Assembly (NCBI RefSeq): GCF_900143005.1
Contig: NZ_FRCS01000011.1
Span: 124,001-188,000, forward strand
DNA: 64,000 bases
Direction of reading: 5' to 3'
Source: Cryptosporangium aurantiacum
Lineage (GTDB): Bacteria; Actinomycetota; Actinomycetes; Mycobacteriales; Cryptosporangiaceae
The first letter of the stretch is position 1; each line of letters opens with the position of its first letter. Of the stretch, positions 1 to 64,000 are shown one piece after another. The notes below the pieces were generated by a model. The model was not told the origin of the DNA. It searched no databases and was given only the letters and a program-made list of their open reading frames with translations. The position numbers and the translations under genes were made by a program.

Positions 1-372
1 CACACCGGGTTCCTCGCCGGGTGCCTGATCGAGGTCTGGCAGGCCGACCGGCCGTTCCTGCCCTGGCTGGGATGGCCGATGCTGGTGCTCGTGGTGGCCG
101 CGCAGGGTCTGCGCTGGTGGTGCATCCGGACGCTCGGCCACCAGTGGAACACCCGGATCATCGTCGTTCCCGGGATGCCGCTGGTCACCGGCGGCCCGTA
201 CCGCTGGCTCCGGCACCCGAACTACGTCGCGGTCGTCGTCGAGGGCTTCGCGCTCCCGCTGGTGCACACCGCCTGGGTCACCGCGCTGGTCTTCACGGTG
301 CTGAACGCCGGGCTGCTGACCGTCCGGATCCGCGCCGAGGACGCGGCCCTGCGGGCTGCCTCGAGCACGTGA
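1..372 (+). CDS. Isoprenylcysteine carboxyl methyltransferase-family protein, 3' part
   Basis: The gene enters from the left edge and is open in frame 1 from the first base. The visible 123 residues carry hydrophobic membrane segments and the GGPYRWLRHPNY motif, the S-adenosylmethionine-binding signature of the ICMT/phospholipid methyltransferase membrane family. A stretch starting at the Met codon at 79 is an internal Met, not the start. The stop TGA (370-372) overlaps the GTG start of the FAD oxidoreductase (GTGA), so the two are translationally coupled. In alkylresorcinol clusters such as Streptomyces griseus srs, an ICMT-like O-methyltransferase lies next to a flavoprotein hydroxylase and a type III polyketide synthase. 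That role is inferred here from gene order. Membrane lipid or quinone methylation is the alternative. Confidence 0.85.
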   Translation, partial: HTGFLAGCLIEVWQADRPFLPWLGWPMLVLVVAAQGLRWWCIRTLGHQWNTRIIVVPGMPLVTGGPYRWLRHPNYVAVVVEGFALPLVHTAWVTALVFTVLNAGLLTVRIRAEDAALRAASST

Positions 373-1406
373 CCGGGGTGATCGACCTGCTGGTGGCCGG
401 GGGCGGCCCGGCGGGGCTGGTCACGGCGCTGCTCGCCGCGCGCCGCGGCCTCACGGTGACCGTGCTGGAGCCACGGGCCACCCCGATCGACAAGGCGTGC
501 GGCGAGGGCCTGATGCCCGGAGCCGTCGAGCTCCTGTCGGAGCTCGGTGTCCAGGTTCCCGGCCTGCCCTTCCGCGGCATCCACTACGCGGACGCGACGC
601 GCGGGGTCGACGCGCTGTTCCGGAGCGGCTCGGGACGGAGCGTCCGGGGCCTGGGCGTCCGGCGCACGGCGTTGCACGCGAACCTCGTCGACGCGGTAAC
701 GAGGGCCGGTGTCGAGATCGTGCCCCGCGCGGCGGACACCGTGGCCCAGGACGCCGACGGCGTCCGCGTCGCCGGGATGAGGGCCCGGTACCTCGCGGCA
801 GCCGACGGGCTGCACTCGCCGATCCGGCGGCAGCTCGGGCTGCAGCGTCCGTCGAGAGGCCCCGCCCGGCACGGGCTCCGGCAGCACTATCGCGTCGCCC
901 CGTGGACGGACCTCGTCGAGGTGCACTGGACGTCCGGCGCTGAGGCGTACGTGACCCCGGTGGCCCCCGACCTGGTAGGCGTCGCGCTCCTCACCACCGC
1001 ACGGGGGCCGTACAACGACCACCTCGACGCGTTCCCCGCGCTGACGGCCCGCCTGGAACACCCGGTCGGCGCGGTCCGCGGCGCGGGCCCGCTCCGGCAG
1101 CGGGTCGCCTCCCGCGTCGCCGGCCGGGTGCTGCTGGTCGGCGACGCCGCCGGGTACGTCGACGCGCTGACCGGCGAGGGCCTCGCGGTGGCCTGGGCGA
1201 GCGCCGCCGAGCTCGTGGCCTGCGTCGCCGCGGACCGCCCGGCCGCGTACGAGCGACGCTGGCGCCGGGCATCCCGGCGGTACCGGGTGCTGACCGGTGG
1301 TCTGCTCTGGGCCCGCAACCGGCCGCTGCTGTCCCGGACGATCGTCCCGGCGGCGGCGCGGCTACCCCGCACGTTCGCGACGGTCGTGAACCAACTGGCC
1401 CGCTGA
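369..1406 (+). CDS. FAD-dependent oxidoreductase (geranylgeranyl-reductase/hydroxylase-like)
   Basis: A 345-residue flavoprotein of the PHBH/geranylgeranyl-reductase superfamily. The N-terminus has the Rossmann dinucleotide fingerprint VAGGGPAG. The motif CGEGLMP follows near residue 40, and LLVGDAAGYVDALTGEG near residue 255 is the second FAD-binding GD motif. I chose GTG 369 because it overlaps the upstream stop as GTGA and places the Rossmann strand within ten residues of the N-terminus. The frame stays open upstream to base 21, but that extension lies on the methyltransferase gene in another frame and is Arg/Pro-rich noise. The partner gene suggests hydroxylation or reduction of a lipid-like polyketide or isoprenoid. 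The substrate cannot be read from the sequence. Confidence 0.9.
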   Translation: MTGVIDLLVAGGGPAGLVTALLAARRGLTVTVLEPRATPIDKACGEGLMPGAVELLSELGVQVPGLPFRGIHYADATRGVDALFRSGSGRSVRGLGVRRTALHANLVDAVTRAGVEIVPRAADTVAQDADGVRVAGMRARYLAAADGLHSPIRRQLGLQRPSRGPARHGLRQHYRVAPWTDLVEVHWTSGAEAYVTPVAPDLVGVALLTTARGPYNDHLDAFPALTARLEHPVGAVRGAGPLRQRVASRVAGRVLLVGDAAGYVDALTGEGLAVAWASAAELVACVAADRPAAYERRWRRASRRYRVLTGGLLWARNRPLLSRTIVPAAARLPRTFATVVNQLAR

Positions 1407-1432
1407 CGCCCCCGCTCAGGCGACGCCCGATC

Positions 1433-2569
1433 ATGGCGTCCATGGACGACGCCCTGCTCCGCACCCCCTCCGGCCGGCTGCGCGCTCGCGCGCTCGGAGT
1501 CCCGTTCCTCGGCACGCCCGGGCCCTGGAACGCGCTGACCGACGTGCCCGGCGTGGCCGTGGGCTACACGACGCTGGTCGAGGGTGCGGGCGTGCGGACC
1601 GGTGTCACTGCGATCCTGCCGCGCGGACGCGACGGCGTCGGCGTGCCGTGCGCGTCCGGCTGGTTCTCGTTCAACGGCAACGGCGAGATGACCGGGACGA
1701 CGTGGATCAGCGAGAACGGCGCCCTGAGCACGCCGATCGCGATCACGAACACCCACGCGGTCGGCCCGGCGCACCAGGGCGTCGTCGACTGGATCGCCAC
1801 CCACCACCCCCGGGTCGCCGAGCAGTGGCTGCTGCCGGTCGTCGCCGAGACGTACGACGGCGAGCTCAACGACATCAACGGGCGCCACGTCCGTCCGGAG
1901 CACGCGATCGCCGCGCTCGACGCAGCCACCACCGGGCCGCTCGACGAGGGCAGCGTCGGCGGCGGTACCGGCATGATCTGCCACGGGTTCAAGGGCGGTT
2001 CCGGTACGGCGTCGCGGATCGTGGAGTACGGCTCGGACCGGTACACGGTCGCCGCGTTCATCCAGGCTAACTACGGTGCGCGCCGGGAGCTGACGATCGC
2101 GGGCGTCCGGATCGGCGCGGATTTGGCCGAGACACACCCCGATCCGGTCGCGGGACCGGGCCGGAAACCGCCGGGCGCCGGGTCGGTGATCGTCGTGCTG
2201 GCGACCGACGCGCCGCTGCTTCCCGGACAGTGCGCGGCGCTGGCCCGCCGGGCGACGCTCGGCATCGGCCGGTCGGGCACCGCGGGCAGCCACTTCTCCG
2301 GCGACCTGTTCCTGGCGTTCAGCACCGCGAACGCGGGTGCGCTGACCAGCACGTTCCCGGCCGGACCGGTGGCGGACGACGAGTACGAGCAGCTGCGGTT
2401 CGTGCCCTGGGGCCGGATCGACCGGTTCTTCGACGCCGCGGTGCAGGCGGTGGAGGAAGCCGTGGTCGACGTCCTGGTGGCCAACGAGGACATGACCGGC
2501 CACCGCGGGTACCGGGTGCCGGCGCTCCCCCACGACGCCGTCCGCGCCGCGGCGGAGCGCGCGACGTAA
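1433..2569 (+). CDS. P1 (S58, DmpA-type) family aminopeptidase
   Basis: A 378-residue autoprocessing peptidase of the DmpA/BapA (S58, P1) family, which releases N-terminal residues from small peptides or amides. The start of the family fold is visible (NALTDVPGVAVGYTT), as is the NTHAVGP motif. The cleavage site is Gly250-Ser251 within PPGAGSVIVVLATDAPLLP, very close to the Gly249-Ser250 position of DmpA. Ser251 would become the N-terminal nucleophile of the small subunit after self-cleavage. Length is normal for the family. No signal peptide is seen, so a cytoplasmic enzyme is likely. A second Met (1442) is an equally possible start. It stands alone between the FAD oxidoreductase and the STAS gene. 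Confidence 0.92.
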   Translation: MASMDDALLRTPSGRLRARALGVPFLGTPGPWNALTDVPGVAVGYTTLVEGAGVRTGVTAILPRGRDGVGVPCASGWFSFNGNGEMTGTTWISENGALSTPIAITNTHAVGPAHQGVVDWIATHHPRVAEQWLLPVVAETYDGELNDINGRHVRPEHAIAALDAATTGPLDEGSVGGGTGMICHGFKGGSGTASRIVEYGSDRYTVAAFIQANYGARRELTIAGVRIGADLAETHPDPVAGPGRKPPGAGSVIVVLATDAPLLPGQCAALARRATLGIGRSGTAGSHFSGDLFLAFSTANAGALTSTFPAGPVADDEYEQLRFVPWGRIDRFFDAAVQAVEEAVVDVLVANEDMTGHRGYRVPALPHDAVRAAAERAT

Positions 2570-2718
2570 CGGCCGTTCATACCCAACGGAGAGCGCCCCA
2601 CACGCCCGAGAACACCCCAATTTTTGGGATTCGGTACGATTGGTTCCCAACGGGTCGCTGACGAACACTTCGCGCTTCATAGTGGCCCCTGCACTGTGTC
2701 CGAGCTCAGGGAGACGCC

Positions 2719-3162
2719 GTGGACGAGCCCCAGCACCGCCTGGTCGTGCGCGCGCCGCTCTCCGCCGACGTCCTCGAGCCGTTCGCGTCCGGCGACGGCT
2801 CGCTGGACGTGGCGCGGGTGGTCGACGAGGAGACCCACTACGCGCTGTTCGTGCTCGTCGGCACGCTCGACGAGAGCACCGCGCCACAGACGCTGGAGCA
2901 CCTGGTCGCGGCGGCCCGGCTGCCGGCCGTCGACCTGGTCATCGTCGACCTGCTCCGGGTGGCGTACCTGGGTGCGCCCGGGGCGGCCTGCCTGGAGGCC
3001 GCCTCGCGGGCGGCCGCGCGGCACGACGCGACGTTCGTCGTCTGCCGTCCCAGCCACTTCGTCCGGCGGGTCCTGGAGGCGGCCGGGCTGGCCGGGCTGA
3101 TCGAGCACGACACCGACTGGCCGGACCTGCCCGGCCCGGCGTCCGGGTGGCGCTGGGAGTAG
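2719..3162 (+). CDS. STAS-domain protein without the phosphorylatable serine
   Basis: A 147-residue protein with a STAS-like fold (anti-sigma-factor antagonist family) over residues 38-135. The strand ALFVLVGTLDESTAP and the loop VDLLRVAYLGAPGAACL align with the family pattern 'LDLSGVTFIDSSGLGLL'. The conserved D-S-S of the phosphorylation loop is replaced by Gly85-Ala86-Pro87, so an anti-sigma kinase could not phosphorylate it in the usual way. It starts at GTG 2719 after a 149-base gap that shows no clear promoter. No kinase or sigma factor gene is adjacent. It may be a constitutively active antagonist or a binding-only STAS protein. The fold call is confident and the partner is unknown. 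Confidence 0.8.
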   Translation: MDEPQHRLVVRAPLSADVLEPFASGDGSLDVARVVDEETHYALFVLVGTLDESTAPQTLEHLVAAARLPAVDLVIVDLLRVAYLGAPGAACLEAASRAAARHDATFVVCRPSHFVRRVLEAAGLAGLIEHDTDWPDLPGPASGWRWE

Positions 3163-3174
3163 CTGCTCGGCGGC

Positions 3175-4947
3175 TCAGAGGATGCCGAAGCGCGCGAGCG
3201 GCTCGACCAGTTCGCGCTCCTCGTACGACAGGTGCGAGAGCAGCGTGTCCGAGAGCAGGTCGACGGCCGCCCGGACGTCGTCGATGGCCTTCTCGTCGGT
3301 CACCAGGGCGACCAGCGCCCGATCCACCCGTTCGAGCACCTCGTGGATCACCAGGTGCTCCTCCACCAGCCGGTTGACGACCGGCACCAGCCCGGCGTCC
3401 GCGCGGCGCAGCCTCGGGAAGAGCGCCTGGTCCTCCAGCGTGTGGTGGGTGGTGACGACCCGGCAGTACGACTCGCAGTAGGTGCCGAGCGTCCAGTTGT
3501 TCTGGCGCATCGTCATCGCGTTGATCGCCGATCGGGCGGCGCCGGGGTCGGTGAGCCCGTCCGCGACCTGCTCGACCAGGTCGCGGACGGTCGTGAGCTC
3601 GGAGCGCAGGTGGTCGTGGACGTCGATCAGGTGCTGGCCGGAGGCGCGCTCGGCGGGCGTGTAGGCCCGGTCGGCGTCGGGTGCCGGCCCGGTGGGCCGG
3701 GTGGTCTCGTCCCACAGTCGGACGTCGGAGAGCCGCACGCCGTCGTCGGGGGTCGGCGTGATCCCCAGCCCGACCGGCAACCGCCCGGCCGCCGCAGTGC
3801 TCCCGGCCGCAGACGCGGCAGCACTCCCGGCCGCCGCGGCAGCACTCCCCGCCGCGGGTGCGGCAGTGCTCCCGGCCGCAGACGCGGCAGCACTCCCGGC
3901 CGCCGCGGGTGCCGCGGTGCCGCCCGCCGCGGGTGCCGCGGTGCCTGCGGCGCGGCCGGTGGTGTCGGAGCCGGTGGGCGCCCAGCCCGCGTCGACCCTG
4001 CCCGCATCGACGCTGCTCCCCGTTGCGGTGGTGCGATCGGGGGACGGTGGGGCGCCCGCACGGCGCCCGCGCTCGGCGTCCACCAAGTCGTTGACCGCGG
4101 GAACCACCTCGGCGGCGAACCGGCGTACCTCGTCCGGGTCGTCGCCCATCGTGATGAACCCGCTGATACCCGAGCCGAGCGCGAGCTCGGCGAGTTGCTC
4201 GGCCCACATCGCCGGTGGCCCGGTGAGGAACCCGGTGCCGCGCGGCGCGAACCGGCCGGAGATGTTGTAGAGCCGCCGGATCTCCCGGGGGTCCCGGCCG
4301 GCCTCCTCGGCCGCCGCGTCGATCGTGGCGTTCATCGCGGGCAGCTGGTCCGGGCCGGCGTACGGGCTGCTGGGGAGCCACCCGTCGGCGGCGCGGCCGG
4401 TCAGCGTCAGCATGCGCTTTTTGTAGGCGCCCAGCCAGATCCCGACGTCGTGCGCCGGGGCCGGACCGGCATGCGCGCCCGCGACGCGGTAGTACTCGCC
4501 GTCGAGGCGAACCGACCCGCCCGGCGCCCACAGCGCCCGGATCACCCGGATCGCCTCGGCCAGCGCGTCGACGCCCTGCGCCGGGGTGAGCCGGCGTCCG
4601 CCGAGCGCGGCGATGCCGTCCCAGAACGCCCCGGACCCCAGGCCCAGCTCCACCCGGCCGCCGGTGAGCAGGTCGAGCGACGCGACGCTCTTGGCCAGCA
4701 CCGCGGGTGGCCGCAGCGGTAGGTTCACGACGTTCGGCGTGACGCGCAGCGTCGTGGTGCGGGCGGCGATGACCGACAGCAGCGTCCAGGTGTCGAGAAA
4801 TCGGGCCTGGTAGGGGTGGTCCTGCACGGTCGCGAGGTCGAGCCCGACCTGCTCGGTGAGCTGCGCGAGCGCCACCACGCGATCGGGCGCGTCGGCAGTC
4901 GGGGTCAGGAACGTACCGAACACCAGGTCGTGTCCGTAGTCGGCCAT
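3175..4947 (-). CDS. LLM-class (F420-type) oxidoreductase fused to a hemerythrin HHE domain
   Basis: This 590-residue protein is two enzymes in one. Residues 1-285 form a luciferase-like monooxygenase TIM barrel (start DYGHDLVFGTFLTPTAD, then VVALAQLTEQVGLDLATVQDHPYQARF, LGLGSGAFWDGIAALGG), as in F420- or FMN-dependent LLM oxidoreductases. A low-complexity linker rich in AAPAAG and GSAAASAAGST units covers about 330-390. The last ~150 residues hold an HHE domain with the four-helix metal ligands HLIDVHDH, HHTLED, EEHLVIHE and HLSYEE, fit to bind a di-iron centre that senses O2 or NO. Most LLM enzymes end near 300-350 residues. The ATG at 4947 is the first good start, and the gene is convergent with the STAS gene. 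Confidence 0.9.
   Translation of the reverse strand: MADYGHDLVFGTFLTPTADAPDRVVALAQLTEQVGLDLATVQDHPYQARFLDTWTLLSVIAARTTTLRVTPNVVNLPLRPPAVLAKSVASLDLLTGGRVELGLGSGAFWDGIAALGGRRLTPAQGVDALAEAIRVIRALWAPGGSVRLDGEYYRVAGAHAGPAPAHDVGIWLGAYKKRMLTLTGRAADGWLPSSPYAGPDQLPAMNATIDAAAEEAGRDPREIRRLYNISGRFAPRGTGFLTGPPAMWAEQLAELALGSGISGFITMGDDPDEVRRFAAEVVPAVNDLVDAERGRRAGAPPSPDRTTATGSSVDAGRVDAGWAPTGSDTTGRAAGTAAPAAGGTAAPAAAGSAAASAAGSTAAPAAGSAAAAAGSAAASAAGSTAAAGRLPVGLGITPTPDDGVRLSDVRLWDETTRPTGPAPDADRAYTPAERASGQHLIDVHDHLRSELTTVRDLVEQVADGLTDPGAARSAINAMTMRQNNWTLGTYCESYCRVVTTHHTLEDQALFPRLRRADAGLVPVVNRLVEEHLVIHEVLERVDRALVALVTDEKAIDDVRAAVDLLSDTLLSHLSYEERELVEPLARFGIL
3780..3960 (-). repeat. Imperfect tandem repeat encoding the Ala/Gly/Ser/Pro linker
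   Basis: Repeated units close to GCAGCACTCCCGGCCGC, alternating with GACGCGGCA and GGTGCCGCGGT blocks, fall inside the LLM-hemerythrin gene and code for the flexible AAPAAG/GSAAASAAG linker between the two domains. The reading frame is kept through the array. Copy number is likely to vary between strains. Confidence 0.75.
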
Positions 4948-5012
4948 CGTGTCGCTCCACTCATCGTCCGTGGCAAATAGTCTGCCACGCAGAAGAGTTG
5001 AGTGACAGATGA

Positions 5013-5660
5013 TCAGTCAGAGAGTCGCCCGAACGCCATCGCGTCGCGCACCGCGTCCGGCGAGAGCGGGCCACCGGGCAGCGGATGCGCCGCCTCACCA
5101 CGCAGCCCGTCGAGCACGATCCCGACGTGCCTGCGCCAGGCGTCCGGCGCGACGGCCCGCAGCCCCTCGGTCGCCCGCACCGCCGCCCACATCAGCAGTC
5201 CGACGTCGGAGACGTCGACGTCCGGCCGGAGCGCACCGGCCCCCCGCGCCCGCTCGAGCAGCGCCACGAACAGCCCGTGCCCCCGCCCCTTGGCCTGTTC
5301 GGTGGCTGAGCCGGCCGGAAGCGTGCGGACGCAGATGTCGGTGAAACCGCGGTGCCGGGCTTGCAGCTCGCCGATCGCGGTCAGATGGTCGACCAGCCCC
5401 TGCCACGGATCGGGGTGGGCGAGCGCGCGTTCCGCGGAGGCCACCGACTCTTCGACGACGTCGATCAGGGCGGCGTCGATCAGCTCCGCCCGGGTCGGAA
5501 AGCGGTTGTAGAGCGTCCCGATGCTGACGCCGGCCTCGCGGGCGACGTCCTCCAGCGGCGCGTCGAGGCCCCGGGCGGCGAACACGTCCTTCGCGGCGGC
5601 CACCAGCAGATCGCGGTTGCGCTGGGCGTCCCGCCGCAGCGGGCGGGTCGGTGCGCTCAT
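5013..5660 (-). CDS. TetR-family transcriptional repressor
   Basis: A 215-residue TetR-type regulator. The N-terminal helix-turn-helix is clear: RDLLVAAAKDVFAARGLDAPLEDVAREAGVSIGTLYNRFPTRAELIDAAL (residues ~16-65). The C-terminal half is the variable ligand-binding and dimerization part. The start at 5660 (MSAPTRP) is preferred over one eleven codons upstream because it leaves the operator region free and matches usual N-terminal spacing. It is divergent from the SDR gene at 5743. The 82-base gap contains two copies of a 22-bp palindrome built on AACTTGAGG, the expected binding sites for self- and SDR repression. Confidence 0.93.
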   Translation of the reverse strand: MSAPTRPLRRDAQRNRDLLVAAAKDVFAARGLDAPLEDVAREAGVSIGTLYNRFPTRAELIDAALIDVVEESVASAERALAHPDPWQGLVDHLTAIGELQARHRGFTDICVRTLPAGSATEQAKGRGHGLFVALLERARGAGALRPDVDVSDVGLLMWAAVRATEGLRAVAPDAWRRHVGIVLDGLRGEAAHPLPGGPLSPDAVRDAMAFGRLSD

Positions 5661-5674
5661 CGGACCAGGATAGC

Positions 5675-5696
5675 AACTTGAGGACTTCCTCAAGTT
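5675..5696. promoter_or_regulatory. TetR operator site 1 (perfect palindrome)
   Basis: Arms AACTTGAGGA (5675-5684) and TCCTCAAGTT (5687-5696) are perfect reverse complements around a 2-base centre. The site lies 14 bases upstream of the tetR start and in front of the divergent SDR gene. Confidence 0.85.
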
Positions 5697-5701
5697 CAGC
5701 T

Positions 5702-5723
5702 AACTTGAGGGCATCTTCAACTT
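5702..5723. promoter_or_regulatory. TetR operator site 2 (imperfect copy)
   Basis: A second 22-base copy, offset 27 bases from site 1: AACTTGAGGG at the left and TCTTCAACTT at the right, with about four differences from site 1. It ends 19 bases before the SDR start codon. Confidence 0.75.
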
Positions 5724-5742
5724 ATTCGTTCGGAGGACTCCC

Positions 5743-6438
5743 ATGCCCACGCTGGCTGTTTTCGGCGCCGGACCCGCGTTCGGCCTCTCGGTCGCCCACC
5801 GGTTCGGCCGTGAGGGATACGCGGTGACGCTGGTCGGCCGGAACCCGGCCACGCTGGAGCCGCTCACCGCGTCACTCCGCGCCGCGGACGTGTCCGCGAC
5901 CGCCGTGGTCGCCGACCTGACCGACCGGAACCGGGTCCGCGAGGTCGCGCGGACGCTCAGGGCGCCGGACGTCACGGTCTACAGCCCGGGCGACGTGAGC
6001 CGGCTGCCGGTCGCCGCGCTCGACCTGGACGCCGAGGAGCTGGAGTCCTGGCTCCCGCTCAACCTGCTCTCGCCGGTCGCGCTGACGCGGGCGCTACTGC
6101 CGGGCCTGCTCGCCCGCGGGTCGGGAAGCCTGGTCGTGGCGCTCGGCTCGTCGGTGCGCACCCCCGACCCGGTGCTCGCCAGCTCCGCCGTGCCGCAGAG
6201 CGCGCTGCTGCAGTACCTGCACAGCGTCGCGGCGAGTGTCGGGCCGCGCGGCGTCGACGTGCACGCGTTTCTGATCGGCTCGCTGATCGAGCGCAGCGCG
6301 GCGGCCGCGCTGGTCGACCAGGGCCACTTCGACGAGCAGCTGTCCGGGGTGCTGCCGCGGATCAGCCCGGACGTCCTGGCCGACCGGGTGTACTCGCTCG
6401 TCGGCCGCACCGACACGGTCGAGACCGCGGCAGCCTAG
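5743..6438 (+). CDS. Atypical SDR-family protein lacking the YxxxK motif
   Basis: A 231-residue Rossmann protein of the short-chain dehydrogenase superfamily. The nucleotide-binding turn is FGAGPAFGLSVAHRFG near the N-terminus, and the next strand gives VGRNPATLEPL. The active-site region reads SLVVALGSSVRTPD followed by SSAVPQSALLQYLHSV, where a classical SDR has Tyr-x-x-x-Lys. Both Tyr and Lys are absent, although the Ser strand is present. It may be a non-catalytic NAD(P) binder or use other chemistry. GGAGGA lies just upstream of ATG 5743. Expression is probably controlled by the divergent TetR through the twin operators. Confidence 0.87.
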   Translation: MPTLAVFGAGPAFGLSVAHRFGREGYAVTLVGRNPATLEPLTASLRAADVSATAVVADLTDRNRVREVARTLRAPDVTVYSPGDVSRLPVAALDLDAEELESWLPLNLLSPVALTRALLPGLLARGSGSLVVALGSSVRTPDPVLASSAVPQSALLQYLHSVAASVGPRGVDVHAFLIGSLIERSAAAALVDQGHFDEQLSGVLPRISPDVLADRVYSLVGRTDTVETAAA

Positions 6439-6450
6439 ACCGCGCCCGGA

Positions 6451-7335
6451 TCACGCCGGGCGTGCCCAGTGACGCCGCAGTGCGGCGGCGAGCTCGCGTG
6501 CCCGCTCGTCCGGGAAGAACAACTTGCCGCCCGCGATCTCCACGACCCGGGACGCGCCCGGGATCGTGTCCCGTAACCAGTACGCCCACTTCCGCCGGAA
6601 GAAGATGTCCCCGGTGCCCCAGATGATCACGGTCGGGACGGTCAGCCGCGTCAGGTCCGACTCCACCGCGAGCAGGTCGCGGGAGCGCAGCGAGGTGAGG
6701 AACCGCTGGAACTGTCGAGCGGCGTCCGGGGTGCCGATCAGCGGTGTGAGGTTGGCCCGCACGATCTCCTCGGGGATCGCCTCCACGTCCTGGTACCCGG
6801 CGCCGTACACCAGCCTGCGCGCCCGGTCGACGTCGGCGAGCAAGCGCGGCCCGGTGCGTGCGAGCATGCCCGCCCGCGCGAGCAGCACGGTCGGCAGGAA
6901 CGCGGTCGGCGGGATGTTGTCGTGCGCCTCGCAGTTTGTCAACGCCAGCGACGTCAGCCGGTCCGGGTTCGCGGCCGCGAAAACCTGCGCGACCGCCCCG
7001 CCGGTGTCGTTCGCGACCAGGTCGACACGATCGGCCCCGATCGCGTCGCAGCAGTCGGCGACGAACCCGGCCATCGCGGGCAGCGTGAAGTCCTGGTTGG
7101 GTTCGGCGGGCGTCCGGCCGTGCAACGGGAAATCGACCGCGACGCACCGGCGATCCCCGTCGAGTTCGGCGAACACGTTCCGCCAGAGGTAGCTGCTGGT
7201 CCCGACGCCGTGCAGGAACAGCACGGGTGTGCCGGGTCCGCCGGTGTCGACACAGCTGACCGGCCCGTTGCGGGTGGGTAACTCAGTCCGGAACTGGTCG
7301 AAGTAGTGCTGCCGCGTGCACGAAATCTCCGTCAT
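6451..7335 (-). CDS. Alpha/beta-fold hydrolase, haloalkane-dehalogenase-like, catalytic His missing
   Basis: A 294-residue alpha/beta hydrolase. The oxyanion loop LFLHGVGTSSYLWRNV sits at residues 39-54. The nucleophile elbow is VDLVANDTGGAVAQ with Asp110, as in haloalkane and fluoroacetate dehalogenases rather than Ser esterases. Asp243 in WGTGDIFF is the likely acid. The position that normally carries the catalytic His (GHF near the C-terminus) reads GGKLFFPDE (Lys271-Leu272), so the triad is incomplete. ATG 7335 is preferred because GAGGGGG precedes it at good spacing. An upstream in-frame extension of 60 codons has no family match. It may be inactive or have altered chemistry. It is convergent with the SDR gene. 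Confidence 0.88.
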   Translation of the reverse strand: MTEISCTRQHYFDQFRTELPTRNGPVSCVDTGGPGTPVLFLHGVGTSSYLWRNVFAELDGDRRCVAVDFPLHGRTPAEPNQDFTLPAMAGFVADCCDAIGADRVDLVANDTGGAVAQVFAAANPDRLTSLALTNCEAHDNIPPTAFLPTVLLARAGMLARTGPRLLADVDRARRLVYGAGYQDVEAIPEEIVRANLTPLIGTPDAARQFQRFLTSLRSRDLLAVESDLTRLTVPTVIIWGTGDIFFRRKWAYWLRDTIPGASRVVEIAGGKLFFPDERARELAAALRRHWARPA

Positions 7336-7483
7336 GCCGCGCCCCCTCAACTCTGAGTAGAAACGGTCGAGACAGACTGTTCCGTTACCCCACATCGGAG
7401 TCCTACACCTCTCCGGCGTCACCTCGGCTCCCTCGCGACCGTCACACTGGAGGACGTCGAGCGAGGGGAAGCGCCCGGGTGGG

Positions 7484-7717
7484 GTGACGGCGTCCGTGGT
7501 GCTGCGGGGTGCCACCGCGGTCGCGAACCAGGCGCTGATGTTCGCGCGGCCGGACTCGATCGTTCATCCGGCGCTGGTGAACGGTGCGGCGGGCGTAGTG
7601 GTCACTGCGGATGGACGCCCGATCGCGGTGATGGGGTTCACGGTGGCCGGCGGGCTGATCGTGGCGATCACGGTGCTGGCGGACATGCCCCGGCTGGAGG
7701 CCTCGCACTCCCGGTCT
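7484..7717 (+). pseudogene. Remnant of an ECF (SigJ/ECF41-like) sigma factor, SnoaL-like tail only
   Basis: Frame 2 encodes a segment containing GATAVANQALMFARP, HPALVNGAAGVVVTADGRP and FTVAGGLIVAITVLADMPRL. This closely resembles, from my knowledge of the family, the C-terminal SnoaL-like domain of actinobacterial ECF41/SigJ sigma factors, which ends in a similar 'ADPxRL' phrase. No sigma2 or sigma4 region is found upstream in any frame, and the frame runs on without a stop into the repeat array downstream. I read it as a decayed fragment. A functional short SnoaL protein is less likely because no ribosome site or proper end is seen. Confidence 0.7.
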
Positions 7718-7790
7718 TCCCGTGATTCGCGGCGCGGCCCGGCCTCTCGGGCCGGTTCGCTCGGGGCGGGCCGCTCGGACCGGTCGCTCG

Positions 7791-8022
7791 GGGGCGGGCC
7801 GCTCGGACCGGTCGCTCGGGCGGGCCGATCGGGGCGGGCCGCTCAGACCCGGCCGATCGGGGCGGGCCGCTCGGACCGGTCGCTCGGGCGGGCCGATCGG
7901 GGCGGGCCGCTCAGACCCGGCCGATCGGGGCGGGCCGCTCGGACCCGGCCGATCGGGGCGGGCCGCTCGGACCGGTCGCTCGGGCGGGCCGATCGGGGCG
8001 GGCCGCTCAGACCCGGCCGATC
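7791..8022 (+). repeat. Three exact copies of a 68-bp repeat plus a 28-bp partial copy
   Basis: Exact 68-base units lie at 7791-7858, 7859-7926 and 7955-8022. A 28-base variant (7927-7954) separates copies two and three, and further partial copies flank the array from about 7763. Each unit is built from GGGGCGGGCCGCTC, GGACCGGTCGCTC, GGGCGGGCCGATC and CAGACCCGGCCGATC blocks. Since 68 is not a multiple of three, the array is not a coding repeat. It fills the gap between the sigma-factor remnant and the CBS gene. Confidence 0.95.
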
Positions 8023-8159
8023 GGGGCGGGCCGGTCGGGCCGCCGAGCGGGCGTGGAGCGGGTGGGGCCTGCGGGGCGGGAATGACGGCGACGCGAGGGC
8101 ATCTCCCCTGGATCCCCGGGTACCCCGCGGGAATCCATTTCGTCCCCGAGGAGGATCCC

Positions 8160-8576
8160 GTGCCTACTGCCAGGGAAATCATGACGCCGGACGTCACATG
8201 CGTCGGGGAAGCCGACACGCTCGCGGCCGCCGCCAAGAAGATGGCCGATCTGGACGTCGGGTCGCTGCCGATCTGCGGGCAGGACAACCGGCTGAAAGGA
8301 ATGCTGACCGACCGCGACATCGTGGTGAAAGCGATCGCGGCGGGGCGCGACCCGGCGAACTGCACGGCCAGCGACTTCGCGCAGGGCAAGCCGGTGACGA
8401 TCGGCGCTGACGACGACGCCGCCGACATCCTGCAGACGATGAGCAGCCACAAGGTGCGCCGCCTCCCGGTCATCGACGGCCACAGCCTGGTGGGGATCGT
8501 CGCGCTGGCCGACGTCGCCCGCGCGCTGCCGGACCGCCGAGTAGGCGACCTGATAGACGCCCTCACAACGCCGTAA
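8160..8576 (+). CDS. Paired CBS-domain protein, Hrp1-like
   Basis: A 138-residue cytoplasmic protein made of two CBS motifs (residues ~5-60 and ~70-130), which usually bind adenine nucleotides. It begins TAREIMTPDVTCVGEADTLA and contains LPICGQDNRLKGMLTDRDIV and KVRRLPVIDGHSLVGIV. This closely matches, in my reading, the layout of Mycobacterium tuberculosis hypoxic response protein 1 (Rv2626c). GTG 8160 is chosen because GAGGAGG ends six bases before it and family proteins begin at this point. Upstream in-frame sequence is repeat DNA. It is followed by a strong hairpin. Ligand and target are not evident from sequence. Confidence 0.92.
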   Translation: MPTAREIMTPDVTCVGEADTLAAAAKKMADLDVGSLPICGQDNRLKGMLTDRDIVVKAIAAGRDPANCTASDFAQGKPVTIGADDDAADILQTMSSHKVRRLPVIDGHSLVGIVALADVARALPDRRVGDLIDALTTP

Positions 8577-8593
8577 CCCGGGAGTGGGGTGGG

Positions 8594-8643
8594 AAGCGCT
8601 GCACACTTTGTGCCGTCAGAGGGGCACAAAGTGTGCAGCGCTT
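8594..8643 (+). terminator. Very strong hairpin, 21-bp perfect stem
   Basis: Arms 8594-8614 and 8623-8643 are perfect reverse complements (core GCGCTGCACACTTTGTGCC) with an 8-base loop. It lies 17 bases after the CBS stop and has no long T tract, which is common for actinobacterial terminators. It separates the CBS gene from the rheA promoter. An operator role is possible because the DNA dyad is equally perfect. Confidence 0.7.
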
Positions 8644-8657
8644 TCACACGGGTAGAG

Positions 8658-8676
8658 TGTCAACCGACGGATGACT
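8658..8676. promoter_or_regulatory. RheA-type operator, distal copy
   Basis: TGTCAAC-N5-GATGACT, two mismatches from the RheA operator TGTCATC-N5-GATGACA known from Streptomyces albus. Its start is 26 bases upstream of the proximal copy. Confidence 0.7.
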
Positions 8677-8683
8677 TTCTACG

Positions 8684-8702
8684 TGTCATCGGAAGGACGA
8701 CG
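8684..8702. promoter_or_regulatory. RheA-type operator, proximal copy abutting the start codon
   Basis: TGTCATC-N5-GACGACG ends on the base before the rheA ATG and overlaps the GGAAGG ribosome site, so binding here could block both transcription and translation. The same 7+5+7 sequence form recurs at hsp20 (14797-14815). Confidence 0.75.
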
Positions 8703-9359
8703 ATGGCGGACGAGGACGCGAGCGACCTGCCCCCGATACCGCAGGCCGCCGCCGACCGCGTCCGGCTCGTGCACGGCGTCGTGTCGGCGCCGCGCACCGA
8801 GGAGCCCGACGCCGCCACGATCCTGGCCGCACTCTCCACGCTCCGCGAACTGCGAGACGAACTCGCCGGGTGGGAGCCACAGCTGATCGACGCCGCCCGG
8901 GCGCTCGGCGTCAGCTGGCACGACCTGGCGCCGGCGCTCGGCGTCGCCAGCAGGCAAGCAGCCGAGCGGCGCTACCTGCGACTACGCCCGGCCCGCGACG
9001 ACGAGGCCGGCTCCACCCGGGACGAACGGGTCCGCAACGAGCGCGACCGGCGCGCGGAGGATCGCGCGGTCGTCGAGTGGGCCCGGCGGCAGGCCGGGAC
9101 GCTGCGCCGAATCGCCGCGCGCGTAGCCGAGTTGCACGACCTCCCGGACCTGGACGAGCCGACCCGGGAGAGCGTCGACCGCGTCCACCGGACGCTCGGC
9201 GGCAGCGACACTGCCGAGTTGCTCGGGCCGCTCCGGGCAGCCCGCGACTCGCTCGGCCCGAGCCACCCCGCGCTGGCCCAGTCGATCAGCGACGTTCTCG
9301 ACCACACCGAGGCACTCCGCGACGACACCCGCCGTCGCCGCTCCGACGCCCGGCCGTGA
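8703..9359 (+). CDS. rheA: RheA-like repressor of hsp18 (small heat-shock protein regulator)
   Basis: A 218-residue cytoplasmic protein. The region LREELAGWEPQLID-like (read here as LRDELAGWEPQLIDAARAL) followed by SWHDLAPALGVASRQAAERRYLRLRP at residues ~58-100 is the helix-turn-helix of the actinobacterial HSP18 regulator family. Charged helices follow (ERVRNERDRRAEDRAVVEWARR). In Streptomyces albus RheA is a temperature-sensing repressor of hsp18 and of itself, acting at TGTCATC-N5-GATGACA. Two such sites precede this gene with 26-base spacing, and two with the same spacing precede hsp20 at 14870. The operator match supports the assignment beyond the protein similarity. The gene is separated from hsp20 by the opposite-strand helicase gene. 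Confidence 0.85.
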   Translation: MADEDASDLPPIPQAAADRVRLVHGVVSAPRTEEPDAATILAALSTLRELRDELAGWEPQLIDAARALGVSWHDLAPALGVASRQAAERRYLRLRPARDDEAGSTRDERVRNERDRRAEDRAVVEWARRQAGTLRRIAARVAELHDLPDLDEPTRESVDRVHRTLGGSDTAELLGPLRAARDSLGPSHPALAQSISDVLDHTEALRDDTRRRRSDARP

Positions 9360-9431
9360 GCCGCCGCGACGCTGCCTGCCCGCGGCGACCCGCGATACTG
9401 CCTGCTGGTGGGAACCGCGGGACCGATCGCC

Positions 9432-12400
9432 TCACTCCGCGGGAGGCCGACCCCGAAGCAGACGAGTGGTGCTCCGGTACGCCTTCGCCTCCGCGCTGTC
9501 CGGCGGGAAGAACTCGACCTTGCCGGCCGGGCGTCCGTCGGCGTCGCGCACGATGAGGTCCTGACGGGCGTTGAACGCTCGGAAGATCGCCTCCGCCTCG
9601 TACTGCTTCACCCACCGGATGAGTCGTTCCTGACCGTTCGCGCGGATCCGCAGCAGCGCCACGTTCGCGTGGAACTTCTGCGCCTCCTCGGTGCCCTCGG
9701 CGTAGTACCGCGCCTCGCCGACCTTCGCGCCGCCGGACCGGACGAAGGTCGTGCGCTCGCCCTCGTAGGCGGCGAGCACGGCGGCCGCCTCGTCGGGCCG
9801 GATCCACCCCGCCAGCCGGTAGCCCGGCGGAACCGGCACCGACGGCTTGTCGGACACCCGAGCCGCCGGACCCGCCTCCACGGCCCGCGCCGCTGGCACC
9901 GCCTCCACAGCCCGCGCCGCCGCCACCGGCTGCGGCGGTGCCGGCGGAGCAGCCTCCGCCGTCCGCACCACCCGCGCAGGCGCCGCCACCGGCTCCGGGG
10001 GCGCCGGTGGAGCCGTCTCTGCCGTCCGCACCACCTGCGTGGGCGCCACCACCGGCTGCGGCGGTGCCGGCGGAGTTGCCGCAGCCGGCACCACCCGCGC
10101 AGGCGCCACCACCGGCTCTGGCGGCGCTGGCGGGGCCGGCCGCTGTCGTGCCGCCGGATTGGCGCCTCCGTCGGGCACGGGCGGCAGGGGCGGCTCAGGG
10201 GGTGCCGGCGGAGTTGCCGATGGAGCGGTGGCGGGCTCCCGGTCGAGCGTCGGAGCGGACGCCACGATCGGGACCGGGCGCACATCGAGCACGTCGTCGA
10301 CCGTCAACCGCGGCTCGACCGGTGAGTCCGCCGCCGACCCGGACCGACCCTCCCCGGCCGCGCCGATACCGAGCTCGGCGACCAGCGCCCACAGCCCCGC
10401 CAGGGCGCCCTCCGGATCCCGGGCGAAGTGACTCCCGCGCACCCGCCAGAACACGCAGCGGCCGACCCGCTCCAGGACGCTTTGCCGCCGAAGGTCGTCC
10501 TCCCAGCGATCGAGCCCGTGATACTGATCGCCGTCGCACTCGATCGCGAGCCGCCGCCCGTCCGGGGCAGGCACGACGAAGTCGACGCGGTAACTGCCGA
10601 TCGGAAACTGCGGCACCGGCGTCAGCCCGCGGGCGACGAGCTTCCGGAGCACCGCCCGCTCCAGCCCCGACTCACACCGGTCCTCCAGCCGGTCGTAGAC
10701 CTCGTCGGGCCGCTGCGGGTCCGCGCAGTACCGCAGCAGCTTCCCGCGGACGTCGTCGAGGCCCAGGTCGTCCGCCCGGACCGAATGGAAGACCCACATC
10801 TGGTCCTTGGCCCGGCTCGCCGCGACGTTGATCCGGCGCTCGCGATCCTGGGCGGTGAAGGCGCCGATCCGTCCCGTGTCGTTCGCCGAAACGACCAGGC
10901 TGAGGAACATCACGTCCCGCTCGGCGCCCTGGAACGCGTACGAGTCCCCCACCTTCAACTGACGGCGCGCCATCTCCTGCACGCCGAGGCGCTCTACCAG
11001 CGCCTCCTCGATGTACTGCGCCTGATTGCTGCCCGAGAGCAAGCTGACGACCCCGAAACTCTTGCCGTCGTAGCGCGGATCGACCGCAAGCCGGCAGATC
11101 GTCTCGACGAGCGCGTCCGCCTCGGCGTGGTTGACGGTCTTACCCCCGATGTCCTGCCGGACCCCCTCCGGGATGAACTCGGTGCGGATCGGCGGCAAGC
11201 CACCGCGGTCGGTGCGTAGCGGCTGGATCGCCCCCGCGTACCAGTGGATGCTCGAGAACGTGATGATTTCCGGCACGCACCGGAAGTGTTCGGTGAGCAT
11301 GAGCTTCTCGGGCGCACGGCGCAGCGCGTGGTCGTAGACGCTGGTCGTCAGGTCGAAGAACTCGCGCGACGGAATCCCGGTCAGGTGCTGCTCGGTGAGC
11401 CGGACGACCGCCTCGGTCGGAATGCCCACCGCGTACGGACCGATCTGCTTGTCGTCCCCCACCACGACCGCGCGGCGCGCCAGCGACAGGACCGGCAGCG
11501 CGAACGGGCCGCACTGGCTGGCCTCGTCGACGATGACGACGTCGAACGGCGTGGTGCCGCCCTGGAACTGCTGGATCGCGCGGTCGGCGGACATGATCCA
11601 GACCGGGACGGCGGTCTGGGCATCGCGCATCTTCTCCTGGGCGAGGGCGATCAGCGGCGCGGCCCGTTCGCCGGTCTTCTTGCCGATCTTGCGGAGCGCG
11701 AGCGCCCACCCGCCGAGCGCGTCGCGGGTGCGGTCGTCGATGCCCTGCGCGACCGACAGCCACGCCGACTGCGTGGTGATCTCCCTGGTCAGCTCGCGGA
11801 TCCGCTCGTTGAGCGCGTCGATCTGGCGGCTGAGCTGCCCGGTCTGCTCGGTGCCGATGACCTCGCGCATCCAGGTGTCGGCCTGCCGCCACCGCCAGGC
11901 GGCTTCGCACACGTCCGCGTCCGGCAGTGTGGTCGCCTCCGCTACGCGGGCGGCCCACAGCGGTGCGGCCCGGTCGAGCGTCGCCCAGAGATCGCGCCAG
12001 CGGCGTGCGCCCGCGGTGAGCGTGCGGAGGTGCTCGCTGTCGGCGAGTACGGCGTCCCAATCGTCGTAGTTGCCGGCGGTCCACGCCTCGTGCAGGCGCC
12101 GCCAGTGCGCCGCGCCGTAGGCGTCGGCCAGCCCGTCGTCCAGCGTGGCGCGCACCGCCCGGCGTTCGGCGTCGGCTTCGTCGAGCTCGTGGACGGACAG
12201 CAAGCCCGAGACCCGCTCGGCCAGCGACTGCACCGCGGCCGGATCGGCGCGGCCCTCCGGCGGAAACGGCAGGTAGCGCGCGGCCTGCGCCCGGAGCTCG
12301 GGCCACCGGGTCGCCTCGGCCTCCAGTACCGCGCCAAGCACGGGGAGGTGACGGCCGACGGCGTGCTCGGGGGCCACCTCGGCGTCGAGCGGCGGCCCGT

Positions 12401-14645
12401 CGATCTCGACCACCAGGTTGACCCAGCGGCGAGCGAGTTTCGCCCGCTCGTCCCGCAGCCGCAGGGTGCCGATCACCGCGTCGATGTCCTCGACCGTGCG
12501 CGCTGTTCCTCCGTTGACCCGGATCGCATCGCGCACGGTGACCAGGCGCCGGTGCAGGACCCGGTTCAGGCCCTTGCCGTCGGTCAGCCGCGCGCGGATG
12601 GCGGTCAGCTCGTCGAGCAGCCGCCCGCGGTCGGTCTCCAGGTCGGCCGGGATGTCGACGTCGTAGGAAGCGGTGTCGGTCTTCCACCGGGCGGTCTCCC
12701 GGACCGCCTCGCGGCACCGCTCGACGCCGGTGACCCAGGATTCCCGCCAGGTCTCGGAGAGCGCGATCTGCTCGGCAATGCGTTCGACCCACGCCGGTCG
12801 GCTACTGACGCCGTGGGCGAGTTGCTCGAGCGCGTCGGCGAGATCGGTCACCGCCGCCCGGCCGGAACGGCGGACTGCCTCCACGTCGACGCCGTCGGCC
12901 CGAAGGTCGCGCACCCGGGCAGCGGCCCGCGCGAACCGGTCGTCGATCCGGTGCAGCACCGCGCCGCTCGGGAGCTCGGCCCAGGACGGCAAGCGCCGGA
13001 TCGCGTCCCTCCGCGCCTCCGGTGAGAGCGATCGTGTCAGCTCCACCAGCGCCGTGGTCTCCGTGGCGCCGAGCGGGAACGGATCGGCCGCGCTGAGCAG
13101 ATCGGGAATGAACCCGTAGGTCGATTCGTGCGCGCGCAGCCACTCGCCGACCTGGGTCGCGGGTGCCTCGGCGCCGTCGAGCCGGAACGTGCGCCCGTCA
13201 CGCTCGGCCACCGCCCGCAGCGCGGCCTGCTTACCCGCCCGATCCCGCTCGGCCCGCTCCAGCAGCGCGTACGTCTGCTGGAGCGCGTGGGCGGTGCGAT
13301 CGGGTTCCAGCGATGCCGCCTGGCCCTGGAGGTGCTGGACGGCGATCTGCAGCTGGGTCAGCTGCGCGGAACTGGATCCCATCACGCTGACCGCGAGCGG
13401 CCGGATCGACGGGGGCAGCTTCTCCCGGACCTCGGCCAGCGGCTCCTCGCGGTGCGCGACGACCAGCACCCGCTGCCCGTTCGCCACGAGGTGACAGATG
13501 AGGTTCGCGATCGTGTGCGTCTTGCCGGTGCCGGGCGGACCCTGGACGGCCACCAGCCGGTGCCGGGCCAGCCGCCGGACGATCGCCACCTGCTGGTCGT
13601 TGGCGGGCAGCGGAAACAGCACGCGCTCGCCGGCCGGGAACCGCTCGTCCTCGGTGTCCGGCAGCAGCGACGGCGCATCGGCCAGCATCATGTCGAGGGC
13701 GCCGAGCGTCGCCGTGCCCTCGGCGATGCGCTCGCGCATCTGCTCCAGGAAGCCGGGTAGCGCGGTACGCCGGGGCCGCAGCATCAGCAGGCCGCTGTCG
13801 CGGACGTAGGCGTCACGGACCGGGGCGTCGTCGTCGGGCCCGACCACCACCGGGTCGAATCCCAGCCGGATCAGGGCCCGCCGGTACAGGTCCTCGCGCT
13901 GCTCGGCGTTCCACGGGTCGAACTTCAGGACGCCACCCGGTTCCGCGAGTTCGAGCAGCGCCTTGACCTCGACGGGCAGCCCTTCGAACATCTCGCTCTG
14001 CAGGCGGCTCTCCGCGCCCGGCGCGACCGTCAGCGAGGCCGAATCGACGTCGACCTCGACCTGGACCGGGGTCACGACCAGCGGGTACTCGACCGAGTGC
14101 CCGTTGATCGTCGCGACCAGCACGCCGTGGCCCCAGACGAGCTCGTGGGTGCCCGCCTGCCGCTCGGCGGCCAGCCGCAGCTCGAACAGCCGGTGGTAGC
14201 ACGACCGGATTCGAACGGCCTCCTGCGCCTCCTCCGCCCACGGACGCCAGGAGCGCGCGACCCAGTCGGCGACCCCCTGCGGGCCCGCCTCGAGCGGCAA
14301 CCGGCGGTCCGCGGCGAGCTGCGCCCAGTCGGCCCGCAGCTGCGGCTCACGAGCCGGGTCGTCGTACGCCGTCACCAGCGGTCCGATCGACGCGGACGGC
14401 CGTGGCGGCGGCGGCAGCGCGACGCGCCGGACGGCCAGCCATGGCCCGTCGAGCACGTCACCGAGCTGGGCGCCGCCGGGGCCGACCGGCAGGTGATGCT
14501 GCCAGTACAGAGAGGACCGGACCTGGTCGAGCCCGCGGATCGGCTCGGCCCAGAGCGACCGCAGCGCCGCGAGATACTGCGCGAACCGGGAGAGCCGCCC
14601 GCGCAGCGCCTCCGCGGTGTCGGTACCGACCGTTGCCGCCCCCAT
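9432..14645 (-). CDS. Giant SF1 helicase with Vsr/DUF559-like nuclease and duplicated C-terminal domain
   Basis: A 1737-residue multidomain protein. The N-terminal ~350 residues have no domain I recognise. Walker A is GPPGTGKT (369-376), Walker B/DEAD-like DEASQ is at 1040-1044, and late helicase motifs are SYAFQGAERDVMFLSLV and INVAASRAKDQMWVF, so it is a DNA2/NAM7-type SF1 ATPase. A restriction-endonuclease-fold domain follows: AIECDGDQYHG around Glu1369-Asp1371, then VFWRVRGSHFARDP, as in DUF559/Vsr-like nucleases. Residues ~1450-1600 are a repetitive Pro/Ala linker (PPAPPEPV units). The last ~115 residues contain two similar ~50-residue repeats. Helicase-Vsr architectures occur in anti-phage systems, so defence is plausible. 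DNA repair is the alternative. It lies between rheA and hsp20, on the opposite strand. Confidence 0.9.
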   Translation of the reverse strand: MGAATVGTDTAEALRGRLSRFAQYLAALRSLWAEPIRGLDQVRSSLYWQHHLPVGPGGAQLGDVLDGPWLAVRRVALPPPPRPSASIGPLVTAYDDPAREPQLRADWAQLAADRRLPLEAGPQGVADWVARSWRPWAEEAQEAVRIRSCYHRLFELRLAAERQAGTHELVWGHGVLVATINGHSVEYPLVVTPVQVEVDVDSASLTVAPGAESRLQSEMFEGLPVEVKALLELAEPGGVLKFDPWNAEQREDLYRRALIRLGFDPVVVGPDDDAPVRDAYVRDSGLLMLRPRRTALPGFLEQMRERIAEGTATLGALDMMLADAPSLLPDTEDERFPAGERVLFPLPANDQQVAIVRRLARHRLVAVQGPPGTGKTHTIANLICHLVANGQRVLVVAHREEPLAEVREKLPPSIRPLAVSVMGSSSAQLTQLQIAVQHLQGQAASLEPDRTAHALQQTYALLERAERDRAGKQAALRAVAERDGRTFRLDGAEAPATQVGEWLRAHESTYGFIPDLLSAADPFPLGATETTALVELTRSLSPEARRDAIRRLPSWAELPSGAVLHRIDDRFARAAARVRDLRADGVDVEAVRRSGRAAVTDLADALEQLAHGVSSRPAWVERIAEQIALSETWRESWVTGVERCREAVRETARWKTDTASYDVDIPADLETDRGRLLDELTAIRARLTDGKGLNRVLHRRLVTVRDAIRVNGGTARTVEDIDAVIGTLRLRDERAKLARRWVNLVVEIDGPPLDAEVAPEHAVGRHLPVLGAVLEAEATRWPELRAQAARYLPFPPEGRADPAAVQSLAERVSGLLSVHELDEADAERRAVRATLDDGLADAYGAAHWRRLHEAWTAGNYDDWDAVLADSEHLRTLTAGARRWRDLWATLDRAAPLWAARVAEATTLPDADVCEAAWRWRQADTWMREVIGTEQTGQLSRQIDALNERIRELTREITTQSAWLSVAQGIDDRTRDALGGWALALRKIGKKTGERAAPLIALAQEKMRDAQTAVPVWIMSADRAIQQFQGGTTPFDVVIVDEASQCGPFALPVLSLARRAVVVGDDKQIGPYAVGIPTEAVVRLTEQHLTGIPSREFFDLTTSVYDHALRRAPEKLMLTEHFRCVPEIITFSSIHWYAGAIQPLRTDRGGLPPIRTEFIPEGVRQDIGGKTVNHAEADALVETICRLAVDPRYDGKSFGVVSLLSGSNQAQYIEEALVERLGVQEMARRQLKVGDSYAFQGAERDVMFLSLVVSANDTGRIGAFTAQDRERRINVAASRAKDQMWVFHSVRADDLGLDDVRGKLLRYCADPQRPDEVYDRLEDRCESGLERAVLRKLVARGLTPVPQFPIGSYRVDFVVPAPDGRRLAIECDGDQYHGLDRWEDDLRRQSVLERVGRCVFWRVRGSHFARDPEGALAGLWALVAELGIGAAGEGRSGSAADSPVEPRLTVDDVLDVRPVPIVASAPTLDREPATAPSATPPAPPEPPLPPVPDGGANPAARQRPAPPAPPEPVVAPARVVPAAATPPAPPQPVVAPTQVVRTAETAPPAPPEPVAAPARVVRTAEAAPPAPPQPVAAARAVEAVPAARAVEAGPAARVSDKPSVPVPPGYRLAGWIRPDEAAAVLAAYEGERTTFVRSGGAKVGEARYYAEGTEEAQKFHANVALLRIRANGQERLIRWVKQYEAEAIFRAFNARQDLIVRDADGRPAGKVEFFPPDSAEAKAYRSTTRLLRGRPPAE

Positions 14646-14770
14646 GACGCCCCTTCACCGTGCCGCCGATCTCCGGGCACGGTAACGGAGCCCACCGACA
14701 GAACCCGCAACGCCGATCCCTCACCAGCCAGTTCGGACAGTCGAAGCTCGGCCGAACGTCAGCGAATCCA

Positions 14771-14789
14771 GGTCATCACTCCGACGACA
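14771..14789. promoter_or_regulatory. RheA-type operator, distal copy at hsp20
   Basis: GGTCATC-N5-GACGACA. Its start is 26 bases upstream of the proximal copy, the same spacing as the pair at rheA. Confidence 0.75.
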
Positions 14790-14795
14790 CTGGGC

Positions 14796-14824
14796 TTGTC
14801 ATCGTTCGGACGACGTGCTACAAA
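14796..14824 (+). promoter_or_regulatory. Probable hsp20 promoter
   Basis: A -35-like TTGTCA (14796-14801) and -10-like TACAAA (14819-14824) are separated by 17 bases. The -35 lies inside the proximal RheA-type operator, which would explain repression by steric block. Exact -10 assignment is uncertain because the following bases are A-rich. Confidence 0.55.
14797..14815. promoter_or_regulatory. RheA-type operator, proximal copy at hsp20
   Basis: TGTCATC-N5-GACGACG, identical in both 7-base arms to the proximal site at rheA (8684-8702). It overlaps the predicted -35 box. Confidence 0.8.
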
Positions 14825-14869
14825 ATAACTGCGCGTTGACGACCACTAGCGAGTTCGGAGGAGGACGCC

Positions 14870-15307
14870 ATGTTGATGCGCACCGACCCGTTCCGGCAGC
14901 TCGACCAGCTGACGCAGCAACTGCTCGGCGGCGCGACCGGAACCTGGTCCAAGCCGTCGGTGATCCCGATGGACGCGTACCGCGTCGGTGACGAGTTCGT
15001 CGTCGACTTCGACCTGCCGGGGGTCTCCCCCGAAGCCGTCGAACTGGACGTCGAACGGAACGTGCTCACCGTCCGTGCCGAGCGCCGGCCGAAGGCCGAG
15101 CAGCCCACCGAGGTGCAGGTACGAGAGCGCCCGCTGGGTGTGTTCACCCGGCAGCTCTTCCTCGGCGAAGCACTGGACACCGAGCGCATCAACGCCTCGT
15201 ACGACAACGGTGTGCTGACGCTGCGCATCCCGGTGCGCGAGCAGGCCAAGCCCCGCAAGATCAGCATCGCGCACGCCGAGAGTGGCCCGAAGCAGATCAA
15301 CGCCTGA
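14870..15307 (+). CDS. hsp18: Small heat-shock protein, Hsp20/alpha-crystallin family (HSP18)
   Basis: A 145-residue ATP-independent holdase chaperone. The alpha-crystallin domain spans about residues 35-130: IPMDAYRVGDEFVVDFDLPGVSPEAVELDVERNVLTVRAER, then an edge strand and ASYDNGVLTLRIPV, the conserved A-x-x-x-n-GVL signature. The C-terminal tail is short and lacks a clear I-x-I. GGAGGAGG precedes the ATG. The promoter carries paired RheA-type operators, so expression should rise on heat when RheA lets go. Related proteins (HspX/Acr) belong to the mycobacterial dormancy set. Length and motif are typical. Confidence 0.95.
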   Translation: MLMRTDPFRQLDQLTQQLLGGATGTWSKPSVIPMDAYRVGDEFVVDFDLPGVSPEAVELDVERNVLTVRAERRPKAEQPTEVQVRERPLGVFTRQLFLGEALDTERINASYDNGVLTLRIPVREQAKPRKISIAHAESGPKQINA

Positions 15308-15348
15308 CCGGGCCCCACGGGCCCGTGGTGCTCCCGCGGGAGGCAGAC

Positions 15349-15603
15349 ATGTCCGTAGCGGCTCCCGACGACGTCGACGAAGCCTTCTACGCGCTGATCG
15401 CCGCCGATCCCGATCTCGTCCGAGCGGAGTTCGAGGAGCTGATCGACGCCGCGTGGGATCCGCCGGAACCCGACGAAGCCTCTCCCCCGCAACGGCGGAG
15501 ACCACGTCCGGCACCGGTGGGTGAGCGGACACGGTGCGGGCGCGGCCGGCGGGCGTGCGGTGTCCCGCGGCGCCAGGAGCGGTCGCCGCCGAGACGAACC
15601 TGA
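15349..15603 (+). CDS. Small hypothetical acidic-to-basic protein
   Basis: An 84-residue protein starting at ATG 15349 with GCGGGAGG just upstream. The first half is acidic and helical (DDVDEAFYALIAADPDLVRAEFEEL, then a segment ending WDPPEP). The second half is Arg/Pro-rich with three Cys. The N-terminal half looks like a conserved actinobacterial small-protein type, but I cannot name a family. It follows hsp20 by 41 bases on the same strand and may be co-transcribed. The basic tail could be spurious extension, though no earlier stop occurs in frame. No function is assigned. Confidence 0.55.
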   Translation: MSVAAPDDVDEAFYALIAADPDLVRAEFEELIDAAWDPPEPDEASPPQRRRPRPAPVGERTRCGRGRRACGVPRRQERSPPRRT

Positions 15604-15646
15604 CGGTAACTCACAGTAATCCGGAAAGGAGACAGGTCAGCACAGT

Positions 15647-15680
15647 GAGCCGACGGCGCCCCGATCGGCGCCGTCGGCTC
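15647..15680 (+). terminator. 14-bp GC hairpin ahead of the ANTAR gene
   Basis: Arms GAGCCGACGGCGCC (15647-15660) and GGCGCCGTCGGCTC (15667-15680) are perfect complements with the 6-base loop CCGATC. No T tract follows. It may end the hsp20 transcript or act as a leader hairpin for the ANTAR gene, whose start is 25 bases further on. Confidence 0.6.
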
Positions 15681-15704
15681 CGCGCGCCGGAACGGAGGTG
15701 GTGG

Positions 15705-16316
15705 ATGAGCGCTCGCCTCGATCACGTCCTCGACCTGGTCGTGGCCACCCTCGCGGACGCCACCGGACACGAGGCCGGTGTCCTGATCCGGAGCGACGAC
15801 GGCTGGCACCCGTCCGCCGCGAGCGGCGTGGCGGCCGACCGCCTCGACCGCCTGCGGAGCGCGCAGGACGACGTAGCGCCGGGCCCCGTCCGGCTGCCCG
15901 ACGACCGCAGGCCGGAGCTCTCCCGAGCCGCCGCGGAGTACGACGTCCGCGCGGTACTCGGCGTCCCGCTCGGCGTCGACGGCCTGTTGACGCTCTACGC
16001 CCGCGGCACGTCCATCCCTGATCAGGACGTGACGCTCGCGACCGTCTGCGGCGCGGTCGCCGCACCGGTGCTCGCCGAGGCCCGCCACGCCGACCACCTG
16101 CACGCCGCGCTGCGCACCCGGGATCTCATCGGCCAGGCCAAGGGCATCCTGATCGAGCGCCACCGGATCTCCGCCGAGAACGCGTTCGAGCTGCTCTCCG
16201 TCGCGTCGCAGCGGTCCAACCAGAAGCTCGCCGACGTCGCTGCCGCGCTGGTCGAGAACGGTCGGCTGGCGGGCTCGCCGACCCGGCGTCCGCGTAGGGG
16301 CAGAACACCGGCCTGA
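15705..16316 (+). CDS. GAF-ANTAR RNA-binding antitermination regulator
   Basis: A 203-residue protein with an N-terminal GAF-like sensor region (residues ~5-130: ATGHEAGVLIRSDDGWHPSA, AVLGVPLGVDGLLTLYARG) and a C-terminal ANTAR domain (LRTRDLIGQAKGILIERHRI, ENAFELLSVASQRSN, KLADVAAALVE). ANTAR proteins bind paired hexaloop RNA hairpins and prevent termination. ATG 15705 is chosen since GGAGGTGG precedes it. An in-frame GTG at 15645 would begin inside the leader hairpin. The hairpin upstream has a 6-base loop, but it lacks the A and G expected at loop positions 1 and 4. It is followed by a sensor histidine kinase gene, a frequent partner. Confidence 0.92.
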   Translation: MSARLDHVLDLVVATLADATGHEAGVLIRSDDGWHPSAASGVAADRLDRLRSAQDDVAPGPVRLPDDRRPELSRAAAEYDVRAVLGVPLGVDGLLTLYARGTSIPDQDVTLATVCGAVAAPVLAEARHADHLHAALRTRDLIGQAKGILIERHRISAENAFELLSVASQRSNQKLADVAAALVENGRLAGSPTRRPRRGRTPA

Positions 16317-16361
16317 CGGAACTGCTCAACGAGCCTGCCACCCGGCCGATCGGGAAGAGAT

Positions 16362-19301
16362 GTGGCGGAGGAGGTCTGGTCGGGGACCGCGGCGGGCCGG
16401 CTGAACGACCCCGCCCGGCTCCAGGCGCTGCGGGCGACCGGTCTGTCGGAGACGACGTCCGCTCCGATCCTCGACCGCCTCACCGGCCTGGCCGCCCGCT
16501 GGCTGCGGGCGCCGATCGCGCTCGTCTCGCTGGTGGAAGCCGACCGGCAGTTCTTCGCGAGCGCCCACGGCCTGACCGGTGAGCGGCAGACGCCGCTCGA
16601 GCGCTCGTTCTGCCGGCACGTCGTGCTGGAGGACGCCGCCCTCGTCGTCGGCGACGCCCGGCTGGACGACCGGCTCCGGGACGACCCCGCGGTGGCCGGC
16701 GGCGTCGTGGCGTATGCCGGCATCCCGCTGAGCAGCCCAGAGGGACACGTCCTCGGGACGTTCTGCGTAATGGACACCCGTCCACGGACCTGGACCGACC
16801 TCGACCTGGCCACGCTCGCCGACCTCGCCGCGGCGGCCGAGGCGGAGATCGCGCTGCGGCAGGCCAACGGGCGGCTCGCGGAGTCCGCGAACCGCAGGCA
16901 GCGTGTCCTCGACACCGCGCTGGACGCCTACGTCGCGATCAGCCCGTCCGGGTCGATCGCCGCGTGGAACGCCGCGGCCGAAGGCATGTTCGGGTGGTCG
17001 GCGGCCCAGGCCGTCGGGCAGGGCCTGACCGGGTTGATCGTGCCGGAGCGGTTCCGCGAGGCCCACGAGCGTGGCCTGGAGCGGGTCCGGGCGACCGGGC
17101 GGTCCACGCTCGCCGGGCAGCGTCTCGAACTCGCCGCGGTGGACCGGGACGGCCGGGAGTTCCCGATCGAGCTGACGCTCCAGGTCAGCGGCGACCGGGA
17201 CACGACGATGTTTCACGCGTTCATCCGGGACATCACCGACCGGCTGTCGGCCCGTGCCGCCCTGGAGCACGAACGGCAGCGGCTGGCCGACGAACGCACG
17301 TTCCTCCAGACGCTCCTCGACAGCCTGGACACCGGGGTGGTCGCGTGCGATAGCGCGGGGCGGCTCGCGCTGTTCAACCAGGCCCTGCTGCGGATGCACG
17401 GCACGAACATCCAGCCGCTGGACGCGGAGACCTGGGCCCTAACCTACGACCTGCACGGCCCCGACGGACGCACCCCGCTCGAGCCCGACGAGAACCCGCT
17501 CACCCGCGCGTTCTCCGGCCAGGTCGTCGACGGGCAGGAGATGGTGATCACCGCACCGGGTGTGTCCGCCCGGCGGTTCCTCGCGAACGGCAGGCCGATC
17601 GACACCCCGGACGGACGCCGCCTCGGCGCCGTCGTCGCGCTGCACGACATCACCGACGCCCACCGGGCCGAGGCGCTGCGGCGGGCCGAGCAGGCCGTCG
17701 CGCAGGCGCTCGCCGACGCGACCTCGGCGGACCAGGCCGCCGGCGCCGCGCTGGCCGCGGTCGCCGGTGGGTTGGGCTGGTCGTGCGGCGAGTACTGGGA
17801 ACTGGACGAGGAGTCTCCCCGCCCGGTCCGGATCAGCCGCTGGGTGAATCCGGGCGGCAGCCCTTGCGGTCACGCGCGGAGGTTCGGCACCGACGGCCCC
17901 GACCCGGGTGACGCCGTCGACCCGCTCGCCCGGGAAGTCTGGGAGAACCGGTCCACGATCGTCACCGATCCGCAGGAGGAGGACGTCCGGATCCGGATCG
18001 GGCTACCGGTCCCGACCGCGGACACGGTGTCGGGTGTCGTCCTGTTCTGCCTGAACGGGACAGACCCCCCGGACGCGGACACGTTGATCATGCTCGACGG
18101 TGTCTGCGCCCGGATCGGACGTTATCTGGCTCGGCGCCGCACCGAGGACCTCGCGCTCGCACTGGCCGCGGCCCGCCGGGACTTCGAGCGCGTCGCCGCG
18201 CAGATCGAAGACTTCTTGTGGACGGTGGAGTTCGGACCGGACGGGGCGGTCCGGGAGGTCTATACGAGCCCGAACAGCGCCGGGGTGTTCGGCGCAGCCC
18301 TTCCCGGAGGCGCCAACGCGGGCGCGATCCTCAGCGAGCGTCTGCACCCGGAGGACCAGCCGCCGTTCGCCGAGTTCTCCACCGCGATCCGCGCCGGACG
18401 CACCGCCGAGGTCGAGTACCGCATCCGTGGCTTCGACGGCGAGACCCGGTGGATCTGGACCCGTGCGGTCCCACGCCCGGAGGGTGACCGGCTGGTCGTC
18501 GACGGGATCTCGACGAACGTCACCGAGCGTCGTCTGCTGGCCGAACGCCGCGAGCAGTTGCTCGCCACCGAGCAGCAGCAGGTCGCCAAGCTACGCGACC
18601 TCGACCGGATGAAGGACGAGCTCGTCGCGGTCGTCAGCCACGAGCTCCGGAATCCGATCGGCACGATCCGCGGGTACACCGAGCTGCTGCTCGACGACCC
18701 CGATCTGCCGGCCGAGCACCGCGCCTACGCCGAGGTCATCGATCGCACCAGCGCCCACCTCAAGCAGCTCGTCGACCAGCTGCTGGAGCTCGCGCGCATC
18801 GACGCCGGCCACGTGCGCCTCGACGCGCGCCCGCTGTCGGCGACCAAACTCGTCCGCGAGGCGCTCGGCGACCACCGCCCCGAGGCCGACACGAAGGGCC
18901 TGACGCTCGTCACCGACCTCGCCGCGCACCTGCCCGTCCACGGTGACGCCACCCGTCTGCGCCAGGTGCTGGACAACCTGCTCAGCAACGCGGTCAAGTA
19001 CACCCCGGCGGGCGGCACCGTCTCGGTCAGCGGCAAGCCGGTGGACGGCGGTGTGGAGATCGCAGTCGCCGACACCGGGATCGGCGTCCCCGCCGACGAG
19101 TTGCCCCAGCTGTTCACACGGTTCTTCCGCGCGTCCACGGCGCTGGACCGCGGGATCAAGGGCACCGGGCTGGGGCTCGCGGTCACCAAAGCGATCGTTG
19201 AGGCCCATCACGGCACGATCACCGCGGAAACGGCCGAGCCCCACGGCACGCGCTTCTGCATCCGTCTCCCGAGCCGACCGCCGGGAGAGCCGGTCGGGTG
19301 A
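16362..19301 (+). CDS. Soluble multi-sensor histidine kinase (GAF-PAS-PAS-GAF-PAS-HisKA-HATPase)
   Basis: A 979-residue kinase without evident membrane spans. GAF runs about residues 30-165 (APIALVSLVEADRQFFAS, FCRHVVL). PAS1 follows at ~175-290 (AYVAISPSGSIAAWNAAAEGMFGW) and PAS2 at ~310-440 (GVVACDSAGRLALFNQ). A second GAF-like region is at ~450-600 and PAS3 at ~610-730 (GFDGETRWIWTRA). The HisKA box is AVVSHELRNPIGTIRGYTELL with phospho-acceptor His760. The HATPase carries the N box DNLLSNAVKYTP, G1 DTGIGVP and G2 GTGLGLAV. GTG 16362 follows a GGGAAGAG ribosome site. No response regulator is adjacent, so the partner may be elsewhere or be the preceding ANTAR protein. It may monitor redox or light through its PAS ligands. 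Confidence 0.93.
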   Translation: MAEEVWSGTAAGRLNDPARLQALRATGLSETTSAPILDRLTGLAARWLRAPIALVSLVEADRQFFASAHGLTGERQTPLERSFCRHVVLEDAALVVGDARLDDRLRDDPAVAGGVVAYAGIPLSSPEGHVLGTFCVMDTRPRTWTDLDLATLADLAAAAEAEIALRQANGRLAESANRRQRVLDTALDAYVAISPSGSIAAWNAAAEGMFGWSAAQAVGQGLTGLIVPERFREAHERGLERVRATGRSTLAGQRLELAAVDRDGREFPIELTLQVSGDRDTTMFHAFIRDITDRLSARAALEHERQRLADERTFLQTLLDSLDTGVVACDSAGRLALFNQALLRMHGTNIQPLDAETWALTYDLHGPDGRTPLEPDENPLTRAFSGQVVDGQEMVITAPGVSARRFLANGRPIDTPDGRRLGAVVALHDITDAHRAEALRRAEQAVAQALADATSADQAAGAALAAVAGGLGWSCGEYWELDEESPRPVRISRWVNPGGSPCGHARRFGTDGPDPGDAVDPLAREVWENRSTIVTDPQEEDVRIRIGLPVPTADTVSGVVLFCLNGTDPPDADTLIMLDGVCARIGRYLARRRTEDLALALAAARRDFERVAAQIEDFLWTVEFGPDGAVREVYTSPNSAGVFGAALPGGANAGAILSERLHPEDQPPFAEFSTAIRAGRTAEVEYRIRGFDGETRWIWTRAVPRPEGDRLVVDGISTNVTERRLLAERREQLLATEQQQVAKLRDLDRMKDELVAVVSHELRNPIGTIRGYTELLLDDPDLPAEHRAYAEVIDRTSAHLKQLVDQLLELARIDAGHVRLDARPLSATKLVREALGDHRPEADTKGLTLVTDLAAHLPVHGDATRLRQVLDNLLSNAVKYTPAGGTVSVSGKPVDGGVEIAVADTGIGVPADELPQLFTRFFRASTALDRGIKGTGLGLAVTKAIVEAHHGTITAETAEPHGTRFCIRLPSRPPGEPVG

Positions 19302-19322
19302 GGGTTTTGCGGGGATACTGGG

Positions 19323-19859
19323 TTGGCTTCGACCCGCCGTCGTTGGGACCTGCCTGTGGCGCCGCCCTCGTACGAACCCGGTCATCGCAGCCCCGTCCCC
19401 CGGGGCCGGGTCCTCGTGATCGGAATCGTGCTGCTCACGCTGATCTTCGTGTTATGGGCGGTGACGACCGGTGCGATCCGGTTCCTCGGCTCCGACGACG
19501 ACGAGCCGGGGCCGAATTCGACGACCGCGCAACCCAGCGTCGGGTCGACCACGGCGGTCACCGACGGGGACCTGGAGATGAAGCTCCGCTCGATCCGGCC
19601 TGCCGGGCCGGGCAAGCTCGCGGTCACGCTCGTCGTCCGCAACCGCACCTCGGCCTACGTCTCGTTCTTCAGCGAGAGCCAGAAGCTGGTGAGCGCCGAC
19701 GAGCACGGCGTGAACGGCGCGGTCGGGCTGACGCCGCTGGAGCCGCAGGAGACGGCGACCGTCACCGTCGTGTTCACGCTGCCGGACGGCTTCGTGGCCG
19801 ACGAACTCGAACTGCACGCCGCCCCCGCCAGCCCCGGCGTCCGCGTCCCCCTGAGCTAG
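19323..19859 (+). CDS. Membrane-anchored protein with DUF4352-like extracellular domain
   Basis: A 178-residue protein with a short Arg-rich cytoplasmic N-terminus, one membrane helix (VLVIGIVLLTLIFVLWAV, residues ~30-48), a linker rich in D/P/T, and a C-terminal beta-rich domain (LEMKLRSIRPAGPGKLAVTLVVRNRTSAYVSF, then a TATVTVVFTLPDG strand). That looks like the immunoglobulin-like DUF4352/MPT63-type fold. The start is TTG 19323, with GCGGGGA seven bases upstream. GTG 19356 is an alternative. The stop codon shares the four bases CTAG with the stop of the convergent TRIC gene. The function is unknown and it is probably an exported surface protein. Confidence 0.78.
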   Translation: MASTRRRWDLPVAPPSYEPGHRSPVPRGRVLVIGIVLLTLIFVLWAVTTGAIRFLGSDDDEPGPNSTTAQPSVGSTTAVTDGDLEMKLRSIRPAGPGKLAVTLVVRNRTSAYVSFFSESQKLVSADEHGVNGAVGLTPLEPQETATVTVVFTLPDGFVADELELHAAPASPGVRVPLS

Positions 19860-20587
19860 CGCTCCGGTGGGTCGATGCGGTGCGGGCGGCGGATGGGGAC
19901 GCGGCGGGCCAGGCGGGCGGGCAGCGCCGCGACGGCGGCGACCCGGGCGTCGACGGCCTCCGGCGACGGCGTGCTCCACCCCAGACGGATCGCGCCCAGC
20001 CGCAGCGCGACGACGAGCGCGACCGCGGGGCCGAACCAGACGCCCGCGTTTCCGGTGAGCGACACCGGGACCGCGTAGAGCGTCGCGCCGAGGGCCGCCG
20101 CGGTCGCGTACACCGCGCCGGGTCGTAGCAGGACCGGCCGGTCGCCGACCAGGATGTCCCGGAGCACACCGCCGCCGACGCCGGTGATCACGCCGAGCAG
20201 GACGCACGACACCAGCGGAAGCTCCGCCCGCACCGCCTTGTCCGCCCCGACCACCGAGTAGACGCCGAGGAACAGCGCGTCGAGCAGGGCGAACGGTGTG
20301 GAAAGCCGGGTGGCGACCCGGGCGAACAGGATGCCGCCGAGCGCTGCGACCAGCGCGGTGGAGATCAGCCACGGGTTCGTGAGCGCGACCGGCGTCCCGC
20401 GTTGCAGGAGCGTGTCGCGCAGCAGCCCGCCGCCGAGACCGGTAGCGACCGCGATGACCACCGAGCCCATCAGGTCAAGGCCCGCCTGGCGGGCGGTCAG
20501 CGCGCCGAACAGGCCGCCGACCGCCGCCGAGGCAGCGTCCAACCAGGCCGGGATCGTCAGCGCGGCCGTGACGTCGGCCGCCAGCAC
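19856..20587 (-). CDS. TRIC-type cation channel family (UPF0126) membrane protein
   Basis: A 243-residue membrane protein with seven predicted hydrophobic helices arranged as two similar triple-helix halves. Each half has the family motif: GLGGGLLRDTLLQRGTP (residues ~50-67) and GVGGGVLRDILVGDRP (~135-151). This is the bacterial trimeric intracellular cation channel/YicG family, thought to conduct K+ or other monovalent cations. Some E. coli members are described as glycine transporters. GTG 20587 lies six bases after the M20 dipeptidase stop, so the two form one operon. The basic C-terminal tail is probably cytoplasmic. Confidence 0.92.
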   Translation of the reverse strand: MLAADVTAALTIPAWLDAASAAVGGLFGALTARQAGLDLMGSVVIAVATGLGGGLLRDTLLQRGTPVALTNPWLISTALVAALGGILFARVATRLSTPFALLDALFLGVYSVVGADKAVRAELPLVSCVLLGVITGVGGGVLRDILVGDRPVLLRPGAVYATAAALGATLYAVPVSLTGNAGVWFGPAVALVVALRLGAIRLGWSTPSPEAVDARVAAVAALPARLARRVPIRRPHRIDPPER

Positions 20588-20593
20588 CCCGCG

Positions 20594-21961
20594 CTACCCG
20601 GCCGCGCCGAACCGCAGCAGGAACAGCGCCTCGGCCAGCGCCATCGCCGCGATCTCCGCCGGGTCGACGCTCTCGTTCGGGGCGTGGATCAGGCACCGCG
20701 GCTCCTCCACGCCGAGGATCATGATCTCGGCGTCCGGATAGGTCTCGCGGAAGACGTTGCAGAGCGGGATCGACCCGCCCTGGCCCTGCGTCGTCAGCGG
20801 CCGCCCGTACGACTGCTCCAGCGCGTCCTGCAGCGCCGCGTAGGCCGGGCCCTCGGTCGCACCGGAGAACGGCTGGCCGAACGACTCCGGCTCCACGTCG
20901 AGGTCGACGCCCCAGGGCGCGACCGCGCGCAGGTGTGCGACCAGCGCCTGCTGCGCGGCCGTCGCGTCGAGGCCCGGCGGTACCCGCAGGCTCAGCCGGG
21001 CTCTGGCCTCCGGCTGGACGGCCGCCGACGACCCGACGACCGGCGGGCAGTCGATCCCGAGCACGGTCAGCGCCGGCCGGGCCCAGAGCAGGTCGGCGGG
21101 TGAGCCGGAGCCGATCAGCCCGACGCCTGGCCGCACGTTCGCGTCCACCCGGAACTGGTCGGCGGGGTAGTCGACGCCCGGCCAGGTCTGGTCGCGCGGC
21201 AGGCCACGGACCGTTGTGTTCCCGTCGGCGTCGTGCAGCGTCGCGAGCATCTGGATGAGCGCCAGCAGCGCGTCCGGAGCGGCGCCGCCGAACTGTCCGG
21301 AGTGCACGGCGCTGTTCAGCGTTCGCACCGTGACCACGACGTTCGCCAGGCCGCGCAGCGTCGTCGTGAGCGTCGGGACGCCGACCGCGAAGTTACCGGC
21401 GTCGCAGACCAGGATCGCGTCCGCGCGGAGCAGGTCCGCGTTCGCGGGGACGAACTCCTCCAGCCCACCGGTGCCCTGCTCCTCCGAGCCCTCGGCGATG
21501 AGCTTGACGGTCACCGGGAGGTTCCCGCCCAGCGCCCGGAGCGCGGTGAGGTGCGCCGCGATGTTGCCCTTGCAGTCCGCGGCGCCGCGTCCGTACCACC
21601 GCCCGTCCTTCTCGGTGAGCTCGAACACCGGCGTGAGCCACGCGCCCTCGTCCAGCGGCGGCTGCACGTCGTAGTGGCAGTAGAGGAGCACCGTGGGCGC
21701 ACCGGGAGGGCCCGGCGCCTGACCGAAAACGGCCTTGCTGCCGTCGGGCGTCGGATAGGCCACCAGGTCGCGCAGCCCGGCCTCCCCGAACGCGTCGATC
21801 AGGTACTGGGCGGCCCGCTCGCACTCCTCGGGCGGGTACTGCTTCGGATCGGCGACCGATCGGAACGCGACCAGTTCGGCCAGGTCAGCGCGGGCCCTGG
21901 GCATGAGAGCCGTGACACGGTCGCGGAGCCCGCCGACGTCGAGGGAGATGTCAGTCGTCAT
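20594..21961 (-). CDS. M20-family metallodipeptidase
   Basis: A 455-residue cytoplasmic zinc peptidase of the M20 (carnosinase/CNDP-like) family. Metal and catalytic residues are visible in order: His-Asp in YCHYDVQP, Asp in GRGAADCKGN, the Glu pair in EGSEEQGTG, Asp in VCDAGN and His in LIHAPNESV. The dimerization insert (HSGQFGG onwards) is present. Length is typical. It should hydrolyse dipeptides and is operonic with the downstream TRIC channel gene. The divergent MFS gene shares a 141-base promoter region that holds an exact copy of the island palindrome TCACCC-N5-GGGTGA (22029-22045), so both are likely controlled together. Confidence 0.94.
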   Translation of the reverse strand: MTTDISLDVGGLRDRVTALMPRARADLAELVAFRSVADPKQYPPEECERAAQYLIDAFGEAGLRDLVAYPTPDGSKAVFGQAPGPPGAPTVLLYCHYDVQPPLDEGAWLTPVFELTEKDGRWYGRGAADCKGNIAAHLTALRALGGNLPVTVKLIAEGSEEQGTGGLEEFVPANADLLRADAILVCDAGNFAVGVPTLTTTLRGLANVVVTVRTLNSAVHSGQFGGAAPDALLALIQMLATLHDADGNTTVRGLPRDQTWPGVDYPADQFRVDANVRPGVGLIGSGSPADLLWARPALTVLGIDCPPVVGSSAAVQPEARARLSLRVPPGLDATAAQQALVAHLRAVAPWGVDLDVEPESFGQPFSGATEGPAYAALQDALEQSYGRPLTTQGQGGSIPLCNVFRETYPDAEIMILGVEEPRCLIHAPNESVDPAEIAAMALAEALFLLRFGAAG

Positions 21962-22027
21962 CCGGAGCTTCCTTCGTTCGCGAGGGGTGGCGTGGCCGGA
22001 TCATCCGCAGGACGGCGGTGTCGGTAC

Positions 22028-22046
22028 TTCACCCACTGCGGGTGAA
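22028..22046. promoter_or_regulatory. Island palindrome 1 (exact, 7-base arms)
   Basis: TTCACCC-ACTGC-GGGTGAA. It lies midway between the divergent M20 dipeptidase (start 21961) and MFS (start 22103) genes. First of the recurring TCACCC-N5-GGGTGA sites. Confidence 0.85.
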
Positions 22047-22102
22047 TTCAGTCCTGTGTCCCCTGTGGTCCCGTGCATCCCGGACGACCGGAAGGGGCGC
22101 CG

Positions 22103-23581
22103 ATGGCCGGGGACAGCCGACGCTGGGTCGGGTTGGTGGGGATGTGCACGGCCGCGGGCCTGGTCTGGCTGGCGTTCGCGGACTTCGGCGTCGCCGTGCC
22201 GACGATCTCCCGGGACATCGGTGGCTCGCTGACCGCCCTGCAGTGGGCGAACAACGCGTTCAGCCTGGTCACCGGCGCGCTGGTGCTCGCGACCGGGCGG
22301 CTGGGTGACCTCTACGGCCGACGCCGGATGCTCCAGGCCGGGCTGGTCGCGTTCGGCGTCACCGCGCTGCTCGCCGCGTTTCCGTCCGGGGTCGCCGGCC
22401 TGATCGCCGGGCGCGCGCTGATGGGCATCGGCGCCGCGCTGATCCTGCCCGCGACCCTGGCCCTGATCCCGGCGATGTTCCCGCGAGCGCAGCAACCCAC
22501 CGCATTCGGCGCGTGGATGGCCGTGGCCTGGGTCGGCCAGGCGGCGGGTCCGGCGGTCGGCGGCCTGCTCACCGACACGATCGGCTGGCGGTCGATCTTC
22601 TGGGTGAACGCACCGCTGGCCGTGGTGGCGCTCGCGCTGGTGGGCTACGGAACCGCGGAGTCCACCGACCGGGCCGTACCGCGCCGGCTGGACGTCTCCG
22701 GCATCCTCACCAGCGCCCTCGCGGCGTTCTGCCTGCTGTACGGCTGCACCGAGGGACAGGAGCTCGGCTTCACCCACCCGCTGGTGCTCGCGCTGTTCGC
22801 CGCTACCGCGGTGCTGATCGTCGTGTTCGTCGTGCGGGAGAACCGCGCCCGGTTTCCGCTGGTCGACCTAGCGCTGTTCCGCGTGCGGTCGTTCGACGGC
22901 GCGCTGGTCGCGAACACCGTGATGAACATGGTCTTCGCCGGGACCACGTTCCTGCTCACGCTGCACCTGCAGGACGTGGAGGGGTACAGCGCGGTGGCCG
23001 CCGGGCTGCTGCTCCTGCCGTCCACGGTGACGATCCTCGCGGTGAACCCGCTCGGCGGGCGGCTCAGCAGGCGACGCGGAGCCCGGTTGCCGGTCGTCGC
23101 CGGCCTGCTGACGATCGGCGTCGGAACCGTGATCGTCGGGCTGATCGGCCGCGACTACTCGTACGCGCTGCTGGCGTCCGGGCTGGTCGTCGTCGGCGCC
23201 GGGTTGGGCCTGCTGTCGATCCCGCTGTCCGACACCGCGGTCGCCGGGCCGCCGGAACGGCTGGCCGGAACCGCGGCCGGCCTGTTCAAGATGACCAGCA
23301 TGCTCGGCGGCGCGCTCGGCGTCGCCGTGCTGATGGCGGTGTCGCAGGCCTTCCGCCCCGACGACGCCGCTGAGGGCGCCCCCGAGGCCGCGTTCCGGCA
23401 GGTCGAGGCGATCGGCATCGGCCGGGCGATCCTGGCCGCCGGTGTGTTCACGCTGTTCGCCGCCGTCGTCGTCCGCCTCATGTGGCGGCCGGCCGGGGCG
23501 GAGGCGTCCACAGCCGACACCACCGCAGGCTCACTCCGCGCGGATGAAGCCACGCCCTCGGCGGGCGGCGACCGTGGCTGA
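22103..23581 (+). CDS. MFS transporter, DHA2 (14-helix) family
   Basis: A 492-residue proton-driven exporter of the drug:H+ antiporter-2 family. About 14 hydrophobic helices are present. The intracellular loop motif A is GRLGDLYGRRRML (residues ~68-80), and motif C-like sequence GQAAGPAVGGLLTD lies in helix 5. The start is ATG 22103 with GAAGGGG upstream. An upstream in-frame Met at 22073 would overlap the promoter. It is divergent from the M20 dipeptidase with a shared palindromic site. Substrate is unknown and a small-molecule or peptide-like export role is inferred. A second DHA2 gene at 32603 is a paralogue. Confidence 0.92.
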   Translation: MAGDSRRWVGLVGMCTAAGLVWLAFADFGVAVPTISRDIGGSLTALQWANNAFSLVTGALVLATGRLGDLYGRRRMLQAGLVAFGVTALLAAFPSGVAGLIAGRALMGIGAALILPATLALIPAMFPRAQQPTAFGAWMAVAWVGQAAGPAVGGLLTDTIGWRSIFWVNAPLAVVALALVGYGTAESTDRAVPRRLDVSGILTSALAAFCLLYGCTEGQELGFTHPLVLALFAATAVLIVVFVVRENRARFPLVDLALFRVRSFDGALVANTVMNMVFAGTTFLLTLHLQDVEGYSAVAAGLLLLPSTVTILAVNPLGGRLSRRRGARLPVVAGLLTIGVGTVIVGLIGRDYSYALLASGLVVVGAGLGLLSIPLSDTAVAGPPERLAGTAAGLFKMTSMLGGALGVAVLMAVSQAFRPDDAAEGAPEAAFRQVEAIGIGRAILAAGVFTLFAAVVVRLMWRPAGAEASTADTTAGSLRADEATPSAGGDRG

Positions 23582-23605
23582 CACTACGAGGCTAACGGAG
23601 GACGC

Positions 23606-25120
23606 ATGAGTACGGATGCGTTGAGTGGCGCGGACTCGGTCGAGCCGCGCGCCTCTGGGTCGGGCGGGTCCGGCTCGGCCGTCGACAAGGTCCGCACGGT
23701 CGCCACCAACCCGCAGTTCATCGCCTGGACCGCGCTGGCGTTCATGACGACCTCGTCGGTCGCCAGCCTGCGGCCCTCCCCCACGATGGCCGTCTACGGG
23801 CTGGCCTGCGTGTTCCTCTACCTGGTTCCCGCCATCGTCTTCCTGCTACCGACGTCGCTGGTCTCCGCGGAGCTGGCGTCCGGCTGGTCGGGCGGCGTCT
23901 ACAACTGGGTCACCCGCGGCATCTCATCCCCGGCCGGCTTCCTGGCCGTCTGGTGCCAGTTCGCGATGACGATCTTCTACTACCCGAGCCTGCTGTCGTT
24001 CGTCGCGAGCACGCTGGCCTACGTCTTCGCCCCCGACCTGGCCAGCAACGGCGTGTACGTCGCCGCGGTGATCATCATCGTGTACTGGCTGGGCGTCTAC
24101 GTCTCCTCGCGCGGCACCAAAGCGCTGGCCGGGCTGGCGAGCAGCGGCCTGATCATCGGGACGCTGATCCCCGGCGTCGCGCTGGTCGTGCTCGGCATCG
24201 TCTACCTGCTCCAGGGCAACGACTCCGCGGCCCCGATGGACGCCGGGCACCTGCTGCCGGAGTGGGCCGGGCTGGCGAGCCTCGTCCTCATCGTCAACAA
24301 CTTCCTGAGCTACTCCGGCATGGAGATGAACGCCGTCCACGTGTCGTCGCTGCGCAAGCCCGGCAAGGAGTTCCCGCGGGCGATCTTCCTCGCGATGGGC
24401 CTGGTCCTGGCGATCTTCATCCTGCCGGCGCTGGCGATCAGCTTCGTGATCCCGGCCGAGGACCTGAGCCTCACCGCCGGGCTGATGCAGGCGTTCCAGG
24501 GATTCTTCGCCGAGTTCGGGATCGAGTTCCTCACGCCGATCCTCGCGCTGATGATCGTCTGCGCGTCGCTGGGCGGCATGCTGACCTGGCTGGCCGGCCC
24601 GTCCAAGGGCCTGCTGCTGATCAGCCGCCAGCAGGGTTACCTCCCGCCGTTCCTGCAGAAGATGAACAAGCACGGCGTCCAGCAGAACATCCTGGTCACC
24701 CAGGGCGTGCTCACGACCGTGATCGCGCTGGCGTACGGGCTGATCCCGGACGTCTCCAGCGTGTACTGGATCTTCTCGGTGATGACGACGCAGGTGTACC
24801 TGATCATGTACCTGCTGATGTTCATCGCGGCGGTGCGGCTGCGGCGGCTCGAGCCGAACCACCCGCGCGGTTACCGCGCGCCGGCGCTCGGCCTGCTCTG
24901 CGGCGTCGGATTCTTCGCCTCGCTGGCCGCGCTCCTCATCGGGTTCGTTCCGCCGTCCCAGTTCGGTGGCGGCAACCCGGCCAGCTACATCCTGATCGTG
25001 GGGACCGGGGTCGTCGTGATCGGCCTGCTCGTCCCGTTCCTGCTCTACCGGTTCCGGAAGCCGAGCTGGAAGACAGCGACGCCGGACGAGCCCGAAACCC
25101 CGGCTGAAGCCACGGTGTGA
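23606..25120 (+). CDS. APC-superfamily amino-acid permease
   Basis: A 504-residue transporter of the amino acid-polyamine-organocation superfamily with about 12 helices. The N-terminal signature LVSAELASGWSGGVYNWVTRG (written in parts: SAELASGWSGG, VYNWVTRGIS) resembles glutamate/GABA-type antiporters. MNAVHVSSLRKPGKEFPRAIF occupies the loop after helix 6. GGAGG precedes ATG 23606. It heads a tight run of three genes: a small membrane protein follows after 10 bases, then an M24 peptidase 12 bases later. Together they suggest uptake of amino acids or peptide products coupled to Xaa-Pro-type cleavage. It lies 24 bases after the MFS stop and may be part of the same transcript. Confidence 0.92.
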   Translation: MSTDALSGADSVEPRASGSGGSGSAVDKVRTVATNPQFIAWTALAFMTTSSVASLRPSPTMAVYGLACVFLYLVPAIVFLLPTSLVSAELASGWSGGVYNWVTRGISSPAGFLAVWCQFAMTIFYYPSLLSFVASTLAYVFAPDLASNGVYVAAVIIIVYWLGVYVSSRGTKALAGLASSGLIIGTLIPGVALVVLGIVYLLQGNDSAAPMDAGHLLPEWAGLASLVLIVNNFLSYSGMEMNAVHVSSLRKPGKEFPRAIFLAMGLVLAIFILPALAISFVIPAEDLSLTAGLMQAFQGFFAEFGIEFLTPILALMIVCASLGGMLTWLAGPSKGLLLISRQQGYLPPFLQKMNKHGVQQNILVTQGVLTTVIALAYGLIPDVSSVYWIFSVMTTQVYLIMYLLMFIAAVRLRRLEPNHPRGYRAPALGLLCGVGFFASLAALLIGFVPPSQFGGGNPASYILIVGTGVVVIGLLVPFLLYRFRKPSWKTATPDEPETPAEATV

Positions 25121-25130
25121 GGAGTATCTG

Positions 25131-25565
25131 ATGTCCGTCGAGACCGAAGCATCGGCGCACGACCGGAACCGCGTCATCCTGTACGCGGTCATCGCCACCG
25201 CGTTCGTCCTGCTGGCGATCTGGGCGCTGATCGTGTTCCCGACCGCGACCGACAACAGCGTGGCGAGGGTGAAGGCCGATCAGACGATCGCCGCGCTGGA
25301 GGACGCCGGGCTCCCCACGCCGTCCCGGGACTTCCTCGTGCAGACGCTCGGCACAGATGGCGGCTTCCCGTGCCGCGATCCGGGCGGAGCGTTCGAGAAG
25401 GCGATCTGGAACCTGCAGCTGACCAACGGCGCCGCGCACGTCGGCGTCCGGCCGGTGCTGGTCGCCCGCAACCTGGTCCGGGCCGAGGCGATCGTGCTCA
25501 GCGTCTACTGCCCGGACCAGCTGGCCACGTTCGAGCGCTACCGCGACGGCCTGCGGTACTCCTAG
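25131..25565 (+). CDS. Single-pass membrane protein of unknown function
   Basis: A 144-residue protein with one strong membrane helix near the N-terminus (VILYAVIATAFVLLAIWALIVF, shown as VILYAVIATAF then VLLAIWALIVF) and a ~100-residue soluble domain, likely outside. The domain holds two Cys (FPCRDPGG and VYCPDQL) that could form a disulfide. GAGGAGTATCTG precedes ATG 25131. Its place between an APC permease and an M24 peptidase suggests an accessory subunit of that transport and cleavage unit. I do not recognise a named family. Confidence 0.85.
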   Translation: MSVETEASAHDRNRVILYAVIATAFVLLAIWALIVFPTATDNSVARVKADQTIAALEDAGLPTPSRDFLVQTLGTDGGFPCRDPGGAFEKAIWNLQLTNGAAHVGVRPVLVARNLVRAEAIVLSVYCPDQLATFERYRDGLRYS

Positions 25566-25577
25566 AGGGGATTCCCC

Positions 25578-26750
25578 GTGACGCACCCCGATCAGCGGCG
25601 GCCGTTGCGCGGCACCGCGCACCGCGCGACCGCCGAGCCGGCTCCGTTCACGCCCGACGACTTCAGCGCCCGGATGGCCAGGGCCGCCCGAGCCGCCGGG
25701 AAGGCCGGTTTCGACGGGATCCTGGCGACACCCGGCCCGGACCTGCTCTACCTGACCGGCTACGCCCCGGTGGCGATCACCGAGCGGCTCACGCTGCTCG
25801 TCGTCCCGGTCGACGGTGACCCGACGCTGATCGTGCCGACCCTGGAGCGTCCGGACGCCGAGGCGGCGCCCGCCGCGACGCGCCTGACGCTCCGCGACTG
25901 GTCCGACGGCGGCGATCCGTACCGGCTCGCCGCCGGGGTGCTCGATCCCGGCGGACGCTACGCGATCTCCGACTCGGCCTGGTCGCTCCAGCTGCTCGGG
26001 CTCCAGGACCGGTTGCCCGGTACCGGATACGCGCCACTGACCACCGCACTCCCGATGCTGCGGGCGATCAAGGACGCCGACGAGCTGGAGCGCCTGGCCG
26101 CAGCCGGGGCGGCCGCCGACGCGACGTACCACCAGATCCTCGACGTCCGGTTCGCCGGACGCCGGGAGACCGAGGTGGCGCGCGACCTCGCCGACCTGCT
26201 GACCGAACACGGGCACTCGGAGGTGGACTTCACGGTCGTCGGGTCCGGCCCCAACGGCGCGAACCCGCACCACGAGGCCGGTGACCGGGTGATGCGCGAG
26301 GGCGACGCCGTCGTGCTGGACTTCGGCGGCATCAAGGCCGGCTACGGGTCGGACACCACCAGGACGGTCAGCATCGGCGAGCCGTCCGCCGAGGTCCGGC
26401 AGGTCCACGAGGTCGTCCGCCGGGCACAGGAAGCCGCGTTCCTGGCGGTCCGCCCCGGCGTGACGTGTGAGTCGATCGACCGGGTGGCGCGGCAGTACAT
26501 CACCGCGGCCGGCTACGGCGAACACTTCGTCCACCGCACCGGCCACGGGATCGGGCTCACCACGCACGAGCCGCCCTACATCGTCGAGGGCGAGAAGCAG
26601 CAGCTGGAACCGGGTATGTGTTTCTCGATCGAACCGGGCGTCTACCTGCCGGGCCACTTCGGCGTCCGGATCGAGGACATCGTCACGGTCACCGACGACG
26701 GCGGACGGCGTCTGAACACGACCAGCCACACGCTGGCCGTCGTGCACTGA
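25578..26750 (+). CDS. M24-family Xaa-Pro peptidase, complete active site
   Basis: A 390-residue metallopeptidase (Xaa-Pro aminopeptidase/creatinase fold, pita-bread). An N-terminal creatinase-like domain covers ~30-160. The five metal ligands are intact: Asp248 (VLDFGG), Asp259 (SDTTRT), His323 (GHGIG), Glu352 (SIEPG) and Glu366 (RIED). The auxiliary His of THEPP is also present. GTG 25578 has AGAGGGGA upstream. It is third in the permease operon and should release N-terminal residues ahead of proline in the cytoplasm. A paralogue at 31257-32396 has the same fold but lost two ligands, a useful contrast. Confidence 0.94.
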   Translation: MTHPDQRRPLRGTAHRATAEPAPFTPDDFSARMARAARAAGKAGFDGILATPGPDLLYLTGYAPVAITERLTLLVVPVDGDPTLIVPTLERPDAEAAPAATRLTLRDWSDGGDPYRLAAGVLDPGGRYAISDSAWSLQLLGLQDRLPGTGYAPLTTALPMLRAIKDADELERLAAAGAAADATYHQILDVRFAGRRETEVARDLADLLTEHGHSEVDFTVVGSGPNGANPHHEAGDRVMREGDAVVLDFGGIKAGYGSDTTRTVSIGEPSAEVRQVHEVVRRAQEAAFLAVRPGVTCESIDRVARQYITAAGYGEHFVHRTGHGIGLTTHEPPYIVEGEKQQLEPGMCFSIEPGVYLPGHFGVRIEDIVTVTDDGGRRLNTTSHTLAVVH

Positions 26751-26755
26751 CGAGG

Positions 26756-27295
26756 TCAGGCGCCGGAGCGCCGCAGCGACGCCGCGAACCCGATCTGGCA
26801 GAACCCGATCACGATCGCGGCGATGCTGATCGTGAGCACGATCGAGGCCAGCGAGAGCTGGGGCCACACCAGGAACGCGATGCCGGCCACGACCGTCAGG
26901 CCGCCCACGACGAAGAGCCAGATCCGATCGCTGCCGCGCGCCCCGACCGCGAGGACCAGCTCGGCCGCGCCGTCGATCACCCAAAGTGCCGCGACCAGGA
27001 ACGCGAGCGCGCCCTTGCCGGTGGCGACGTCGGCCAGGCACAGCACGCCACCGACCGCGAGCACCACACCGACCACGATCGAGCCGAGGCGGCGTCCCGC
27101 GACGAGCCCGAGCAGCACCCGGATCACGCCGACGGCCAGCAGCCCGAGACCGAGCAGCACCGCGACCACCCGGATCGTCGCCTCCGGCCAGGCCAGGACG
27201 GCCACGCCCAGCACGATCCACAGGAAGCCCAGTGCGGCCTCCACCATCCAGGCCGAACTCCGTCCGACCGTCCCCACCGCAGACTCGGTAGCCAT
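26756..27295 (-). CDS. HdeD/DUF308-family membrane protein
   Basis: A 179-residue protein with six hydrophobic helices in three pairs, each with the DUF308 phrase of Gly, Val and Trp-Pro (IVLGVAVLAWPEATI, GIAFLVWPQLSL). Family members include E. coli HdeD, linked to acid resistance, but the mechanism is unknown. It starts at ATG 27295. It is convergent with the M24 gene (5-base gap). Upstream, a near-perfect palindrome TCACCC-N5-GAGTGA lies 82 bases from the start, and a second dyad CCCACCGGTGGG is at 27325-27336, so it is probably a member of the island regulon. Confidence 0.9.
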   Translation of the reverse strand: MATESAVGTVGRSSAWMVEAALGFLWIVLGVAVLAWPEATIRVVAVLLGLGLLAVGVIRVLLGLVAGRRLGSIVVGVVLAVGGVLCLADVATGKGALAFLVAALWVIDGAAELVLAVGARGSDRIWLFVVGGLTVVAGIAFLVWPQLSLASIVLTISIAAIVIGFCQIGFAASLRRSGA

Positions 27296-27376
27296 CGATG
27301 CCCTTCCCCTGTCGCTCGGGAACCCCCACCGGTGGGATCCGCGGGGAGAGCGTCTCGTCAGGGACGGGGCCGGGGA

Positions 27377-27393
27377 TCACCCCGCGGGAGTGA
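27377..27393. promoter_or_regulatory. Island palindrome 2 (one mismatch)
   Basis: TCACCC-CGCGG-GAGTGA, overlapping the stop codon of the LAL1 gene and 82 bases upstream of the DUF308 gene on the minus strand. Confidence 0.65.
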
Positions 27394-29926
27394 ATCCGCT
27401 CCGGCCGTCCGCGACGTCGTCGACGAGGTGCAGCTCGCGGGCGCGGCGGGAGGTCGCGCTCCGGTCGGACGTCCCCAGCTTGCGGTAAACGGACTTCAAA
27501 TGGCTCTTCACCGTGTTGACCGAGAGGTTGAGCTCGCGCGCGATGTCGGTGGTGGACAGTCCCTGGGCGAGCCTGCTCACGACCTCGGTCTCCCGCGCGG
27601 TCAGCGGAACCGTGATCTCGGGCTGCGGATCGGCGTCCCGGACGGCCGACGGTTCGGCCGGGGCCCGGAACAGCCGGGCATACGGATCGGCCAGCGCCGG
27701 CTGCCGGTCGATCAGCTGGCGTAACCACGGCCCGGCGTCGACGAACGGGCGGCGACGCTCGTCCACACGCGCCTCCGCCAGCGCCTCCGCGACCCCACGT
27801 TCGGCCGCGTCGATCGCGCCGGTCAGGAACGCCACCTCCGCCCGGAGCAACGCGAGCCGAACCCCGGCGTCGGTGCCGAGATCCTGCGCGTGCGTGCCGG
27901 CCAGCAGGTCGGCCGCCCGGCCGAACTCTCCGGTCAGGAGCAGGAGCCGGCCGTGGACGAGCGTCCGGCAGGGCGACTCGGGTACCGCGGCGACGAGACG
28001 GCGGGCCTTGTCCAGGTGCCCCAGCGTCAGGTGGGCACGGGCGGACGCCAGGTCGATCCGGTGCTCGGCCTCGGGGTTCGCACGCCACCCGGCCGCCAGC
28101 GCCCGGAATCCGGCGAGCACGGCGAGCGCCTGCTTGCCGTCCCCCCGCGCGGTCGACGCCCCGGCCCGCAGCAGCACGAGCGCCAGCGCGGTCGTCGGGT
28201 CGTGGCGGGCGTCGACCGCGGTCAGCGCCCGGGGCAGGTGCGCGCGGGCCGTCGCGAGGTCGTGGTGCTCGAACGCGATGATCGCCAGGGCGACGCTCGC
28301 CGCCCCCAGCCGCGCCACCGGGCGCACACCGGCCGCGTCGGCCGCCGACAGCGCACCGGCCGCCTGGCGCTCGGCGCGCCCCAGCGACCCCTCGGCCAGC
28401 TCCAGCAGCGCGAGCTGGCCCTCGGCATCGTGGACCCCGTGGCCGGTCCCGGCGCGGGCGGCGCGTTCCAGCATCCGGCGCGCGCCACCGAGGTCGCCGG
28501 TCCACAGCTGGGCCGCACCGAGGTTGGCCAGCAGGAGCGAGCGGGTCCGATCGTCGGCGAGCGCGTCGTCCGGTCCGTGCGCCACCGCGAGCAGGTCCAG
28601 CCGCATCGCCGCGTCCTGTGCGGCCACGACGTCCCCGGTGCGGCGGGCCAGCAGCAGATCGACGGCGGCCAGCGCCGAACGATGCGGCGCCGACCGCTCG
28701 TCCACCAGCACCGCCGCGTTCGCCGCCGCGGTGCCTGCGGCACCCAGGTCGTGGCGGCCGAGTGCGATCGCGGCCCGGACGACCGCCGCCGCCCCACCTG
28801 GCGTCTGCGCCGGAAGCTCGGAGAGAACAGCGCCCGGCCCGGCCTCGTCGAGCGTTCCCACCAGCCAGCCGACGCCGAGCTGGTCGACGGCGAGTTCGGC
28901 GGCGTACTGCCACTCGTCGATGCGGGCGGCGTGCGCCACCGCCTCGGCGGGCCGGTGCCGCTCCGCGTACCAGAACGCGGCGCCCTTGTGCAGCGCGGCG
29001 ACCGCGCTCGGGTGCCGGGCGGCGAGGTCGTCCGCGAGAACGTCCCGGAGCAGCGGGTGGATCCGGTAGGTGTCGTCGCCGGCCGGGCGGACGAACGCGT
29101 TGCGCGCGACGAGTTCCTCCAGCGTCGCCCGGACGCCGTACCGCGCCGTCAGCCACTCCGCGAGCCGCACCTCGACGACGTCCAGCACGGAGAGGCGTTG
29201 CAGCAGGTCCTGCAGTGCGGGCGGCAGGTCGGCGAGCACCTCGGCACGGAGGTACTCGCCGCAGAGCCGGTGCGTGGTCTCGAGGCCCCGGTGGACCGCC
29301 GACGCATGCAGGCAGACCCCGGTGGCCCAGCCTTCGGTGCGCCGGTAGAGCGCGTCGGCCTCCGCCGCCGACACGCGTACCCCGTACCGGCCGAGCAGTG
29401 CGGACATCTCGTCGAGGCGGAGCGCCAGGTCCCGGCCGTCGATCGTGGTGAGGTCACCGGACAGGCGGTAGCGATAGGTGGGAAGCGGTGGGGCGGTGCG
29501 GCCGAGCAGGATCAGGCGGACGGCGTCCGGCGCGGCGCGTACCAGCCGGTCCAGGCCGATCCCGACCGGGTCGGGGATCCGGTCCGCCCCGTCGACGACC
29601 AGGACGACCGGTGAGCCGCGCGCCGCGAGCGCTGCCGCTAACTCGGCCGGGTTCGGATCCGCGCCGACCGGCAGCGCGGGCACCGTAGGGCGGAGCGCCG
29701 CCACCACCGACGCCCAGTCGGGCGGGTCCGCGTCCGCGTCGACCGTGAGCCAGGCGACCGGACCGGCAACCGGACCGGTCAGCGCCCAGTCCGCGACGAG
29801 CGCGGTCTTTCCCGCGCCCGCCTCCGCCACCACGGTCGTCAGCGGACGACGGCCGAGCAGCTCGGTCAAGCGCGGGCGGACGAGGTGGTGCGGTGGGGGG
29901 CGGGGAACGGCGACCGGATCACTCAT
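27377..29926 (-). CDS. LAL-type LuxR regulator 1 (MalT-like ATPase)
   Basis: An 849-residue STAND-class transcription activator. The Walker A is AEAGAGKTALVAD (~residue 40), followed by an NB-ARC-like module (VVLVVDGADRIPDPVG, LILLGRTAPPLPTYRYRLSG). A long helical TPR-like sensor region covers ~350-760. The C-terminal LuxR helix-turn-helix is LTARETEVVSRLAQGLSTTDIARELNLSVNTVKSHLKSVYRKLG (split here in description), ~residues 775-835. Such proteins bind ATP and an inducer, oligomerise and recognise MalT-box-like half-sites. It begins at ATG 29926 and is divergent from the 30124 gene. It is one of three LALs in the island. Confidence 0.93.
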   Translation of the reverse strand: MSDPVAVPRPPPHHLVRPRLTELLGRRPLTTVVAEAGAGKTALVADWALTGPVAGPVAWLTVDADADPPDWASVVAALRPTVPALPVGADPNPAELAAALAARGSPVVLVVDGADRIPDPVGIGLDRLVRAAPDAVRLILLGRTAPPLPTYRYRLSGDLTTIDGRDLALRLDEMSALLGRYGVRVSAAEADALYRRTEGWATGVCLHASAVHRGLETTHRLCGEYLRAEVLADLPPALQDLLQRLSVLDVVEVRLAEWLTARYGVRATLEELVARNAFVRPAGDDTYRIHPLLRDVLADDLAARHPSAVAALHKGAAFWYAERHRPAEAVAHAARIDEWQYAAELAVDQLGVGWLVGTLDEAGPGAVLSELPAQTPGGAAAVVRAAIALGRHDLGAAGTAAANAAVLVDERSAPHRSALAAVDLLLARRTGDVVAAQDAAMRLDLLAVAHGPDDALADDRTRSLLLANLGAAQLWTGDLGGARRMLERAARAGTGHGVHDAEGQLALLELAEGSLGRAERQAAGALSAADAAGVRPVARLGAASVALAIIAFEHHDLATARAHLPRALTAVDARHDPTTALALVLLRAGASTARGDGKQALAVLAGFRALAAGWRANPEAEHRIDLASARAHLTLGHLDKARRLVAAVPESPCRTLVHGRLLLLTGEFGRAADLLAGTHAQDLGTDAGVRLALLRAEVAFLTGAIDAAERGVAEALAEARVDERRRPFVDAGPWLRQLIDRQPALADPYARLFRAPAEPSAVRDADPQPEITVPLTARETEVVSRLAQGLSTTDIARELNLSVNTVKSHLKSVYRKLGTSDRSATSRRARELHLVDDVADGRSGFTPAG

Positions 29927-30123
29927 CGCTGCCCCCTAGCGGCGTCTCGGCCCGGTCTGCCCCGCCCGAAGATACGGGATACGGGCGCTTTTGTCGCTCC
30001 GAAATGGGGGCACTACCTGGCGCTACGCACACCGGTGAGCAACCTCGCGTGGGCGGTTTGCAACGGCCTGGGTGAGGAACACCGTCTATGGCGGGGCACA
30101 TCGGACGCGGCAGGGAGACCTAG

Positions 30124-30609
30124 ATGAGCGGCACGGACCGCACCCGACTGCTGGTGGCGGACTTCCCCACCGATGCCCTGGCGACCGGACTGGCCGCGGT
30201 CGCCGAGCGCATCGCTGCCACCGAGGCGACGACGGTAGTTCGCGCGACCTTGCTCGTCGCGGACGGCGGCGGTGCGCTTCGCGAGGAGGACGTGACCGAC
30301 GTGCTGCTGCTCGGCACGTCGAGGGCGTCCGCCCGGCCCCTTACCGACGGATCGGAGTTCGACGAACTCGCCGGGCTCCGCGCCGCGCTCGGTCCGGAGC
30401 GGAGTGCGCTGGTCCTGGTCGTCCGCGCCACCGACGATCTGAGCCTGGAGAGCGCGATCCGGGACAGCGACGGAACCGTCCGGTTCGCCGCGGTGCTGCC
30501 GCGGCCGGTCGGAAAGAATCCACTCACCCGGACGTGTCGACCCGGTCATCGGACGGAAAGCGCGGTGGGCCCTTCGCCCCGATCTGGGCGGCCGTCACCA
30601 GCACCCTGA
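30124..30609 (+). CDS. Small DUF6325-like protein with doubtful C-terminus
   Basis: A 161-residue protein starting at ATG 30124 after GGCAGGGAG. The first ~130 residues show strands and helices (TRLLVADFPTDALATGL, EEDVTDVLLLGTSRA, RSALVLVVRATDDLSLESAI, DGTVRFAAVLPR). These recall the small DUF6325/DUF1269-like proteins at 37055 and 59346. From about residue 133 on, the sequence becomes Arg/Pro-rich and runs 86 bases antisense into the potassium channel gene, so the real end may have been lost by a small deletion or stop loss. A half-site GGGTGA lies at 30070-30075. It is divergent from LAL1 (197-base gap). Function is unknown. Confidence 0.65.
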   Translation: MSGTDRTRLLVADFPTDALATGLAAVAERIAATEATTVVRATLLVADGGGALREEDVTDVLLLGTSRASARPLTDGSEFDELAGLRAALGPERSALVLVVRATDDLSLESAIRDSDGTVRFAAVLPRPVGKNPLTRTCRPGHRTESAVGPSPRSGRPSPAP

Positions 30610-31054
30610 TCCCGAGCCCCAGGAAGATCATGTTGCCGATCATCTGCACCGATGCGAGCAGCCGCGCGGGGGCACTGACCGGGGCGATGTCCCCGAATCC
30701 CGTCGTCGAGAACACGGTGATCGTCAGATACAGGGCGTCGTGGCGGGACAGCCGCTCGGTGAAGCTCTCCGGGTCCACCCCGGACAGGACGTGGTACGCG
30801 GTCGCGAACGTCACCAGGAACAACGGCGCCGAGACGGCCAACGCGTCGATCGCCCGCAGCCGCGGTGTCTCCGAGCGCGCGATCACGCGGGTCTGCCAGG
30901 CCAGAACGGCGGCCACTCCGACGGTTCCGACCGCGACCAGCACGATCGCGCTCCAACTCGTGCGCGCCGAGAATCCCGGAGCGGCGTAGTACACGGCGAA
31001 CAGCAGCGTCGTCGTGCCCGCCGACCGCAGCAGCGTGGCGCGGACCGGCGTCAT
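30524..31054 (-). CDS. Potassium channel family protein (two-pore-helix ion channel)
   Basis: A 176-residue membrane protein with four hydrophobic helices. The pore loop reads ALYLTITVFSTTGFGDIAPVS, whose TTGFGD is a variant of the TVGYGD potassium selectivity filter, before the last helix. The N-terminal two helices resemble a voltage-sensor-like addition (2TM + pore). No cytoplasmic RCK domain is encoded. ATG 31054 overlaps the stop of a 54-residue membrane protein (ATGA), so they are coupled. It may tune K+ flux during stress. The 3' end overlaps the convergent 30124 gene by 86 bases. Confidence 0.9.
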   Translation of the reverse strand: MTPVRATLLRSAGTTTLLFAVYYAAPGFSARTSWSAIVLVAVGTVGVAAVLAWQTRVIARSETPRLRAIDALAVSAPLFLVTFATAYHVLSGVDPESFTERLSRHDALYLTITVFSTTGFGDIAPVSAPARLLASVQMIGNMIFLGLGIRVLVTAAQIGAKGPPRFPSDDRVDTSG

Positions 31055-31215
31055 CCTCCGCGCAGGCGCCGCCGGATCAGCACGGCCGCCAGGCCGGCGA
31101 GTGCTCCGACGAAGAGTCCGAGATAGATGTTGAGGAACGACGACGGGCGGATCCCGCGTCGTGGGGCCGGCGCCACCTCCGGCGGCGCGACGGTGGCCGA
31201 TGTTCCGGTAACCAT
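31051..31215 (-). CDS. Small single-pass membrane protein, coupled to the K+ channel
   Basis: A 54-residue protein: a short Pro-rich cytoplasmic or external N-terminus (TSATVAPPEVAPAPRRG), one membrane helix (LNIYLGLFVGALAGLAAVLI) and a basic tail (RRRLRGG). GAGG is upstream of ATG 31215. The overlap ATGA with the channel start indicates translational coupling, so it may be a small channel-associated subunit. No family is recognised. Confidence 0.72.
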   Translation of the reverse strand: MVTGTSATVAPPEVAPAPRRGIRPSSFLNIYLGLFVGALAGLAAVLIRRRLRGG

Positions 31216-31256
31216 GAGGGTCCTCTCCGCGTCCGTCGCCGGACGCCCGTGTCGGA

Positions 31257-32396
31257 TCAGTACACGACCGCGAGCTCGTGCGGCGCCCGATTCAGCACGC
31301 GTCGGCCCGCCCGGGTCACGGTGACGACGTCCCCGAGCCGGACGCCGAACCGGCCGGTCAGGTGGACGCCGACCTCGAACGCGAAACACATGCCGACGTT
31401 GAGCGGCTGGACGTCGCCCTCGACCGGCCACGGCGGCTCGTCGGCAGTGAGGCCGACGCCGTGCGCGGCGCAGTGGGCCTTCGCGTGCCCGGCGTCGAGC
31501 AGTACCCGCCGCGCGGCCCGCTCGATGTCCTGGCCGGGCACGCCGGGCCGGACCGCGTCGGTCGCTGCCTGCTGAGCGCGGTACACGGCGTCGTGGAACC
31601 GGTGCAGCTCCGGGCTCGGCGGCCCGACGCTGACGGTCCGGACGAGGTCCGCGCGGTACCCGTCGACGACGCCGCCGAGACGCAGCACGACCGCGTCACC
31701 GAACTGGATCGGCCGGTGGCCGGGAGTGTGCAGCGGATCGGCACCGGACGGACCGGTGGCCACTGCGGCGTCCACCCGGGAGTGACCGCGTCCGTACAGG
31801 CATCGGGCGAGGTCGGCGGTCACCTCCTGCTCGGTGCGGCCGGCGAAGCGCCCCTGCACGACGTCCGCGTACGCGAAGTCGACGGCGGCCGCAGCCATCT
31901 CCAACTGCGCCACCTCCTCCTCACCCTTCAGCGCGCGCAGCATCGGCAACGCCTCGGAGACCGGGTGGAAGACGACCGCCGGTGCGACGCGCTCGATGCC
32001 GAGCAGGTGACGCGCCCAGGCCGAGTCCGACACCGCGTAGACGCCCGCCGGGTCCAGCAGGTCGCTCAGGGGCCGGTACGGGCCGTCCGTGTCGTCCCAG
32101 GCAACGACAGTGAGGGCCGCCGCGGCCGGCGACGCCGCGGCGGCCCGCTCGTCCCGACGGGGCACGACCAGCGTCGGGTCCTGGCCGGGCGACAGGACCA
32201 GGACGGTCAGCCGGTCGGCGCCCGACGCGGGCGTGTACCCGCACAGGTAGCGGAGGTCGGGCCCGGGTGTCGCCAGGATCCCGTCGAAGCCGGAGCGGGC
32301 GGCCTCCCCGGTGGCACGCTCCAGACGGCTGCGGAGATCCTCCGCGTCGACGGCCGGGGAGCGCCTCGGCCAGGGCCGGTACGGCGCTTGCGTCAT
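31257..32396 (-). CDS. Degenerate M24 (Xaa-Pro peptidase-like) protein with missing metal ligands
   Basis: A 379-residue paralogue of the 25578 peptidase with the same two-domain plan (FDGILATPGPDLRYLCGYTPASGADRLTVLV aligned to the sister). The first metal ligand is changed: VLRLGG has Arg239 instead of Asp. The second (Asp250 in YRADLVRT), His (AAHGVGL) and Glu (FAFEVG) remain. The fifth ligand is lost: RLGD instead of RIED. The auxiliary His of THEPP is Asp (ADEPP). Two of five dinuclear-site ligands are gone, so normal peptidase activity is unlikely. It may regulate the active sister or bind peptides. ATG 32396 is preferred and is divergent from a DHA2 transporter gene. Confidence 0.9.
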   Translation of the reverse strand: MTQAPYRPWPRRSPAVDAEDLRSRLERATGEAARSGFDGILATPGPDLRYLCGYTPASGADRLTVLVLSPGQDPTLVVPRRDERAAAASPAAAALTVVAWDDTDGPYRPLSDLLDPAGVYAVSDSAWARHLLGIERVAPAVVFHPVSEALPMLRALKGEEEVAQLEMAAAAVDFAYADVVQGRFAGRTEQEVTADLARCLYGRGHSRVDAAVATGPSGADPLHTPGHRPIQFGDAVVLRLGGVVDGYRADLVRTVSVGPPSPELHRFHDAVYRAQQAATDAVRPGVPGQDIERAARRVLLDAGHAKAHCAAHGVGLTADEPPWPVEGDVQPLNVGMCFAFEVGVHLTGRFGVRLGDVVTVTRAGRRVLNRAPHELAVVY

Positions 32397-32473
32397 CGAT
32401 CCTGCTCCTCGGCCGGGCGGCACACCGGAGCACCGCGGATCTCCCACGGTGGTCGAAGACCCGCCCGGGGGCC

Positions 32474-32490
32474 TCACCCCTGGCGGGCGA
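32474..32490. promoter_or_regulatory. Island palindrome 3a (one mismatch)
   Basis: TCACCC-CTGGC-GGGCGA, 78 bases upstream of the degenerate M24 gene and 49 bases before palindrome 3b. Confidence 0.65.
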
Positions 32491-32522
32491 TTCCACCGTG
32501 CCGCGCCATCGCGGGCCGGGCG

Positions 32523-32539
32523 TCACCCGCCGGGGATGA
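32523..32539. promoter_or_regulatory. Island palindrome 3b (one mismatch)
   Basis: TCACCC-GCCGG-GGATGA, 64 bases upstream of the DHA2 gene at 32603. The right half is the MalT-box core GGATGA. Confidence 0.75.
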
Positions 32540-32602
32540 GCCGCCGCGGGGTGCGGCACGCCGAGCATGAGGGTCCGGGAGAGGCCGACGAAAGGACGCC
32601 CG

Positions 32603-34105
32603 ATGTCCGGTGCCGAGAACGTGGCCGCCGCGCCGAGCCGCCCCGCGGCCCGCAGTCTGCTCCTCGTCACGTGCCTGTCGACGCTGGTCGTGAACGCGAA
32701 CACGTCGGCGGTGTCGATCCTGCTCCCGGCGATCAGCCGGGACGTCGACGCGCCACTGTCGACGCTGCAGTGGGCGGTGACCGGCTACAGCCTGGTCGGC
32801 GCCGCGGTGATCGTCACCGCGGGCGTCCTCGGCGACCTGCTCGGCCGCCGCCGGGTGTTCCTCTGGGGGCTGGCGCTGTTCATCGCGTCGTGCGTCTGGA
32901 TCGCGTTGTCCGCGAACGGGGTCGGCATCGTGCTCGGCCGCGCGGTCCAGGGCGCCGCGGGCTCGACGATCATCGCCTGCGGGCTCACGCTGCTGACGCT
33001 CGGCACCGCGGGCTCCGGCCGGGTCGGAGCGATCTCGCTGTGGGGTGCGGCGTCCGCGGTCGGTGCCGCCGCCGGGCCGCTGATCGGCGGTGCGCTGGCC
33101 GAGCTGTCCGGCTGGCAAGGCCTGTTCTGGTTGGACGCCGCGCTCGCCGCGATCTGCATCCCGATCACGCTGCGGGCGGTCGCCGAGTCCCGGGACGCCG
33201 GCCGCTCCGGCAAGCTCGACATCACCGGTTCGGTGCTGATCGCCGCGGTGCTCGCGCCGTTCGTCCTCGCCGTGACCAAGGGCGGCGACTGGGGCTGGGC
33301 CTCACCGGCGACGCTCGGCTCGTTCCTCGTCAGCATCGTCGCGGCGGTCGCGTTCTTCTACGCGGAGCGGCGGGCGGAGTCGCCGCTGGTGGCGCCGGAG
33401 CTGCTCCGCAACCGGCTGCTGATGGCAGGCACGCTGGGCATCCTGATCGGCGCCGGGACCGTCAACGCGCTCGGGTACCTGGTGAGCCTGTATTTCCAGG
33501 ACCCGGCGACGCTCGGGATGAGCCCGATGGGCGCCGGCCTGGCCACGCTCCCGCTCACCGTGACGCTCGTGCTCGTGTCGCCGACCGTGGTCGGCCTGGC
33601 CCGGCGTCTGGGCACCCGGGTCGTCGTCGGCGCCGGCTTCGCGATCAGCACGGTGGGGTTCGTGCTGCTCGTCCCGGTCGACCCCGGATGGGGGTACGCG
33701 CTATTCGTCGTGCCGCTGGTCGCGGTCGCGGCCGGGCTCGGTCTCTCCAACGGCCCGTGCTCCTCGCTGGCGACCAGCGCGGTGCCGGAGAGCGAGGTGG
33801 GCGCGGGATCGGGCATCTCGAACATGGCCCGCTACATCGGCGCCTCGGTGCTGGTCGCGGTCGTCGCGGCGGTCTACGGGAACGCCGCACCCGCCGCCGA
33901 CGCCGACCACGCCACGTCGGTGGCGGACCAGTTCTCCCGGGCCAACGCCGTCCTCGCGGTGATCTCCGCGCTGGGCGTGGCGCTCGCGGTGCTGGCCGCA
34001 CGGCATCGCCCGGAGCGGACCCACCCGGCGGACTACGCGGCCGCCGCCGTCTCGTCCGCGCACACGATGCCCAGCCAGGCGATGCTGCGGCGCGACCGGT
34101 TCTGA
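32603..34105 (+). CDS. MFS transporter, DHA2 family (paralogue of 22103)
   Basis: A 500-residue exporter with ~14 helices. Motif A is GVLGDLLGRRRVF (residues ~72-84), and GAAAGPLIGGALAE is motif C-like. AAAGGA precedes ATG 32603 at good spacing. Divergent from the degenerate M24 gene, it repeats the layout of the M20/MFS pair at 21961/22103: peptidase-family gene, palindrome, DHA2 exporter. That suggests a duplicated module whose substrate relates to peptides or peptide-like compounds. Followed by LAL2 on the same strand after 132 bases. Confidence 0.92.
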   Translation: MSGAENVAAAPSRPAARSLLLVTCLSTLVVNANTSAVSILLPAISRDVDAPLSTLQWAVTGYSLVGAAVIVTAGVLGDLLGRRRVFLWGLALFIASCVWIALSANGVGIVLGRAVQGAAGSTIIACGLTLLTLGTAGSGRVGAISLWGAASAVGAAAGPLIGGALAELSGWQGLFWLDAALAAICIPITLRAVAESRDAGRSGKLDITGSVLIAAVLAPFVLAVTKGGDWGWASPATLGSFLVSIVAAVAFFYAERRAESPLVAPELLRNRLLMAGTLGILIGAGTVNALGYLVSLYFQDPATLGMSPMGAGLATLPLTVTLVLVSPTVVGLARRLGTRVVVGAGFAISTVGFVLLVPVDPGWGYALFVVPLVAVAAGLGLSNGPCSSLATSAVPESEVGAGSGISNMARYIGASVLVAVVAAVYGNAAPAADADHATSVADQFSRANAVLAVISALGVALAVLAARHRPERTHPADYAAAAVSSAHTMPSQAMLRRDRF

Positions 34106-34122
34106 ATTTTTCGGCCGCCGAT

Positions 34123-34148
34123 GTTTGGATCTGCAAACGAAGGGTAAC
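34123..34148 (+). promoter_or_regulatory. Possible sigma-B/SigF-type promoter for LAL2
   Basis: GTTT (34123-34126) and GGGTAAC (34142-34148) are separated by 15 bases, matching the actinobacterial general-stress promoter pattern GTTT-N14-17-GGGTA. It lies 90 bases before the LAL2 GTG start. Confidence 0.4.
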
Positions 34149-34152
34149 GGGA

Positions 34153-34169
34153 CTATCCGAATCGGGTGA
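34153..34169. promoter_or_regulatory. Island palindrome 4 (weak, one good half)
   Basis: CTATCC-GAATC-GGGTGA: the right half is exact and the left half matches 4 of 6. It sits just downstream of the putative sigma-B-like promoter and upstream of LAL2. Confidence 0.4.
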
Positions 34170-34237
34170 TGCGCCCTCGCGGCGACCACGCCAGGCTGAG
34201 ATGGATTCATCGGGGTCGGCCGGCGCTTGGGGGTCGT

Positions 34238-36955
34238 GTGGCTACTGATGTTGCAATCGCACTCTCCACCAACCCGGTCCCGGTCCCAGCGGGCGAGGAC
34301 CCGCTCCTGGAGTCGAAGTTCGCCGTTCCGGAAGCGCCGCCGTTCCTGGTCACCCGATCCCGGCTCTGGGGCACGCTCACCGCTGCCGAACACGATCCGA
34401 TCACGGTCGTCGTGGGTTCCGCCGGAGCGGGGAAGACCCAGCTCGTCGCCTCCTGGCTGCGCATCCGGACCAGCAGCGCACCCGCCGCCTGGATCACGCT
34501 CGAGGAGGGCGACGGCGCGGCGGCCGTGTTCTGGGCCTACGTCGTCGAAGCGCTCCGCAGGGCCGGGGTGAACCTGCCGACCGCGACCCAGCACGCGTTT
34601 CCCGGCGCCGCCACACACCGTTCGTTCCTGTCCTGGCTGGCGGGTGAGATCGCGGCCGCACCGGAGCCGGTCATGCTGGTTCTCGACGGCACCTCCTGCC
34701 TCGACGACCAGCACCCGTGGGCGGCCGACCTGGACTTCGTCCTGCGCCATGCCGGCGAACGCCTGCGCATTATCCTGATCGGACGGTCCGACCCGCCGCT
34801 CCCCCTGCACCGATACCGGCTGGCCGGGCGGTTGACCGAGATCCGGGGCCGCGACCTCGCGTTCACCCCTGCGGAGACCGCCGAACTGCTCGACCTGCAC
34901 GGGATCTCGTTGCCGGACGGCGCGCTGTCCGCGCTGTTGCGGCGCACCGAGGGCTGGGCCGCCGGCTTACGGCTGCTCGCGATGGCGCTCTCCGGACGAC
35001 CGGACGCCGACCGTGAGGTCGAGCAGCTGACCGGCGACGACGCGGGGATCGCCGAGTACTTCCTCGGGGAGGTACTGCGGAACCAGCCGGCCGACGTCCG
35101 CTCGTTCCTGCTGGAGACCAGCATCCTCGACGTGGTCACGCCGGCGCTGGCCGAGGCCGTGACCGGACGCGGCGACAGCCGGCGGGTGCTGGCTGCCCTG
35201 CGCCGGAAGAACGCGTTCGTCGTGCCCACCGACGACCACGCCACCGCGTACCGCTACCACCCGCTGTTCGCCGACCTGCTCCGCACCCAGCTCGCGCTGG
35301 ACGCCCCGGAGCGGCGTCCCCGGCTCCACGGCCGCGCGGCGAGCTGGTTCGCGGCCCGCGGCGACCTCACCCGCGCGGTCGAGCACGCGTTCGCCGCGGG
35401 CGACCCGACCGCCGCCGCGTCGCTCGCGATCCACGGCTACGCGATCGGGCAGCTCGTGCTGCACGGACAGCGTTGCCGGCCGGGGGAACTGCTCAGCGCG
35501 GTGCCGGAGGCCGCGCCGACCCCGGAGAGCGCGCTGGTCCAGGCGGCGCTCGCGGTCGCCGAGAACGACTCCGAGCGGGCCATCCACCTCCTCGACCGCG
35601 CGCGAAGCCTGGTGGTCGAGGGCGGTGCACCCTGTCCCGATCCGGTCGCGCTGACCGGGATCGTGCTGGAGATCGTCCTCGCGGCGGCGCATCAGCAGTC
35701 CGCGCGCGTGGTGCGATCGGCCCACGTCGCCGACGTGCTGCTCGACCGGGCCCCGCCGGAGTTCCGGGCGCGCTGCGCCGAGATCCGCGCCGTCCTGCTG
35801 ACCGCCCGCGGGGCGGCGGAGAGCCGGCTCGGCCTGGTCGACGTGGCAGTCGAAACCCTGCGTCAAGCGATCACGGTGGCCGGATCGGCGGGCTGCGCCG
35901 GTCCGCGGAAGTCCGCGCTGGAGCAGCTGGCGCTGGTGGAAGCCCACCGGGGCCGGCTCCGACAGGCGGCCGCCCTCGCCGGCGAGGCGGCTTCGGCGGC
36001 TTCCGGCGCTTCCGGCGCTTCCGGCGCTTCCGGCGCTTCCGGCGCTTCCGGCGCTTCCGGCGCTTCCGGGGCCGAGGCCGCCGAGCTGACGCTGGCCTGG
36101 GTCGCTGCCGAGCGGTACGAGGTCGAGCCGGCCTGGCACCACCTGCGCGCGGCCGCAGCGCATCCGTCCGCCGATCCCGCCGTGACGTCCGGCATCGCGC
36201 TGATCAAAGCGCGCCTGCTGCGTGCCCGCGGTGAGTTCCGCGAGGCGCGCGCGATCCTGGAGGCCTGCGCCGATGAGCGACATACACCGCTCTGGATGGC
36301 GCGGGAGCTCGCGATCGCCCGCGCCCGGCTGGCGATCGCCGCCGGAGACCCGGCCGAGGCCGAGGCCCTGGTCCGGTCCCTGACCCCGTCGGAGACCGAC
36401 GACGTCACGGTGGTCCATGCCGCGGCACGGCTGGCCGCCGGGGACGCCGAGCAAGCACGGCTGCTGGCACGCGCGGTGGCCGGTGGCAGCGCGCCCGCAC
36501 CCGTCCAGGTCGACGCCTGGCTGTTGCTCGCGACGATCGCCGCCGACGAGCAGGACGCCGACCGGGCGCGCCGGGCGCTGCGTCACGCGTTGCGCGCGGC
36601 GGCTCCCGAGTCGCAGCGGCGTCCGTTCAACGAGATCGCGCCGGTGCTGAGACGTCTGCTCCGTGAAGACCCCGAACTCCGCGAACGGTTCCGGCTGCCG
36701 GGTACCGACGAGCCGTCCCGGCCCGCGCCGACGCCGGCCACCGCGGAGGAACCGGTCCTGGTGGAACCGCTGAGCAAGCGGGAGATGGACGTCCTGCTCC
36801 AGATGGCCGCGATGCTGCCGACCGAGGAGATCGCCGCGACGCTCTACGTGTCGATCAACACGGTGAAGACGCACGTCCGCAGCATCCTGCGCAAGCTCGC
36901 GGTCTCCCGGCGCAGCGAGGCCGTCCGGCGCGCGCGGGCGCTCGGCTTGATCTGA
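34238..36955 (+). CDS. LAL-type LuxR regulator 2 (MalT-like) with an ASG tandem repeat
   Basis: A 905-residue STAND regulator. Walker A is VVVGSAGAGKTQLVAS (~residue 57-72). The NTPase core continues with MLVLDGTSCLDDQH and LIGRSDPPLPLHRYRLAGR. A helical repeat sensor region follows, interrupted at residues ~589-610 by seven Ala-Ser-Gly units. The C-terminal HTH is LSKREMDVLLQMAAMLPTEEIAATLYVSINTVKTHV (residues ~845-900) and ends at LGLI. GTG 34238 (ATDVAIALST) is chosen because GCTTGGGGG lies upstream and the homologous NTPase part begins ~40 residues later. An in-frame upstream start at 34166 would add basic sequence. It is probably a positive regulator of the neighbouring palindrome-bearing genes. 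Confidence 0.92.
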   Translation: MATDVAIALSTNPVPVPAGEDPLLESKFAVPEAPPFLVTRSRLWGTLTAAEHDPITVVVGSAGAGKTQLVASWLRIRTSSAPAAWITLEEGDGAAAVFWAYVVEALRRAGVNLPTATQHAFPGAATHRSFLSWLAGEIAAAPEPVMLVLDGTSCLDDQHPWAADLDFVLRHAGERLRIILIGRSDPPLPLHRYRLAGRLTEIRGRDLAFTPAETAELLDLHGISLPDGALSALLRRTEGWAAGLRLLAMALSGRPDADREVEQLTGDDAGIAEYFLGEVLRNQPADVRSFLLETSILDVVTPALAEAVTGRGDSRRVLAALRRKNAFVVPTDDHATAYRYHPLFADLLRTQLALDAPERRPRLHGRAASWFAARGDLTRAVEHAFAAGDPTAAASLAIHGYAIGQLVLHGQRCRPGELLSAVPEAAPTPESALVQAALAVAENDSERAIHLLDRARSLVVEGGAPCPDPVALTGIVLEIVLAAAHQQSARVVRSAHVADVLLDRAPPEFRARCAEIRAVLLTARGAAESRLGLVDVAVETLRQAITVAGSAGCAGPRKSALEQLALVEAHRGRLRQAAALAGEAASAASGASGASGASGASGASGASGASGAEAAELTLAWVAAERYEVEPAWHHLRAAAAHPSADPAVTSGIALIKARLLRARGEFREARAILEACADERHTPLWMARELAIARARLAIAAGDPAEAEALVRSLTPSETDDVTVVHAAARLAAGDAEQARLLARAVAGGSAPAPVQVDAWLLLATIAADEQDADRARRALRHALRAAAPESQRRPFNEIAPVLRRLLREDPELRERFRLPGTDEPSRPAPTPATAEEPVLVEPLSKREMDVLLQMAAMLPTEEIAATLYVSINTVKTHVRSILRKLAVSRRSEAVRRARALGLI
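36001..36063 (+). repeat. Seven perfect 9-bp tandem repeats inside LAL2
   Basis: The unit TTCCGGCGC is repeated seven times without error, plus a partial copy, encoding (Ala-Ser-Gly)n in the sensor region. Because the unit is 9 bases, copy-number change keeps the frame. It is likely to be variable between strains. Confidence 0.97.
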
Positions 36956-36965
36956 GTGGTCCTTC

Positions 36966-36982
36966 TCGTCCGCTGCGGGTGA
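36966..36982. promoter_or_regulatory. Island palindrome 5 (two mismatches)
   Basis: TCGTCC-GCTGC-GGGTGA, 72 bases upstream of the DUF6325 gene at 37055. The right half is exact. Confidence 0.5.
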
Positions 36983-37054
36983 CGCCCGGCCCGCGGCGGC
37001 GGCGGATCGTGGATCGCAGAAGGTGTCCACGTTCCGCGCTCTGGAGGGACCTCC

Positions 37055-37534
37055 ATGGACGACCTCGAACAGACCACTTTGGACGAGCTGGGCCCGATCG
37101 ACTTCTTCGTGATCGAATTCCCGGAGAGCCACCTGACCGGCGAAGGGCTACTCGCCCTGGTAGAGCTGGTCGATCGGGGCATCATCCGGGTACTCGACCT
37201 GGTGTTCGTGGAGCGACGCTCCGACGGGACCACCGTCCGCCTCCACCTCGACGAGCAGGACCACCGGCCGGTCCTCGCGCAGTTCACCGGTGCCTCCTCC
37301 GGACTGGTCGGCGACGACGACCTCACGGTGATCGGCGAGATCCTCGAGCCGGGCACCTGGGCCGCGGTCCTGGTCTACGAGAACACCTGGGCCGCGCCGC
37401 TCGGCCGCGCACTGCGCCGGGCCGGCGGCCAGCTGGTCGCCGGTGGCCGGATCCCGGTCCAGGCGATCCTCGCGGTCCTCGACGACATCGAAGCCGACTC
37501 CGGAACCGACCACCGACTCGTGGAAAGGGCGTGA
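37055..37534 (+). CDS. DUF6325-family protein
   Basis: A 159-residue cytoplasmic alpha/beta protein with the DUF6325 pattern: GPIDFFVIEFPESHLTGEGL at the start, then LVDRGIIRVLDLVFVERRSDG, and GTWAAVLVYENTWAAPLGRAL with AGGQLVAGGRIP at the end. Length is typical. GGAGGG precedes ATG 37055. It heads a tight operon: SHOCT protein (6 bases after its stop), DAG kinase-like, metallophosphoesterase-like. A related protein is encoded at 59346. Function of the family is unknown. A palindrome lies upstream. Confidence 0.9.
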   Translation: MDDLEQTTLDELGPIDFFVIEFPESHLTGEGLLALVELVDRGIIRVLDLVFVERRSDGTTVRLHLDEQDHRPVLAQFTGASSGLVGDDDLTVIGEILEPGTWAAVLVYENTWAAPLGRALRRAGGQLVAGGRIPVQAILAVLDDIEADSGTDHRLVERA

Positions 37535-37539
37535 CGCAG

Positions 37540-37815
37540 ATGCCTGGTCTCCTGCGCGGCGTCGCACGCACCGCTGTGATCGCCGGGACCGCGACCGCGG
37601 TCTCCAACCGGGTATCCCGGCGCCAAGCCGGACGGTGGGCAGCTCAGAGCCAGCCGGAGCCGCTGCCGCCGCCCCCTCCCCCGCCCCCGGCCCCCGCCGG
37701 TTCGGGTGTCGAGAACCAGCTCGCGGCCCTGAGCCAGCTCGGCGAGCTCAAGGAGAAGGGCATCCTCACCGAGGCCGAGTTCGAGAACCAGAAGCGCCGC
37801 ATTCTCGGGACCTGA
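37540..37815 (+). CDS. SHOCT-domain small protein
   Basis: A 91-residue protein with an N-terminal hydrophobic/basic segment (LLRGVARTAVIAGTATAV), a polyproline stretch (PPPPPPPPAPA, residues ~46-56) and a C-terminal SHOCT domain (LAALSQLGELKEKGILTEAE then FENQKRRIL). SHOCT is a short helical oligomerization domain. ATG 37540 has AAAGGG eleven bases upstream. A GTG at 37531 overlapping the previous stop is the alternative, but its ribosome site would be too close. It is second in the DUF6325 operon, perhaps a membrane-associated scaffold. Confidence 0.88.
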   Translation: MPGLLRGVARTAVIAGTATAVSNRVSRRQAGRWAAQSQPEPLPPPPPPPPAPAGSGVENQLAALSQLGELKEKGILTEAEFENQKRRILGT

Positions 37816-37820
37816 GCGCC

Positions 37821-39188
37821 GTGCCGGACGAGAACCCCGTACTCAACATGGCTTCGGCGACCGCACCGGTGCCGCGGCGGATCCGCTGGGTGCAGCGCGG
37901 CCTCGCCCGGTCGGCGTTCCTCGCGGCCGCCGCGTGCCTGGTCTTGCCGCTGACCGTGGCCGGCCTGCGCAGCATCAGCCTGCTGGCGCTCGGTGTCGGC
38001 GGGGCGGCGCTGACGCTCGCGGCCGGCTGGTGGTTCCTCAGCCACCGCGGGGTGCGGCGCTGGATCGCGGGCGCCGTCGTGCTGGCCGTGCCCTGCGCGG
38101 TCGCGGCCTGGTACATCCGGGCGGAGCTGCTCTGGGCGGTGATCGTCACCGCGTTCCTCTGGGGGCTGGCGCTCGGCCTCGGCCGCGCGGCGCTGGCCGA
38201 ATTCCCCCGGCCGGCGCCACCGACCGAGTACGAGACCCCCACGCCCCGGCACCCGTACGTGATCATGAACCCCCGCTCCGGTGGGGGAAAAGTCGACCGG
38301 TTCGGGCTGGCCGACGCCGCGCGGGCCCGCGGTGCCGAGGTCGTACTGCTCGACGACGACCACAAGGACGCCGCCAGCCTGGCGAGACAGGCCGTCTACG
38401 CGGGCGCTGACCTGCTCGGCGTCGCGGGTGGCGACGGGACGCAGGCCCTGGTCGCCGACGTCGCCGCGGAGACCGGCGTCCCGTTCATGGTGATCTCGGC
38501 CGGAACCCGGAACCACTTCGCGCTCGACCTGGGGCTCGACCGCGACCATCCGGAGACCTGCCTGGACGCGCTGACCGACGGTGTCGAGGTACGGATCGAT
38601 CTCGGCCGGGTCGGCGGCCGGACGTTCGTCAACAACGCGTCGTTCGGCGCGTACGCGACGATCGTCGACCGCCCGACGTACCGGGGGAAGAAGGCCGGGA
38701 CCGCGCTCGACGTCCTCCCCGACCTGCTCGCCGAGCACTCCGGGCCGGCGCTGCGGGTCACCGTCGGGCAGACCGTCCTGAACGGACCGGTGGCCGCGCT
38801 GGTGAGCAACAACCCGTACCGCGTCGATGACGTCGCCCACTTCGGACAGCGTCCTCGGCTGGACGGCGGCGTGCTCGGCGTGCTGGCCGTCGTGATGCAC
38901 GGCGCGATGGACGCGAGCCGGATACTGCGCGGACGGCGTTCGCGGTCGTTGCGGGTCGTCCAGGGACGCGAGGTGGTCGTCGACGCGGACGTCGCGTCGA
39001 TCCCGGTCGGCATCGACGGCGAGTCGTTCTGGCTGCACACGCCGGTGCGCTGCACGATTCGTCCGCGTGCGCTCCGGGTGCGGGTCCCGCGGAACCGGCC
39101 CGGGGTCCGGCCGCCACGACCGACGATGGACTGGCGGCGGCTCGGTCGGATCGCGCTGTCCACCGGCTCCCGCACCGTGGATGCGTGA
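37821..39188 (+). CDS. Membrane protein with diacylglycerol-kinase catalytic domain
   Basis: A 455-residue protein with three or four N-terminal membrane helices (residues ~30-130) and a C-terminal lipid-kinase fold (DAGKc). Motifs are VIMNPRSGGGKVDRFG (nucleotide loop) and GVAGGDGTQALVADV (GGDGT catalytic loop), followed by NHFALDLGLDRD and the second-domain strands NNASFGAYATIVD. It should phosphorylate a lipid such as diacylglycerol or a related alcohol at the membrane. GTG 37821 lies five bases after the SHOCT stop. It overlaps the next gene (ATG 39181), so the four genes form one operon. Confidence 0.9.
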   Translation: MPDENPVLNMASATAPVPRRIRWVQRGLARSAFLAAAACLVLPLTVAGLRSISLLALGVGGAALTLAAGWWFLSHRGVRRWIAGAVVLAVPCAVAAWYIRAELLWAVIVTAFLWGLALGLGRAALAEFPRPAPPTEYETPTPRHPYVIMNPRSGGGKVDRFGLADAARARGAEVVLLDDDHKDAASLARQAVYAGADLLGVAGGDGTQALVADVAAETGVPFMVISAGTRNHFALDLGLDRDHPETCLDALTDGVEVRIDLGRVGGRTFVNNASFGAYATIVDRPTYRGKKAGTALDVLPDLLAEHSGPALRVTVGQTVLNGPVAALVSNNPYRVDDVAHFGQRPRLDGGVLGVLAVVMHGAMDASRILRGRRSRSLRVVQGREVVVDADVASIPVGIDGESFWLHTPVRCTIRPRALRVRVPRNRPGVRPPRPTMDWRRLGRIALSTGSRTVDA

Positions 39189-39987
39189 GCCGATGGTCGT
39201 CCTCGCGCTCGTCGCCGATCTCCACGCGGGCGCGTACCCGGTGGCCGCGATCGAGACGCTGGTCGCGGACGTCGGGGCGGCTGGCCCGACGCTGACCGTG
39301 GTGACCGGGGACTGCACGCGGCCGGCCGGTGGCGCGGTGGCCGACCTGCTGGCCCGCCTCCCCCGGCCGCTGCTGCCGCTGCTGGGCACGCACACCCCGA
39401 CGCCGCTCCGGGACCGGCTGCCCAGAGCAGCCGGGCGGGCCGGCGCGGCCGGGCGGGCCGGCGCAGCCGCGCGGGCCGAACTAGCCGCGCCGTCCGGCGC
39501 CGACGACGCGGTGGTCGAGGCGCCGGGCGTCCGCGTCGTCGGACTGCAGTCGATGACCGGCTGGCGGTGCGCGCACGGCCGGGTCTCCCCCCGCCAGGTG
39601 TCCACGGTGCGCGCGGCGATGGCCGACACACCACCACCGGTGTTGCGGGTGGTGGCGCTGCACCACCCGCCTGCGGTGTCCGGACCCGGTCGTCCCGGTG
39701 GACGCGCCTCGCTGACCGACGCGCTGGTCCACACCCGGGTCGACGTCGTGCTCGCCGGGTCGGCCCGGGTGCCGAGCGTCCGGCGGACGCAGCTGTGGAG
39801 CGGCGGGCTGGCTCATCCGGTGATCGAGGTGATCGCCGAAGACGGCTCGATGTACGACGGGCGGGGCGGCCATCGGTCGTGGAGCCTGGTCCGCGTCGAC
39901 GCCAGGACGATCACCGTCGAACAGCGTCATCTCGTCGACGGCGGCTGGCGCACCGGACGGAGCGTCGTGTATCCCCGGGCCCGCTGA
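39181..39987 (+). CDS. Degenerate metallophosphoesterase-like protein
   Basis: A 268-residue protein with a calcineurin-like fold. The first motif is intact: Asp13 and His15 in VADLHAG. The second, TGDC, has Gly-Asp. The third, normally GNHD, reads GTHT. A HHPP segment supplies one His, but the last motif GHxH is replaced by GSAR. So several metal ligands of the dinuclear site are missing. A repetitive RAGAAGRAGAA segment fills the middle. ATG 39181 overlaps the DAG kinase stop by 8 bases. Met 39193 is an alternative. It is the last gene of the DUF6325 operon. Enzymatic activity is doubtful. Confidence 0.8.
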   Translation: MREPMVVLALVADLHAGAYPVAAIETLVADVGAAGPTLTVVTGDCTRPAGGAVADLLARLPRPLLPLLGTHTPTPLRDRLPRAAGRAGAAGRAGAAARAELAAPSGADDAVVEAPGVRVVGLQSMTGWRCAHGRVSPRQVSTVRAAMADTPPPVLRVVALHHPPAVSGPGRPGGRASLTDALVHTRVDVVLAGSARVPSVRRTQLWSGGLAHPVIEVIAEDGSMYDGRGGHRSWSLVRVDARTITVEQRHLVDGGWRTGRSVVYPRAR

Positions 39988-39993
39988 CCTCGA

Positions 39994-40010
39994 TCATCCG
40001 CCCGGGGTGA
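39994..40010. promoter_or_regulatory. Island palindrome 6 (one mismatch)
   Basis: TCATCC-GCCCG-GGGTGA, 64 bases upstream of the DUF7144 gene at 40075. Confidence 0.75.
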
Positions 40011-40074
40011 CCAAACCCGACCCCGTCGCCCGCACGCTGGACCCGACCCGTGCGGAACGACGGAAGGCAGAAAA

Positions 40075-40530
40075 ATGTCGGACACCGAGACTTCGTCCGC
40101 AGCACCGGCTCGAGGCACCGGCTACACCCCACCCGAGGAGGTGGCGACCGGCTGGGCGGGCTGGGTCGTGTTCGGCGGCGTCATGCTGATCATGATCGGC
40201 GCGTTCCACGCCTGTGAGGGCTTCGTCGCGATCTTCGACGAGGGCTTCTACGCGGTCACCGAGAGCGGTCTGGCCGTCGAGATCGACTACACCGCCTGGG
40301 GCTGGGTGCATCTCGCGATGAGCGCGCTGGTCATCGCCGTCGGCGTGGCCCTGATCGCCGGCCAGACGTGGGCCCGGGTGGCCGCGGTCGTGCTGGCGGT
40401 GCTCGGAGCGCTGATCAACCTCGCGTTCCTCGCCGCCTATCCGGTGTGGTCGACGATCATGATCGTCCTCAACGTCATCGTCATCTACGCGACCGTCGTG
40501 CACGGGCGCGAGGTCAAAGCACTCCGCTGA
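40075..40530 (+). CDS. DUF7144-family four-helix membrane protein (copy 1)
   Basis: A 151-residue protein with four hydrophobic helices. The first follows GWAGWVVFGGVMLIMIGAFHACEGFVAIF. The family phrases TAWGWVHLAMSALVIAVGVALI and the C-terminal IYATVVHGREV are clear. ATG 40075 has GGAAGGC upstream. Copy 2 (57142-57579) aligns from end to end. It is followed 32 bases later by PPK2, and then by the P-type ATPase, all on one strand with a palindrome ahead of the first gene, so a stress operon is likely. Function of the family is unknown. Confidence 0.9.
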   Translation: MSDTETSSAAPARGTGYTPPEEVATGWAGWVVFGGVMLIMIGAFHACEGFVAIFDEGFYAVTESGLAVEIDYTAWGWVHLAMSALVIAVGVALIAGQTWARVAAVVLAVLGALINLAFLAAYPVWSTIMIVLNVIVIYATVVHGREVKALR

Positions 40531-40562
40531 ACCGCCGACGACGACGAAGGAGGCGGGTGCGC

Positions 40563-41534
40563 ATGCCCGACGAATCCAGAGCCGCGCGGATCGCGGAACT
40601 CGTCCGGACGCTCCGGGTCGACCCGGGCTCGGACGTGGTGCTGTCCCGGGACTTCGACCCCGGCTACAAGTCCGACCTGGTCCGCAAGCGGGACGGCGAC
40701 GAGTTGCTCCGCGCGGGTATCGCGCTGCTGGCCGACTACCAGGCCCGGCTGGCCGCGCAGAACACCCACGGGGTGCTGGTCTGCCTGCAGGCCCTGGACG
40801 CCGCCGGGAAGGACGGGACGATCCGCCACGTGATGAGCGGGGTCAACCCGCAGGGTGTGCACGTGCGGAGCTTCAAAGCGCCGTCCACCGAGGAACTGGA
40901 CCACGACTACCTCTGGCGGTACGCCCGGCAGCTGCCCGCCCGCGGTGACATCGGCATCTTCAACCGATCCCACTACGAGGAGGTCCTGGTGGTCCGGGTA
41001 CACCCCGAGCACCTGGACCATCAGCACCTCCCCCCGGAGGCCAAACAGGGCGACGTCTGGAAACGCCGCTACCGGGAGATCAACGACTGGGAGCGGTACC
41101 TGTCCGAGAACGGCTTCCGGATCGTCAAGCTCTTCCTCAACCTGTCCAAGGAGGAGCAGCGGACCAGGTTCCTCCGCCGGATCGACCGCGCGGACAAGAA
41201 CTGGAAGTTCTCCTCGGCCGACGCCCACGAGCGCCGCTCCTGGGACGACTACCAGACCACGTTCTCCGAGATGCTGTCGGCCACCAGCACGGAGTGGGCG
41301 CCCTGGTACGTCCTCCCGGCCGACCGGAAATGGTTCACCCGCATCTGCGCCGCCGCGGTCCTCGCCACCACCCTGGTCGAACTCGACCCGCAGTACCCGA
41401 CGATCCCGCCGCACGTGGCCAAGGAGCTGAAAGCGGCCAAACGGGCGCTGAAGAAGGAGGCACCCGAGGGCCGGCCCGCGGATCCCTACGCCGAGAGCGC
41501 GAAGCGCAAGGCACGGAAGGGGGCGAGATCGTGA
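40563..41534 (+). CDS. ppk2: Polyphosphate kinase 2 family protein
   Basis: A 323-residue PPK2. The Walker A-like loop is LQALDAAGKDGTIRHVMSG (~residues 75-95), the Walker B/lid region includes ARGDIGIFNRSHYEEVLVVRVH, and KEEQRTRFLRRIDR with KNWKFSSADAHERRSWDDY matches the lid and substrate part. PPK2 enzymes transfer phosphate between polyphosphate and nucleoside mono- or diphosphates. GAAGGAGG precedes ATG 40563. The stop overlaps the start of the P-type ATPase (GTGA), so ATP or GTP made from polyphosphate may be linked to the pump. The basic C-terminus (KRKARKGARS) is unusual but short. Confidence 0.95.
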   Translation: MPDESRAARIAELVRTLRVDPGSDVVLSRDFDPGYKSDLVRKRDGDELLRAGIALLADYQARLAAQNTHGVLVCLQALDAAGKDGTIRHVMSGVNPQGVHVRSFKAPSTEELDHDYLWRYARQLPARGDIGIFNRSHYEEVLVVRVHPEHLDHQHLPPEAKQGDVWKRRYREINDWERYLSENGFRIVKLFLNLSKEEQRTRFLRRIDRADKNWKFSSADAHERRSWDDYQTTFSEMLSATSTEWAPWYVLPADRKWFTRICAAAVLATTLVELDPQYPTIPPHVAKELKAAKRALKKEAPEGRPADPYAESAKRKARKGARS

Positions 41535-44197
41535 CCGGCCAGGTCGACGTCGCGGCGACCCCGGACACGCCGTGGTACGCGACGGCACCGGACGCGGTCG
41601 CCCGCGCGCTCGCCGTGGACCCGCCGCAGGGCCTGAGCGACGAGCAGGTCGCCGAGCGGCTCGGCCGGGACGGTCCGAACGAACTGCCCGCCAGCCCTCC
41701 GACGCCGGGCTGGCGGCGGTTCGTCGACGAATACCGCAGCTACATGCAGCTCATCCTGCTCGGCGCGGCGATCGTCGCGATCCTGATCCAGGAGTGGAGC
41801 ACGGTCGTCATCCTGCTCGCGCTGACCGTCCTCAACGCGGTGCTCGGCCTCCGGCAGCAGGGCAAGGCCCAGGACGCGATGGCCGCGCTGCAGTCGATGA
41901 CCGAGGCCACCGCACGGGTGCGCCGGGCGGGCGGCACCGAGGCGACGATCCCGGCGTCCGGGCTGGTGGCCGGCGACGTCGTCCTGCTCAGCGCCGGTGA
42001 CCAGGTGCCCGCCGACGGCCGGATCGTGGCCGCGAGCGCGCTGCAGATCGACGAGTCCGCGCTGACCGGCGAGAGCGTGCCCGCGGGCAAGGACGCGCTG
42101 ACGCTGCCGCCCGATCCGGTCGGCCCCGGCGACCAGGCCGACATGGTGTTCATGAACACGCTGGTCACGCACGGATCCGGGACCGTGGTCGTGACCGCGA
42201 CCGGAGCACGCACCGAGGTCGGGAAGATCTCCGGCATGCTCGCGGGCGACGAGCGGCACAAGTCGCCGCTGGCCCGCCAGCTCGACCGGCTGACGCTGTA
42301 CATCGTCGGCGCCGCCGGGCTGACGATGCTGGTGATGTTCGTGCTCGGCCGGATCCGCGGTGAGGACTGGGACGCGCTGTTCCTGAGCGCGGTCTCGCTC
42401 GCGATCGCCGCGATCCCGGAGGCGTTACCGACCGTTTCCCAGGCGATCCTGTCCCGGGGCAGCCTCGAGCTGGCCGACCAGCAGGCGATCGTCAAGGACC
42501 TCCCGTCGGTCGAGACGCTGGGCTTCGTCTCGGCGATCAACAGCGACAAGACCGGCACGCTGACGCTGAACCAGATGACCGCGGTGGAGGTCGTCGACCC
42601 CGGCGACCGCTACACGGTCTCCGGGTCGGGCTACGAGCTCGCCGGCCGGATCCACCACGCGGCCGGGAGCTCGGATCGGATCGACGATGCGATCCTGCCG
42701 TTCGTCATGGCCAACGACGCCACGCTCGTGGACGACGCGGTGGTCGGCGACCCGACCGAGGGTGCGCTGCTGGTGCTGGCGTTCAAGGCCGGGCTGGACG
42801 TCGAGGAGACCCGGCAGCGTGCGCCGCGGCTGGCCACGCTCCCGTTCGACCCCACGTACAAGCTGATGGCGACGTTCCACCGGCTCACCGACGCGAGCGG
42901 ACGCGAGGTCGTGCGGTGCTACGTGAAGGGCGCCGCCCCCGCGGTCGTCGCGCGGGCAGCAGATATCGCCGAGTGGACGGACGAACCGCAGCGCCGGATG
43001 GGCGAGAGCGGGCTGCGGGTGATGGCCGCGGCCACCCGTGACCTGGACGTCGCGGACTTCCAGCCGGACCGCGACCTCCTGGAGTACGTCCGCGACCTGC
43101 AGGTGACCAGCCTGGTCGGGATGGTCGACCCACCGCGGAAGGAGTCGATCGCCGCGGTCGCCGGCGCGACCGACGCCCAGATCCGCGTCCGGATGGTGAC
43201 CGGTGACGACGTCATCACCGGCGCGGCGGTGGCCCGCCAGGTCGGCATCCACGGCGAGGCGATGCTCGGCGCGGACTTCGCCGCGCTGCCCGAATCGGAA
43301 CGCCTCCGGCGGATCGACGACATCGGCGTGCTCGGCCGGGTGGCCCCCGAACACAAGGTGCTGCTCGCCCGGACGCTGCAGGCCAAGGGCGACGTGGTGG
43401 CGATGACCGGCGACGGCGTCAACGACGCACCGGCGATCAAGGCCGCGGACATCGGGATCGCGGTCGGCAGCGGCACCGAGGTGGCCAAGGAATCCGGCCG
43501 GATGATCCTGTCGAACGACAACTTCGCCACGATCGTCTTCGCCGTGGAGCAGGGCCGCAAGATCTTCGACAACCTCCTGAAGTACATCCGGTTCGTGCTC
43601 GTGCTGCTGGTCGTGTTCGTGTTGACGTTCCTCGGCGCGACGCTGTTCAACATCGCCGACGGCGCGCCGTTCACGCCGATCCAGGTGCTGTGGGTGCACT
43701 TCGTCATCAACGCGTCGTTCGGGTTCGCGCTGGGCTTCGACGCGCAGAGCCCCGGTCTGATGACCCGGGCTCCACGCCGGCGCGGACAGTCGATCACCGA
43801 CCGGGCAGTCGTGGTCACCGTGGTCCTGACCGGCCTGCTCATCAGCGTGGGCCTGCTCGGCCTGATCGTGCTGGGCCAGGAGCGACTCGACGGGCTCGAC
43901 GCGGGCCGGTCGATCGCGTTCACCTCGTTCGCGTTCTGCCTGATCGTCGCCGCGTTCGAGTGCCGCAGCGAGACCGGGACCGCGTTCAGCCGCGCCGCGC
44001 TGGACAGCCGCGTCTTCAACCGCGTGGTGATCGCCCAGTTCGTGCTCGCGATCCTGGCCACCCAGACCGACGTGCTGCGCACGATCCTCGGCACGACCCG
44101 GCTGACGTTCGCCGAGACGCTCTGGGCACTGGTACCTGCGCTCGTGCTGCTGGGCCTCTGGGAGCTCGGCAAGCTCCTGGCCCGCCGGCGTGCGTGA
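41531..44197 (+). CDS. P2-type cation-transporting ATPase (calcium-ATPase-like)
   Basis: An 888-residue P-type pump. The N-terminal cation-ATPase domain is present (GLSDEQVAERLGRDGPNELP). The actuator loop is ALTGES, the helix-4 motif PEALPT, the phosphorylation site SDKTGTLTLNQM with Asp339, and the nucleotide-domain motif MTGDGVNDAPAIKAADIGIAVG. About ten helices are predicted. The sequence resembles P2A/CtpF-type pumps of Ca2+ or related cations. The ion is not provable from this reading. GTG 41531 overlaps the PPK2 stop (GTGA), and a strong bidirectional terminator follows. The mycobacterial dormancy regulon includes a pump of this class (ctpF). Confidence 0.94.
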   Translation: MTGQVDVAATPDTPWYATAPDAVARALAVDPPQGLSDEQVAERLGRDGPNELPASPPTPGWRRFVDEYRSYMQLILLGAAIVAILIQEWSTVVILLALTVLNAVLGLRQQGKAQDAMAALQSMTEATARVRRAGGTEATIPASGLVAGDVVLLSAGDQVPADGRIVAASALQIDESALTGESVPAGKDALTLPPDPVGPGDQADMVFMNTLVTHGSGTVVVTATGARTEVGKISGMLAGDERHKSPLARQLDRLTLYIVGAAGLTMLVMFVLGRIRGEDWDALFLSAVSLAIAAIPEALPTVSQAILSRGSLELADQQAIVKDLPSVETLGFVSAINSDKTGTLTLNQMTAVEVVDPGDRYTVSGSGYELAGRIHHAAGSSDRIDDAILPFVMANDATLVDDAVVGDPTEGALLVLAFKAGLDVEETRQRAPRLATLPFDPTYKLMATFHRLTDASGREVVRCYVKGAAPAVVARAADIAEWTDEPQRRMGESGLRVMAAATRDLDVADFQPDRDLLEYVRDLQVTSLVGMVDPPRKESIAAVAGATDAQIRVRMVTGDDVITGAAVARQVGIHGEAMLGADFAALPESERLRRIDDIGVLGRVAPEHKVLLARTLQAKGDVVAMTGDGVNDAPAIKAADIGIAVGSGTEVAKESGRMILSNDNFATIVFAVEQGRKIFDNLLKYIRFVLVLLVVFVLTFLGATLFNIADGAPFTPIQVLWVHFVINASFGFALGFDAQSPGLMTRAPRRRGQSITDRAVVVTVVLTGLLISVGLLGLIVLGQERLDGLDAGRSIAFTSFAFCLIVAAFECRSETGTAFSRAALDSRVFNRVVIAQFVLAILATQTDVLRTILGTTRLTFAETLWALVPALVLLGLWELGKLLARRRA

Positions 44198-44202
44198 ACG
44201 AA

Positions 44203-44236
44203 CGAGGAGGCGGCCCCCACGGGGGCCGCCTCCTCG
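44203..44236. terminator. Bidirectional terminator between convergent genes
   Basis: CGAGGAGGCGGCCCCC and GGGGGCCGCCTCCTCG pair perfectly (44203-44218 with 44221-44236). It lies between the ATPase stop (44197) and the GH13 stop (44241). Confidence 0.93.
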
Positions 44237-44240
44237 CTGT

Positions 44241-45727
44241 TCAAACCAGCTCTACCGAGACGACGTGCCATCCCCACGCCGGCAGGTCGACGAACAGGCC
44301 GACGTCGACCATCTCGTCACCGTCCCGGACATACCGGTCCCCGTCGAGCAGCGGCGCCAGCGCCCAGCGGTGGGACCGCAGATCGGCCCACGGCATCCGG
44401 ACGCGCCCCTGCGCGGGGGCGCCGGAGTAGTTCAGGACGACGAGGTGCCGCTGCGAGCCCCGCTCCCACGTCCAGGCGAGCAGATTCTGGTGGCTCTGGT
44501 TGTCCGGCCACCCGGTCGTCTCCAGCAGGCACCAGGTACCGGCCCGCAGCGCGCTGCCGTCGACCGCGGCGAGCAGCTCGGTCGCGAACCGCCGCAGCTC
44601 GGGGTCGGCCGGTTCGACCGGTCGCCGCCCGAGGAACACCGGCAGCCGGACCCGCCTGCCGTCGAACTGACCCTCGTGCCAGAGCGTGGCGCCGGGCAGC
44701 GTGGCGATCGCGACCGTCGCGGCGCGCAGGCGCTCCGGCGGCGGCAGCGTGGACGCCGCCCGGGGCTCGTCGTGGTTCTCGATGAACCGGATCAGCTTCC
44801 GCTGGTAGTCGATGCCTGCCCTCAGGTGCCCGCGCACGCCGTCGGCGGTGCCGTCGGCGAGGCGGTCGTAGAGGCGCTTGTCGTAGCAGAAGTCGAAGCC
44901 CTGCTGCTGCAGGATCCACTCCCGGTCCCAGTACGCCTCGGCCACGAACAGCATCTCGGGGTTGTGCTCGCGGACCAGGCCGAACACCTCCGGCCAGAAC
45001 TCGGCGGCCGGTGCCGGTCCGGCGCGCTCACCCCAGGTCGCGGCGAAGACGTCGGTGAGCATCAGCATCGCCATGTCGCAGCGCACCCCGTCGCACTGCT
45101 CCCCGATCCGCAGCAGCGTGTCCGCGGTGGCTCGCCGCATCTCGGGCCGGAAGGCGTTCAGCTGCAGCACGTCCGGCCAGGGCGGAAAGAACGGATCCCG
45201 TCCGCGTGCCAGCACCGACCCGGCCACCGCGACGAACGCGTCCGGCGCGCGGGCCAGGTCGTCGGCGGTGCCCCGGATGAACCGCTCGGGGTGGGCCCGC
45301 ACCCACGGATGATCCGGTGCGACGTGGTTCGGAACGTAGTCGAGCACCAGCCGGACGCCACGCGCGGCCAGCACCGCCCGCGCGGCCGCCAGCCCGTCCG
45401 GCCCGCCCAGCCGGTGGTCGACCGTGTACTCGCGGACGCAGTACGGCGAGCCGACGACGTCGTCCGGGCGCAGGTCCGGGAGGGCCGTGTGGAACGCGGC
45501 GGCCAGCTCGGGGTTGCCCCGGGCGATCTGGAGCCCGGCCGGGCTGCGCGCCCAGACACCCATCAGCCAGATCGCGTCGACGCCGGCGAGCGTCACCTCG
45601 TCCCAGGCCTCCGCGGGCACGTCGCCCAGCGTCACCGGGCGCTCGTAGCGCCTGCCCAGCTCGGTCAGCCAGACCCAGGTGTCCACCTCGTGGATGACCG
45701 GTTGCGCCGGCCACACCAGGGCCGCGG

Positions 45728-45731
<4 letters not shown>
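44241..45731 (-). CDS. GH13 alpha-amylase-family enzyme
   Basis: A 496-residue family GH13 glycosidase or transglycosidase. The barrel begins VIHEVDTWVWLTELGRRY. The nucleophile motif is DGVRCDMAML, the acid/base FVAEAYWD and the third acidic residue FIENHDEPRA. Conserved YVPNHVAPDHPWV matches region I. A C-terminal beta domain follows. GTG 45731 overlaps the stop of the GH63 gene (GTGA), so the two are coupled. Together they probably act on an alpha-glucoside, such as trehalose or a glucosylated compatible solute. No signal peptide is seen, so the enzyme is cytoplasmic. Confidence 0.92.
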
Positions 45732-48457
<2,726 letters not shown>

Positions 48458-48495
48458 CTGCGTGCCTCCCTCCCCGGAGCCGCCGGTGGAGTGCG

Positions 48496-48999
48496 TCAGG
48501 CGTTCGCCGCCGGCTTCTCACCGTGCAGGGCCTCCTGCAGCTGCGCCTCGGCCTCGTGCGACAGCGAGGACTTCAACACGGTCCCGCCGTACGGCGCCAG
48601 CGCGTCGATCGCCTTGTCCGGCGTCGCCTTCTCGACGACCAGGAACAACGCCGACGTACCGGGCTTCAGGAGGTCACGCACGCCCTCCTCGAACTCCTTG
48701 TTCACGACGCCCTTCGTCATCTTGCCCATCAGAGCGCCCAACCCGGCGCCGACCGCCATGCCGAGGAACGGGATGAAGAACAGCATGCCGAACAGCAGGC
48801 CCCAGAACATTCCCCAGGACGTCCCCGAGGCGACCGGCCGGTGGCTGGTCGTGACGTGGAACTTTCCTTCGACGTCGCGGGAGATGACGGCGATGGCGTC
48901 GGGCTGCAGGATGAGGTCCTTGGTGAGCCGGCGCGCTTCCACGGCCGCTGCGGCGGCCGTGGCCTCGTCCGGGTATCCGATCGCGACCAGGGTGGTCAT
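48496..48999 (-). CDS. DUF1269 membrane-associated protein (copy 1)
   Basis: A 167-residue protein with a two-part plan: an alpha/beta N-terminus (TTLVAIGYPDEATAAAAAVEARRL), a glycine-rich hydrophobic hairpin (WGMFWGLLFGMLFFIPFLGMAVGAGLGALMGKM in parts) and a C-terminal domain (LLKPGTSALFLVVEKATPDKA). This is the DUF1269/TMEM-like family. ATG 48999 is chosen because homologues start here, with GGAAGGAC upstream. A related copy is at 58788. Function is unknown, probably a stress-related membrane protein. A palindrome TCCCCC-N5-GGGTGA lies 94 bases upstream. Confidence 0.9.
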   Translation of the reverse strand: MTTLVAIGYPDEATAAAAAVEARRLTKDLILQPDAIAVISRDVEGKFHVTTSHRPVASGTSWGMFWGLLFGMLFFIPFLGMAVGAGLGALMGKMTKGVVNKEFEEGVRDLLKPGTSALFLVVEKATPDKAIDALAPYGGTVLKSSLSHEAEAQLQEALHGEKPAANA

Positions 49000-49092
49000 G
49001 GCTACGCACGTCCTTCCAGCGGAGGATGTCGCCACCTGCGGATGAGCACGGTGGCTCCGGCCCAGTGCGCCACAGACGGCCACCGCCGGGGC

Positions 49093-49109
49093 TCCCCCGC
49101 CAGGGGTGA
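49093..49109. promoter_or_regulatory. Island palindrome 7 (one mismatch)
   Basis: TCCCCC-GCCAG-GGGTGA, between the LAL3 stop (49115) and the DUF1269 start (48999, minus strand). Confidence 0.7.
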
Positions 49110-49114
49110 ACTTC

Positions 49115-51727
49115 CTACTCGGCTCCGCGGAGGATGCCCAGGCGGCGTGCGCGCACCACGGCTTCCCGCCGCCGGGAGGCGCCGAGCTTCCGGTAGATCG
49201 CCTTCAGATGCGCCTTGACCGTGTTCACCGAGACGTGCAGCTCGTCGGCGATCTCCTGGGCGTTGAGCATCGTCGGCAGGTACCGGAGCACGTCCCGCTC
49301 CCGCTCGCTGAGCCGGTCGACGGGCTGTGGCTCGTCGGGCTGGGCCAGGGCGGGCGGCGCGGCCAGCATCTCGCTGATCAGCCGGACCGTGCCCTCGGCC
49401 GGCCAGTCCCGGTGCCGCAAAGCCCGGTCGTTCCCGTCGCGGGTGCCCGCAGGCAGTTCGGGAAGGTGGTCGCCGAGAACGCGGTCGGCCCGCCTGCGGG
49501 CGATCGCGAGCAGAACGTCACGAACGCAGTACTCGACGGCGGCCGCCAGGTCGGCAGACGTCGCACCGAGCCGCGCGAGGATCTCCTCGGCGCCGTGGAA
49601 GTCACCGAGCGCGACCTCGGCGCGTGCCAGACAGATCGCCTCCCGGCGGGTCAGCGGATCGTCCTGCGCCGACGAGGCCAACCGCGGCGCGACCCGCTCC
49701 GGAAGTCCCTCCGCGAGGTCGACCTCGGACTCCACCAGCGCCGCCCACCGCGCCAGCGTCGAGGCGGTGGTGAGCAGCCGCGTCTCCGACCGGACGCGGC
49801 GCAGCGCCGCCCGGGCGGCGGGAAGGTCGTCGCCGAGCCGCGCGTACGTCGCCTGTGCGACGTCGACGAGCGCCGAGGACAGCGCGGTCGCGCCGGTGCG
49901 GGCGGCACGCGCGACCCGCAGCGCCCGTTCCGCGGCCCGGACGTCGAGCCGGTCCAGCTCCACCAGCGTGAGCGTGACCGACGCGGTGAGGCAACCCGGG
50001 ACGACGCCCGTGGCCCCGGCCGGGTCGTGGCAGGCGAGCGCCAGGTCGCGGGCGTCGGTCACTGCTCCCCGGAGGTACGCCAGCAGCGCGAGGTGGCCGG
50101 CCGCGTGCAGTTCGACGCTCCGCACGCCGGAGGCCCGTGCGGCGGCGACCGCGGCCTCCAGGTATCGCTCGGATTCGTCCTGCTGCCCGGTCCAGAACAG
50201 GCCGATGCCCTTCCCGGCGAGCGCGAGCGTCCGGTACTGGACCATCGCGGGCAGGTCGGGGACCGGAACGTCGACGAGCAGGTCCAGCACCTCGGTCGCG
50301 GCCTCGGTCTGCGCGGTCAGATCACCGCCGGCCCCGGCGGCGAGCAGGTCGAGCGTCCGCAGGACGATGTCGATCGGCCGCCGATCCCGCTCGCTCCGCC
50401 CGGCCAGCAGGCGCCGGGCCCGGCGGACGTAGTCGGGAACCGCGTCGTGGTCGCCCGCGCAGTACCGGAGCAGCGCGGCGCACAGTCCGAACTCGGCGTC
50501 GGGTAGATACGCGTCGGCGGGGATCCGGTTCAGGATGGTGGCGAGCGCGACCGAGTCGCCGGTCAGCAGTAGCGGGACGCTCCGCGTCGTGAGCAGATGC
50601 GCGAGGAAGAGCCAGTCCTTGCCTGCTGCGGCGCTGTCCACCGCTGCCGCCATGTCGTCCTGCGCGTCGTGCCACCGCGCGGCGCGCCGGTGGAGCGCGG
50701 TGATGCCGCTGGGATCCTCGGTGCTCAGCGCTTGGTGGAGCACGTCGCGCAGCATCGGGTGGTAGCGGTACCACCCGGCGCGCGACCCGCTCCGCGTGAC
50801 GAACGCGTTGGCGCGCTCGAGCTCGGCCAGGATCCGGGCGCCGTCGCTGCGGCCGGTCAGCGCGTCGGCGAGCTCGGCGGAGATCTCGTCGGGCACGCTG
50901 GTGCGGCGGAGGAACGACCGTACGGACGCGGCCAGCCCGTCCAGGACCTCCCGGGTCAGGTACGCCGACACCGACGGCACCGCACCGGTGAATCCGCCGA
51001 TCCGCCGGTCGGGGTCCGCGCTGCCGAGGAACCCGGCGGCGAGGCTCACGCCGGCCGGCCAGCCGCCGGTGCGGTCCAGCACCGCCTGCACGTCCGGCGG
51101 GTCCAGATCCACGCCGTGGTGAGCCAGCAGCTGGGCGGCTTCGTCGGCGAGGAGACGCAGGTCGCCGTCGTCGAGTTCGGTCAGCTCGCCGGTCACCCGC
51201 TGACGGTGGAGCGGGAGCAGTGGCTCCGACCGGGCGAGCAGGACCACCGCCAACCGGCTCGGGGGGTACTGCAGCAGCGCGCTGATCCCGTCGAGCACCG
51301 AGGAGTCCCGGATCTCGTCGACGCCGTCGAGGACCAGGACGAGGCCGTCGGGTCCGCCGTCGATCAGCCGGAGCGCCTCCGCCCCGTCCCGCGGCGTCGC
51401 GGATCCCGGAACCGGGCCACCGGCGCGGTGGAGCACGGCGGACAGGCGTGTCCAGAACGTGGCCGGGTCGTCGTCCGCCGCGCTCAGCGTCAGCCAGCCG
51501 ACCGGACGCGACGTGTCCACGGCCCAGGCGCGGGCCGCCACGGTCTTGCCCCACCCGGCTCCGGCGCACAACAGCGTCGTCCCGCGCTGCGTACCGGCCT
51601 CGATCCGAGCACTCACCCGTTCTCGTTCGACCAGGATCGGCGGGAGCCGCGGAGCGGGGAGCGGGTCCCGCGCGGCCCGGGTGAGGGTGAGCGCCGTTTG
51701 CCGACTCGTCCGTCGGCTCCGGTTCAC
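49115..51727 (-). CDS. LAL-type LuxR regulator 3 (MalT-like)
   Basis: An 870-residue STAND regulator. Walker A is LLCAGAGWGKTVAARA (~residues 45-60), and the core continues GLVLVLDGVDEIRD and LLARSEPLLPLHRQRVTGEL. A long helical sensor region follows. The HTH is LSERERDVLRYLPTMLNAQEIADELHVSVNTVKAHL (~residues 806-860) and the gene ends LGILRGAE. GTG 51727 (NRSRRTSRQTALTL) is an estimate. GTG 51790, with a better GAGAGGTGG ribosome site, is an alternative that adds 21 residues. An open frame upstream to 52114 is Arg-rich and unlikely to be coding. An exact palindrome is 384 bases upstream (52111). Confidence 0.9.
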   Translation of the reverse strand: MNRSRRTSRQTALTLTRAARDPLPAPRLPPILVERERVSARIEAGTQRGTTLLCAGAGWGKTVAARAWAVDTSRPVGWLTLSAADDDPATFWTRLSAVLHRAGGPVPGSATPRDGAEALRLIDGGPDGLVLVLDGVDEIRDSSVLDGISALLQYPPSRLAVVLLARSEPLLPLHRQRVTGELTELDDGDLRLLADEAAQLLAHHGVDLDPPDVQAVLDRTGGWPAGVSLAAGFLGSADPDRRIGGFTGAVPSVSAYLTREVLDGLAASVRSFLRRTSVPDEISAELADALTGRSDGARILAELERANAFVTRSGSRAGWYRYHPMLRDVLHQALSTEDPSGITALHRRAARWHDAQDDMAAAVDSAAAGKDWLFLAHLLTTRSVPLLLTGDSVALATILNRIPADAYLPDAEFGLCAALLRYCAGDHDAVPDYVRRARRLLAGRSERDRRPIDIVLRTLDLLAAGAGGDLTAQTEAATEVLDLLVDVPVPDLPAMVQYRTLALAGKGIGLFWTGQQDESERYLEAAVAAARASGVRSVELHAAGHLALLAYLRGAVTDARDLALACHDPAGATGVVPGCLTASVTLTLVELDRLDVRAAERALRVARAARTGATALSSALVDVAQATYARLGDDLPAARAALRRVRSETRLLTTASTLARWAALVESEVDLAEGLPERVAPRLASSAQDDPLTRREAICLARAEVALGDFHGAEEILARLGATSADLAAAVEYCVRDVLLAIARRRADRVLGDHLPELPAGTRDGNDRALRHRDWPAEGTVRLISEMLAAPPALAQPDEPQPVDRLSERERDVLRYLPTMLNAQEIADELHVSVNTVKAHLKAIYRKLGASRRREAVVRARRLGILRGAE

Positions 51728-52139
51728 GGTCTCGGGGTAGCGGCGTTGCGCTCCGAACGAAGGCCGTTGTATGCCGTCCTGACTGCGCACGCGGCTCGAC
51801 CACCTCTCACCGCCCGACGGGGCGCGTCCCGTGCGCGCCGCCGTACTCCCGGTCGCTCGTTCCCGGTTGCCTCCGGTGGACGCCACTCCGCGCACGGCTT
51901 GAGTGCATCGGAACGACGACGGCCGGGGGCTACGAGAACCGGTATTCCCCCGCGTCGGCTGGGCCGGTCGGCGCGGTGGCGGCAGCAGCCGCGAGCGACG
52001 TCGCGCACGGCGGTTCCTGCCAGAACCCGCACAGGGGGAAGCGCGGGCTCGCTGGACCCTCCTCATTCGAGCATGCCCCGGCATGACATCATGTCGGGTC
52101 GCCCGGGGGATCACCCGTTTCGGGTGAGTTCTTGTACCC
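51728..52139. other. 412-base non-coding stretch upstream of LAL3
   Basis: No protein-like frame is seen: all frames are open because of GC content but are Arg/Pro-rich. It holds a 6-base dyad CATGCC/GGCATG near 52072 and an exact island palindrome at 52111-52127. It is probably the LAL3 leader and promoter zone. An alternative LAL3 start at 51790 would shorten it by 63 bases. Confidence 0.6.
52111..52127. promoter_or_regulatory. Island palindrome 8 (exact)
   Basis: TCACCC-GTTTC-GGGTGA, upstream of LAL3 (minus strand) and 12 bases after the M48 gene stop. It suggests control of a LAL gene by the same system. Confidence 0.8.
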
Positions 52140-52994
52140 TCACGCGGACGTTTCGGAGCGACTCTCGCGCACGTGTGAGTGAAACGCCCCGAGCCGGTAG
52201 AGCCGCTCGAGCCGCCGCACGGTGAACGGGTGAGACCGAGGGAGCTGGGCCAGCTCCACCCAGAAGCCCCGCAGCGTCCTCCCCTGCCGGACGAGTTCCT
52301 CCACGTCGACGACGTTCTCGGTGTGCCGGCCCGCGGCGAGCAGCACCAGGCCGGTCGCCCCCTGCGGTGACAGGTACGCGCCGTGCCGGTCGCACGAGTA
52401 CTCGCGCAGCCGGGACAGCGTCGGGCCGAGGATCGGGATCCGCTCCGAGTACGCGACCGCGAGCTGGTACCACAGCGCCACGTGCTGCAGCCGGATGTGT
52501 CCGAGCTCGTGCCCCAGGACGAACCGCAGCCCGTCCCGGTTACCGTCCCGGAGGTTCGCGAACAGCTCGTTGGACAGGACGACGTAGTCGTGCCCGGTCG
52601 CCTGTGCCGCGAACGCGTTCAGCGCCCCGTTCCCGTTGGCGACGTAGAGCTGCGGACGACGTCGCAGACCCAGGCGCTGGGCGAACTCGTCCGCGGTCCG
52701 GTGAAGGTCCGGGTACTGACGCGGGGACAGTTCCACCGCGTTCGCGCGCGTCGCGGCGCGCTGGGTCTCGCGGATCACGACCAACGCCGGGACCAGCAGC
52801 AGGAGTCCGATCAGCGCGGACCGCACCGCCACCGCCCAGTTCGAGTCGGCCAGCCGTTCGGGCAGGAACGGGAGGGTGGTGGCCGCGGCCACGATCAGGA
52901 CGACGATCAGCGCGTTGAGCACCACCATGAACACGAAGAACGGCAGCTCGGCCGGGTGCCGCAACCGGCTGGGCCGGCCAGTGGACGTCGACAC
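52140..52994 (-). CDS. M48-family membrane metalloprotease (HtpX-like)
   Basis: A 284-residue protease with two N-terminal membrane helices (FFVFMVVLNALIVVLIVAAAT, and SALIGLLLLVPALVVI) and the zinc motif VLGHELGHIRLQH (His-Glu-x-x-His) at residues ~160. The third ligand Glu is in REYSCDRHGAYLS. This is the HtpX/STE24-like family that degrades misfolded membrane proteins. ATG 52994 is followed by STSTGRPSR. It is divergent from a lipoprotein gene and shares two palindromes (53061, 53100) in a 158-base gap. Control by envelope stress fits the family. Confidence 0.93.
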   Translation of the reverse strand: MSTSTGRPSRLRHPAELPFFVFMVVLNALIVVLIVAAATTLPFLPERLADSNWAVAVRSALIGLLLLVPALVVIRETQRAATRANAVELSPRQYPDLHRTADEFAQRLGLRRRPQLYVANGNGALNAFAAQATGHDYVVLSNELFANLRDGNRDGLRFVLGHELGHIRLQHVALWYQLAVAYSERIPILGPTLSRLREYSCDRHGAYLSPQGATGLVLLAAGRHTENVVDVEELVRQGRTLRGFWVELAQLPRSHPFTVRRLERLYRLGAFHSHVRESRSETSA

Positions 52995-53060
52995 GGCGTA
53001 CTCCTGTCGTCGGGCCGCGAATCTCCGGACGATCGTCCGCGCAACCAGCAGTGCGACACC

Positions 53061-53077
53061 TCACCCCACCGGGGTGA
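53061..53077. promoter_or_regulatory. Island palindrome 9a (exact)
   Basis: TCACCC-CACCG-GGGTGA, 67 bases upstream of the M48 start, in the divergent promoter with the lipoprotein gene. Confidence 0.85.
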
Positions 53078-53099
53078 TCGGGGGCGGAACGGGCGGGCC

Positions 53100-53116
53100 T
53101 CACCCGCCCGAGATGA
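53100..53116. promoter_or_regulatory. Island palindrome 9b (two mismatches)
   Basis: TCACCC-GCCCG-AGATGA, 37 bases upstream of the lipoprotein ATG at 53153. Left half exact. Confidence 0.6.
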
Positions 53117-53152
53117 GGTGTGGGCCGCGCGCGGCCCGGCATCCTGCCGGGC

Positions 53153-53575
53153 ATGGCGCGAATCCCAGGACTGCTCGCCGCTGCGGCGGCACTCACCGTC
53201 CTCTTTGTCGGCGGTTGCGCCGGCGACACCGGCGACGGAGCTGACGCGAAGCCCGCGGTGTGCGAGAGCTTCGCCGCGGCCCAGCTGACGGCCGATCACA
53301 TCCGGGACGCGAACGTGTCCGAGAACGGCCTGAGTCAGGTGCGGCCCCTGCTGACCCAGCTGCGTGAGCAGCTGACCCAGCTGGTCGCCGACGCCAAGGC
53401 CCAGTACGCCACCCAGGCGGACGCGATCCGGACCGCCGTGGACGGGCTCACGACGAGCGTGGAGACCGCGCTGGCCGCTCCGAGCGCGACCAACCTGACC
53501 GCGGTCCGGGACTCCGTCGGGCAGCTCCGGGAGAGCGTCGACGGCCTCCGCGACGCGATCTCGGGCACCTGCTGA
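53153..53575 (+). CDS. Small secreted lipoprotein
   Basis: A 140-residue protein with a lipoprotein signal: ARIPGLLAAAAALTVLFVGGC, where the lipobox is VGGC at residues ~19-22, so the mature part is anchored outside through a lipidated Cys. The rest is helical with repeated Gln and Leu heptads (LSQVRPLLTQLREQLTQL, then a VGQLRESVDGL stretch) and one Cys each near the start and end (AVCESF and SGTC). It should be an elongated coiled-coil-like lipoprotein. ATG 53153 follows CCGGG with a weak ribosome site. It is divergent from the M48 protease. Function is unknown. Confidence 0.87.
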   Translation: MARIPGLLAAAAALTVLFVGGCAGDTGDGADAKPAVCESFAAAQLTADHIRDANVSENGLSQVRPLLTQLREQLTQLVADAKAQYATQADAIRTAVDGLTTSVETALAAPSATNLTAVRDSVGQLRESVDGLRDAISGTC

Positions 53576-53578
53576 CAT

Positions 53579-54151
53579 TCATTCCGGGGTCCAGCGTGGG
53601 CTGACTGCGCGCCACTCCCGGTGCCAGGCCCAGGCCCGCTGGCGGTCGAGCGCCAGCTGGGTGAGCCTGCCCAGCACGAACAGCACCACGGCCAGGCACA
53701 ACAGCACGGTCACCGCGATCAGCGACGCGCTCAGCAACGGGCTGCGGTAGGCGGGCGGGGTCCGGAGCGCACCGGCCCGGTCGACCCAGATCGTCACCCG
53801 GCTACCGACGCCGTCCTCCTCGCCCGCCTTCACGACGCCCGCCCGCTGCGTGCCGTCCGGGGCGGTCCAGGTGGCCCGTGCGACGCGTGCGGTCGAGCCG
53901 GTCGGCTCGGTGTCCGGCGTCCGGGGGCGCTCGGCCAGGATGGCCTGGATCCGGAACACGTGCCGGCGCTCCCACTCCTGTGCCCGCTGGTCGGTGCGGT
54001 AGGTCGAATGCGCCGCCCACCCGGCGAGCACCGGCCCGATGCCGACGAACACCCAGATCAGCAACAGCAGCACGGCGCGCTCGACCCGGTCGGAGGTCCG
54101 GCGCAGCGGGTTGGGCTGCCGTCCCAGCCGGCCGGAGAACAGCCCCTTCAC
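53579..54151 (-). CDS. Rv1733c-family membrane protein
   Basis: A 190-residue protein with two membrane helices (AVLLLLIWVFVGIGPVLAGWAA at ~27-48, SLIAVTVLLCLAVVLFVLG at ~150-168) enclosing an extracellular loop that has the family phrase VGSRVTIWVDRAGALRTPP. Homologues include Mycobacterium tuberculosis Rv1733c, a DosR-regulated membrane antigen. GTG 54151 overlaps the stop of the phosphatase gene (GTGA), so it is coupled to it. The frame stays open far upstream, but the extension lies antisense-like within the phosphatase gene and is not coding. Function is unknown. Confidence 0.88.
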   Translation of the reverse strand: MKGLFSGRLGRQPNPLRRTSDRVERAVLLLLIWVFVGIGPVLAGWAAHSTYRTDQRAQEWERRHVFRIQAILAERPRTPDTEPTGSTARVARATWTAPDGTQRAGVVKAGEEDGVGSRVTIWVDRAGALRTPPAYRSPLLSASLIAVTVLLCLAVVLFVLGRLTQLALDRQRAWAWHREWRAVSPRWTPE

Positions 54152-56085
54152 GGCTGACCCGCGGGCGTGCGGCACCCGACGAGTTCGAGCCAGCCGCAGA
54201 GCAGCCGGTGGACGGCGTCGGCGCCGACCAGCTCGTCCGGCACCGGCCAGTCGCGTGGATGGATCAGCACCGGCCGGCTCTGCCAGCCGCCGAGGCCGCC
54301 GTGGCAGCCGATCAGCTCCTCGAACGCCGCGACCTCCTGGGTCTCCGGGTTCCAGCTGCTGTTCACGAGCAGATCGCCGACGTCCGCGAGCGTGTCGTGC
54401 CTGCGCAGGTCGTCCGCGGCGCGGGCACCGAAGCCGGCCAGCGGGTCGACGCCGTCCACGTGGTCGTCGGCCAGCCGTCTGCTGCCCGCGCGGCCCCGCA
54501 CGACCGGTCCGCACTCGCCGGAGCGCACCATCACCCACCCCACCCCCGGGTGCTCGATCAGGCCGGGCAGCAGCCGCGGGTACCGGGCGTCGATCTCCTC
54601 CGCGGTCAGCCGCCCGGGTAACCGCGCCAGGTACACCAGCGCGAGGTTGCCGGAGGCTGCGACGACCACCTCCGGGCGGCCGGAGGTGGTCGGTGTGTCC
54701 TGCTCCGCCTGCCCGCGGAACACCTCCGCGCGGAGCAGGTCGGTGCGGCCCTGCTGCTCGTCGTCCCCGGCGGACAGCACGGTCTCCCCGGCCGTCAGGC
54801 TCCGCACCAGCTCCTCCAGCCCCACGCCGTACCGCTGGGCGAACGTCGCGCCCTGGCTCTGGCCGTGATCGGACAGCACGACGAAGTAGTACGGACGCGG
54901 CGCTGCCGCCGCGACCTGCTCGAGCGTCGCGAGGACGCCGTCCAGCCCCTCGAGCGACGCCATCGCCTCCGGCCGGGCCGGACCGGCGTGGTGGGCGATC
55001 TCGTCGTAGTCGACGAAGTCGCAGAAGACCGACGGCGCGCCGCGCATCATCTGCTCGGCGACGACCGTGAGGTTCAGCTGGCGCAGCAGCACGTTCGTCG
55101 CGCCGCGGAGCAGGACGTAGGACCAGCTGCGGCCCAGCCGCGGCCGCACGTCGCGCAGCCGCCGCCGGCGGGCCTGGTAGAGCTCCTTGACGATCTCGCC
55201 GACCGTGAGCACGACCGAGCGGGTCAACCCGAACGGGTCGAGCAGGTAGGCGCTGACGTACCGGGCAGGGCCGCCCGCCCGGCGTCGGGCCGACACCGTG
55301 CTCATCGTCAGCAGCGAGGTGGCCGCATCGCCCGAGAACACGTTGCTCACGCTGACGCCGCCGTCGGCGAGCAGCCCGCGTCCGGTGGAGAAGCGGGCCT
55401 CGATCAGCGCGCTGTCCTTGGGCCGGTTGGTCACCAGTAGCCGTCCGGTGCTCTTCTCGTACCAGCGGAACGCGGGGACATGCCCGGCGGCGCCGTGCAG
55501 GAGGCCGGCCTGGCTGGCGGGTGTGGTCGCCGGGAGCTCGGCGTGCCACTCGGTCAGCGTGTGGCTGCCGTCGGCCAGCCAGCGGCCGAGCGTCGGCAGG
55601 TTCCCGGCGTCGATCGCCCACCGGGCCAGCGGCGCGGACAGCCCGTCGATCTGGATCAGAACCACGCCGGGCACGTCGGTGCGCGGCACCGCGCGGCGGA
55701 ACCGCCGGTTGACCCGGAGCAGGTGCTGGGTCACCGCACCGGGCTGTCCGGCGGTCACCACCCACAGACCGACGCTCATCAGCACCGCACCGAGCCAGGC
55801 CGCCCAGAACGCGGTCCAGAAGCCGTCCACCCGGAGGCCGGGGGTCAGCGCCAGCACGGCGTACACCAGGACGGCCTGGGCGACCAGCCACCCGGCGACC
55901 ACACCGATCCAGCCGATCGCGGACAGCAGCCGGACCAGCGCGGGCCGCAGCGCCGCCCCGGCCAGACCGAGCAGGACCGCGGCGAGGAGGACGGCAGCGG
56001 GGCGATCCGCGGTGATCCCCGGCAGCACCGCCACGGTGATCCCGAGGACGGCGGTGACGAGACCGACGGTGACCAGGGGAGACAT
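54148..56085 (-). CDS. Membrane alkaline-phosphatase-superfamily phosphodiesterase
   Basis: A 645-residue protein with four N-terminal helices (residues ~1-115, holin-like) and a large nucleotide-pyrophosphatase/phosphodiesterase-type domain. Metal and nucleophile elements are VVLIQIDGLSAPLARW (Asp), LPATTPASQAG (Thr nucleophile region), CDFVDYDEIAHHAGP (Asp-His), VVLSDHGQSQGATF (Asp-His) and ELIGCHGGLGGW (His). These match the alkaline-phosphatase core. The N-terminal domain probably anchors it in the membrane. ATG 56085 is the start. The frame upstream to 57795 is not family-like. Coupled with the Rv1733c-family gene. Substrate is unknown. Confidence 0.9.
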   Translation of the reverse strand: MSPLVTVGLVTAVLGITVAVLPGITADRPAAVLLAAVLLGLAGAALRPALVRLLSAIGWIGVVAGWLVAQAVLVYAVLALTPGLRVDGFWTAFWAAWLGAVLMSVGLWVVTAGQPGAVTQHLLRVNRRFRRAVPRTDVPGVVLIQIDGLSAPLARWAIDAGNLPTLGRWLADGSHTLTEWHAELPATTPASQAGLLHGAAGHVPAFRWYEKSTGRLLVTNRPKDSALIEARFSTGRGLLADGGVSVSNVFSGDAATSLLTMSTVSARRRAGGPARYVSAYLLDPFGLTRSVVLTVGEIVKELYQARRRRLRDVRPRLGRSWSYVLLRGATNVLLRQLNLTVVAEQMMRGAPSVFCDFVDYDEIAHHAGPARPEAMASLEGLDGVLATLEQVAAAAPRPYYFVVLSDHGQSQGATFAQRYGVGLEELVRSLTAGETVLSAGDDEQQGRTDLLRAEVFRGQAEQDTPTTSGRPEVVVAASGNLALVYLARLPGRLTAEEIDARYPRLLPGLIEHPGVGWVMVRSGECGPVVRGRAGSRRLADDHVDGVDPLAGFGARAADDLRRHDTLADVGDLLVNSSWNPETQEVAAFEELIGCHGGLGGWQSRPVLIHPRDWPVPDELVGADAVHRLLCGWLELVGCRTPAGQP

Positions 56086-56119
56086 GCCGCCAGTCTGTCT
56101 ACGGGCGCAGCCGCGGACG

Positions 56120-56136
56120 CCATCCGCGCGGGGTGA
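56120..56136. promoter_or_regulatory. Island palindrome 10a (two mismatches)
   Basis: CCATCC-GCGCG-GGGTGA, 35 bases upstream of the phosphatase start (minus strand). Right half exact. Confidence 0.6.
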
Positions 56137-56144
56137 CGCGGCGC

Positions 56145-56161
56145 TCACCCGGTCCGGATGG
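56145..56161. promoter_or_regulatory. Island palindrome 10b (two mismatches)
   Basis: TCACCC-GGTCC-GGATGG, 36 bases upstream of the YihY GTG start. Left half exact. Its start is 25 bases from that of 10a, in the divergent promoter. Confidence 0.6.
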
Positions 56162-56196
56162 GGCGCTGTGCCGACCCCCGCCCCGACGATGACCGG

Positions 56197-57579
56197 GTGA
56201 CCAGGCCGTCCGGACCGGAGCCACCGCACTCCGGCAGCGAAGGGCTGAGCCTCGCGGGTGTGCTCGCCGCGCTCCCGCGCCGGCTGCAGCCGCGCGCTGC
56301 GCTGCTGCTCGGCAACCGCATCGGCCGCCTGCTGCTGGACACCGCGACCGCGCTGGTGCGGGCGCAGGTCTTCGACCGGGCGATGACGATCGCCGCGCAG
56401 GCGTTCACGTCGATCTTCCCGCTGCTGATCATGGCGGCGACGCTCGCGGGCGCACAGAAGCGCGCCCAGTTCGGCGAGGCGCTGGGGCTGCCGGAGACCA
56501 GCGTCCGGCTGCTGCGAGAGGCCTTGCGTGGCAGCGGGAGCAGCACGTTCGGCGTGGTGGGGAGCCTGATCGTCCTGCTGTCGGCGACCGGTCTGACCCG
56601 GGCGCTGGTGCGGGCCTACCGTGCGGTGTGGTCGGTGCGGACGGGCATCACCGGCCCGGCGGCGACCGGCCGGCAGCTCGGCACCGTCGTGGTGCTGGTC
56701 TTCTTCGTGGTCGGTGCCCGGTTCGTGGACCGGCTCACCACGCTGCTGCCCGCGCCGCACGCCGCCGGGGCGGTCGCGACCGCGCTGGTGGACGGCGCGT
56801 TTGCGATCCTGCTGCCGCGCCTGCTGCTCGGCTCGGCGGCGCCGCGGACCCGCGTGCTGGTCAGCGGCTGCGTATTCGGGCTGATGATGATCGGCGTGCG
56901 GGCGGCCGGCGCGGTCTGGTTGCCGCGGGCGCTGGAGCACAGCGCCGAGCGCTACGGGGTGATCGGCATCGCGTTCGCCTACATCAGCTGGCTCTACGTG
57001 CTCTCGTTCTGCCTGCTGCTCTCCGCCGTGCTGGGGGCCGTCCTCACCGACGCGGATTTCGTCCCCCGCGGATGGCGTCCGCGCATCCCGGTTCGCGCAC
57101 GATCGGCGGGGCCCCGACATCGCTCTGCGGAGGAGAGAAGCATGACCGATACCGAGTACCGAGCCGCCGGCTACGACCGGCCGCCCGGAGCACCCGCACC
57201 GTCCGGGTGGGTCGGCGTAGTGTCGTTCGCCGGGATCATGCTGCTGCTCATCGGCGGCTTCCAGCTCTTCGAAGGCATCGTCGCGCTGGTCAAGGACGAC
57301 TACTACCTGGTCACCGACAGCGGCCTGATGCTCCCGGTCGACCTCACGGTCTGGGGCTGGATCCACATCCTGGTCGGAGCGATCGCGATCGCGGTCGGCA
57401 TCGGCGTCCTTTACGGAAAGACCTGGGCGCGGATCCTCGGCGTCGGGCTGGCCGTGATCAACGCCATCACGCACCTGCTGTTCGCCCCCGCCCAGCCGAT
57501 CTGGGCGATCATCGCCGTCGTCCTCGACGTGCTGATCATCTACGCGCTCGTCGTCCACGGCCGTGAGGTCCGGTACTGA
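56197..57579 (+). CDS. YihY/BrkB-family membrane protein reading in frame into a DUF7144 protein
   Basis: The first ~300 residues form a YihY/virulence-factor-BrkB membrane protein with five or six helices (FDRAMTIAAQAFTSIFPLLIMAATLAG, GVIGIAFAYISWLYVLSFCLLLSAVLGA). There is no stop after this part: the frame continues through TDADFVPRGWRPRIPV and a short basic linker straight into a complete DUF7144 protein. The total is 460 residues. An internal ATG (57142) with its own GGAGGAGAG site marks the DUF7144 start, so the product may be both a fusion and a separate small protein. GTG 56197 is chosen. An ATG at 56158 lies inside the palindrome. Function of YihY proteins is poorly known. Confidence 0.8.
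   Translation: MTRPSGPEPPHSGSEGLSLAGVLAALPRRLQPRAALLLGNRIGRLLLDTATALVRAQVFDRAMTIAAQAFTSIFPLLIMAATLAGAQKRAQFGEALGLPETSVRLLREALRGSGSSTFGVVGSLIVLLSATGLTRALVRAYRAVWSVRTGITGPAATGRQLGTVVVLVFFVVGARFVDRLTTLLPAPHAAGAVATALVDGAFAILLPRLLLGSAAPRTRVLVSGCVFGLMMIGVRAAGAVWLPRALEHSAERYGVIGIAFAYISWLYVLSFCLLLSAVLGAVLTDADFVPRGWRPRIPVRARSAGPRHRSAEERSMTDTEYRAAGYDRPPGAPAPSGWVGVVSFAGIMLLLIGGFQLFEGIVALVKDDYYLVTDSGLMLPVDLTVWGWIHILVGAIAIAVGIGVLYGKTWARILGVGLAVINAITHLLFAPAQPIWAIIAVVLDVLIIYALVVHGREVRY
57142..57579 (+). CDS. DUF7144-family membrane protein (copy 2), internal start
   Basis: A 145-residue four-helix protein parallel to the gene at 40075: SGWVGVVSFAGIMLLLIGGFQLFEGI, LTVWGWIHILVGAIAIAVGIGVLYGKTWARI in parts, and IYALVVHGREV at the end. 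The ATG is preceded by GGAGGAGAGAAG, a strong ribosome site, and lies in the same frame as the YihY part upstream with no stop between. I read it as a separately translated protein that can also be reached by readthrough. Its end overlaps the AI-2E-family gene by 17 bases. Confidence 0.82.
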   Translation: MTDTEYRAAGYDRPPGAPAPSGWVGVVSFAGIMLLLIGGFQLFEGIVALVKDDYYLVTDSGLMLPVDLTVWGWIHILVGAIAIAVGIGVLYGKTWARILGVGLAVINAITHLLFAPAQPIWAIIAVVLDVLIIYALVVHGREVRY

Positions 57580-58744
57580 CCGGCGGGCCGAACCGGGTGC
57601 GGGGCCCGCGCTACCGCGTGGGGTGATCGTCCTGCTCGGAGCGGCCTGCGCGGTCGTCGTCGTCGCGGGCCTGCGTGGCCTCGCGTCGATCGCCGGGCCG
57701 GTGTTCCTCGCGCTGATGCTCGCGGTGACCGCGAGCCCGCTCACCGGCTGGCTCCGTCGCCGCGGCGTTCCGGTCTGGCTGGCGCTGGCGACCACGGTCG
57801 CGGTCGTCTACGCGGTGCTGACCGCGCTCGGCGGCGCGCTGGTCGTCTCGGTGGCGCGGCTGATCGACCTGATGCCGGAGTACCAGGCCCAGTTCGCCGA
57901 CCTGCGCGCCGACCTGCTGCGGCAGCTCGAAGGTCTGGGGATCAGCGACGAGCAGCTCCGGACCGCGTTGGAGAGCGTGGACGCGGGCTCCGCCGTCCGG
58001 CTGATCGAGGGTCTCGTCGGCAGCATCGCGGGTGTGCTGTCGAACGCGGTATTCCTGCTCGCGGTGCTGTTCTTCATGTGTCTGGAGACCGCGACGTTCC
58101 CGGCCCGGCTCGGTTCGGTGGCCACGGACCGGCCGGAGGTCGTCGGCGCGCTGCGGAACTTCGCCCAGGGCACCCGCCGCTACCTGCTGGTCTCGACGAT
58201 CTTCGGGCTGATCGTGGCGGTGCTCGACACCTCGCTGCTCTGGGCGCTGGGCGTGCCGCTCCCGGTGCTCTGGGGGCTGCTGTCGTTCATCACGAACTAC
58301 ATCCCGAACATCGGGTTCGTGATCGGGCTGATCCCGCCGGCGCTGCTGGGGCTGCTCCAGGGCGGCGTCGACCTCATGCTGACCGTGATCGTGCTGTACT
58401 GCGTGGTCAACTTCGTCATCCAGTCGGTCATCCAGCCGAAGATCGTCGGCGACGCGGTCGGCCTGTCCGCGACCGTCTCGTTCCTCTCGCTGGTGTTCTG
58501 GGCCTGGGTGCTGGGCGGGTTGGGCGCGTTGCTCGCGATCCCGCTGACGCTGCTGGCCAAGGGGTTGCTGGTGGACCTCGATCCGAACTCCCGCTGGATC
58601 GGCACGCTGCTGTCCGGCGGGTCGTCGCGACTCTCCCGAGACGAGGACTCCAGCGAACCCGATGAACCAGACGAACCGGGCGAACCCGAGTCCGATCTCG
58701 TTCCCCCCGGGGGAGGCGAAACGCAGCAGGCGCCCGCAGGCTGA
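57563..58744 (+). CDS. AI-2E-family transporter
   Basis: A 393-residue membrane protein of the AI-2E (TqsA/YdiK) transporter family with about eight helices: VILLGAACAVVVVAGLRGLA-like start, FLALMLAVTASPL, LSFITNYIPNIGFVIGLIPP and VIQSVIQPKIVGDAVGLSATVSF, the last being the family signature. The C-terminus has an acidic Glu-Pro-Asp repeat (EPDEPDEPGEPESD). GTG 57563 overlaps the DUF7144 gene by 17 bases, so they are cotranscribed. Members export small molecules, though the substrate here is unknown. Confidence 0.9.
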   Translation: MRSGTDRRAEPGAGPALPRGVIVLLGAACAVVVVAGLRGLASIAGPVFLALMLAVTASPLTGWLRRRGVPVWLALATTVAVVYAVLTALGGALVVSVARLIDLMPEYQAQFADLRADLLRQLEGLGISDEQLRTALESVDAGSAVRLIEGLVGSIAGVLSNAVFLLAVLFFMCLETATFPARLGSVATDRPEVVGALRNFAQGTRRYLLVSTIFGLIVAVLDTSLLWALGVPLPVLWGLLSFITNYIPNIGFVIGLIPPALLGLLQGGVDLMLTVIVLYCVVNFVIQSVIQPKIVGDAVGLSATVSFLSLVFWAWVLGGLGALLAIPLTLLAKGLLVDLDPNSRWIGTLLSGGSSRLSRDEDSSEPDEPDEPGEPESDLVPPGGGETQQAPAG

Positions 58745-58787
58745 CGGACGACCGCAACATCGTCTCGACGCGCTGGGAGTTCCGGCC

Positions 58788-59282
58788 ATGACCACGTTCA
58801 CCGTGTGGAAGTTCGACGACCCCAAGGGTGCCGAGCAGATCGAGCGGGTCGTCCAGGGCGCTGCCCTGGACGGGCTGGTGACGGTGGTCGACCACGCGGT
58901 GGTCAGCTGGCCGTACGGCGCCGCGCGGCCGGAGACCCACCACAAGCACGACAGCTCCCGGCACGCCGCGGGCTGGGGTGCGTTATGGGGCCTGCTGATC
59001 GGCACGCTGTTCCTGGTGCCGCTGGTCGGCGGCGCGGTGGGCGCCGCGATCGGCGCGATCAGCAAGGCGACCGAGGGCACCGGCATCACCCGGGACGACC
59101 TGGAACGGATCCGGACGCAGATCACCGAGGGAAGCTCGGCGTTGTTCCTGGTCACCGACGAAGCCAACCTCGACAGGCTCGGCGAACGCTTCCACGGCAT
59201 GCACAGCACGCTGGTGGCCACGAACCTCACCGAGGGCGAGCGCGAGATCCTGCTGGAGACGTTCGGCGACCACCGGCCGTGA
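58788..59282 (+). CDS. DUF1269 membrane-associated protein (copy 2)
   Basis: A 164-residue protein with the DUF1269 layout: N-terminal TTFTVWKFDDPKGAEQIERVV, a Gly-rich hydrophobic hairpin (WGALWGLLIGTLFLVPLVGG then AVGAAIGAIS), and ITEGSSALFLVTDEANLDRL. It is a divergent relative of the 48496 protein. ATG 58788 is chosen. GGAGTTCC is a modest upstream ribosome site. It follows the AI-2E gene by 43 bases and precedes the DUF6325-like gene, which has an exact palindrome in front. Function is unknown. Confidence 0.9.
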   Translation: MTTFTVWKFDDPKGAEQIERVVQGAALDGLVTVVDHAVVSWPYGAARPETHHKHDSSRHAAGWGALWGLLIGTLFLVPLVGGAVGAAIGAISKATEGTGITRDDLERIRTQITEGSSALFLVTDEANLDRLGERFHGMHSTLVATNLTEGEREILLETFGDHRP

Positions 59283-59293
59283 CCGAGAGTGCC

Positions 59294-59310
59294 TCACCCA
59301 TAACGGGTGA
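59294..59310. promoter_or_regulatory. Island palindrome 11 (exact)
   Basis: CTCACCC-ATAAC-GGGTGAG extends to 7-base arms around the 17-bp core. It lies 35 bases upstream of the DUF6325-like gene at 59346. Confidence 0.85.
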
Positions 59311-59345
59311 GGAACATTTTTCCACGGAGGGCCAGACTGGGTGCC

Positions 59346-59756
59346 ATGGTTTTGGGCCCGCTGGAACTCATGGTGTTGACCTTCCCGGCGGACCGGCTCG
59401 ACGAGGGCGTCCGGGCGGCGCTGGACCCTCTCGCGGGGGGTAGCGGGATGCGGATTGCCGACGCGGTCGCGGTCTGCGAGGACCCGGTCAGCGGCACGCG
59501 CTCCGTCGAGTTGCGCGACCTGCCGGGCCTCGCAGGCGACCTGACCGGCCTGGCCACCGGCCTGATCGCCGAGGCCGATCTGCGCCAGGTATCGACGCTG
59601 GTCGACGCGCGCACCGTGGCGCTGGTGGTGCTGCTCGAACACGGCTGGATCCACGAACTGTCCGATTCGGTCGCCGCGGCCCACGGCCGGATCCACGGCT
59701 TGACCCACATCTCCGGCCTCCCCGGTCGCGTCCGCCAACTCGCGGCCGCGCACTAG
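59346..59756 (+). CDS. DUF6325-like small protein
   Basis: A 136-residue cytoplasmic protein: GPLELMVLTFPADRLDEGV at the start, strand VCEDPVSGTRSVELRDL, then TVALVVLLEHGWIHELSDSVAAAHGRI at the end, matching the pattern of the 37055 protein. It may be a stress-related alpha/beta protein. ATG 59346 follows GCCAGACTGGGT with no strong ribosome site. It sits between DUF1269 copy 2 and a 514-residue membrane protein. A copy of the exact palindrome is close upstream, so it is a good regulon member. Function is unknown. Confidence 0.82.
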   Translation: MVLGPLELMVLTFPADRLDEGVRAALDPLAGGSGMRIADAVAVCEDPVSGTRSVELRDLPGLAGDLTGLATGLIAEADLRQVSTLVDARTVALVVLLEHGWIHELSDSVAAAHGRIHGLTHISGLPGRVRQLAAAH

Positions 59757-59779
59757 GTCTCCCCCGCCTCCCGGTGGGA

Positions 59780-59808
59780 GGGGTGGTACACAATGCCCGT
59801 ACCACCCC
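59780..59808. promoter_or_regulatory. 10-bp inverted repeat ahead of the 59824 gene
   Basis: GGGGTGGTAC (59780-59789) and GTACCACCCC (59799-59808) are perfect complements with a 9-base loop, between the DUF6325-like gene and the 514-residue gene. An overlapping smaller hairpin CCTCCC/GGGAGG precedes it (59767-59781). It may be a terminator or a specific operator. Confidence 0.6.
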
Positions 59809-59823
59809 GTTGTAGGAGGCTCC

Positions 59824-61368
59824 GTGCGCCGGTTGCGCCGTCTGCTGCCCAGCCTCGTGCCGATCCTGGTGATCGCCGGTCTTCTCGGGCTGTTCTACCT
59901 GTTCGCACCGCACTACTCGACCGTGCTCTGGTGGGAGTTCCGCGAGGCGCTGTTCTGGATCGTGCCGATCGCCGGGCTGCTCCTGCTCTGGGTGATCCTC
60001 GCGGGGGCCACCGCCGCGGTGAGCGACCGGCGCTCGTACGGATCCGGGTTCTCCGAGGTCGCGGTCGGCGGTCTCTCGGTGCTCGTCGGTGGCGCCGCGC
60101 TGGTCGCGGTGATCTGGTGGCTGGTCTCGACGCACGGCTACGAGAAGGCGCGCGCCTACTTCACCGCGTCGGCGAAAGTCACCACCGACGCGACGCCCGC
60201 CTTCGGCCAGCGCGCACCGTTCCCGGTCGCCGAGGCCCAAGCCCGGCCCAACCTCGGTGACGTCTCCGGGGACGTCGTCGACACCACGTACCTCCCGCAG
60301 CGCGGATCGTTCGCCAGCCTGGTGAAGCGGCGCGGCTGGGCGTCCTCGGGGTACGAGGTGACGCTCGACCAGGAGGTTCCGCTCGCCGGCGGCCGGGGCG
60401 ACGGTACGACCTGCACGTTCGACCGCCAGAACGCGGCCCGCCGCGACGGCGGGTGGTGGCATCACAACCTGGCCAGGGCGCTTCACAACGAGCGGCGGCA
60501 CGTCCGGTACGACTCCGGTGACCTGTACTCGTACTGCGACGGTGACCGGCCGGTCGTCGTCATCCCGCTGAAGAAGCAGATCGGCTGGATGGTGGTCAGC
60601 GAGCGGCCGGCCGGGATCGCGCTCTACGACGGACGCACCGGCGAGATCGAATTCCGCGACACGGCCGACGGACTGCCCGGCCCGGCGTACCCGCTCTCGC
60701 TCGCCGCGAAGCAGCGCGACGCACTGCAGGCGTCCGGCGGCTATTGGGACTACCGCGGTGGCCGCTCGGGCTGGGTGGCCAGCGAGGACGACACGAACAG
60801 CGGCAACAACACCGAGTTCGTGCTGCCGACGACCGCCGCGGGCAACCGTCCGAGCTACGTCACGATGCTCACCGGACGGGGTGACGCCACCGCGATCTCG
60901 GCGCTGGCGGTCGTCGACGGACGCGTGCGCAGCGGCGAACTCGCGACGATCGTCGTCCACCGCACCAAACCCGGCTGGGTCTCGCCGGACGCGGTCTCGT
61001 CCCGGATCAAGGCCGACTACCAGGACCTGCCGAACTGGCAGAACCAGAAGATCATGGAGATCGCACCGATCAGCAGCTCCCGCTGGGTCGCGACGATCGG
61101 CAACGGCCAGAACGTCCTCTACCGGGTCCAGGGCAGCGGTGACCTGCGCGGGGAGAACCCGACCTGCCTGGTCCGCGCGGACGGCTCGACGATCCGCTGC
61201 GGCACGCTCGCCGACCAGGACGGACGCGGCGTGGGTACCGAGTACGGCTCCGGCTCTCCGCCGGGCACACCGTCAGACCTCTCCAAGCTCACCGATCAGG
61301 AACTGGCCGACCTTCAACGCAAAGTGGCCGACGAGGTGGCGAAACGGCTGGAGAAGGGCACCGACTAG
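59824..61368 (+). CDS. Large membrane protein of unknown function
   Basis: A 514-residue protein with three N-terminal helices (LVPILVIAGLLGLFYLFAP, LFWIVPIAGLLLLWVILAG, VGGLSVLVGGAALVAVIWWLV) and a ~400-residue soluble part probably outside. That part has paired Cys (TTCTFDR, YCDG, PTCLVRADGSTIRCG) and a Gln/Lys-rich C-terminal helix (ELADLQRKVADEVAKRLEKG). TAGGAGGC precedes GTG 59824. Its stop shares CTAG with the convergent amidotransferase. I know of no function. The layout suggests a surface protein with a membrane anchor. Confidence 0.85.
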   Translation: MRRLRRLLPSLVPILVIAGLLGLFYLFAPHYSTVLWWEFREALFWIVPIAGLLLLWVILAGATAAVSDRRSYGSGFSEVAVGGLSVLVGGAALVAVIWWLVSTHGYEKARAYFTASAKVTTDATPAFGQRAPFPVAEAQARPNLGDVSGDVVDTTYLPQRGSFASLVKRRGWASSGYEVTLDQEVPLAGGRGDGTTCTFDRQNAARRDGGWWHHNLARALHNERRHVRYDSGDLYSYCDGDRPVVVIPLKKQIGWMVVSERPAGIALYDGRTGEIEFRDTADGLPGPAYPLSLAAKQRDALQASGGYWDYRGGRSGWVASEDDTNSGNNTEFVLPTTAAGNRPSYVTMLTGRGDATAISALAVVDGRVRSGELATIVVHRTKPGWVSPDAVSSRIKADYQDLPNWQNQKIMEIAPISSSRWVATIGNGQNVLYRVQGSGDLRGENPTCLVRADGSTIRCGTLADQDGRGVGTEYGSGSPPGTPSDLSKLTDQELADLQRKVADEVAKRLEKGTD

Positions 61369-62198
61369 GGGCTCGACGGCTGGAACGGGTGGATGTGGTT
61401 CTCGCCACCGCGGACCAGCGCCCACGAGGCTTCCGGCACCTCGGTCCACGCGCCGGGCAGGTCCCGCAGCGGCTCGGAGACGACGAACCGCGTGTCGGGC
61501 CCCAGCTGGTCGAGAACCTCCAGGTCCGGGTAGAGCCGGCGGACCTGCTCGGCGTCGTTCGAGTAGTACAGCGAGCTCGTGGCTTTCTCGCTGGAGTAGC
61601 GGAAGACCCACATCGTCTCGCCGTCGGTCGTGGCGACGGTCATGTGGACCGGATACTCGACACCGTGGCGCCGGCCGACGTCTTCGACGAGGCCGACCGC
61701 CCGGGCGACCGCGGTGGGCGGATCCTCGGTCAGCCCGAACGTGAGGGCCAGGTAGAACAGCGTCTCGGTGTCGGTCGACCCGATGATCTCCGGGTACAGC
61801 GCGGGGTCGACCGCCATCCGGAGGTCACGTTTGACGACCTCGAAGTTCGCGAGCGATCCGTTGTGCATCCACAGCCACCGTCCGTGCCGGAACGGGTGGC
61901 AGTTGCTGCGTTCGATCGGTGTTCCGGTCGACGCGCGGACGTGCGCGAACAGCAGTGGCGTCCGGATGTTCGACGCGATCTCCCGGAGGTTCTCGTCGTT
62001 CCACGCCGGATGAGCGCTCTTGTACAACGCGGGCGTCTCGTCCGCCCCGGTGCCGTACCAGCCGATCCCGAACCCGTCCCCGTTGGTCACGTGTCCGAGG
62101 TTGGCGCGCAAGCTCTGGACGATGATCGAGTGCTCCGGGCGGAACAACAGGTCGTTCGCGATTACCGGGCTACCCGTGTAGGCCATCCACCTGCACAT
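61365..62198 (-). CDS. Class II glutamine amidotransferase (EgtC-like)
   Basis: A 277-residue Ntn-type amidotransferase. The N-terminus MCRWMAYTGSPV puts a Cys at position 2, the nucleophile once Met is removed. Conserved elements are RPEHSIIVQSLRA, GDGFGIGWYG, FAHVRASTG, CHPFRHGRWLWMHNGSLANF and IIGSTDTETLFYL. This resembles EgtC, the gamma-glutamyl amidohydrolase of ergothioneine synthesis, but no egt genes are nearby, so another substrate is possible. ATG 62198 is required for the Cys2 nucleophile. A perfect palindrome TCATCC-N5-GGATGA is 55 bases upstream. Confidence 0.92.
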   Translation of the reverse strand: MCRWMAYTGSPVIANDLLFRPEHSIIVQSLRANLGHVTNGDGFGIGWYGTGADETPALYKSAHPAWNDENLREIASNIRTPLLFAHVRASTGTPIERSNCHPFRHGRWLWMHNGSLANFEVVKRDLRMAVDPALYPEIIGSTDTETLFYLALTFGLTEDPPTAVARAVGLVEDVGRRHGVEYPVHMTVATTDGETMWVFRYSSEKATSSLYYSNDAEQVRRLYPDLEVLDQLGPDTRFVVSEPLRDLPGAWTEVPEASWALVRGGENHIHPFQPSSP

Positions 62199-62253
62199 CG
62201 CCACCACGTCCTCTCGTCGCCGCCCAACCAACCACGCACCGCTCGCGCGGTCG

Positions 62254-62270
62254 TCATCCTTCGCGGATGA
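62254..62270. promoter_or_regulatory. Island palindrome 12 (perfect dyad, variant half-site)
   Basis: TCATCC-TTCGC-GGATGA: both halves use the MalT-box core GGATGA. It lies upstream of the amidotransferase (start 62198, minus strand) and just after the DUF1028 stop. Confidence 0.75.
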
Positions 62271-62274
62271 AAAC

Positions 62275-63144
62275 TCAGTGCTGCCCGTACCGGACGCGCA
62301 GGTCGGCGAGCACCTCCCGGTCGATCACCGCGTCGTCGTGGATGCGGTTGTCGTAGTTCTCGCTGCCGAGGAACAGCTGGAACCGTCGCTGCGCCGCCGG
62401 GTCCCAGACGTCGTCGACGGTGCCGTCGTAGTACCCGCGGGACGCCATCAGCGTCTTCAGCTCCCGCGCCAGGACAGCGTCGATCGGGATCAGATCCGCC
62501 GGGTCGCTCGGGAAGTACGCGAGCCGGTGCAGCGCGTAGCACCTGGCCAGCTCCGCGATCGGCTCCGGGTGGTCGTAGACGGAGATCACCACGTGCCGGT
62601 CGTCCAAGGCTCCGTAACCGCCGTCGCGCCGGACGACGAGGAGCGCGGCGGACTGCTGCCCCCGGACGTCGCCGCCCGCCCGCTGCCCGGCGGCGAGCCC
62701 GGCCATCAGGCGTTCGGCCAGCGACCCGCCGGTCTGTTCGAACGTCCGGATCATCTCCTCCGGCACGACGCCGCCCGCGAGCCCGTTCCCGAGCGCCACG
62801 CAGTCCCGGCCGGTGCGGCTCCCGGCCCACCCGTCCCACTCGTGCAGCGCGTCGCCGGTGTACGCGGCGGGGTCGCCGGCCGGAGCGAGGAGGGCGAACT
62901 GGCGCGTGGCCCGGGCGGGGTCGTCGTTGAGAAGGACGTCGATCGCTTGGGAAGGCGTCGCGCCGCACCGCAGCAGCCGCAGCCCGACGAATCCGTGGCG
63001 GGGGTTCGCGAACCCCTGCGTCGCGACGACGCCGATGTCCGCCTCGCCGTACGGCACCAGGCTCCCGACGCCGGGGAACTTGGACTGCACGGCGACGCCC
63101 AGGTCGCCGGTGGCGGCGTCGCGGCCGAGAATCGAGTACGTCAT
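62275..63144 (-). CDS. DUF1028 Ntn-hydrolase-fold protein
   Basis: A 289-residue protein of the DUF1028 family, with an Ntn-hydrolase-like fold: TYSILGRDAATGDLGVAVQS, SKFPGVGSLVPYGEADIGVVATQG, then NPRHGFVGLRLL. A conserved Thr2 would be the nucleophile after Met removal. A C-terminal extension (ELKTLMASRGYYDGTVDDVWD) looks like a peptidoglycan-binding-like repeat. ATG 63144. The mature N-terminus matters for the fold, which supports this start. It is divergent from the antiporter gene with an exact palindrome between. Function of the family is unresolved. Confidence 0.9.
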   Translation of the reverse strand: MTYSILGRDAATGDLGVAVQSKFPGVGSLVPYGEADIGVVATQGFANPRHGFVGLRLLRCGATPSQAIDVLLNDDPARATRQFALLAPAGDPAAYTGDALHEWDGWAGSRTGRDCVALGNGLAGGVVPEEMIRTFEQTGGSLAERLMAGLAAGQRAGGDVRGQQSAALLVVRRDGGYGALDDRHVVISVYDHPEPIAELARCYALHRLAYFPSDPADLIPIDAVLARELKTLMASRGYYDGTVDDVWDPAAQRRFQLFLGSENYDNRIHDDAVIDREVLADLRVRYGQH

Positions 63145-63183
63145 CGTGACGCTCAGCGTCGTCCGCGGGGCGCGTCGGCGGGC

Positions 63184-63200
63184 TCACCCGCAGCGGGTGA
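63184..63200. promoter_or_regulatory. Island palindrome 13 (exact)
   Basis: TCACCC-GCAGC-GGGTGA, 40 bases upstream of the DUF1028 start and 71 bases upstream of the divergent antiporter start. Confidence 0.85.
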
Positions 63201-63270
63201 TCCGGCTCCGGCCCGTTGCCGCGAGAGTCGGTCGCCGCGGACGAACCGCCGCGGACGAAGCGGAGACGGG

Positions 63271-64000
63271 ATGCCGGAGACCACCTCGGAGAGCATCGCA
63301 GTCCTCGTCGCGGCGGCGGTCGTGTTCGGTTGGGGCGCGGTCTCGGCGCGCCTGGAACGGGCGGACCTGACCGCGCCGATCGTGTTCACGGTGGCGGGCA
63401 CCGGTCTCGCGGTGTTCGGCGTCGTCAACTCCGACGCGGCGCCCGAGACGCTGAAGGTCCTGGTCGAACTCACGCTGGTCTGGGTGCTGTTCGCCGACGC
63501 CGCCCGGGTCCGCGTCCACGACCTGCGCGGGGATCTCGGGGTGGTGGTGCGGCTGCTGGCCGTCGGTCTGCCGCTGACGGTGCTGGCCGGCTGGGGGCTG
63601 GCGGCGTGGCTGCTGCCGGGGCTGGGCCTCTGGCTGGCGCTGCTGGTCGGTGCCGCGCTGGCCCCCACCGACGCGGCGCTGGGCGTCCCGGTCGTCACCA
63701 ATCCCGCGGTGCCGTCCCGGATCCGGCGGCTGATCACGGTCGAGAGCGGGTTGAACGACGGGATCGTGACGCCGATCGTGCTGGTCGCGATCGCCGGCGC
63801 CGCGGCGTCACACGGGGAGGGCGCGGGAAGCGCGGTGGTGGACCTCGCGCTGGGCGCCGCGGTCGGGATAGCCGTCGGGTTCCTCGGCGGCCGGGTGCTG
63901 CGCTGGGCCCGCGCGCGAGGCTGGGCCGCCGAGGACTTCGCGGGTATCGGGGTGCTGGCGCTGGCGGTGCTCGCGTACGCGGTCGCGCTGGCCGTCGGGG
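63271..64000 (+). CDS. CPA1-type sodium/proton antiporter, 5' part
   Basis: The gene starts at ATG 63271 (PETTSESIAVLVAAAVVFGWG) with GGAGAC upstream and runs off the right end, giving 243 residues. Helices include APIVFTVAGTGLAVFGVV and LALLVGAALAPTDAALGVPVVT, whose APTDAAL is the helix-5 ion-binding region of CPA1 antiporters, and ITVESGLNDGIVTPIVLVAIAG follows as the helix-6 signature. The open frame reaches base 64000. It should exchange Na+ or K+ for H+ at the membrane. It is divergent from DUF1028 with a shared palindrome. Confidence 0.92.
   Translation, partial: MPETTSESIAVLVAAAVVFGWGAVSARLERADLTAPIVFTVAGTGLAVFGVVNSDAAPETLKVLVELTLVWVLFADAARVRVHDLRGDLGVVVRLLAVGLPLTVLAGWGLAAWLLPGLGLWLALLVGAALAPTDAALGVPVVTNPAVPSRIRRLITVESGLNDGIVTPIVLVAIAGAAASHGEGAGSAVVDLALGAAVGIAVGFLGGRVLRWARARGWAAEDFAGIGVLALAVLAYAVALAVG

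Follow-up and report, generated by a model that had tools for sequence, protein, structure and literature searches.

Regulators encoded in the island

The 64-kb window, that is, the whole stretch of Cryptosporangium aurantiacum DNA analysed here, contains a gene island encoding three LuxR regulators of the MalT-like (LAL/STAND) kind, LAL1, LAL2 and LAL3 (Table 1). All three display the STAND layout, with an N-terminal NOD ATPase, a TPR-like middle part and a C-terminal LuxR helix-turn-helix (HTH), and share an invariant Walker A motif, AGxGKT. In the domain check GerE was above the cut-off in each of them and TPR_MalT in LAL1 only. A three-row LAL profile matched Escherichia coli MalT (8bob) over the NOD and the arm (E 2.5e-53); the same profile also matches NarL-type HTHs. 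LAL2 and LAL3 have orthologues in the island of a congener, denoted G003, and the nearest G003 relative of LAL1 (45% identity) is encoded on a different contig (C19). An alpha-amylase-like and an MGH1-like gene, whose products might generate or remove a sugar inducer, lie between LAL2 and LAL3 and likewise between their orthologues in G003.

Table 1. MalT-like regulators, glycosidase genes and predicted operators in the window. Offsets of the -10 pattern ANNNT are counted past the site.
Feature	Position	Strand	Characteristics
LAL1, MalT-like regulator, 818 aa	27377..29833	-	GerE and MalT-like TPR matches; MalT NOD profile match
LAL2, MalT-like regulator, about 905 aa	34238..36955	+	orthologue in G003 island, 70-71% identity
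LAL3, MalT-like regulator, start uncertain (51541-51736)	49115..51736	-	orthologue in G003 island, 61-62% identity
Alpha-amylase-like and MGH1-like glycosidase genes	44241..48457	-	between LAL2 and LAL3
Exact predicted operator, M20 peptidase 20594-21961(-)	22029..22045	-	ANNNT +25, - side only
Predicted operator, amino-acid permease 23606-25120(+)	23531..23547	+	1 mismatch to TCAYCC-N5-GGRTGA; ANNNT +24
Predicted operator, DUF308 gene 26756-27247(-)	27377..27393	-	ANNNT +24; compared with G003
Predicted operator, M24 peptidase 31257-32396(-)	32474..32490	-	ANNNT +24 on - side; compared with G003
Predicted operator, MFS exporter 32603-34105(+)	32523..32539	+	ANNNT +25 on + side, second ANNNT +24 on - side; compared with G003
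Weak predicted operator before LAL2	34153..34169	+	3 mismatches; composite score 14.2; ANNNT +24
Predicted operator, DUF6325 gene 37055-37534(+)	36966..36982	+	ANNNT +24
Predicted operator, DUF7144-PPK2-cation ATPase run 40141-44197(+)	39994..40010	+	ANNNT +24; compared with G003
Predicted operator, DUF1269 gene 48496-48999(-)	49093..49109	-	1 mismatch; no ANNNT at usual place
Exact predicted operator, few hundred bases upstream of LAL3	52111..52127	-	no ANNNT at usual place
Exact predicted operator, M48 peptidase 52140-52994(-)	53061..53077	-	ANNNT +25 on - side
Predicted operator, small gene called 53120-53575(+)	53100..53116	+	ANNNT +25; compared with G003
Predicted operator, phosphodiesterase/holin-like gene 54148-56085(-)	56120..56136	-	ANNNT +24
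Predicted operator, BrkB(YihY)-DUF7144 gene 56260-57579(+)	56145..56161	+	ANNNT +25
Exact predicted operator, DUF6325 gene 59346-59756(+)	59294..59310	+	ANNNT +24
Predicted operator before amidotransferase 61365-62204(-)	62254..62270	-	no ANNNT at usual place
Exact predicted operator, DUF1028 62275-63144(-) / Na/H exchanger 63271-64476(+)	63184..63200		-10 both sides: ANNNT +24 on + side, +25 on - side

A palindrome with a constant five-base spacer

A sequence-only reading of this DNA had described the palindrome TCACCC-N5-GGGTGA as marking promoters across the island. Its five exact copies (22029, 52111, 53061, 59294 and 63184) and all ten of the copies listed with one or two mismatches were found where it had placed them. 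The weak copy at 34153 is present as well, with three mismatches and a correctly spaced -10, and its composite score (see below) lends it modest support. The abundance is not due to chance: the window holds 20 matches with at most two mismatches against a mean of 4.45 expected, and none of 100 shuffles reached 20. For the degenerate form TCAYCC-N5-GGRTGA, with at most one mismatch, 17 matches were found against 0.48 expected. Among spacers of 0-20 bases only that of five is enriched in the window (five exact copies, ten with at most one mismatch), every other spacer giving no exact copy and at most three with one mismatch or fewer. Five of the six exact copies in the 9.58-Mb genome fall inside the window, as do ten of the 29 places matching with at most one mismatch genome-wide (four for a backwards-pattern control). 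The half-sites in the window are mostly TCACCC/GGGTGA; the pure TCATCC/GGATGA form occurs once only, at 62254.

Beyond the first 20 kb, 14 of the 17 copies with at most two mismatches are intergenic. The other three lie within called genes: those at 23531 and 27377 each have a -10 and sit where a gene ends, ahead of the next promoter, and that at 51193, a two-mismatch match inside a regulator gene, is probably a chance occurrence. The statement that the first 22 kb are free of the motif did not hold, three two-mismatch copies being present there (7471, 7564 and 18471). The copy at 7564 lacks the usual -10, and the other two are absent among the composite matches listed (score at least 12.5).

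Fixed distance to the -10 element

The positions of the sites relative to genes and to -10 elements agree in marking promoters. A weak -10 pattern, ANNNT, begins 24 or 25 bases past the site on the gene side of 35 of 44 one-sided sites and on the opposite side of four; merging look-alike promoters leaves 34 of 43 versus four, and excluding the window and G003 leaves 28 of 35 versus two. On the gene side, windows of three offsets at other distances contain the pattern 1.9 times on average and eight times at most. In the window, 13 of the 17 copies beyond 20 kb have ANNNT at this distance (exceptions: 49093, 51193, 52111 and 62254). Such a fixed distance indicates that the palindrome occupies the place of the -35 box, in line with the behaviour of activator sites; judged by the -10 position alone, the motif lies over the -35 region. 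This placement fits the motif-to-transcription start distance of 34.4 +/- 1.0 published for a similar motif in Actinoplanes (PMC7567727). An even spread through coding DNA can be dismissed, since 69 of 76 TCAYCC-N5-GGRTGA sites are intergenic although coding DNA makes up 86.5% of the sources; 74 of the 76 lie within 300 bases of a start.

A composite model of the palindrome plus the -10, trained without the window sequence, gave 21 strand-wise matches at 15 sites in the window with a score of at least 17, compared to an average of 0.17 in 12 simulated sequences; scores of at least 14 are expected 0.33 times per simulated window. The site at 39994 has the top score in the window (29.2), and that at 49093 is absent among the composite matches listed. 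The exact copy at 22029 has a -10 on its M20 peptidase side but not on the exporter side; a counterpart also precedes the M20 orthologue in G003 (C23:90642). The -10 belonging to 53100 lies inside the called start, so that the real start is probably downstream of the called one, while the start codon 35 bases past the 59294 site possibly denotes a leaderless message. The site at 23531, located where the upstream gene ends, had been overlooked earlier.

Conservation and association with LAL genes

The island of G003 is rearranged, yet the sites are kept at orthologous promoters. Over nine site pairs the arms are 95% identical, compared to 53% for the spacer and 33-43% for the flanks. Even deviant arms recur, both the TCACTC arm of 23531 and that of 49093 being the same at the G003 orthologues. 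The -10 stretch is 40% identical over eight positions, no better than the flanks, partly because the -10 slides by one base. Among five G003 sites remote from its LALs, two have ANNNT, neither before a nearby start.

Around 79 LAL loci (1.53 Mb), the five-base spacer accounts for 54 TCAYCC/GGRTGA copies, and 17 of the 20 other spacers for 0-4 each; the remaining three (0, 16 and 17) mostly represent a mycobacterial form. Fifty of the 79 loci have no spacer-5 site, many of these being mycobacterial with another geometry and others non-actinobacterial. A count over 61 genomes of the order gave 189 sites versus eight for the backwards control. In the 60 genomes besides the own one, at least four sites were found in 13 genomes with a LAL and two without (Fisher 0.002), and at least one site in 24 LAL-containing genomes and 12 LAL-free ones (Fisher 0.003); for at least two sites the link was not significant (17 versus nine, Fisher 0.067). 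For the nine genomes that combine a LAL with listed sites, the list comprises 61 sites; 32 of them are within 40 kb of a LAL, against 1.84 expected, although in five of these genomes none of the ten listed sites is near one.

The motif is clustered in the island but not confined to it, as six further TCAYCC-N5-GGRTGA sites are found elsewhere in the genome. These are intergenic with a one-sided -10, and in three of them the -10 side has a called start at a distance of 34-108 bases. No site was found within the 19 kb fetched around the two other LALs of the genome. Remote sites with at most one mismatch had at first appeared mostly coding in 3-kb stretches (eight of nine in L007-L015, and L001). 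This was contradicted for C4:109306 and C4:117031, which are intergenic in a context of about 19 kb; gene calls in short contexts are therefore unreliable.

Relation to known systems and alternative regulators

The sequence-only reading held that no regulon with this motif had been described and named the region a stress island. However, a closely similar island and site are already known in Actinoplanes sp. SE50/110, where a 51-gene region is activated by the LAL regulator MalT via TCATCC-5nt-GGATGA (Droste et al. 2020, PMC7567727). The site at 62254 is identical to this consensus. Deletion of malT lowers 42 of the 51 genes, and deletion and overexpression shift the region down and up, respectively; the trigger reported there is maltose as the growth substrate in place of glucose (PMC7567727). 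With such a trigger on record, the stress label is unproven. Judging from the accessible text of that paper, both regions are large clusters with MalT-like LAL genes inside and a five-base-spacer palindrome at many promoters, and both contain a class-II amidotransferase, amino-acid permeases, a dipeptidase, an aminopeptidase P and an exporter, with PPK2 present in strains related to SE50/110. Gene order is reshuffled between species there, as in the G003 island, and a LAL locus of Actinoplanes utahensis (L024) matches nine of 31 non-LAL island queries. As far as that text goes, the window differs in having mostly TCACCC/GGGTGA half-sites, three LALs instead of two and satellite sites beyond the island; the published comparison covered Micromonosporaceae, whereas in the present analysis LALs from many other families have such sites around them. 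Among the literature matches listed, PMC7567727 alone shows the spacer-5 motif as a string, and none shows the string TCACCCGGGTGA.

E. coli MalT has the same architecture and a half-site core, GGA(T/G)GA, resembling GGRTGA, and its box overlaps the -35 region, as here (PMC7567727). The E. coli boxes, however, belong to maltose genes and repeat an asymmetric element of 10 bases (PMC7567727), unlike the divergent palindrome with a five-base spacer at non-maltose genes of the island. In mycobacteria, IniR is a regulator of the same kind, a trehalose-responsive STAND activator of iniBAC, controlling one operon; its binding site was not found in the available portion of that paper (PMC5760070).

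The same half-site, TCACCC/GGGTGA, is also characteristic of the BldM Group I regulon of Streptomyces, where BldM homodimers bind TCACcCgnncGgGTGA, with a four-base spacer (PMC4125116). Could the palindrome then be a BldM site under developmental control? A BldM-like family of sites indeed seems to be present in the genome, which contains 61 spacer-4 copies with at most one mismatch versus six for the backwards control. However, this spacer is not enriched in the window (no exact copy, one with at most one mismatch) and gives no TCAYCC/GGRTGA copy in the 79 LAL loci, and the spacer-4 places listed, part of the 61, are scattered across many contigs with one in the window. These counts and the scatter make the spacer-4 and spacer-5 families look separate, one spacer base apart. 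BldM is furthermore a response regulator with a developmental regulon (PMC4125116), and we regard its action at the island sites as highly improbable.

Another regulator, for instance a repressor of the TetR or GntR type whose gene lies elsewhere, might bind the palindrome, the LALs being mere targets. Sites do lie upstream of LAL2 and perhaps LAL3, the 27377 site overlaps the 3' end of LAL1 at its stop codon, and at least one site is present in 12 of the 30 genomes that lack a LAL above threshold. This explanation is nevertheless very unlikely given that the GGRTGA half-site resembles the MalT box core, that a constant distance to the -10 speaks for an activator taking the place of the -35 box and that malT deletion and overexpression move the homologous Actinoplanes region in opposite directions (PMC7567727). 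The gene content invites yet another comparison. DosR/OsdR regulons comprise similar kinds of genes to the island, and the DevR-like box has the consensus GGGAC-N4-GTCCC. With at most one mismatch this box occurs six times in the window against 9.77 expected, and a dormancy regulon of that type is scarcely credible here.

Proposed regulation of the island

Thus, the MalT-type activators (LAL/STAND ATPases) that the island encodes appear to have TCAYCC-N5-GGRTGA as their operator, a prediction to which we assign a probability of roughly 0.87. As far as the sequence can tell, the acting regulator is most likely LAL2 and/or LAL3, since both are retained in the island of the congener. Once activated, a LAL oligomer would bind both half-sites and recruit RNA polymerase to promoters that lack a usable -35 box, so that the island and a few satellite genes would be turned on together. 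Actinoplanes MalT and the IniR of mycobacteria suggest, by analogy, that the trigger might be a disaccharide, for example maltose or trehalose, and this signal might be tuned by the pair of glycosidase genes next to the regulators. To the Actinoplanes precedent our analysis adds the wider spread of the site, its satellites, its separation from BldM sites and a -10 distance fixed across lineages, as well as a version with several half-sites in mycobacteria that keeps this distance. A site that comes with a set distance to its -10 lends itself to genome scans. It ties DUF7144, DUF6325, DUF1269 and DUF308 genes into one regulon, probably sugar-responsive, and connects a well-studied activator of E. 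coli with the large and unexplained gene islands found across actinobacteria.

Predicted mycobacterial form of the operator

The excess of spacers 0 and 16/17 around LALs corresponds to a predicted mycobacterial operator, in which a zero-spacer palindrome is accompanied by a third half-site, usually 11 bases on, at an identical distance from the -10. It is reasonably probable that actinobacterial MalT/LAL regulators share one DNA code, GGRTGA placed 24-25 bases before the -10 with a lineage-specific arrangement of extra half-sites (in the island and in many families a divergent pair with spacer 5), the spacer-4 form belonging to BldM. If so, a single base pair of spacing would separate the two kinds of regulator, and regulons of the largely unstudied LAL family would become readable from genome sequence.

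In the recognition helix, Asn before T-V/I-K/R is present in 28 of 28 site-bearing loci, yet also in 21 of 25 site-free ones (Fisher 0.043; 26 of the 79 loci gave no HTH in range), and is therefore not diagnostic. Comparison by eye revealed no protein correlate of the choice between T and C in the half-site. The mycobacterial LALs inspected are shorter than LAL1 (754-758 versus 818 aa).

The palindrome and the LAL regulators of the island

The sequence-only reading had located copies of the palindrome TCACCC-N5-GGGTGA in the window and regarded them as too numerous for chance. The copies indeed stand at those positions, and 20 matches with at most two mismatches were counted against 4.45 expected from shuffled sequences. 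With C/T and G/A freedom at one position per arm (TCAYCC-N5-GGRTGA), 17 matches with at most one mismatch were found in the window, against 0.48 expected. Enrichment was seen only at spacer 5 (5 exact copies, 10 with at most one mismatch); the other spacers of 0–20 gave no exact copy in the window and at most 3 with one mismatch or fewer. In the whole genome (9.58 Mb, 44 contigs) there are 29 places with at most one mismatch versus 4 for the pattern read backwards, and the window holds 10 of these 29 as well as five of the six exact copies.

Genes were called by codon usage and named by Pfam, their starts being computed. The site-bearing stretch encodes three large proteins, each carrying a LuxR HTH at its C terminus. 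A profile of the three matches E. coli MalT (8bob, E 2.5e-53) across the NOD and arm, and also NarL-type HTHs; judged from these matches, LAL1–LAL3 are MalT-like LAL (STAND) regulators. Identity to LAL3 is 32% for LAL1 and 34% for LAL2. Nearly 400 bases (51736–52111) separate LAL3 from the exact site upstream, with neither a called gene nor a -10 element at the usual distance.

LAL genes of the window and selected palindrome sites elsewhere in the same genome (C, contig)
Feature	Position	Strand	Description
LAL1	27377-29833	-	C-terminal LuxR HTH
LAL2	34238-36955	+	C-terminal LuxR HTH
LAL3	49115 to about 51736	-	C-terminal LuxR HTH
Outside site	C5		Near start: protein without Pfam hit; sulfatase gene on opposite side
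Outside site	C23		Near start: DUF1269-like protein; 90-residue piece scores just under cut-off
Outside site	C4		Near start: DUF7144 protein
Outside site (seventh)	C4:479023		In called gene, judged on 3-kb stretch

Promoter layout

A set of 76 sites was assembled from the window and its flanks, the LAL loci of other genomes and the same-genus genome G003. Although these sources are 86.5% coding, 69 of the 76 sites are intergenic, and 74 have a start codon within 300 bases. Where a called start lies 25–250 bases away on just one of the two sides (44 sites), the weak -10 element ANNNT, with its A at +24/+25 after the site, occurs 35 times on the gene side versus 4 times on the opposite side (5 with +23 allowed); other three-offset windows average 1.9 occurrences, with a maximum of 8. 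The bias persists when look-alike promoters are merged (34/43 versus 4) and when the window and G003 are set aside (28/35 versus 2). Starts flank 27 further sites on both sides; ANNNT is present at 23 of these, in 3 cases on both sides. For 5 of the 76 there is no start in range.

Transcription is thus predicted from the sequence to start about 35 bases after the site, and in Actinoplanes the distance from the MalT motif to the start was measured as 34.4 ± 1.0 (Droste et al., PMC7567727). The putative binding site would therefore take the place of the -35 box, an arrangement that fits an activator.

Among the window copies beyond 20 kb, 13 of 17 have the -10 element, which at 53100 falls inside the called start. 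The element assigns paired sites to divergent genes: 32474 to M24 and 32523 to MFS, 56120 to a phosphodiesterase and 56145 to BrkB-DUF7144. For a composite model, 60 oriented sequences outside the window, G003 orthologues included, served as the training set; it gave 21 strand-wise hits scoring at least 17 at 15 window sites, compared with an average of 0.17 in 12 simulated sequences. It lent modest support to the copy at 34153, before LAL2, which had been proposed as a weak one; 49093 is absent from the printed hits. At 59294–59346 and 56085–56120 the start codon lies 34–35 bases past the site, at the expected transcription start, and messages from the 59294 and 56120 sites are probably leaderless.

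Relation to known regulators

BldM homodimers bind TCACcCgnncGgGTGA, which has the same half-site with a spacer of 4 (PMC4125116). TCACCC-N4-GGGTGA is itself frequent in the genome (61 copies with at most one mismatch versus 6 for the backwards control; exact at C5:536437 and C11:100331), and these copies probably represent a BldM-type regulon. Those listed are scattered, with one in the window; given this scatter and the BldM spacer of 4, spacers 4 and 5 look like two regulons, and the palindrome is very unlikely to be a BldM site.

The sequence-only reading knew of no described regulon with this motif. One is described for Actinoplanes sp. SE50/110, where a 51-gene region carries TCATCC-5nt-GGATGA at 17 start sites; expression of 42 genes falls on deletion of malT, a LAL gene, and that of 39 rises when malT is overexpressed (Droste et al. 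2020, PMC7567727). The account of that region names an amidotransferase, amino-acid permeases, a dipeptidase and aminopeptidase P, with PPK2 in the region of SE50/110 relatives (PMC7567727). The Actinoplanes utahensis locus matches nine island queries, and the window island is of the same, already described kind. The E. coli MalT box core, GGA(T/G)GA, fits the island half-site. IniR of mycobacteria is likewise a STAND regulator and is trehalose-responsive (PMC5760070), which suggests that the island signal might be a disaccharide; the two glycosidases, encoded between LAL2 and LAL3 and also present in G003, would fit.

Conservation in the congener and sites outside the island

The island is present in G003 with reshuffled gene order. 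Orthologues of LAL2 (about 70% identity) and LAL3 (about 61%) are encoded there. No equivalent of LAL1 is found in the G003 island; of the G003 LALs compared, the one closest to LAL1, at 45% identity, is on contig C19. Sites precede the orthologues of M20, DUF308, M24, MFS, DUF7144-PPK2-ATPase, DUF1269, the permease and the 53120 gene; the G003 stretch contains no match to other window sites, such as 56120/56145 and 59294. Over nine site pairs, identity is 95% in the arms, 53% in the spacers, 33–43% in the flanks and 40% in the -10 stretch. Several pairs have deviant arm bases in common (e.g. TCACTC before DUF308 and the permease); the pairing of 53061 with G003 65355 is uncertain because the latter may instead be the LAL3 site. 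Of the 19 sites in the whole G003 genome, 14 have a LAL no more than 40 kb away; some of these form a second cluster on C6 (56–73 kb), where another LAL pair is accompanied by six TCAYCC-N5-GGRTGA sites, four of them pure TCATCC/GGATGA, and by DUF1269, AI-2E and DUF7144 homologues.

In the own genome, 7 of 15 TCAYCC-N5-GGRTGA sites lie outside the window; the two other full LALs have none within the surrounding 19 kb. Six of the seven, checked with 12–20 kb of context, are all intergenic with ANNNT at +24/+25 on one side. The called start on that side is 34, 99 and 108 bases off in three and 540 and 673 in two; the remaining site is overlapped there by a called 50-residue gene. The picture is weaker at the five G003 sites that do not lie close to a LAL. 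A -10 is present at two, one of which falls in a called gene, and in neither case does a start follow closely; it is absent from two on C4, which adjoin an antiporter gene and others that look island-like by eye.

Association of sites with LAL genes in other genomes

The best 80 matches of the three-LAL alignment to bacterial genomes yielded 79 loci (1.53 Mb), related loci being counted separately. Spacer 5 gave 54 TCAYCC/GGRTGA copies, and 17 of the other 20 spacers 0–4; at spacers 0, 16 and 17 the counts are 50, 9 and 36, mycobacterial copies making up 46, 7 and 35 of them. Of the 79 loci, 29 contain one or more spacer-5 sites, including those of Actinoplanes, Pilimelia, Planobispora, Actinomadura, Kutzneria, Kribbella, Pseudonocardia, Rhodococcus, Streptomyces, Micromonospora and Solirubrobacter. 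Eleven of the 29 hold at least three homologues of island genes, as do 4 loci without the site.

In 61 genomes of the order 189 sites were found versus 8 for the backwards control. Among the 60 other than the own genome, the mean is 4.8 sites in the 30 with a LAL above threshold and 1.0 in the 30 without; at least one site occurs in 24 versus 12 (Fisher 0.003), at least two in 17 versus 9 (0.067) and at least four in 13 versus 2 (0.002). One genome (G001) has neither a site nor a LAL above threshold, and in another (G002) the single site lies far from the single LAL match. In the nine genomes that possess a LAL and for which sites were listed, the listed sites number 61; 32 of these lie within 40 kb of a LAL versus 1.84 expected. 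This test covers listed sites only (e.g. 12/14 for G005, and none for many genomes), and in 5 of the nine no listed site is so placed. The most sites, 21 TCAYCC-N5-GGRTGA, occur in G028, of another family, where an exact TCACCC-N5-GGGTGA (C266, 7156) between two divergent LAL genes lacks ANNNT at +24/25 and its neighbour at 3393 has it.

Mycobacterial LAL loci (L038–L065, L091, L093) revealed a variant operator, seen in 45 distinct copies, including 3 that come from other than mycobacterial loci. It consists of TCACCCGGGTGA (TCACCC-GGGTGA, spacer 0), followed, usually after 11 bases (35/45), by GGRTGA, with a further TCACCC 7 bases past the latter in 32/45; no published report of it was found among the literature matches listed. 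ANNNT lies exactly at +25 after the last GGRTGA in 44/45 copies, one +24 offset counted; the distance from half-site to -10 is therefore unchanged despite the other operator geometry. In the genome of the mycobacterial locus L045, 5 of 8 copies of TCACCCGGGTGA fall inside 38 kb around the LAL. The regulators beside the variant operator are 754–758 aa long in the two loci inspected.
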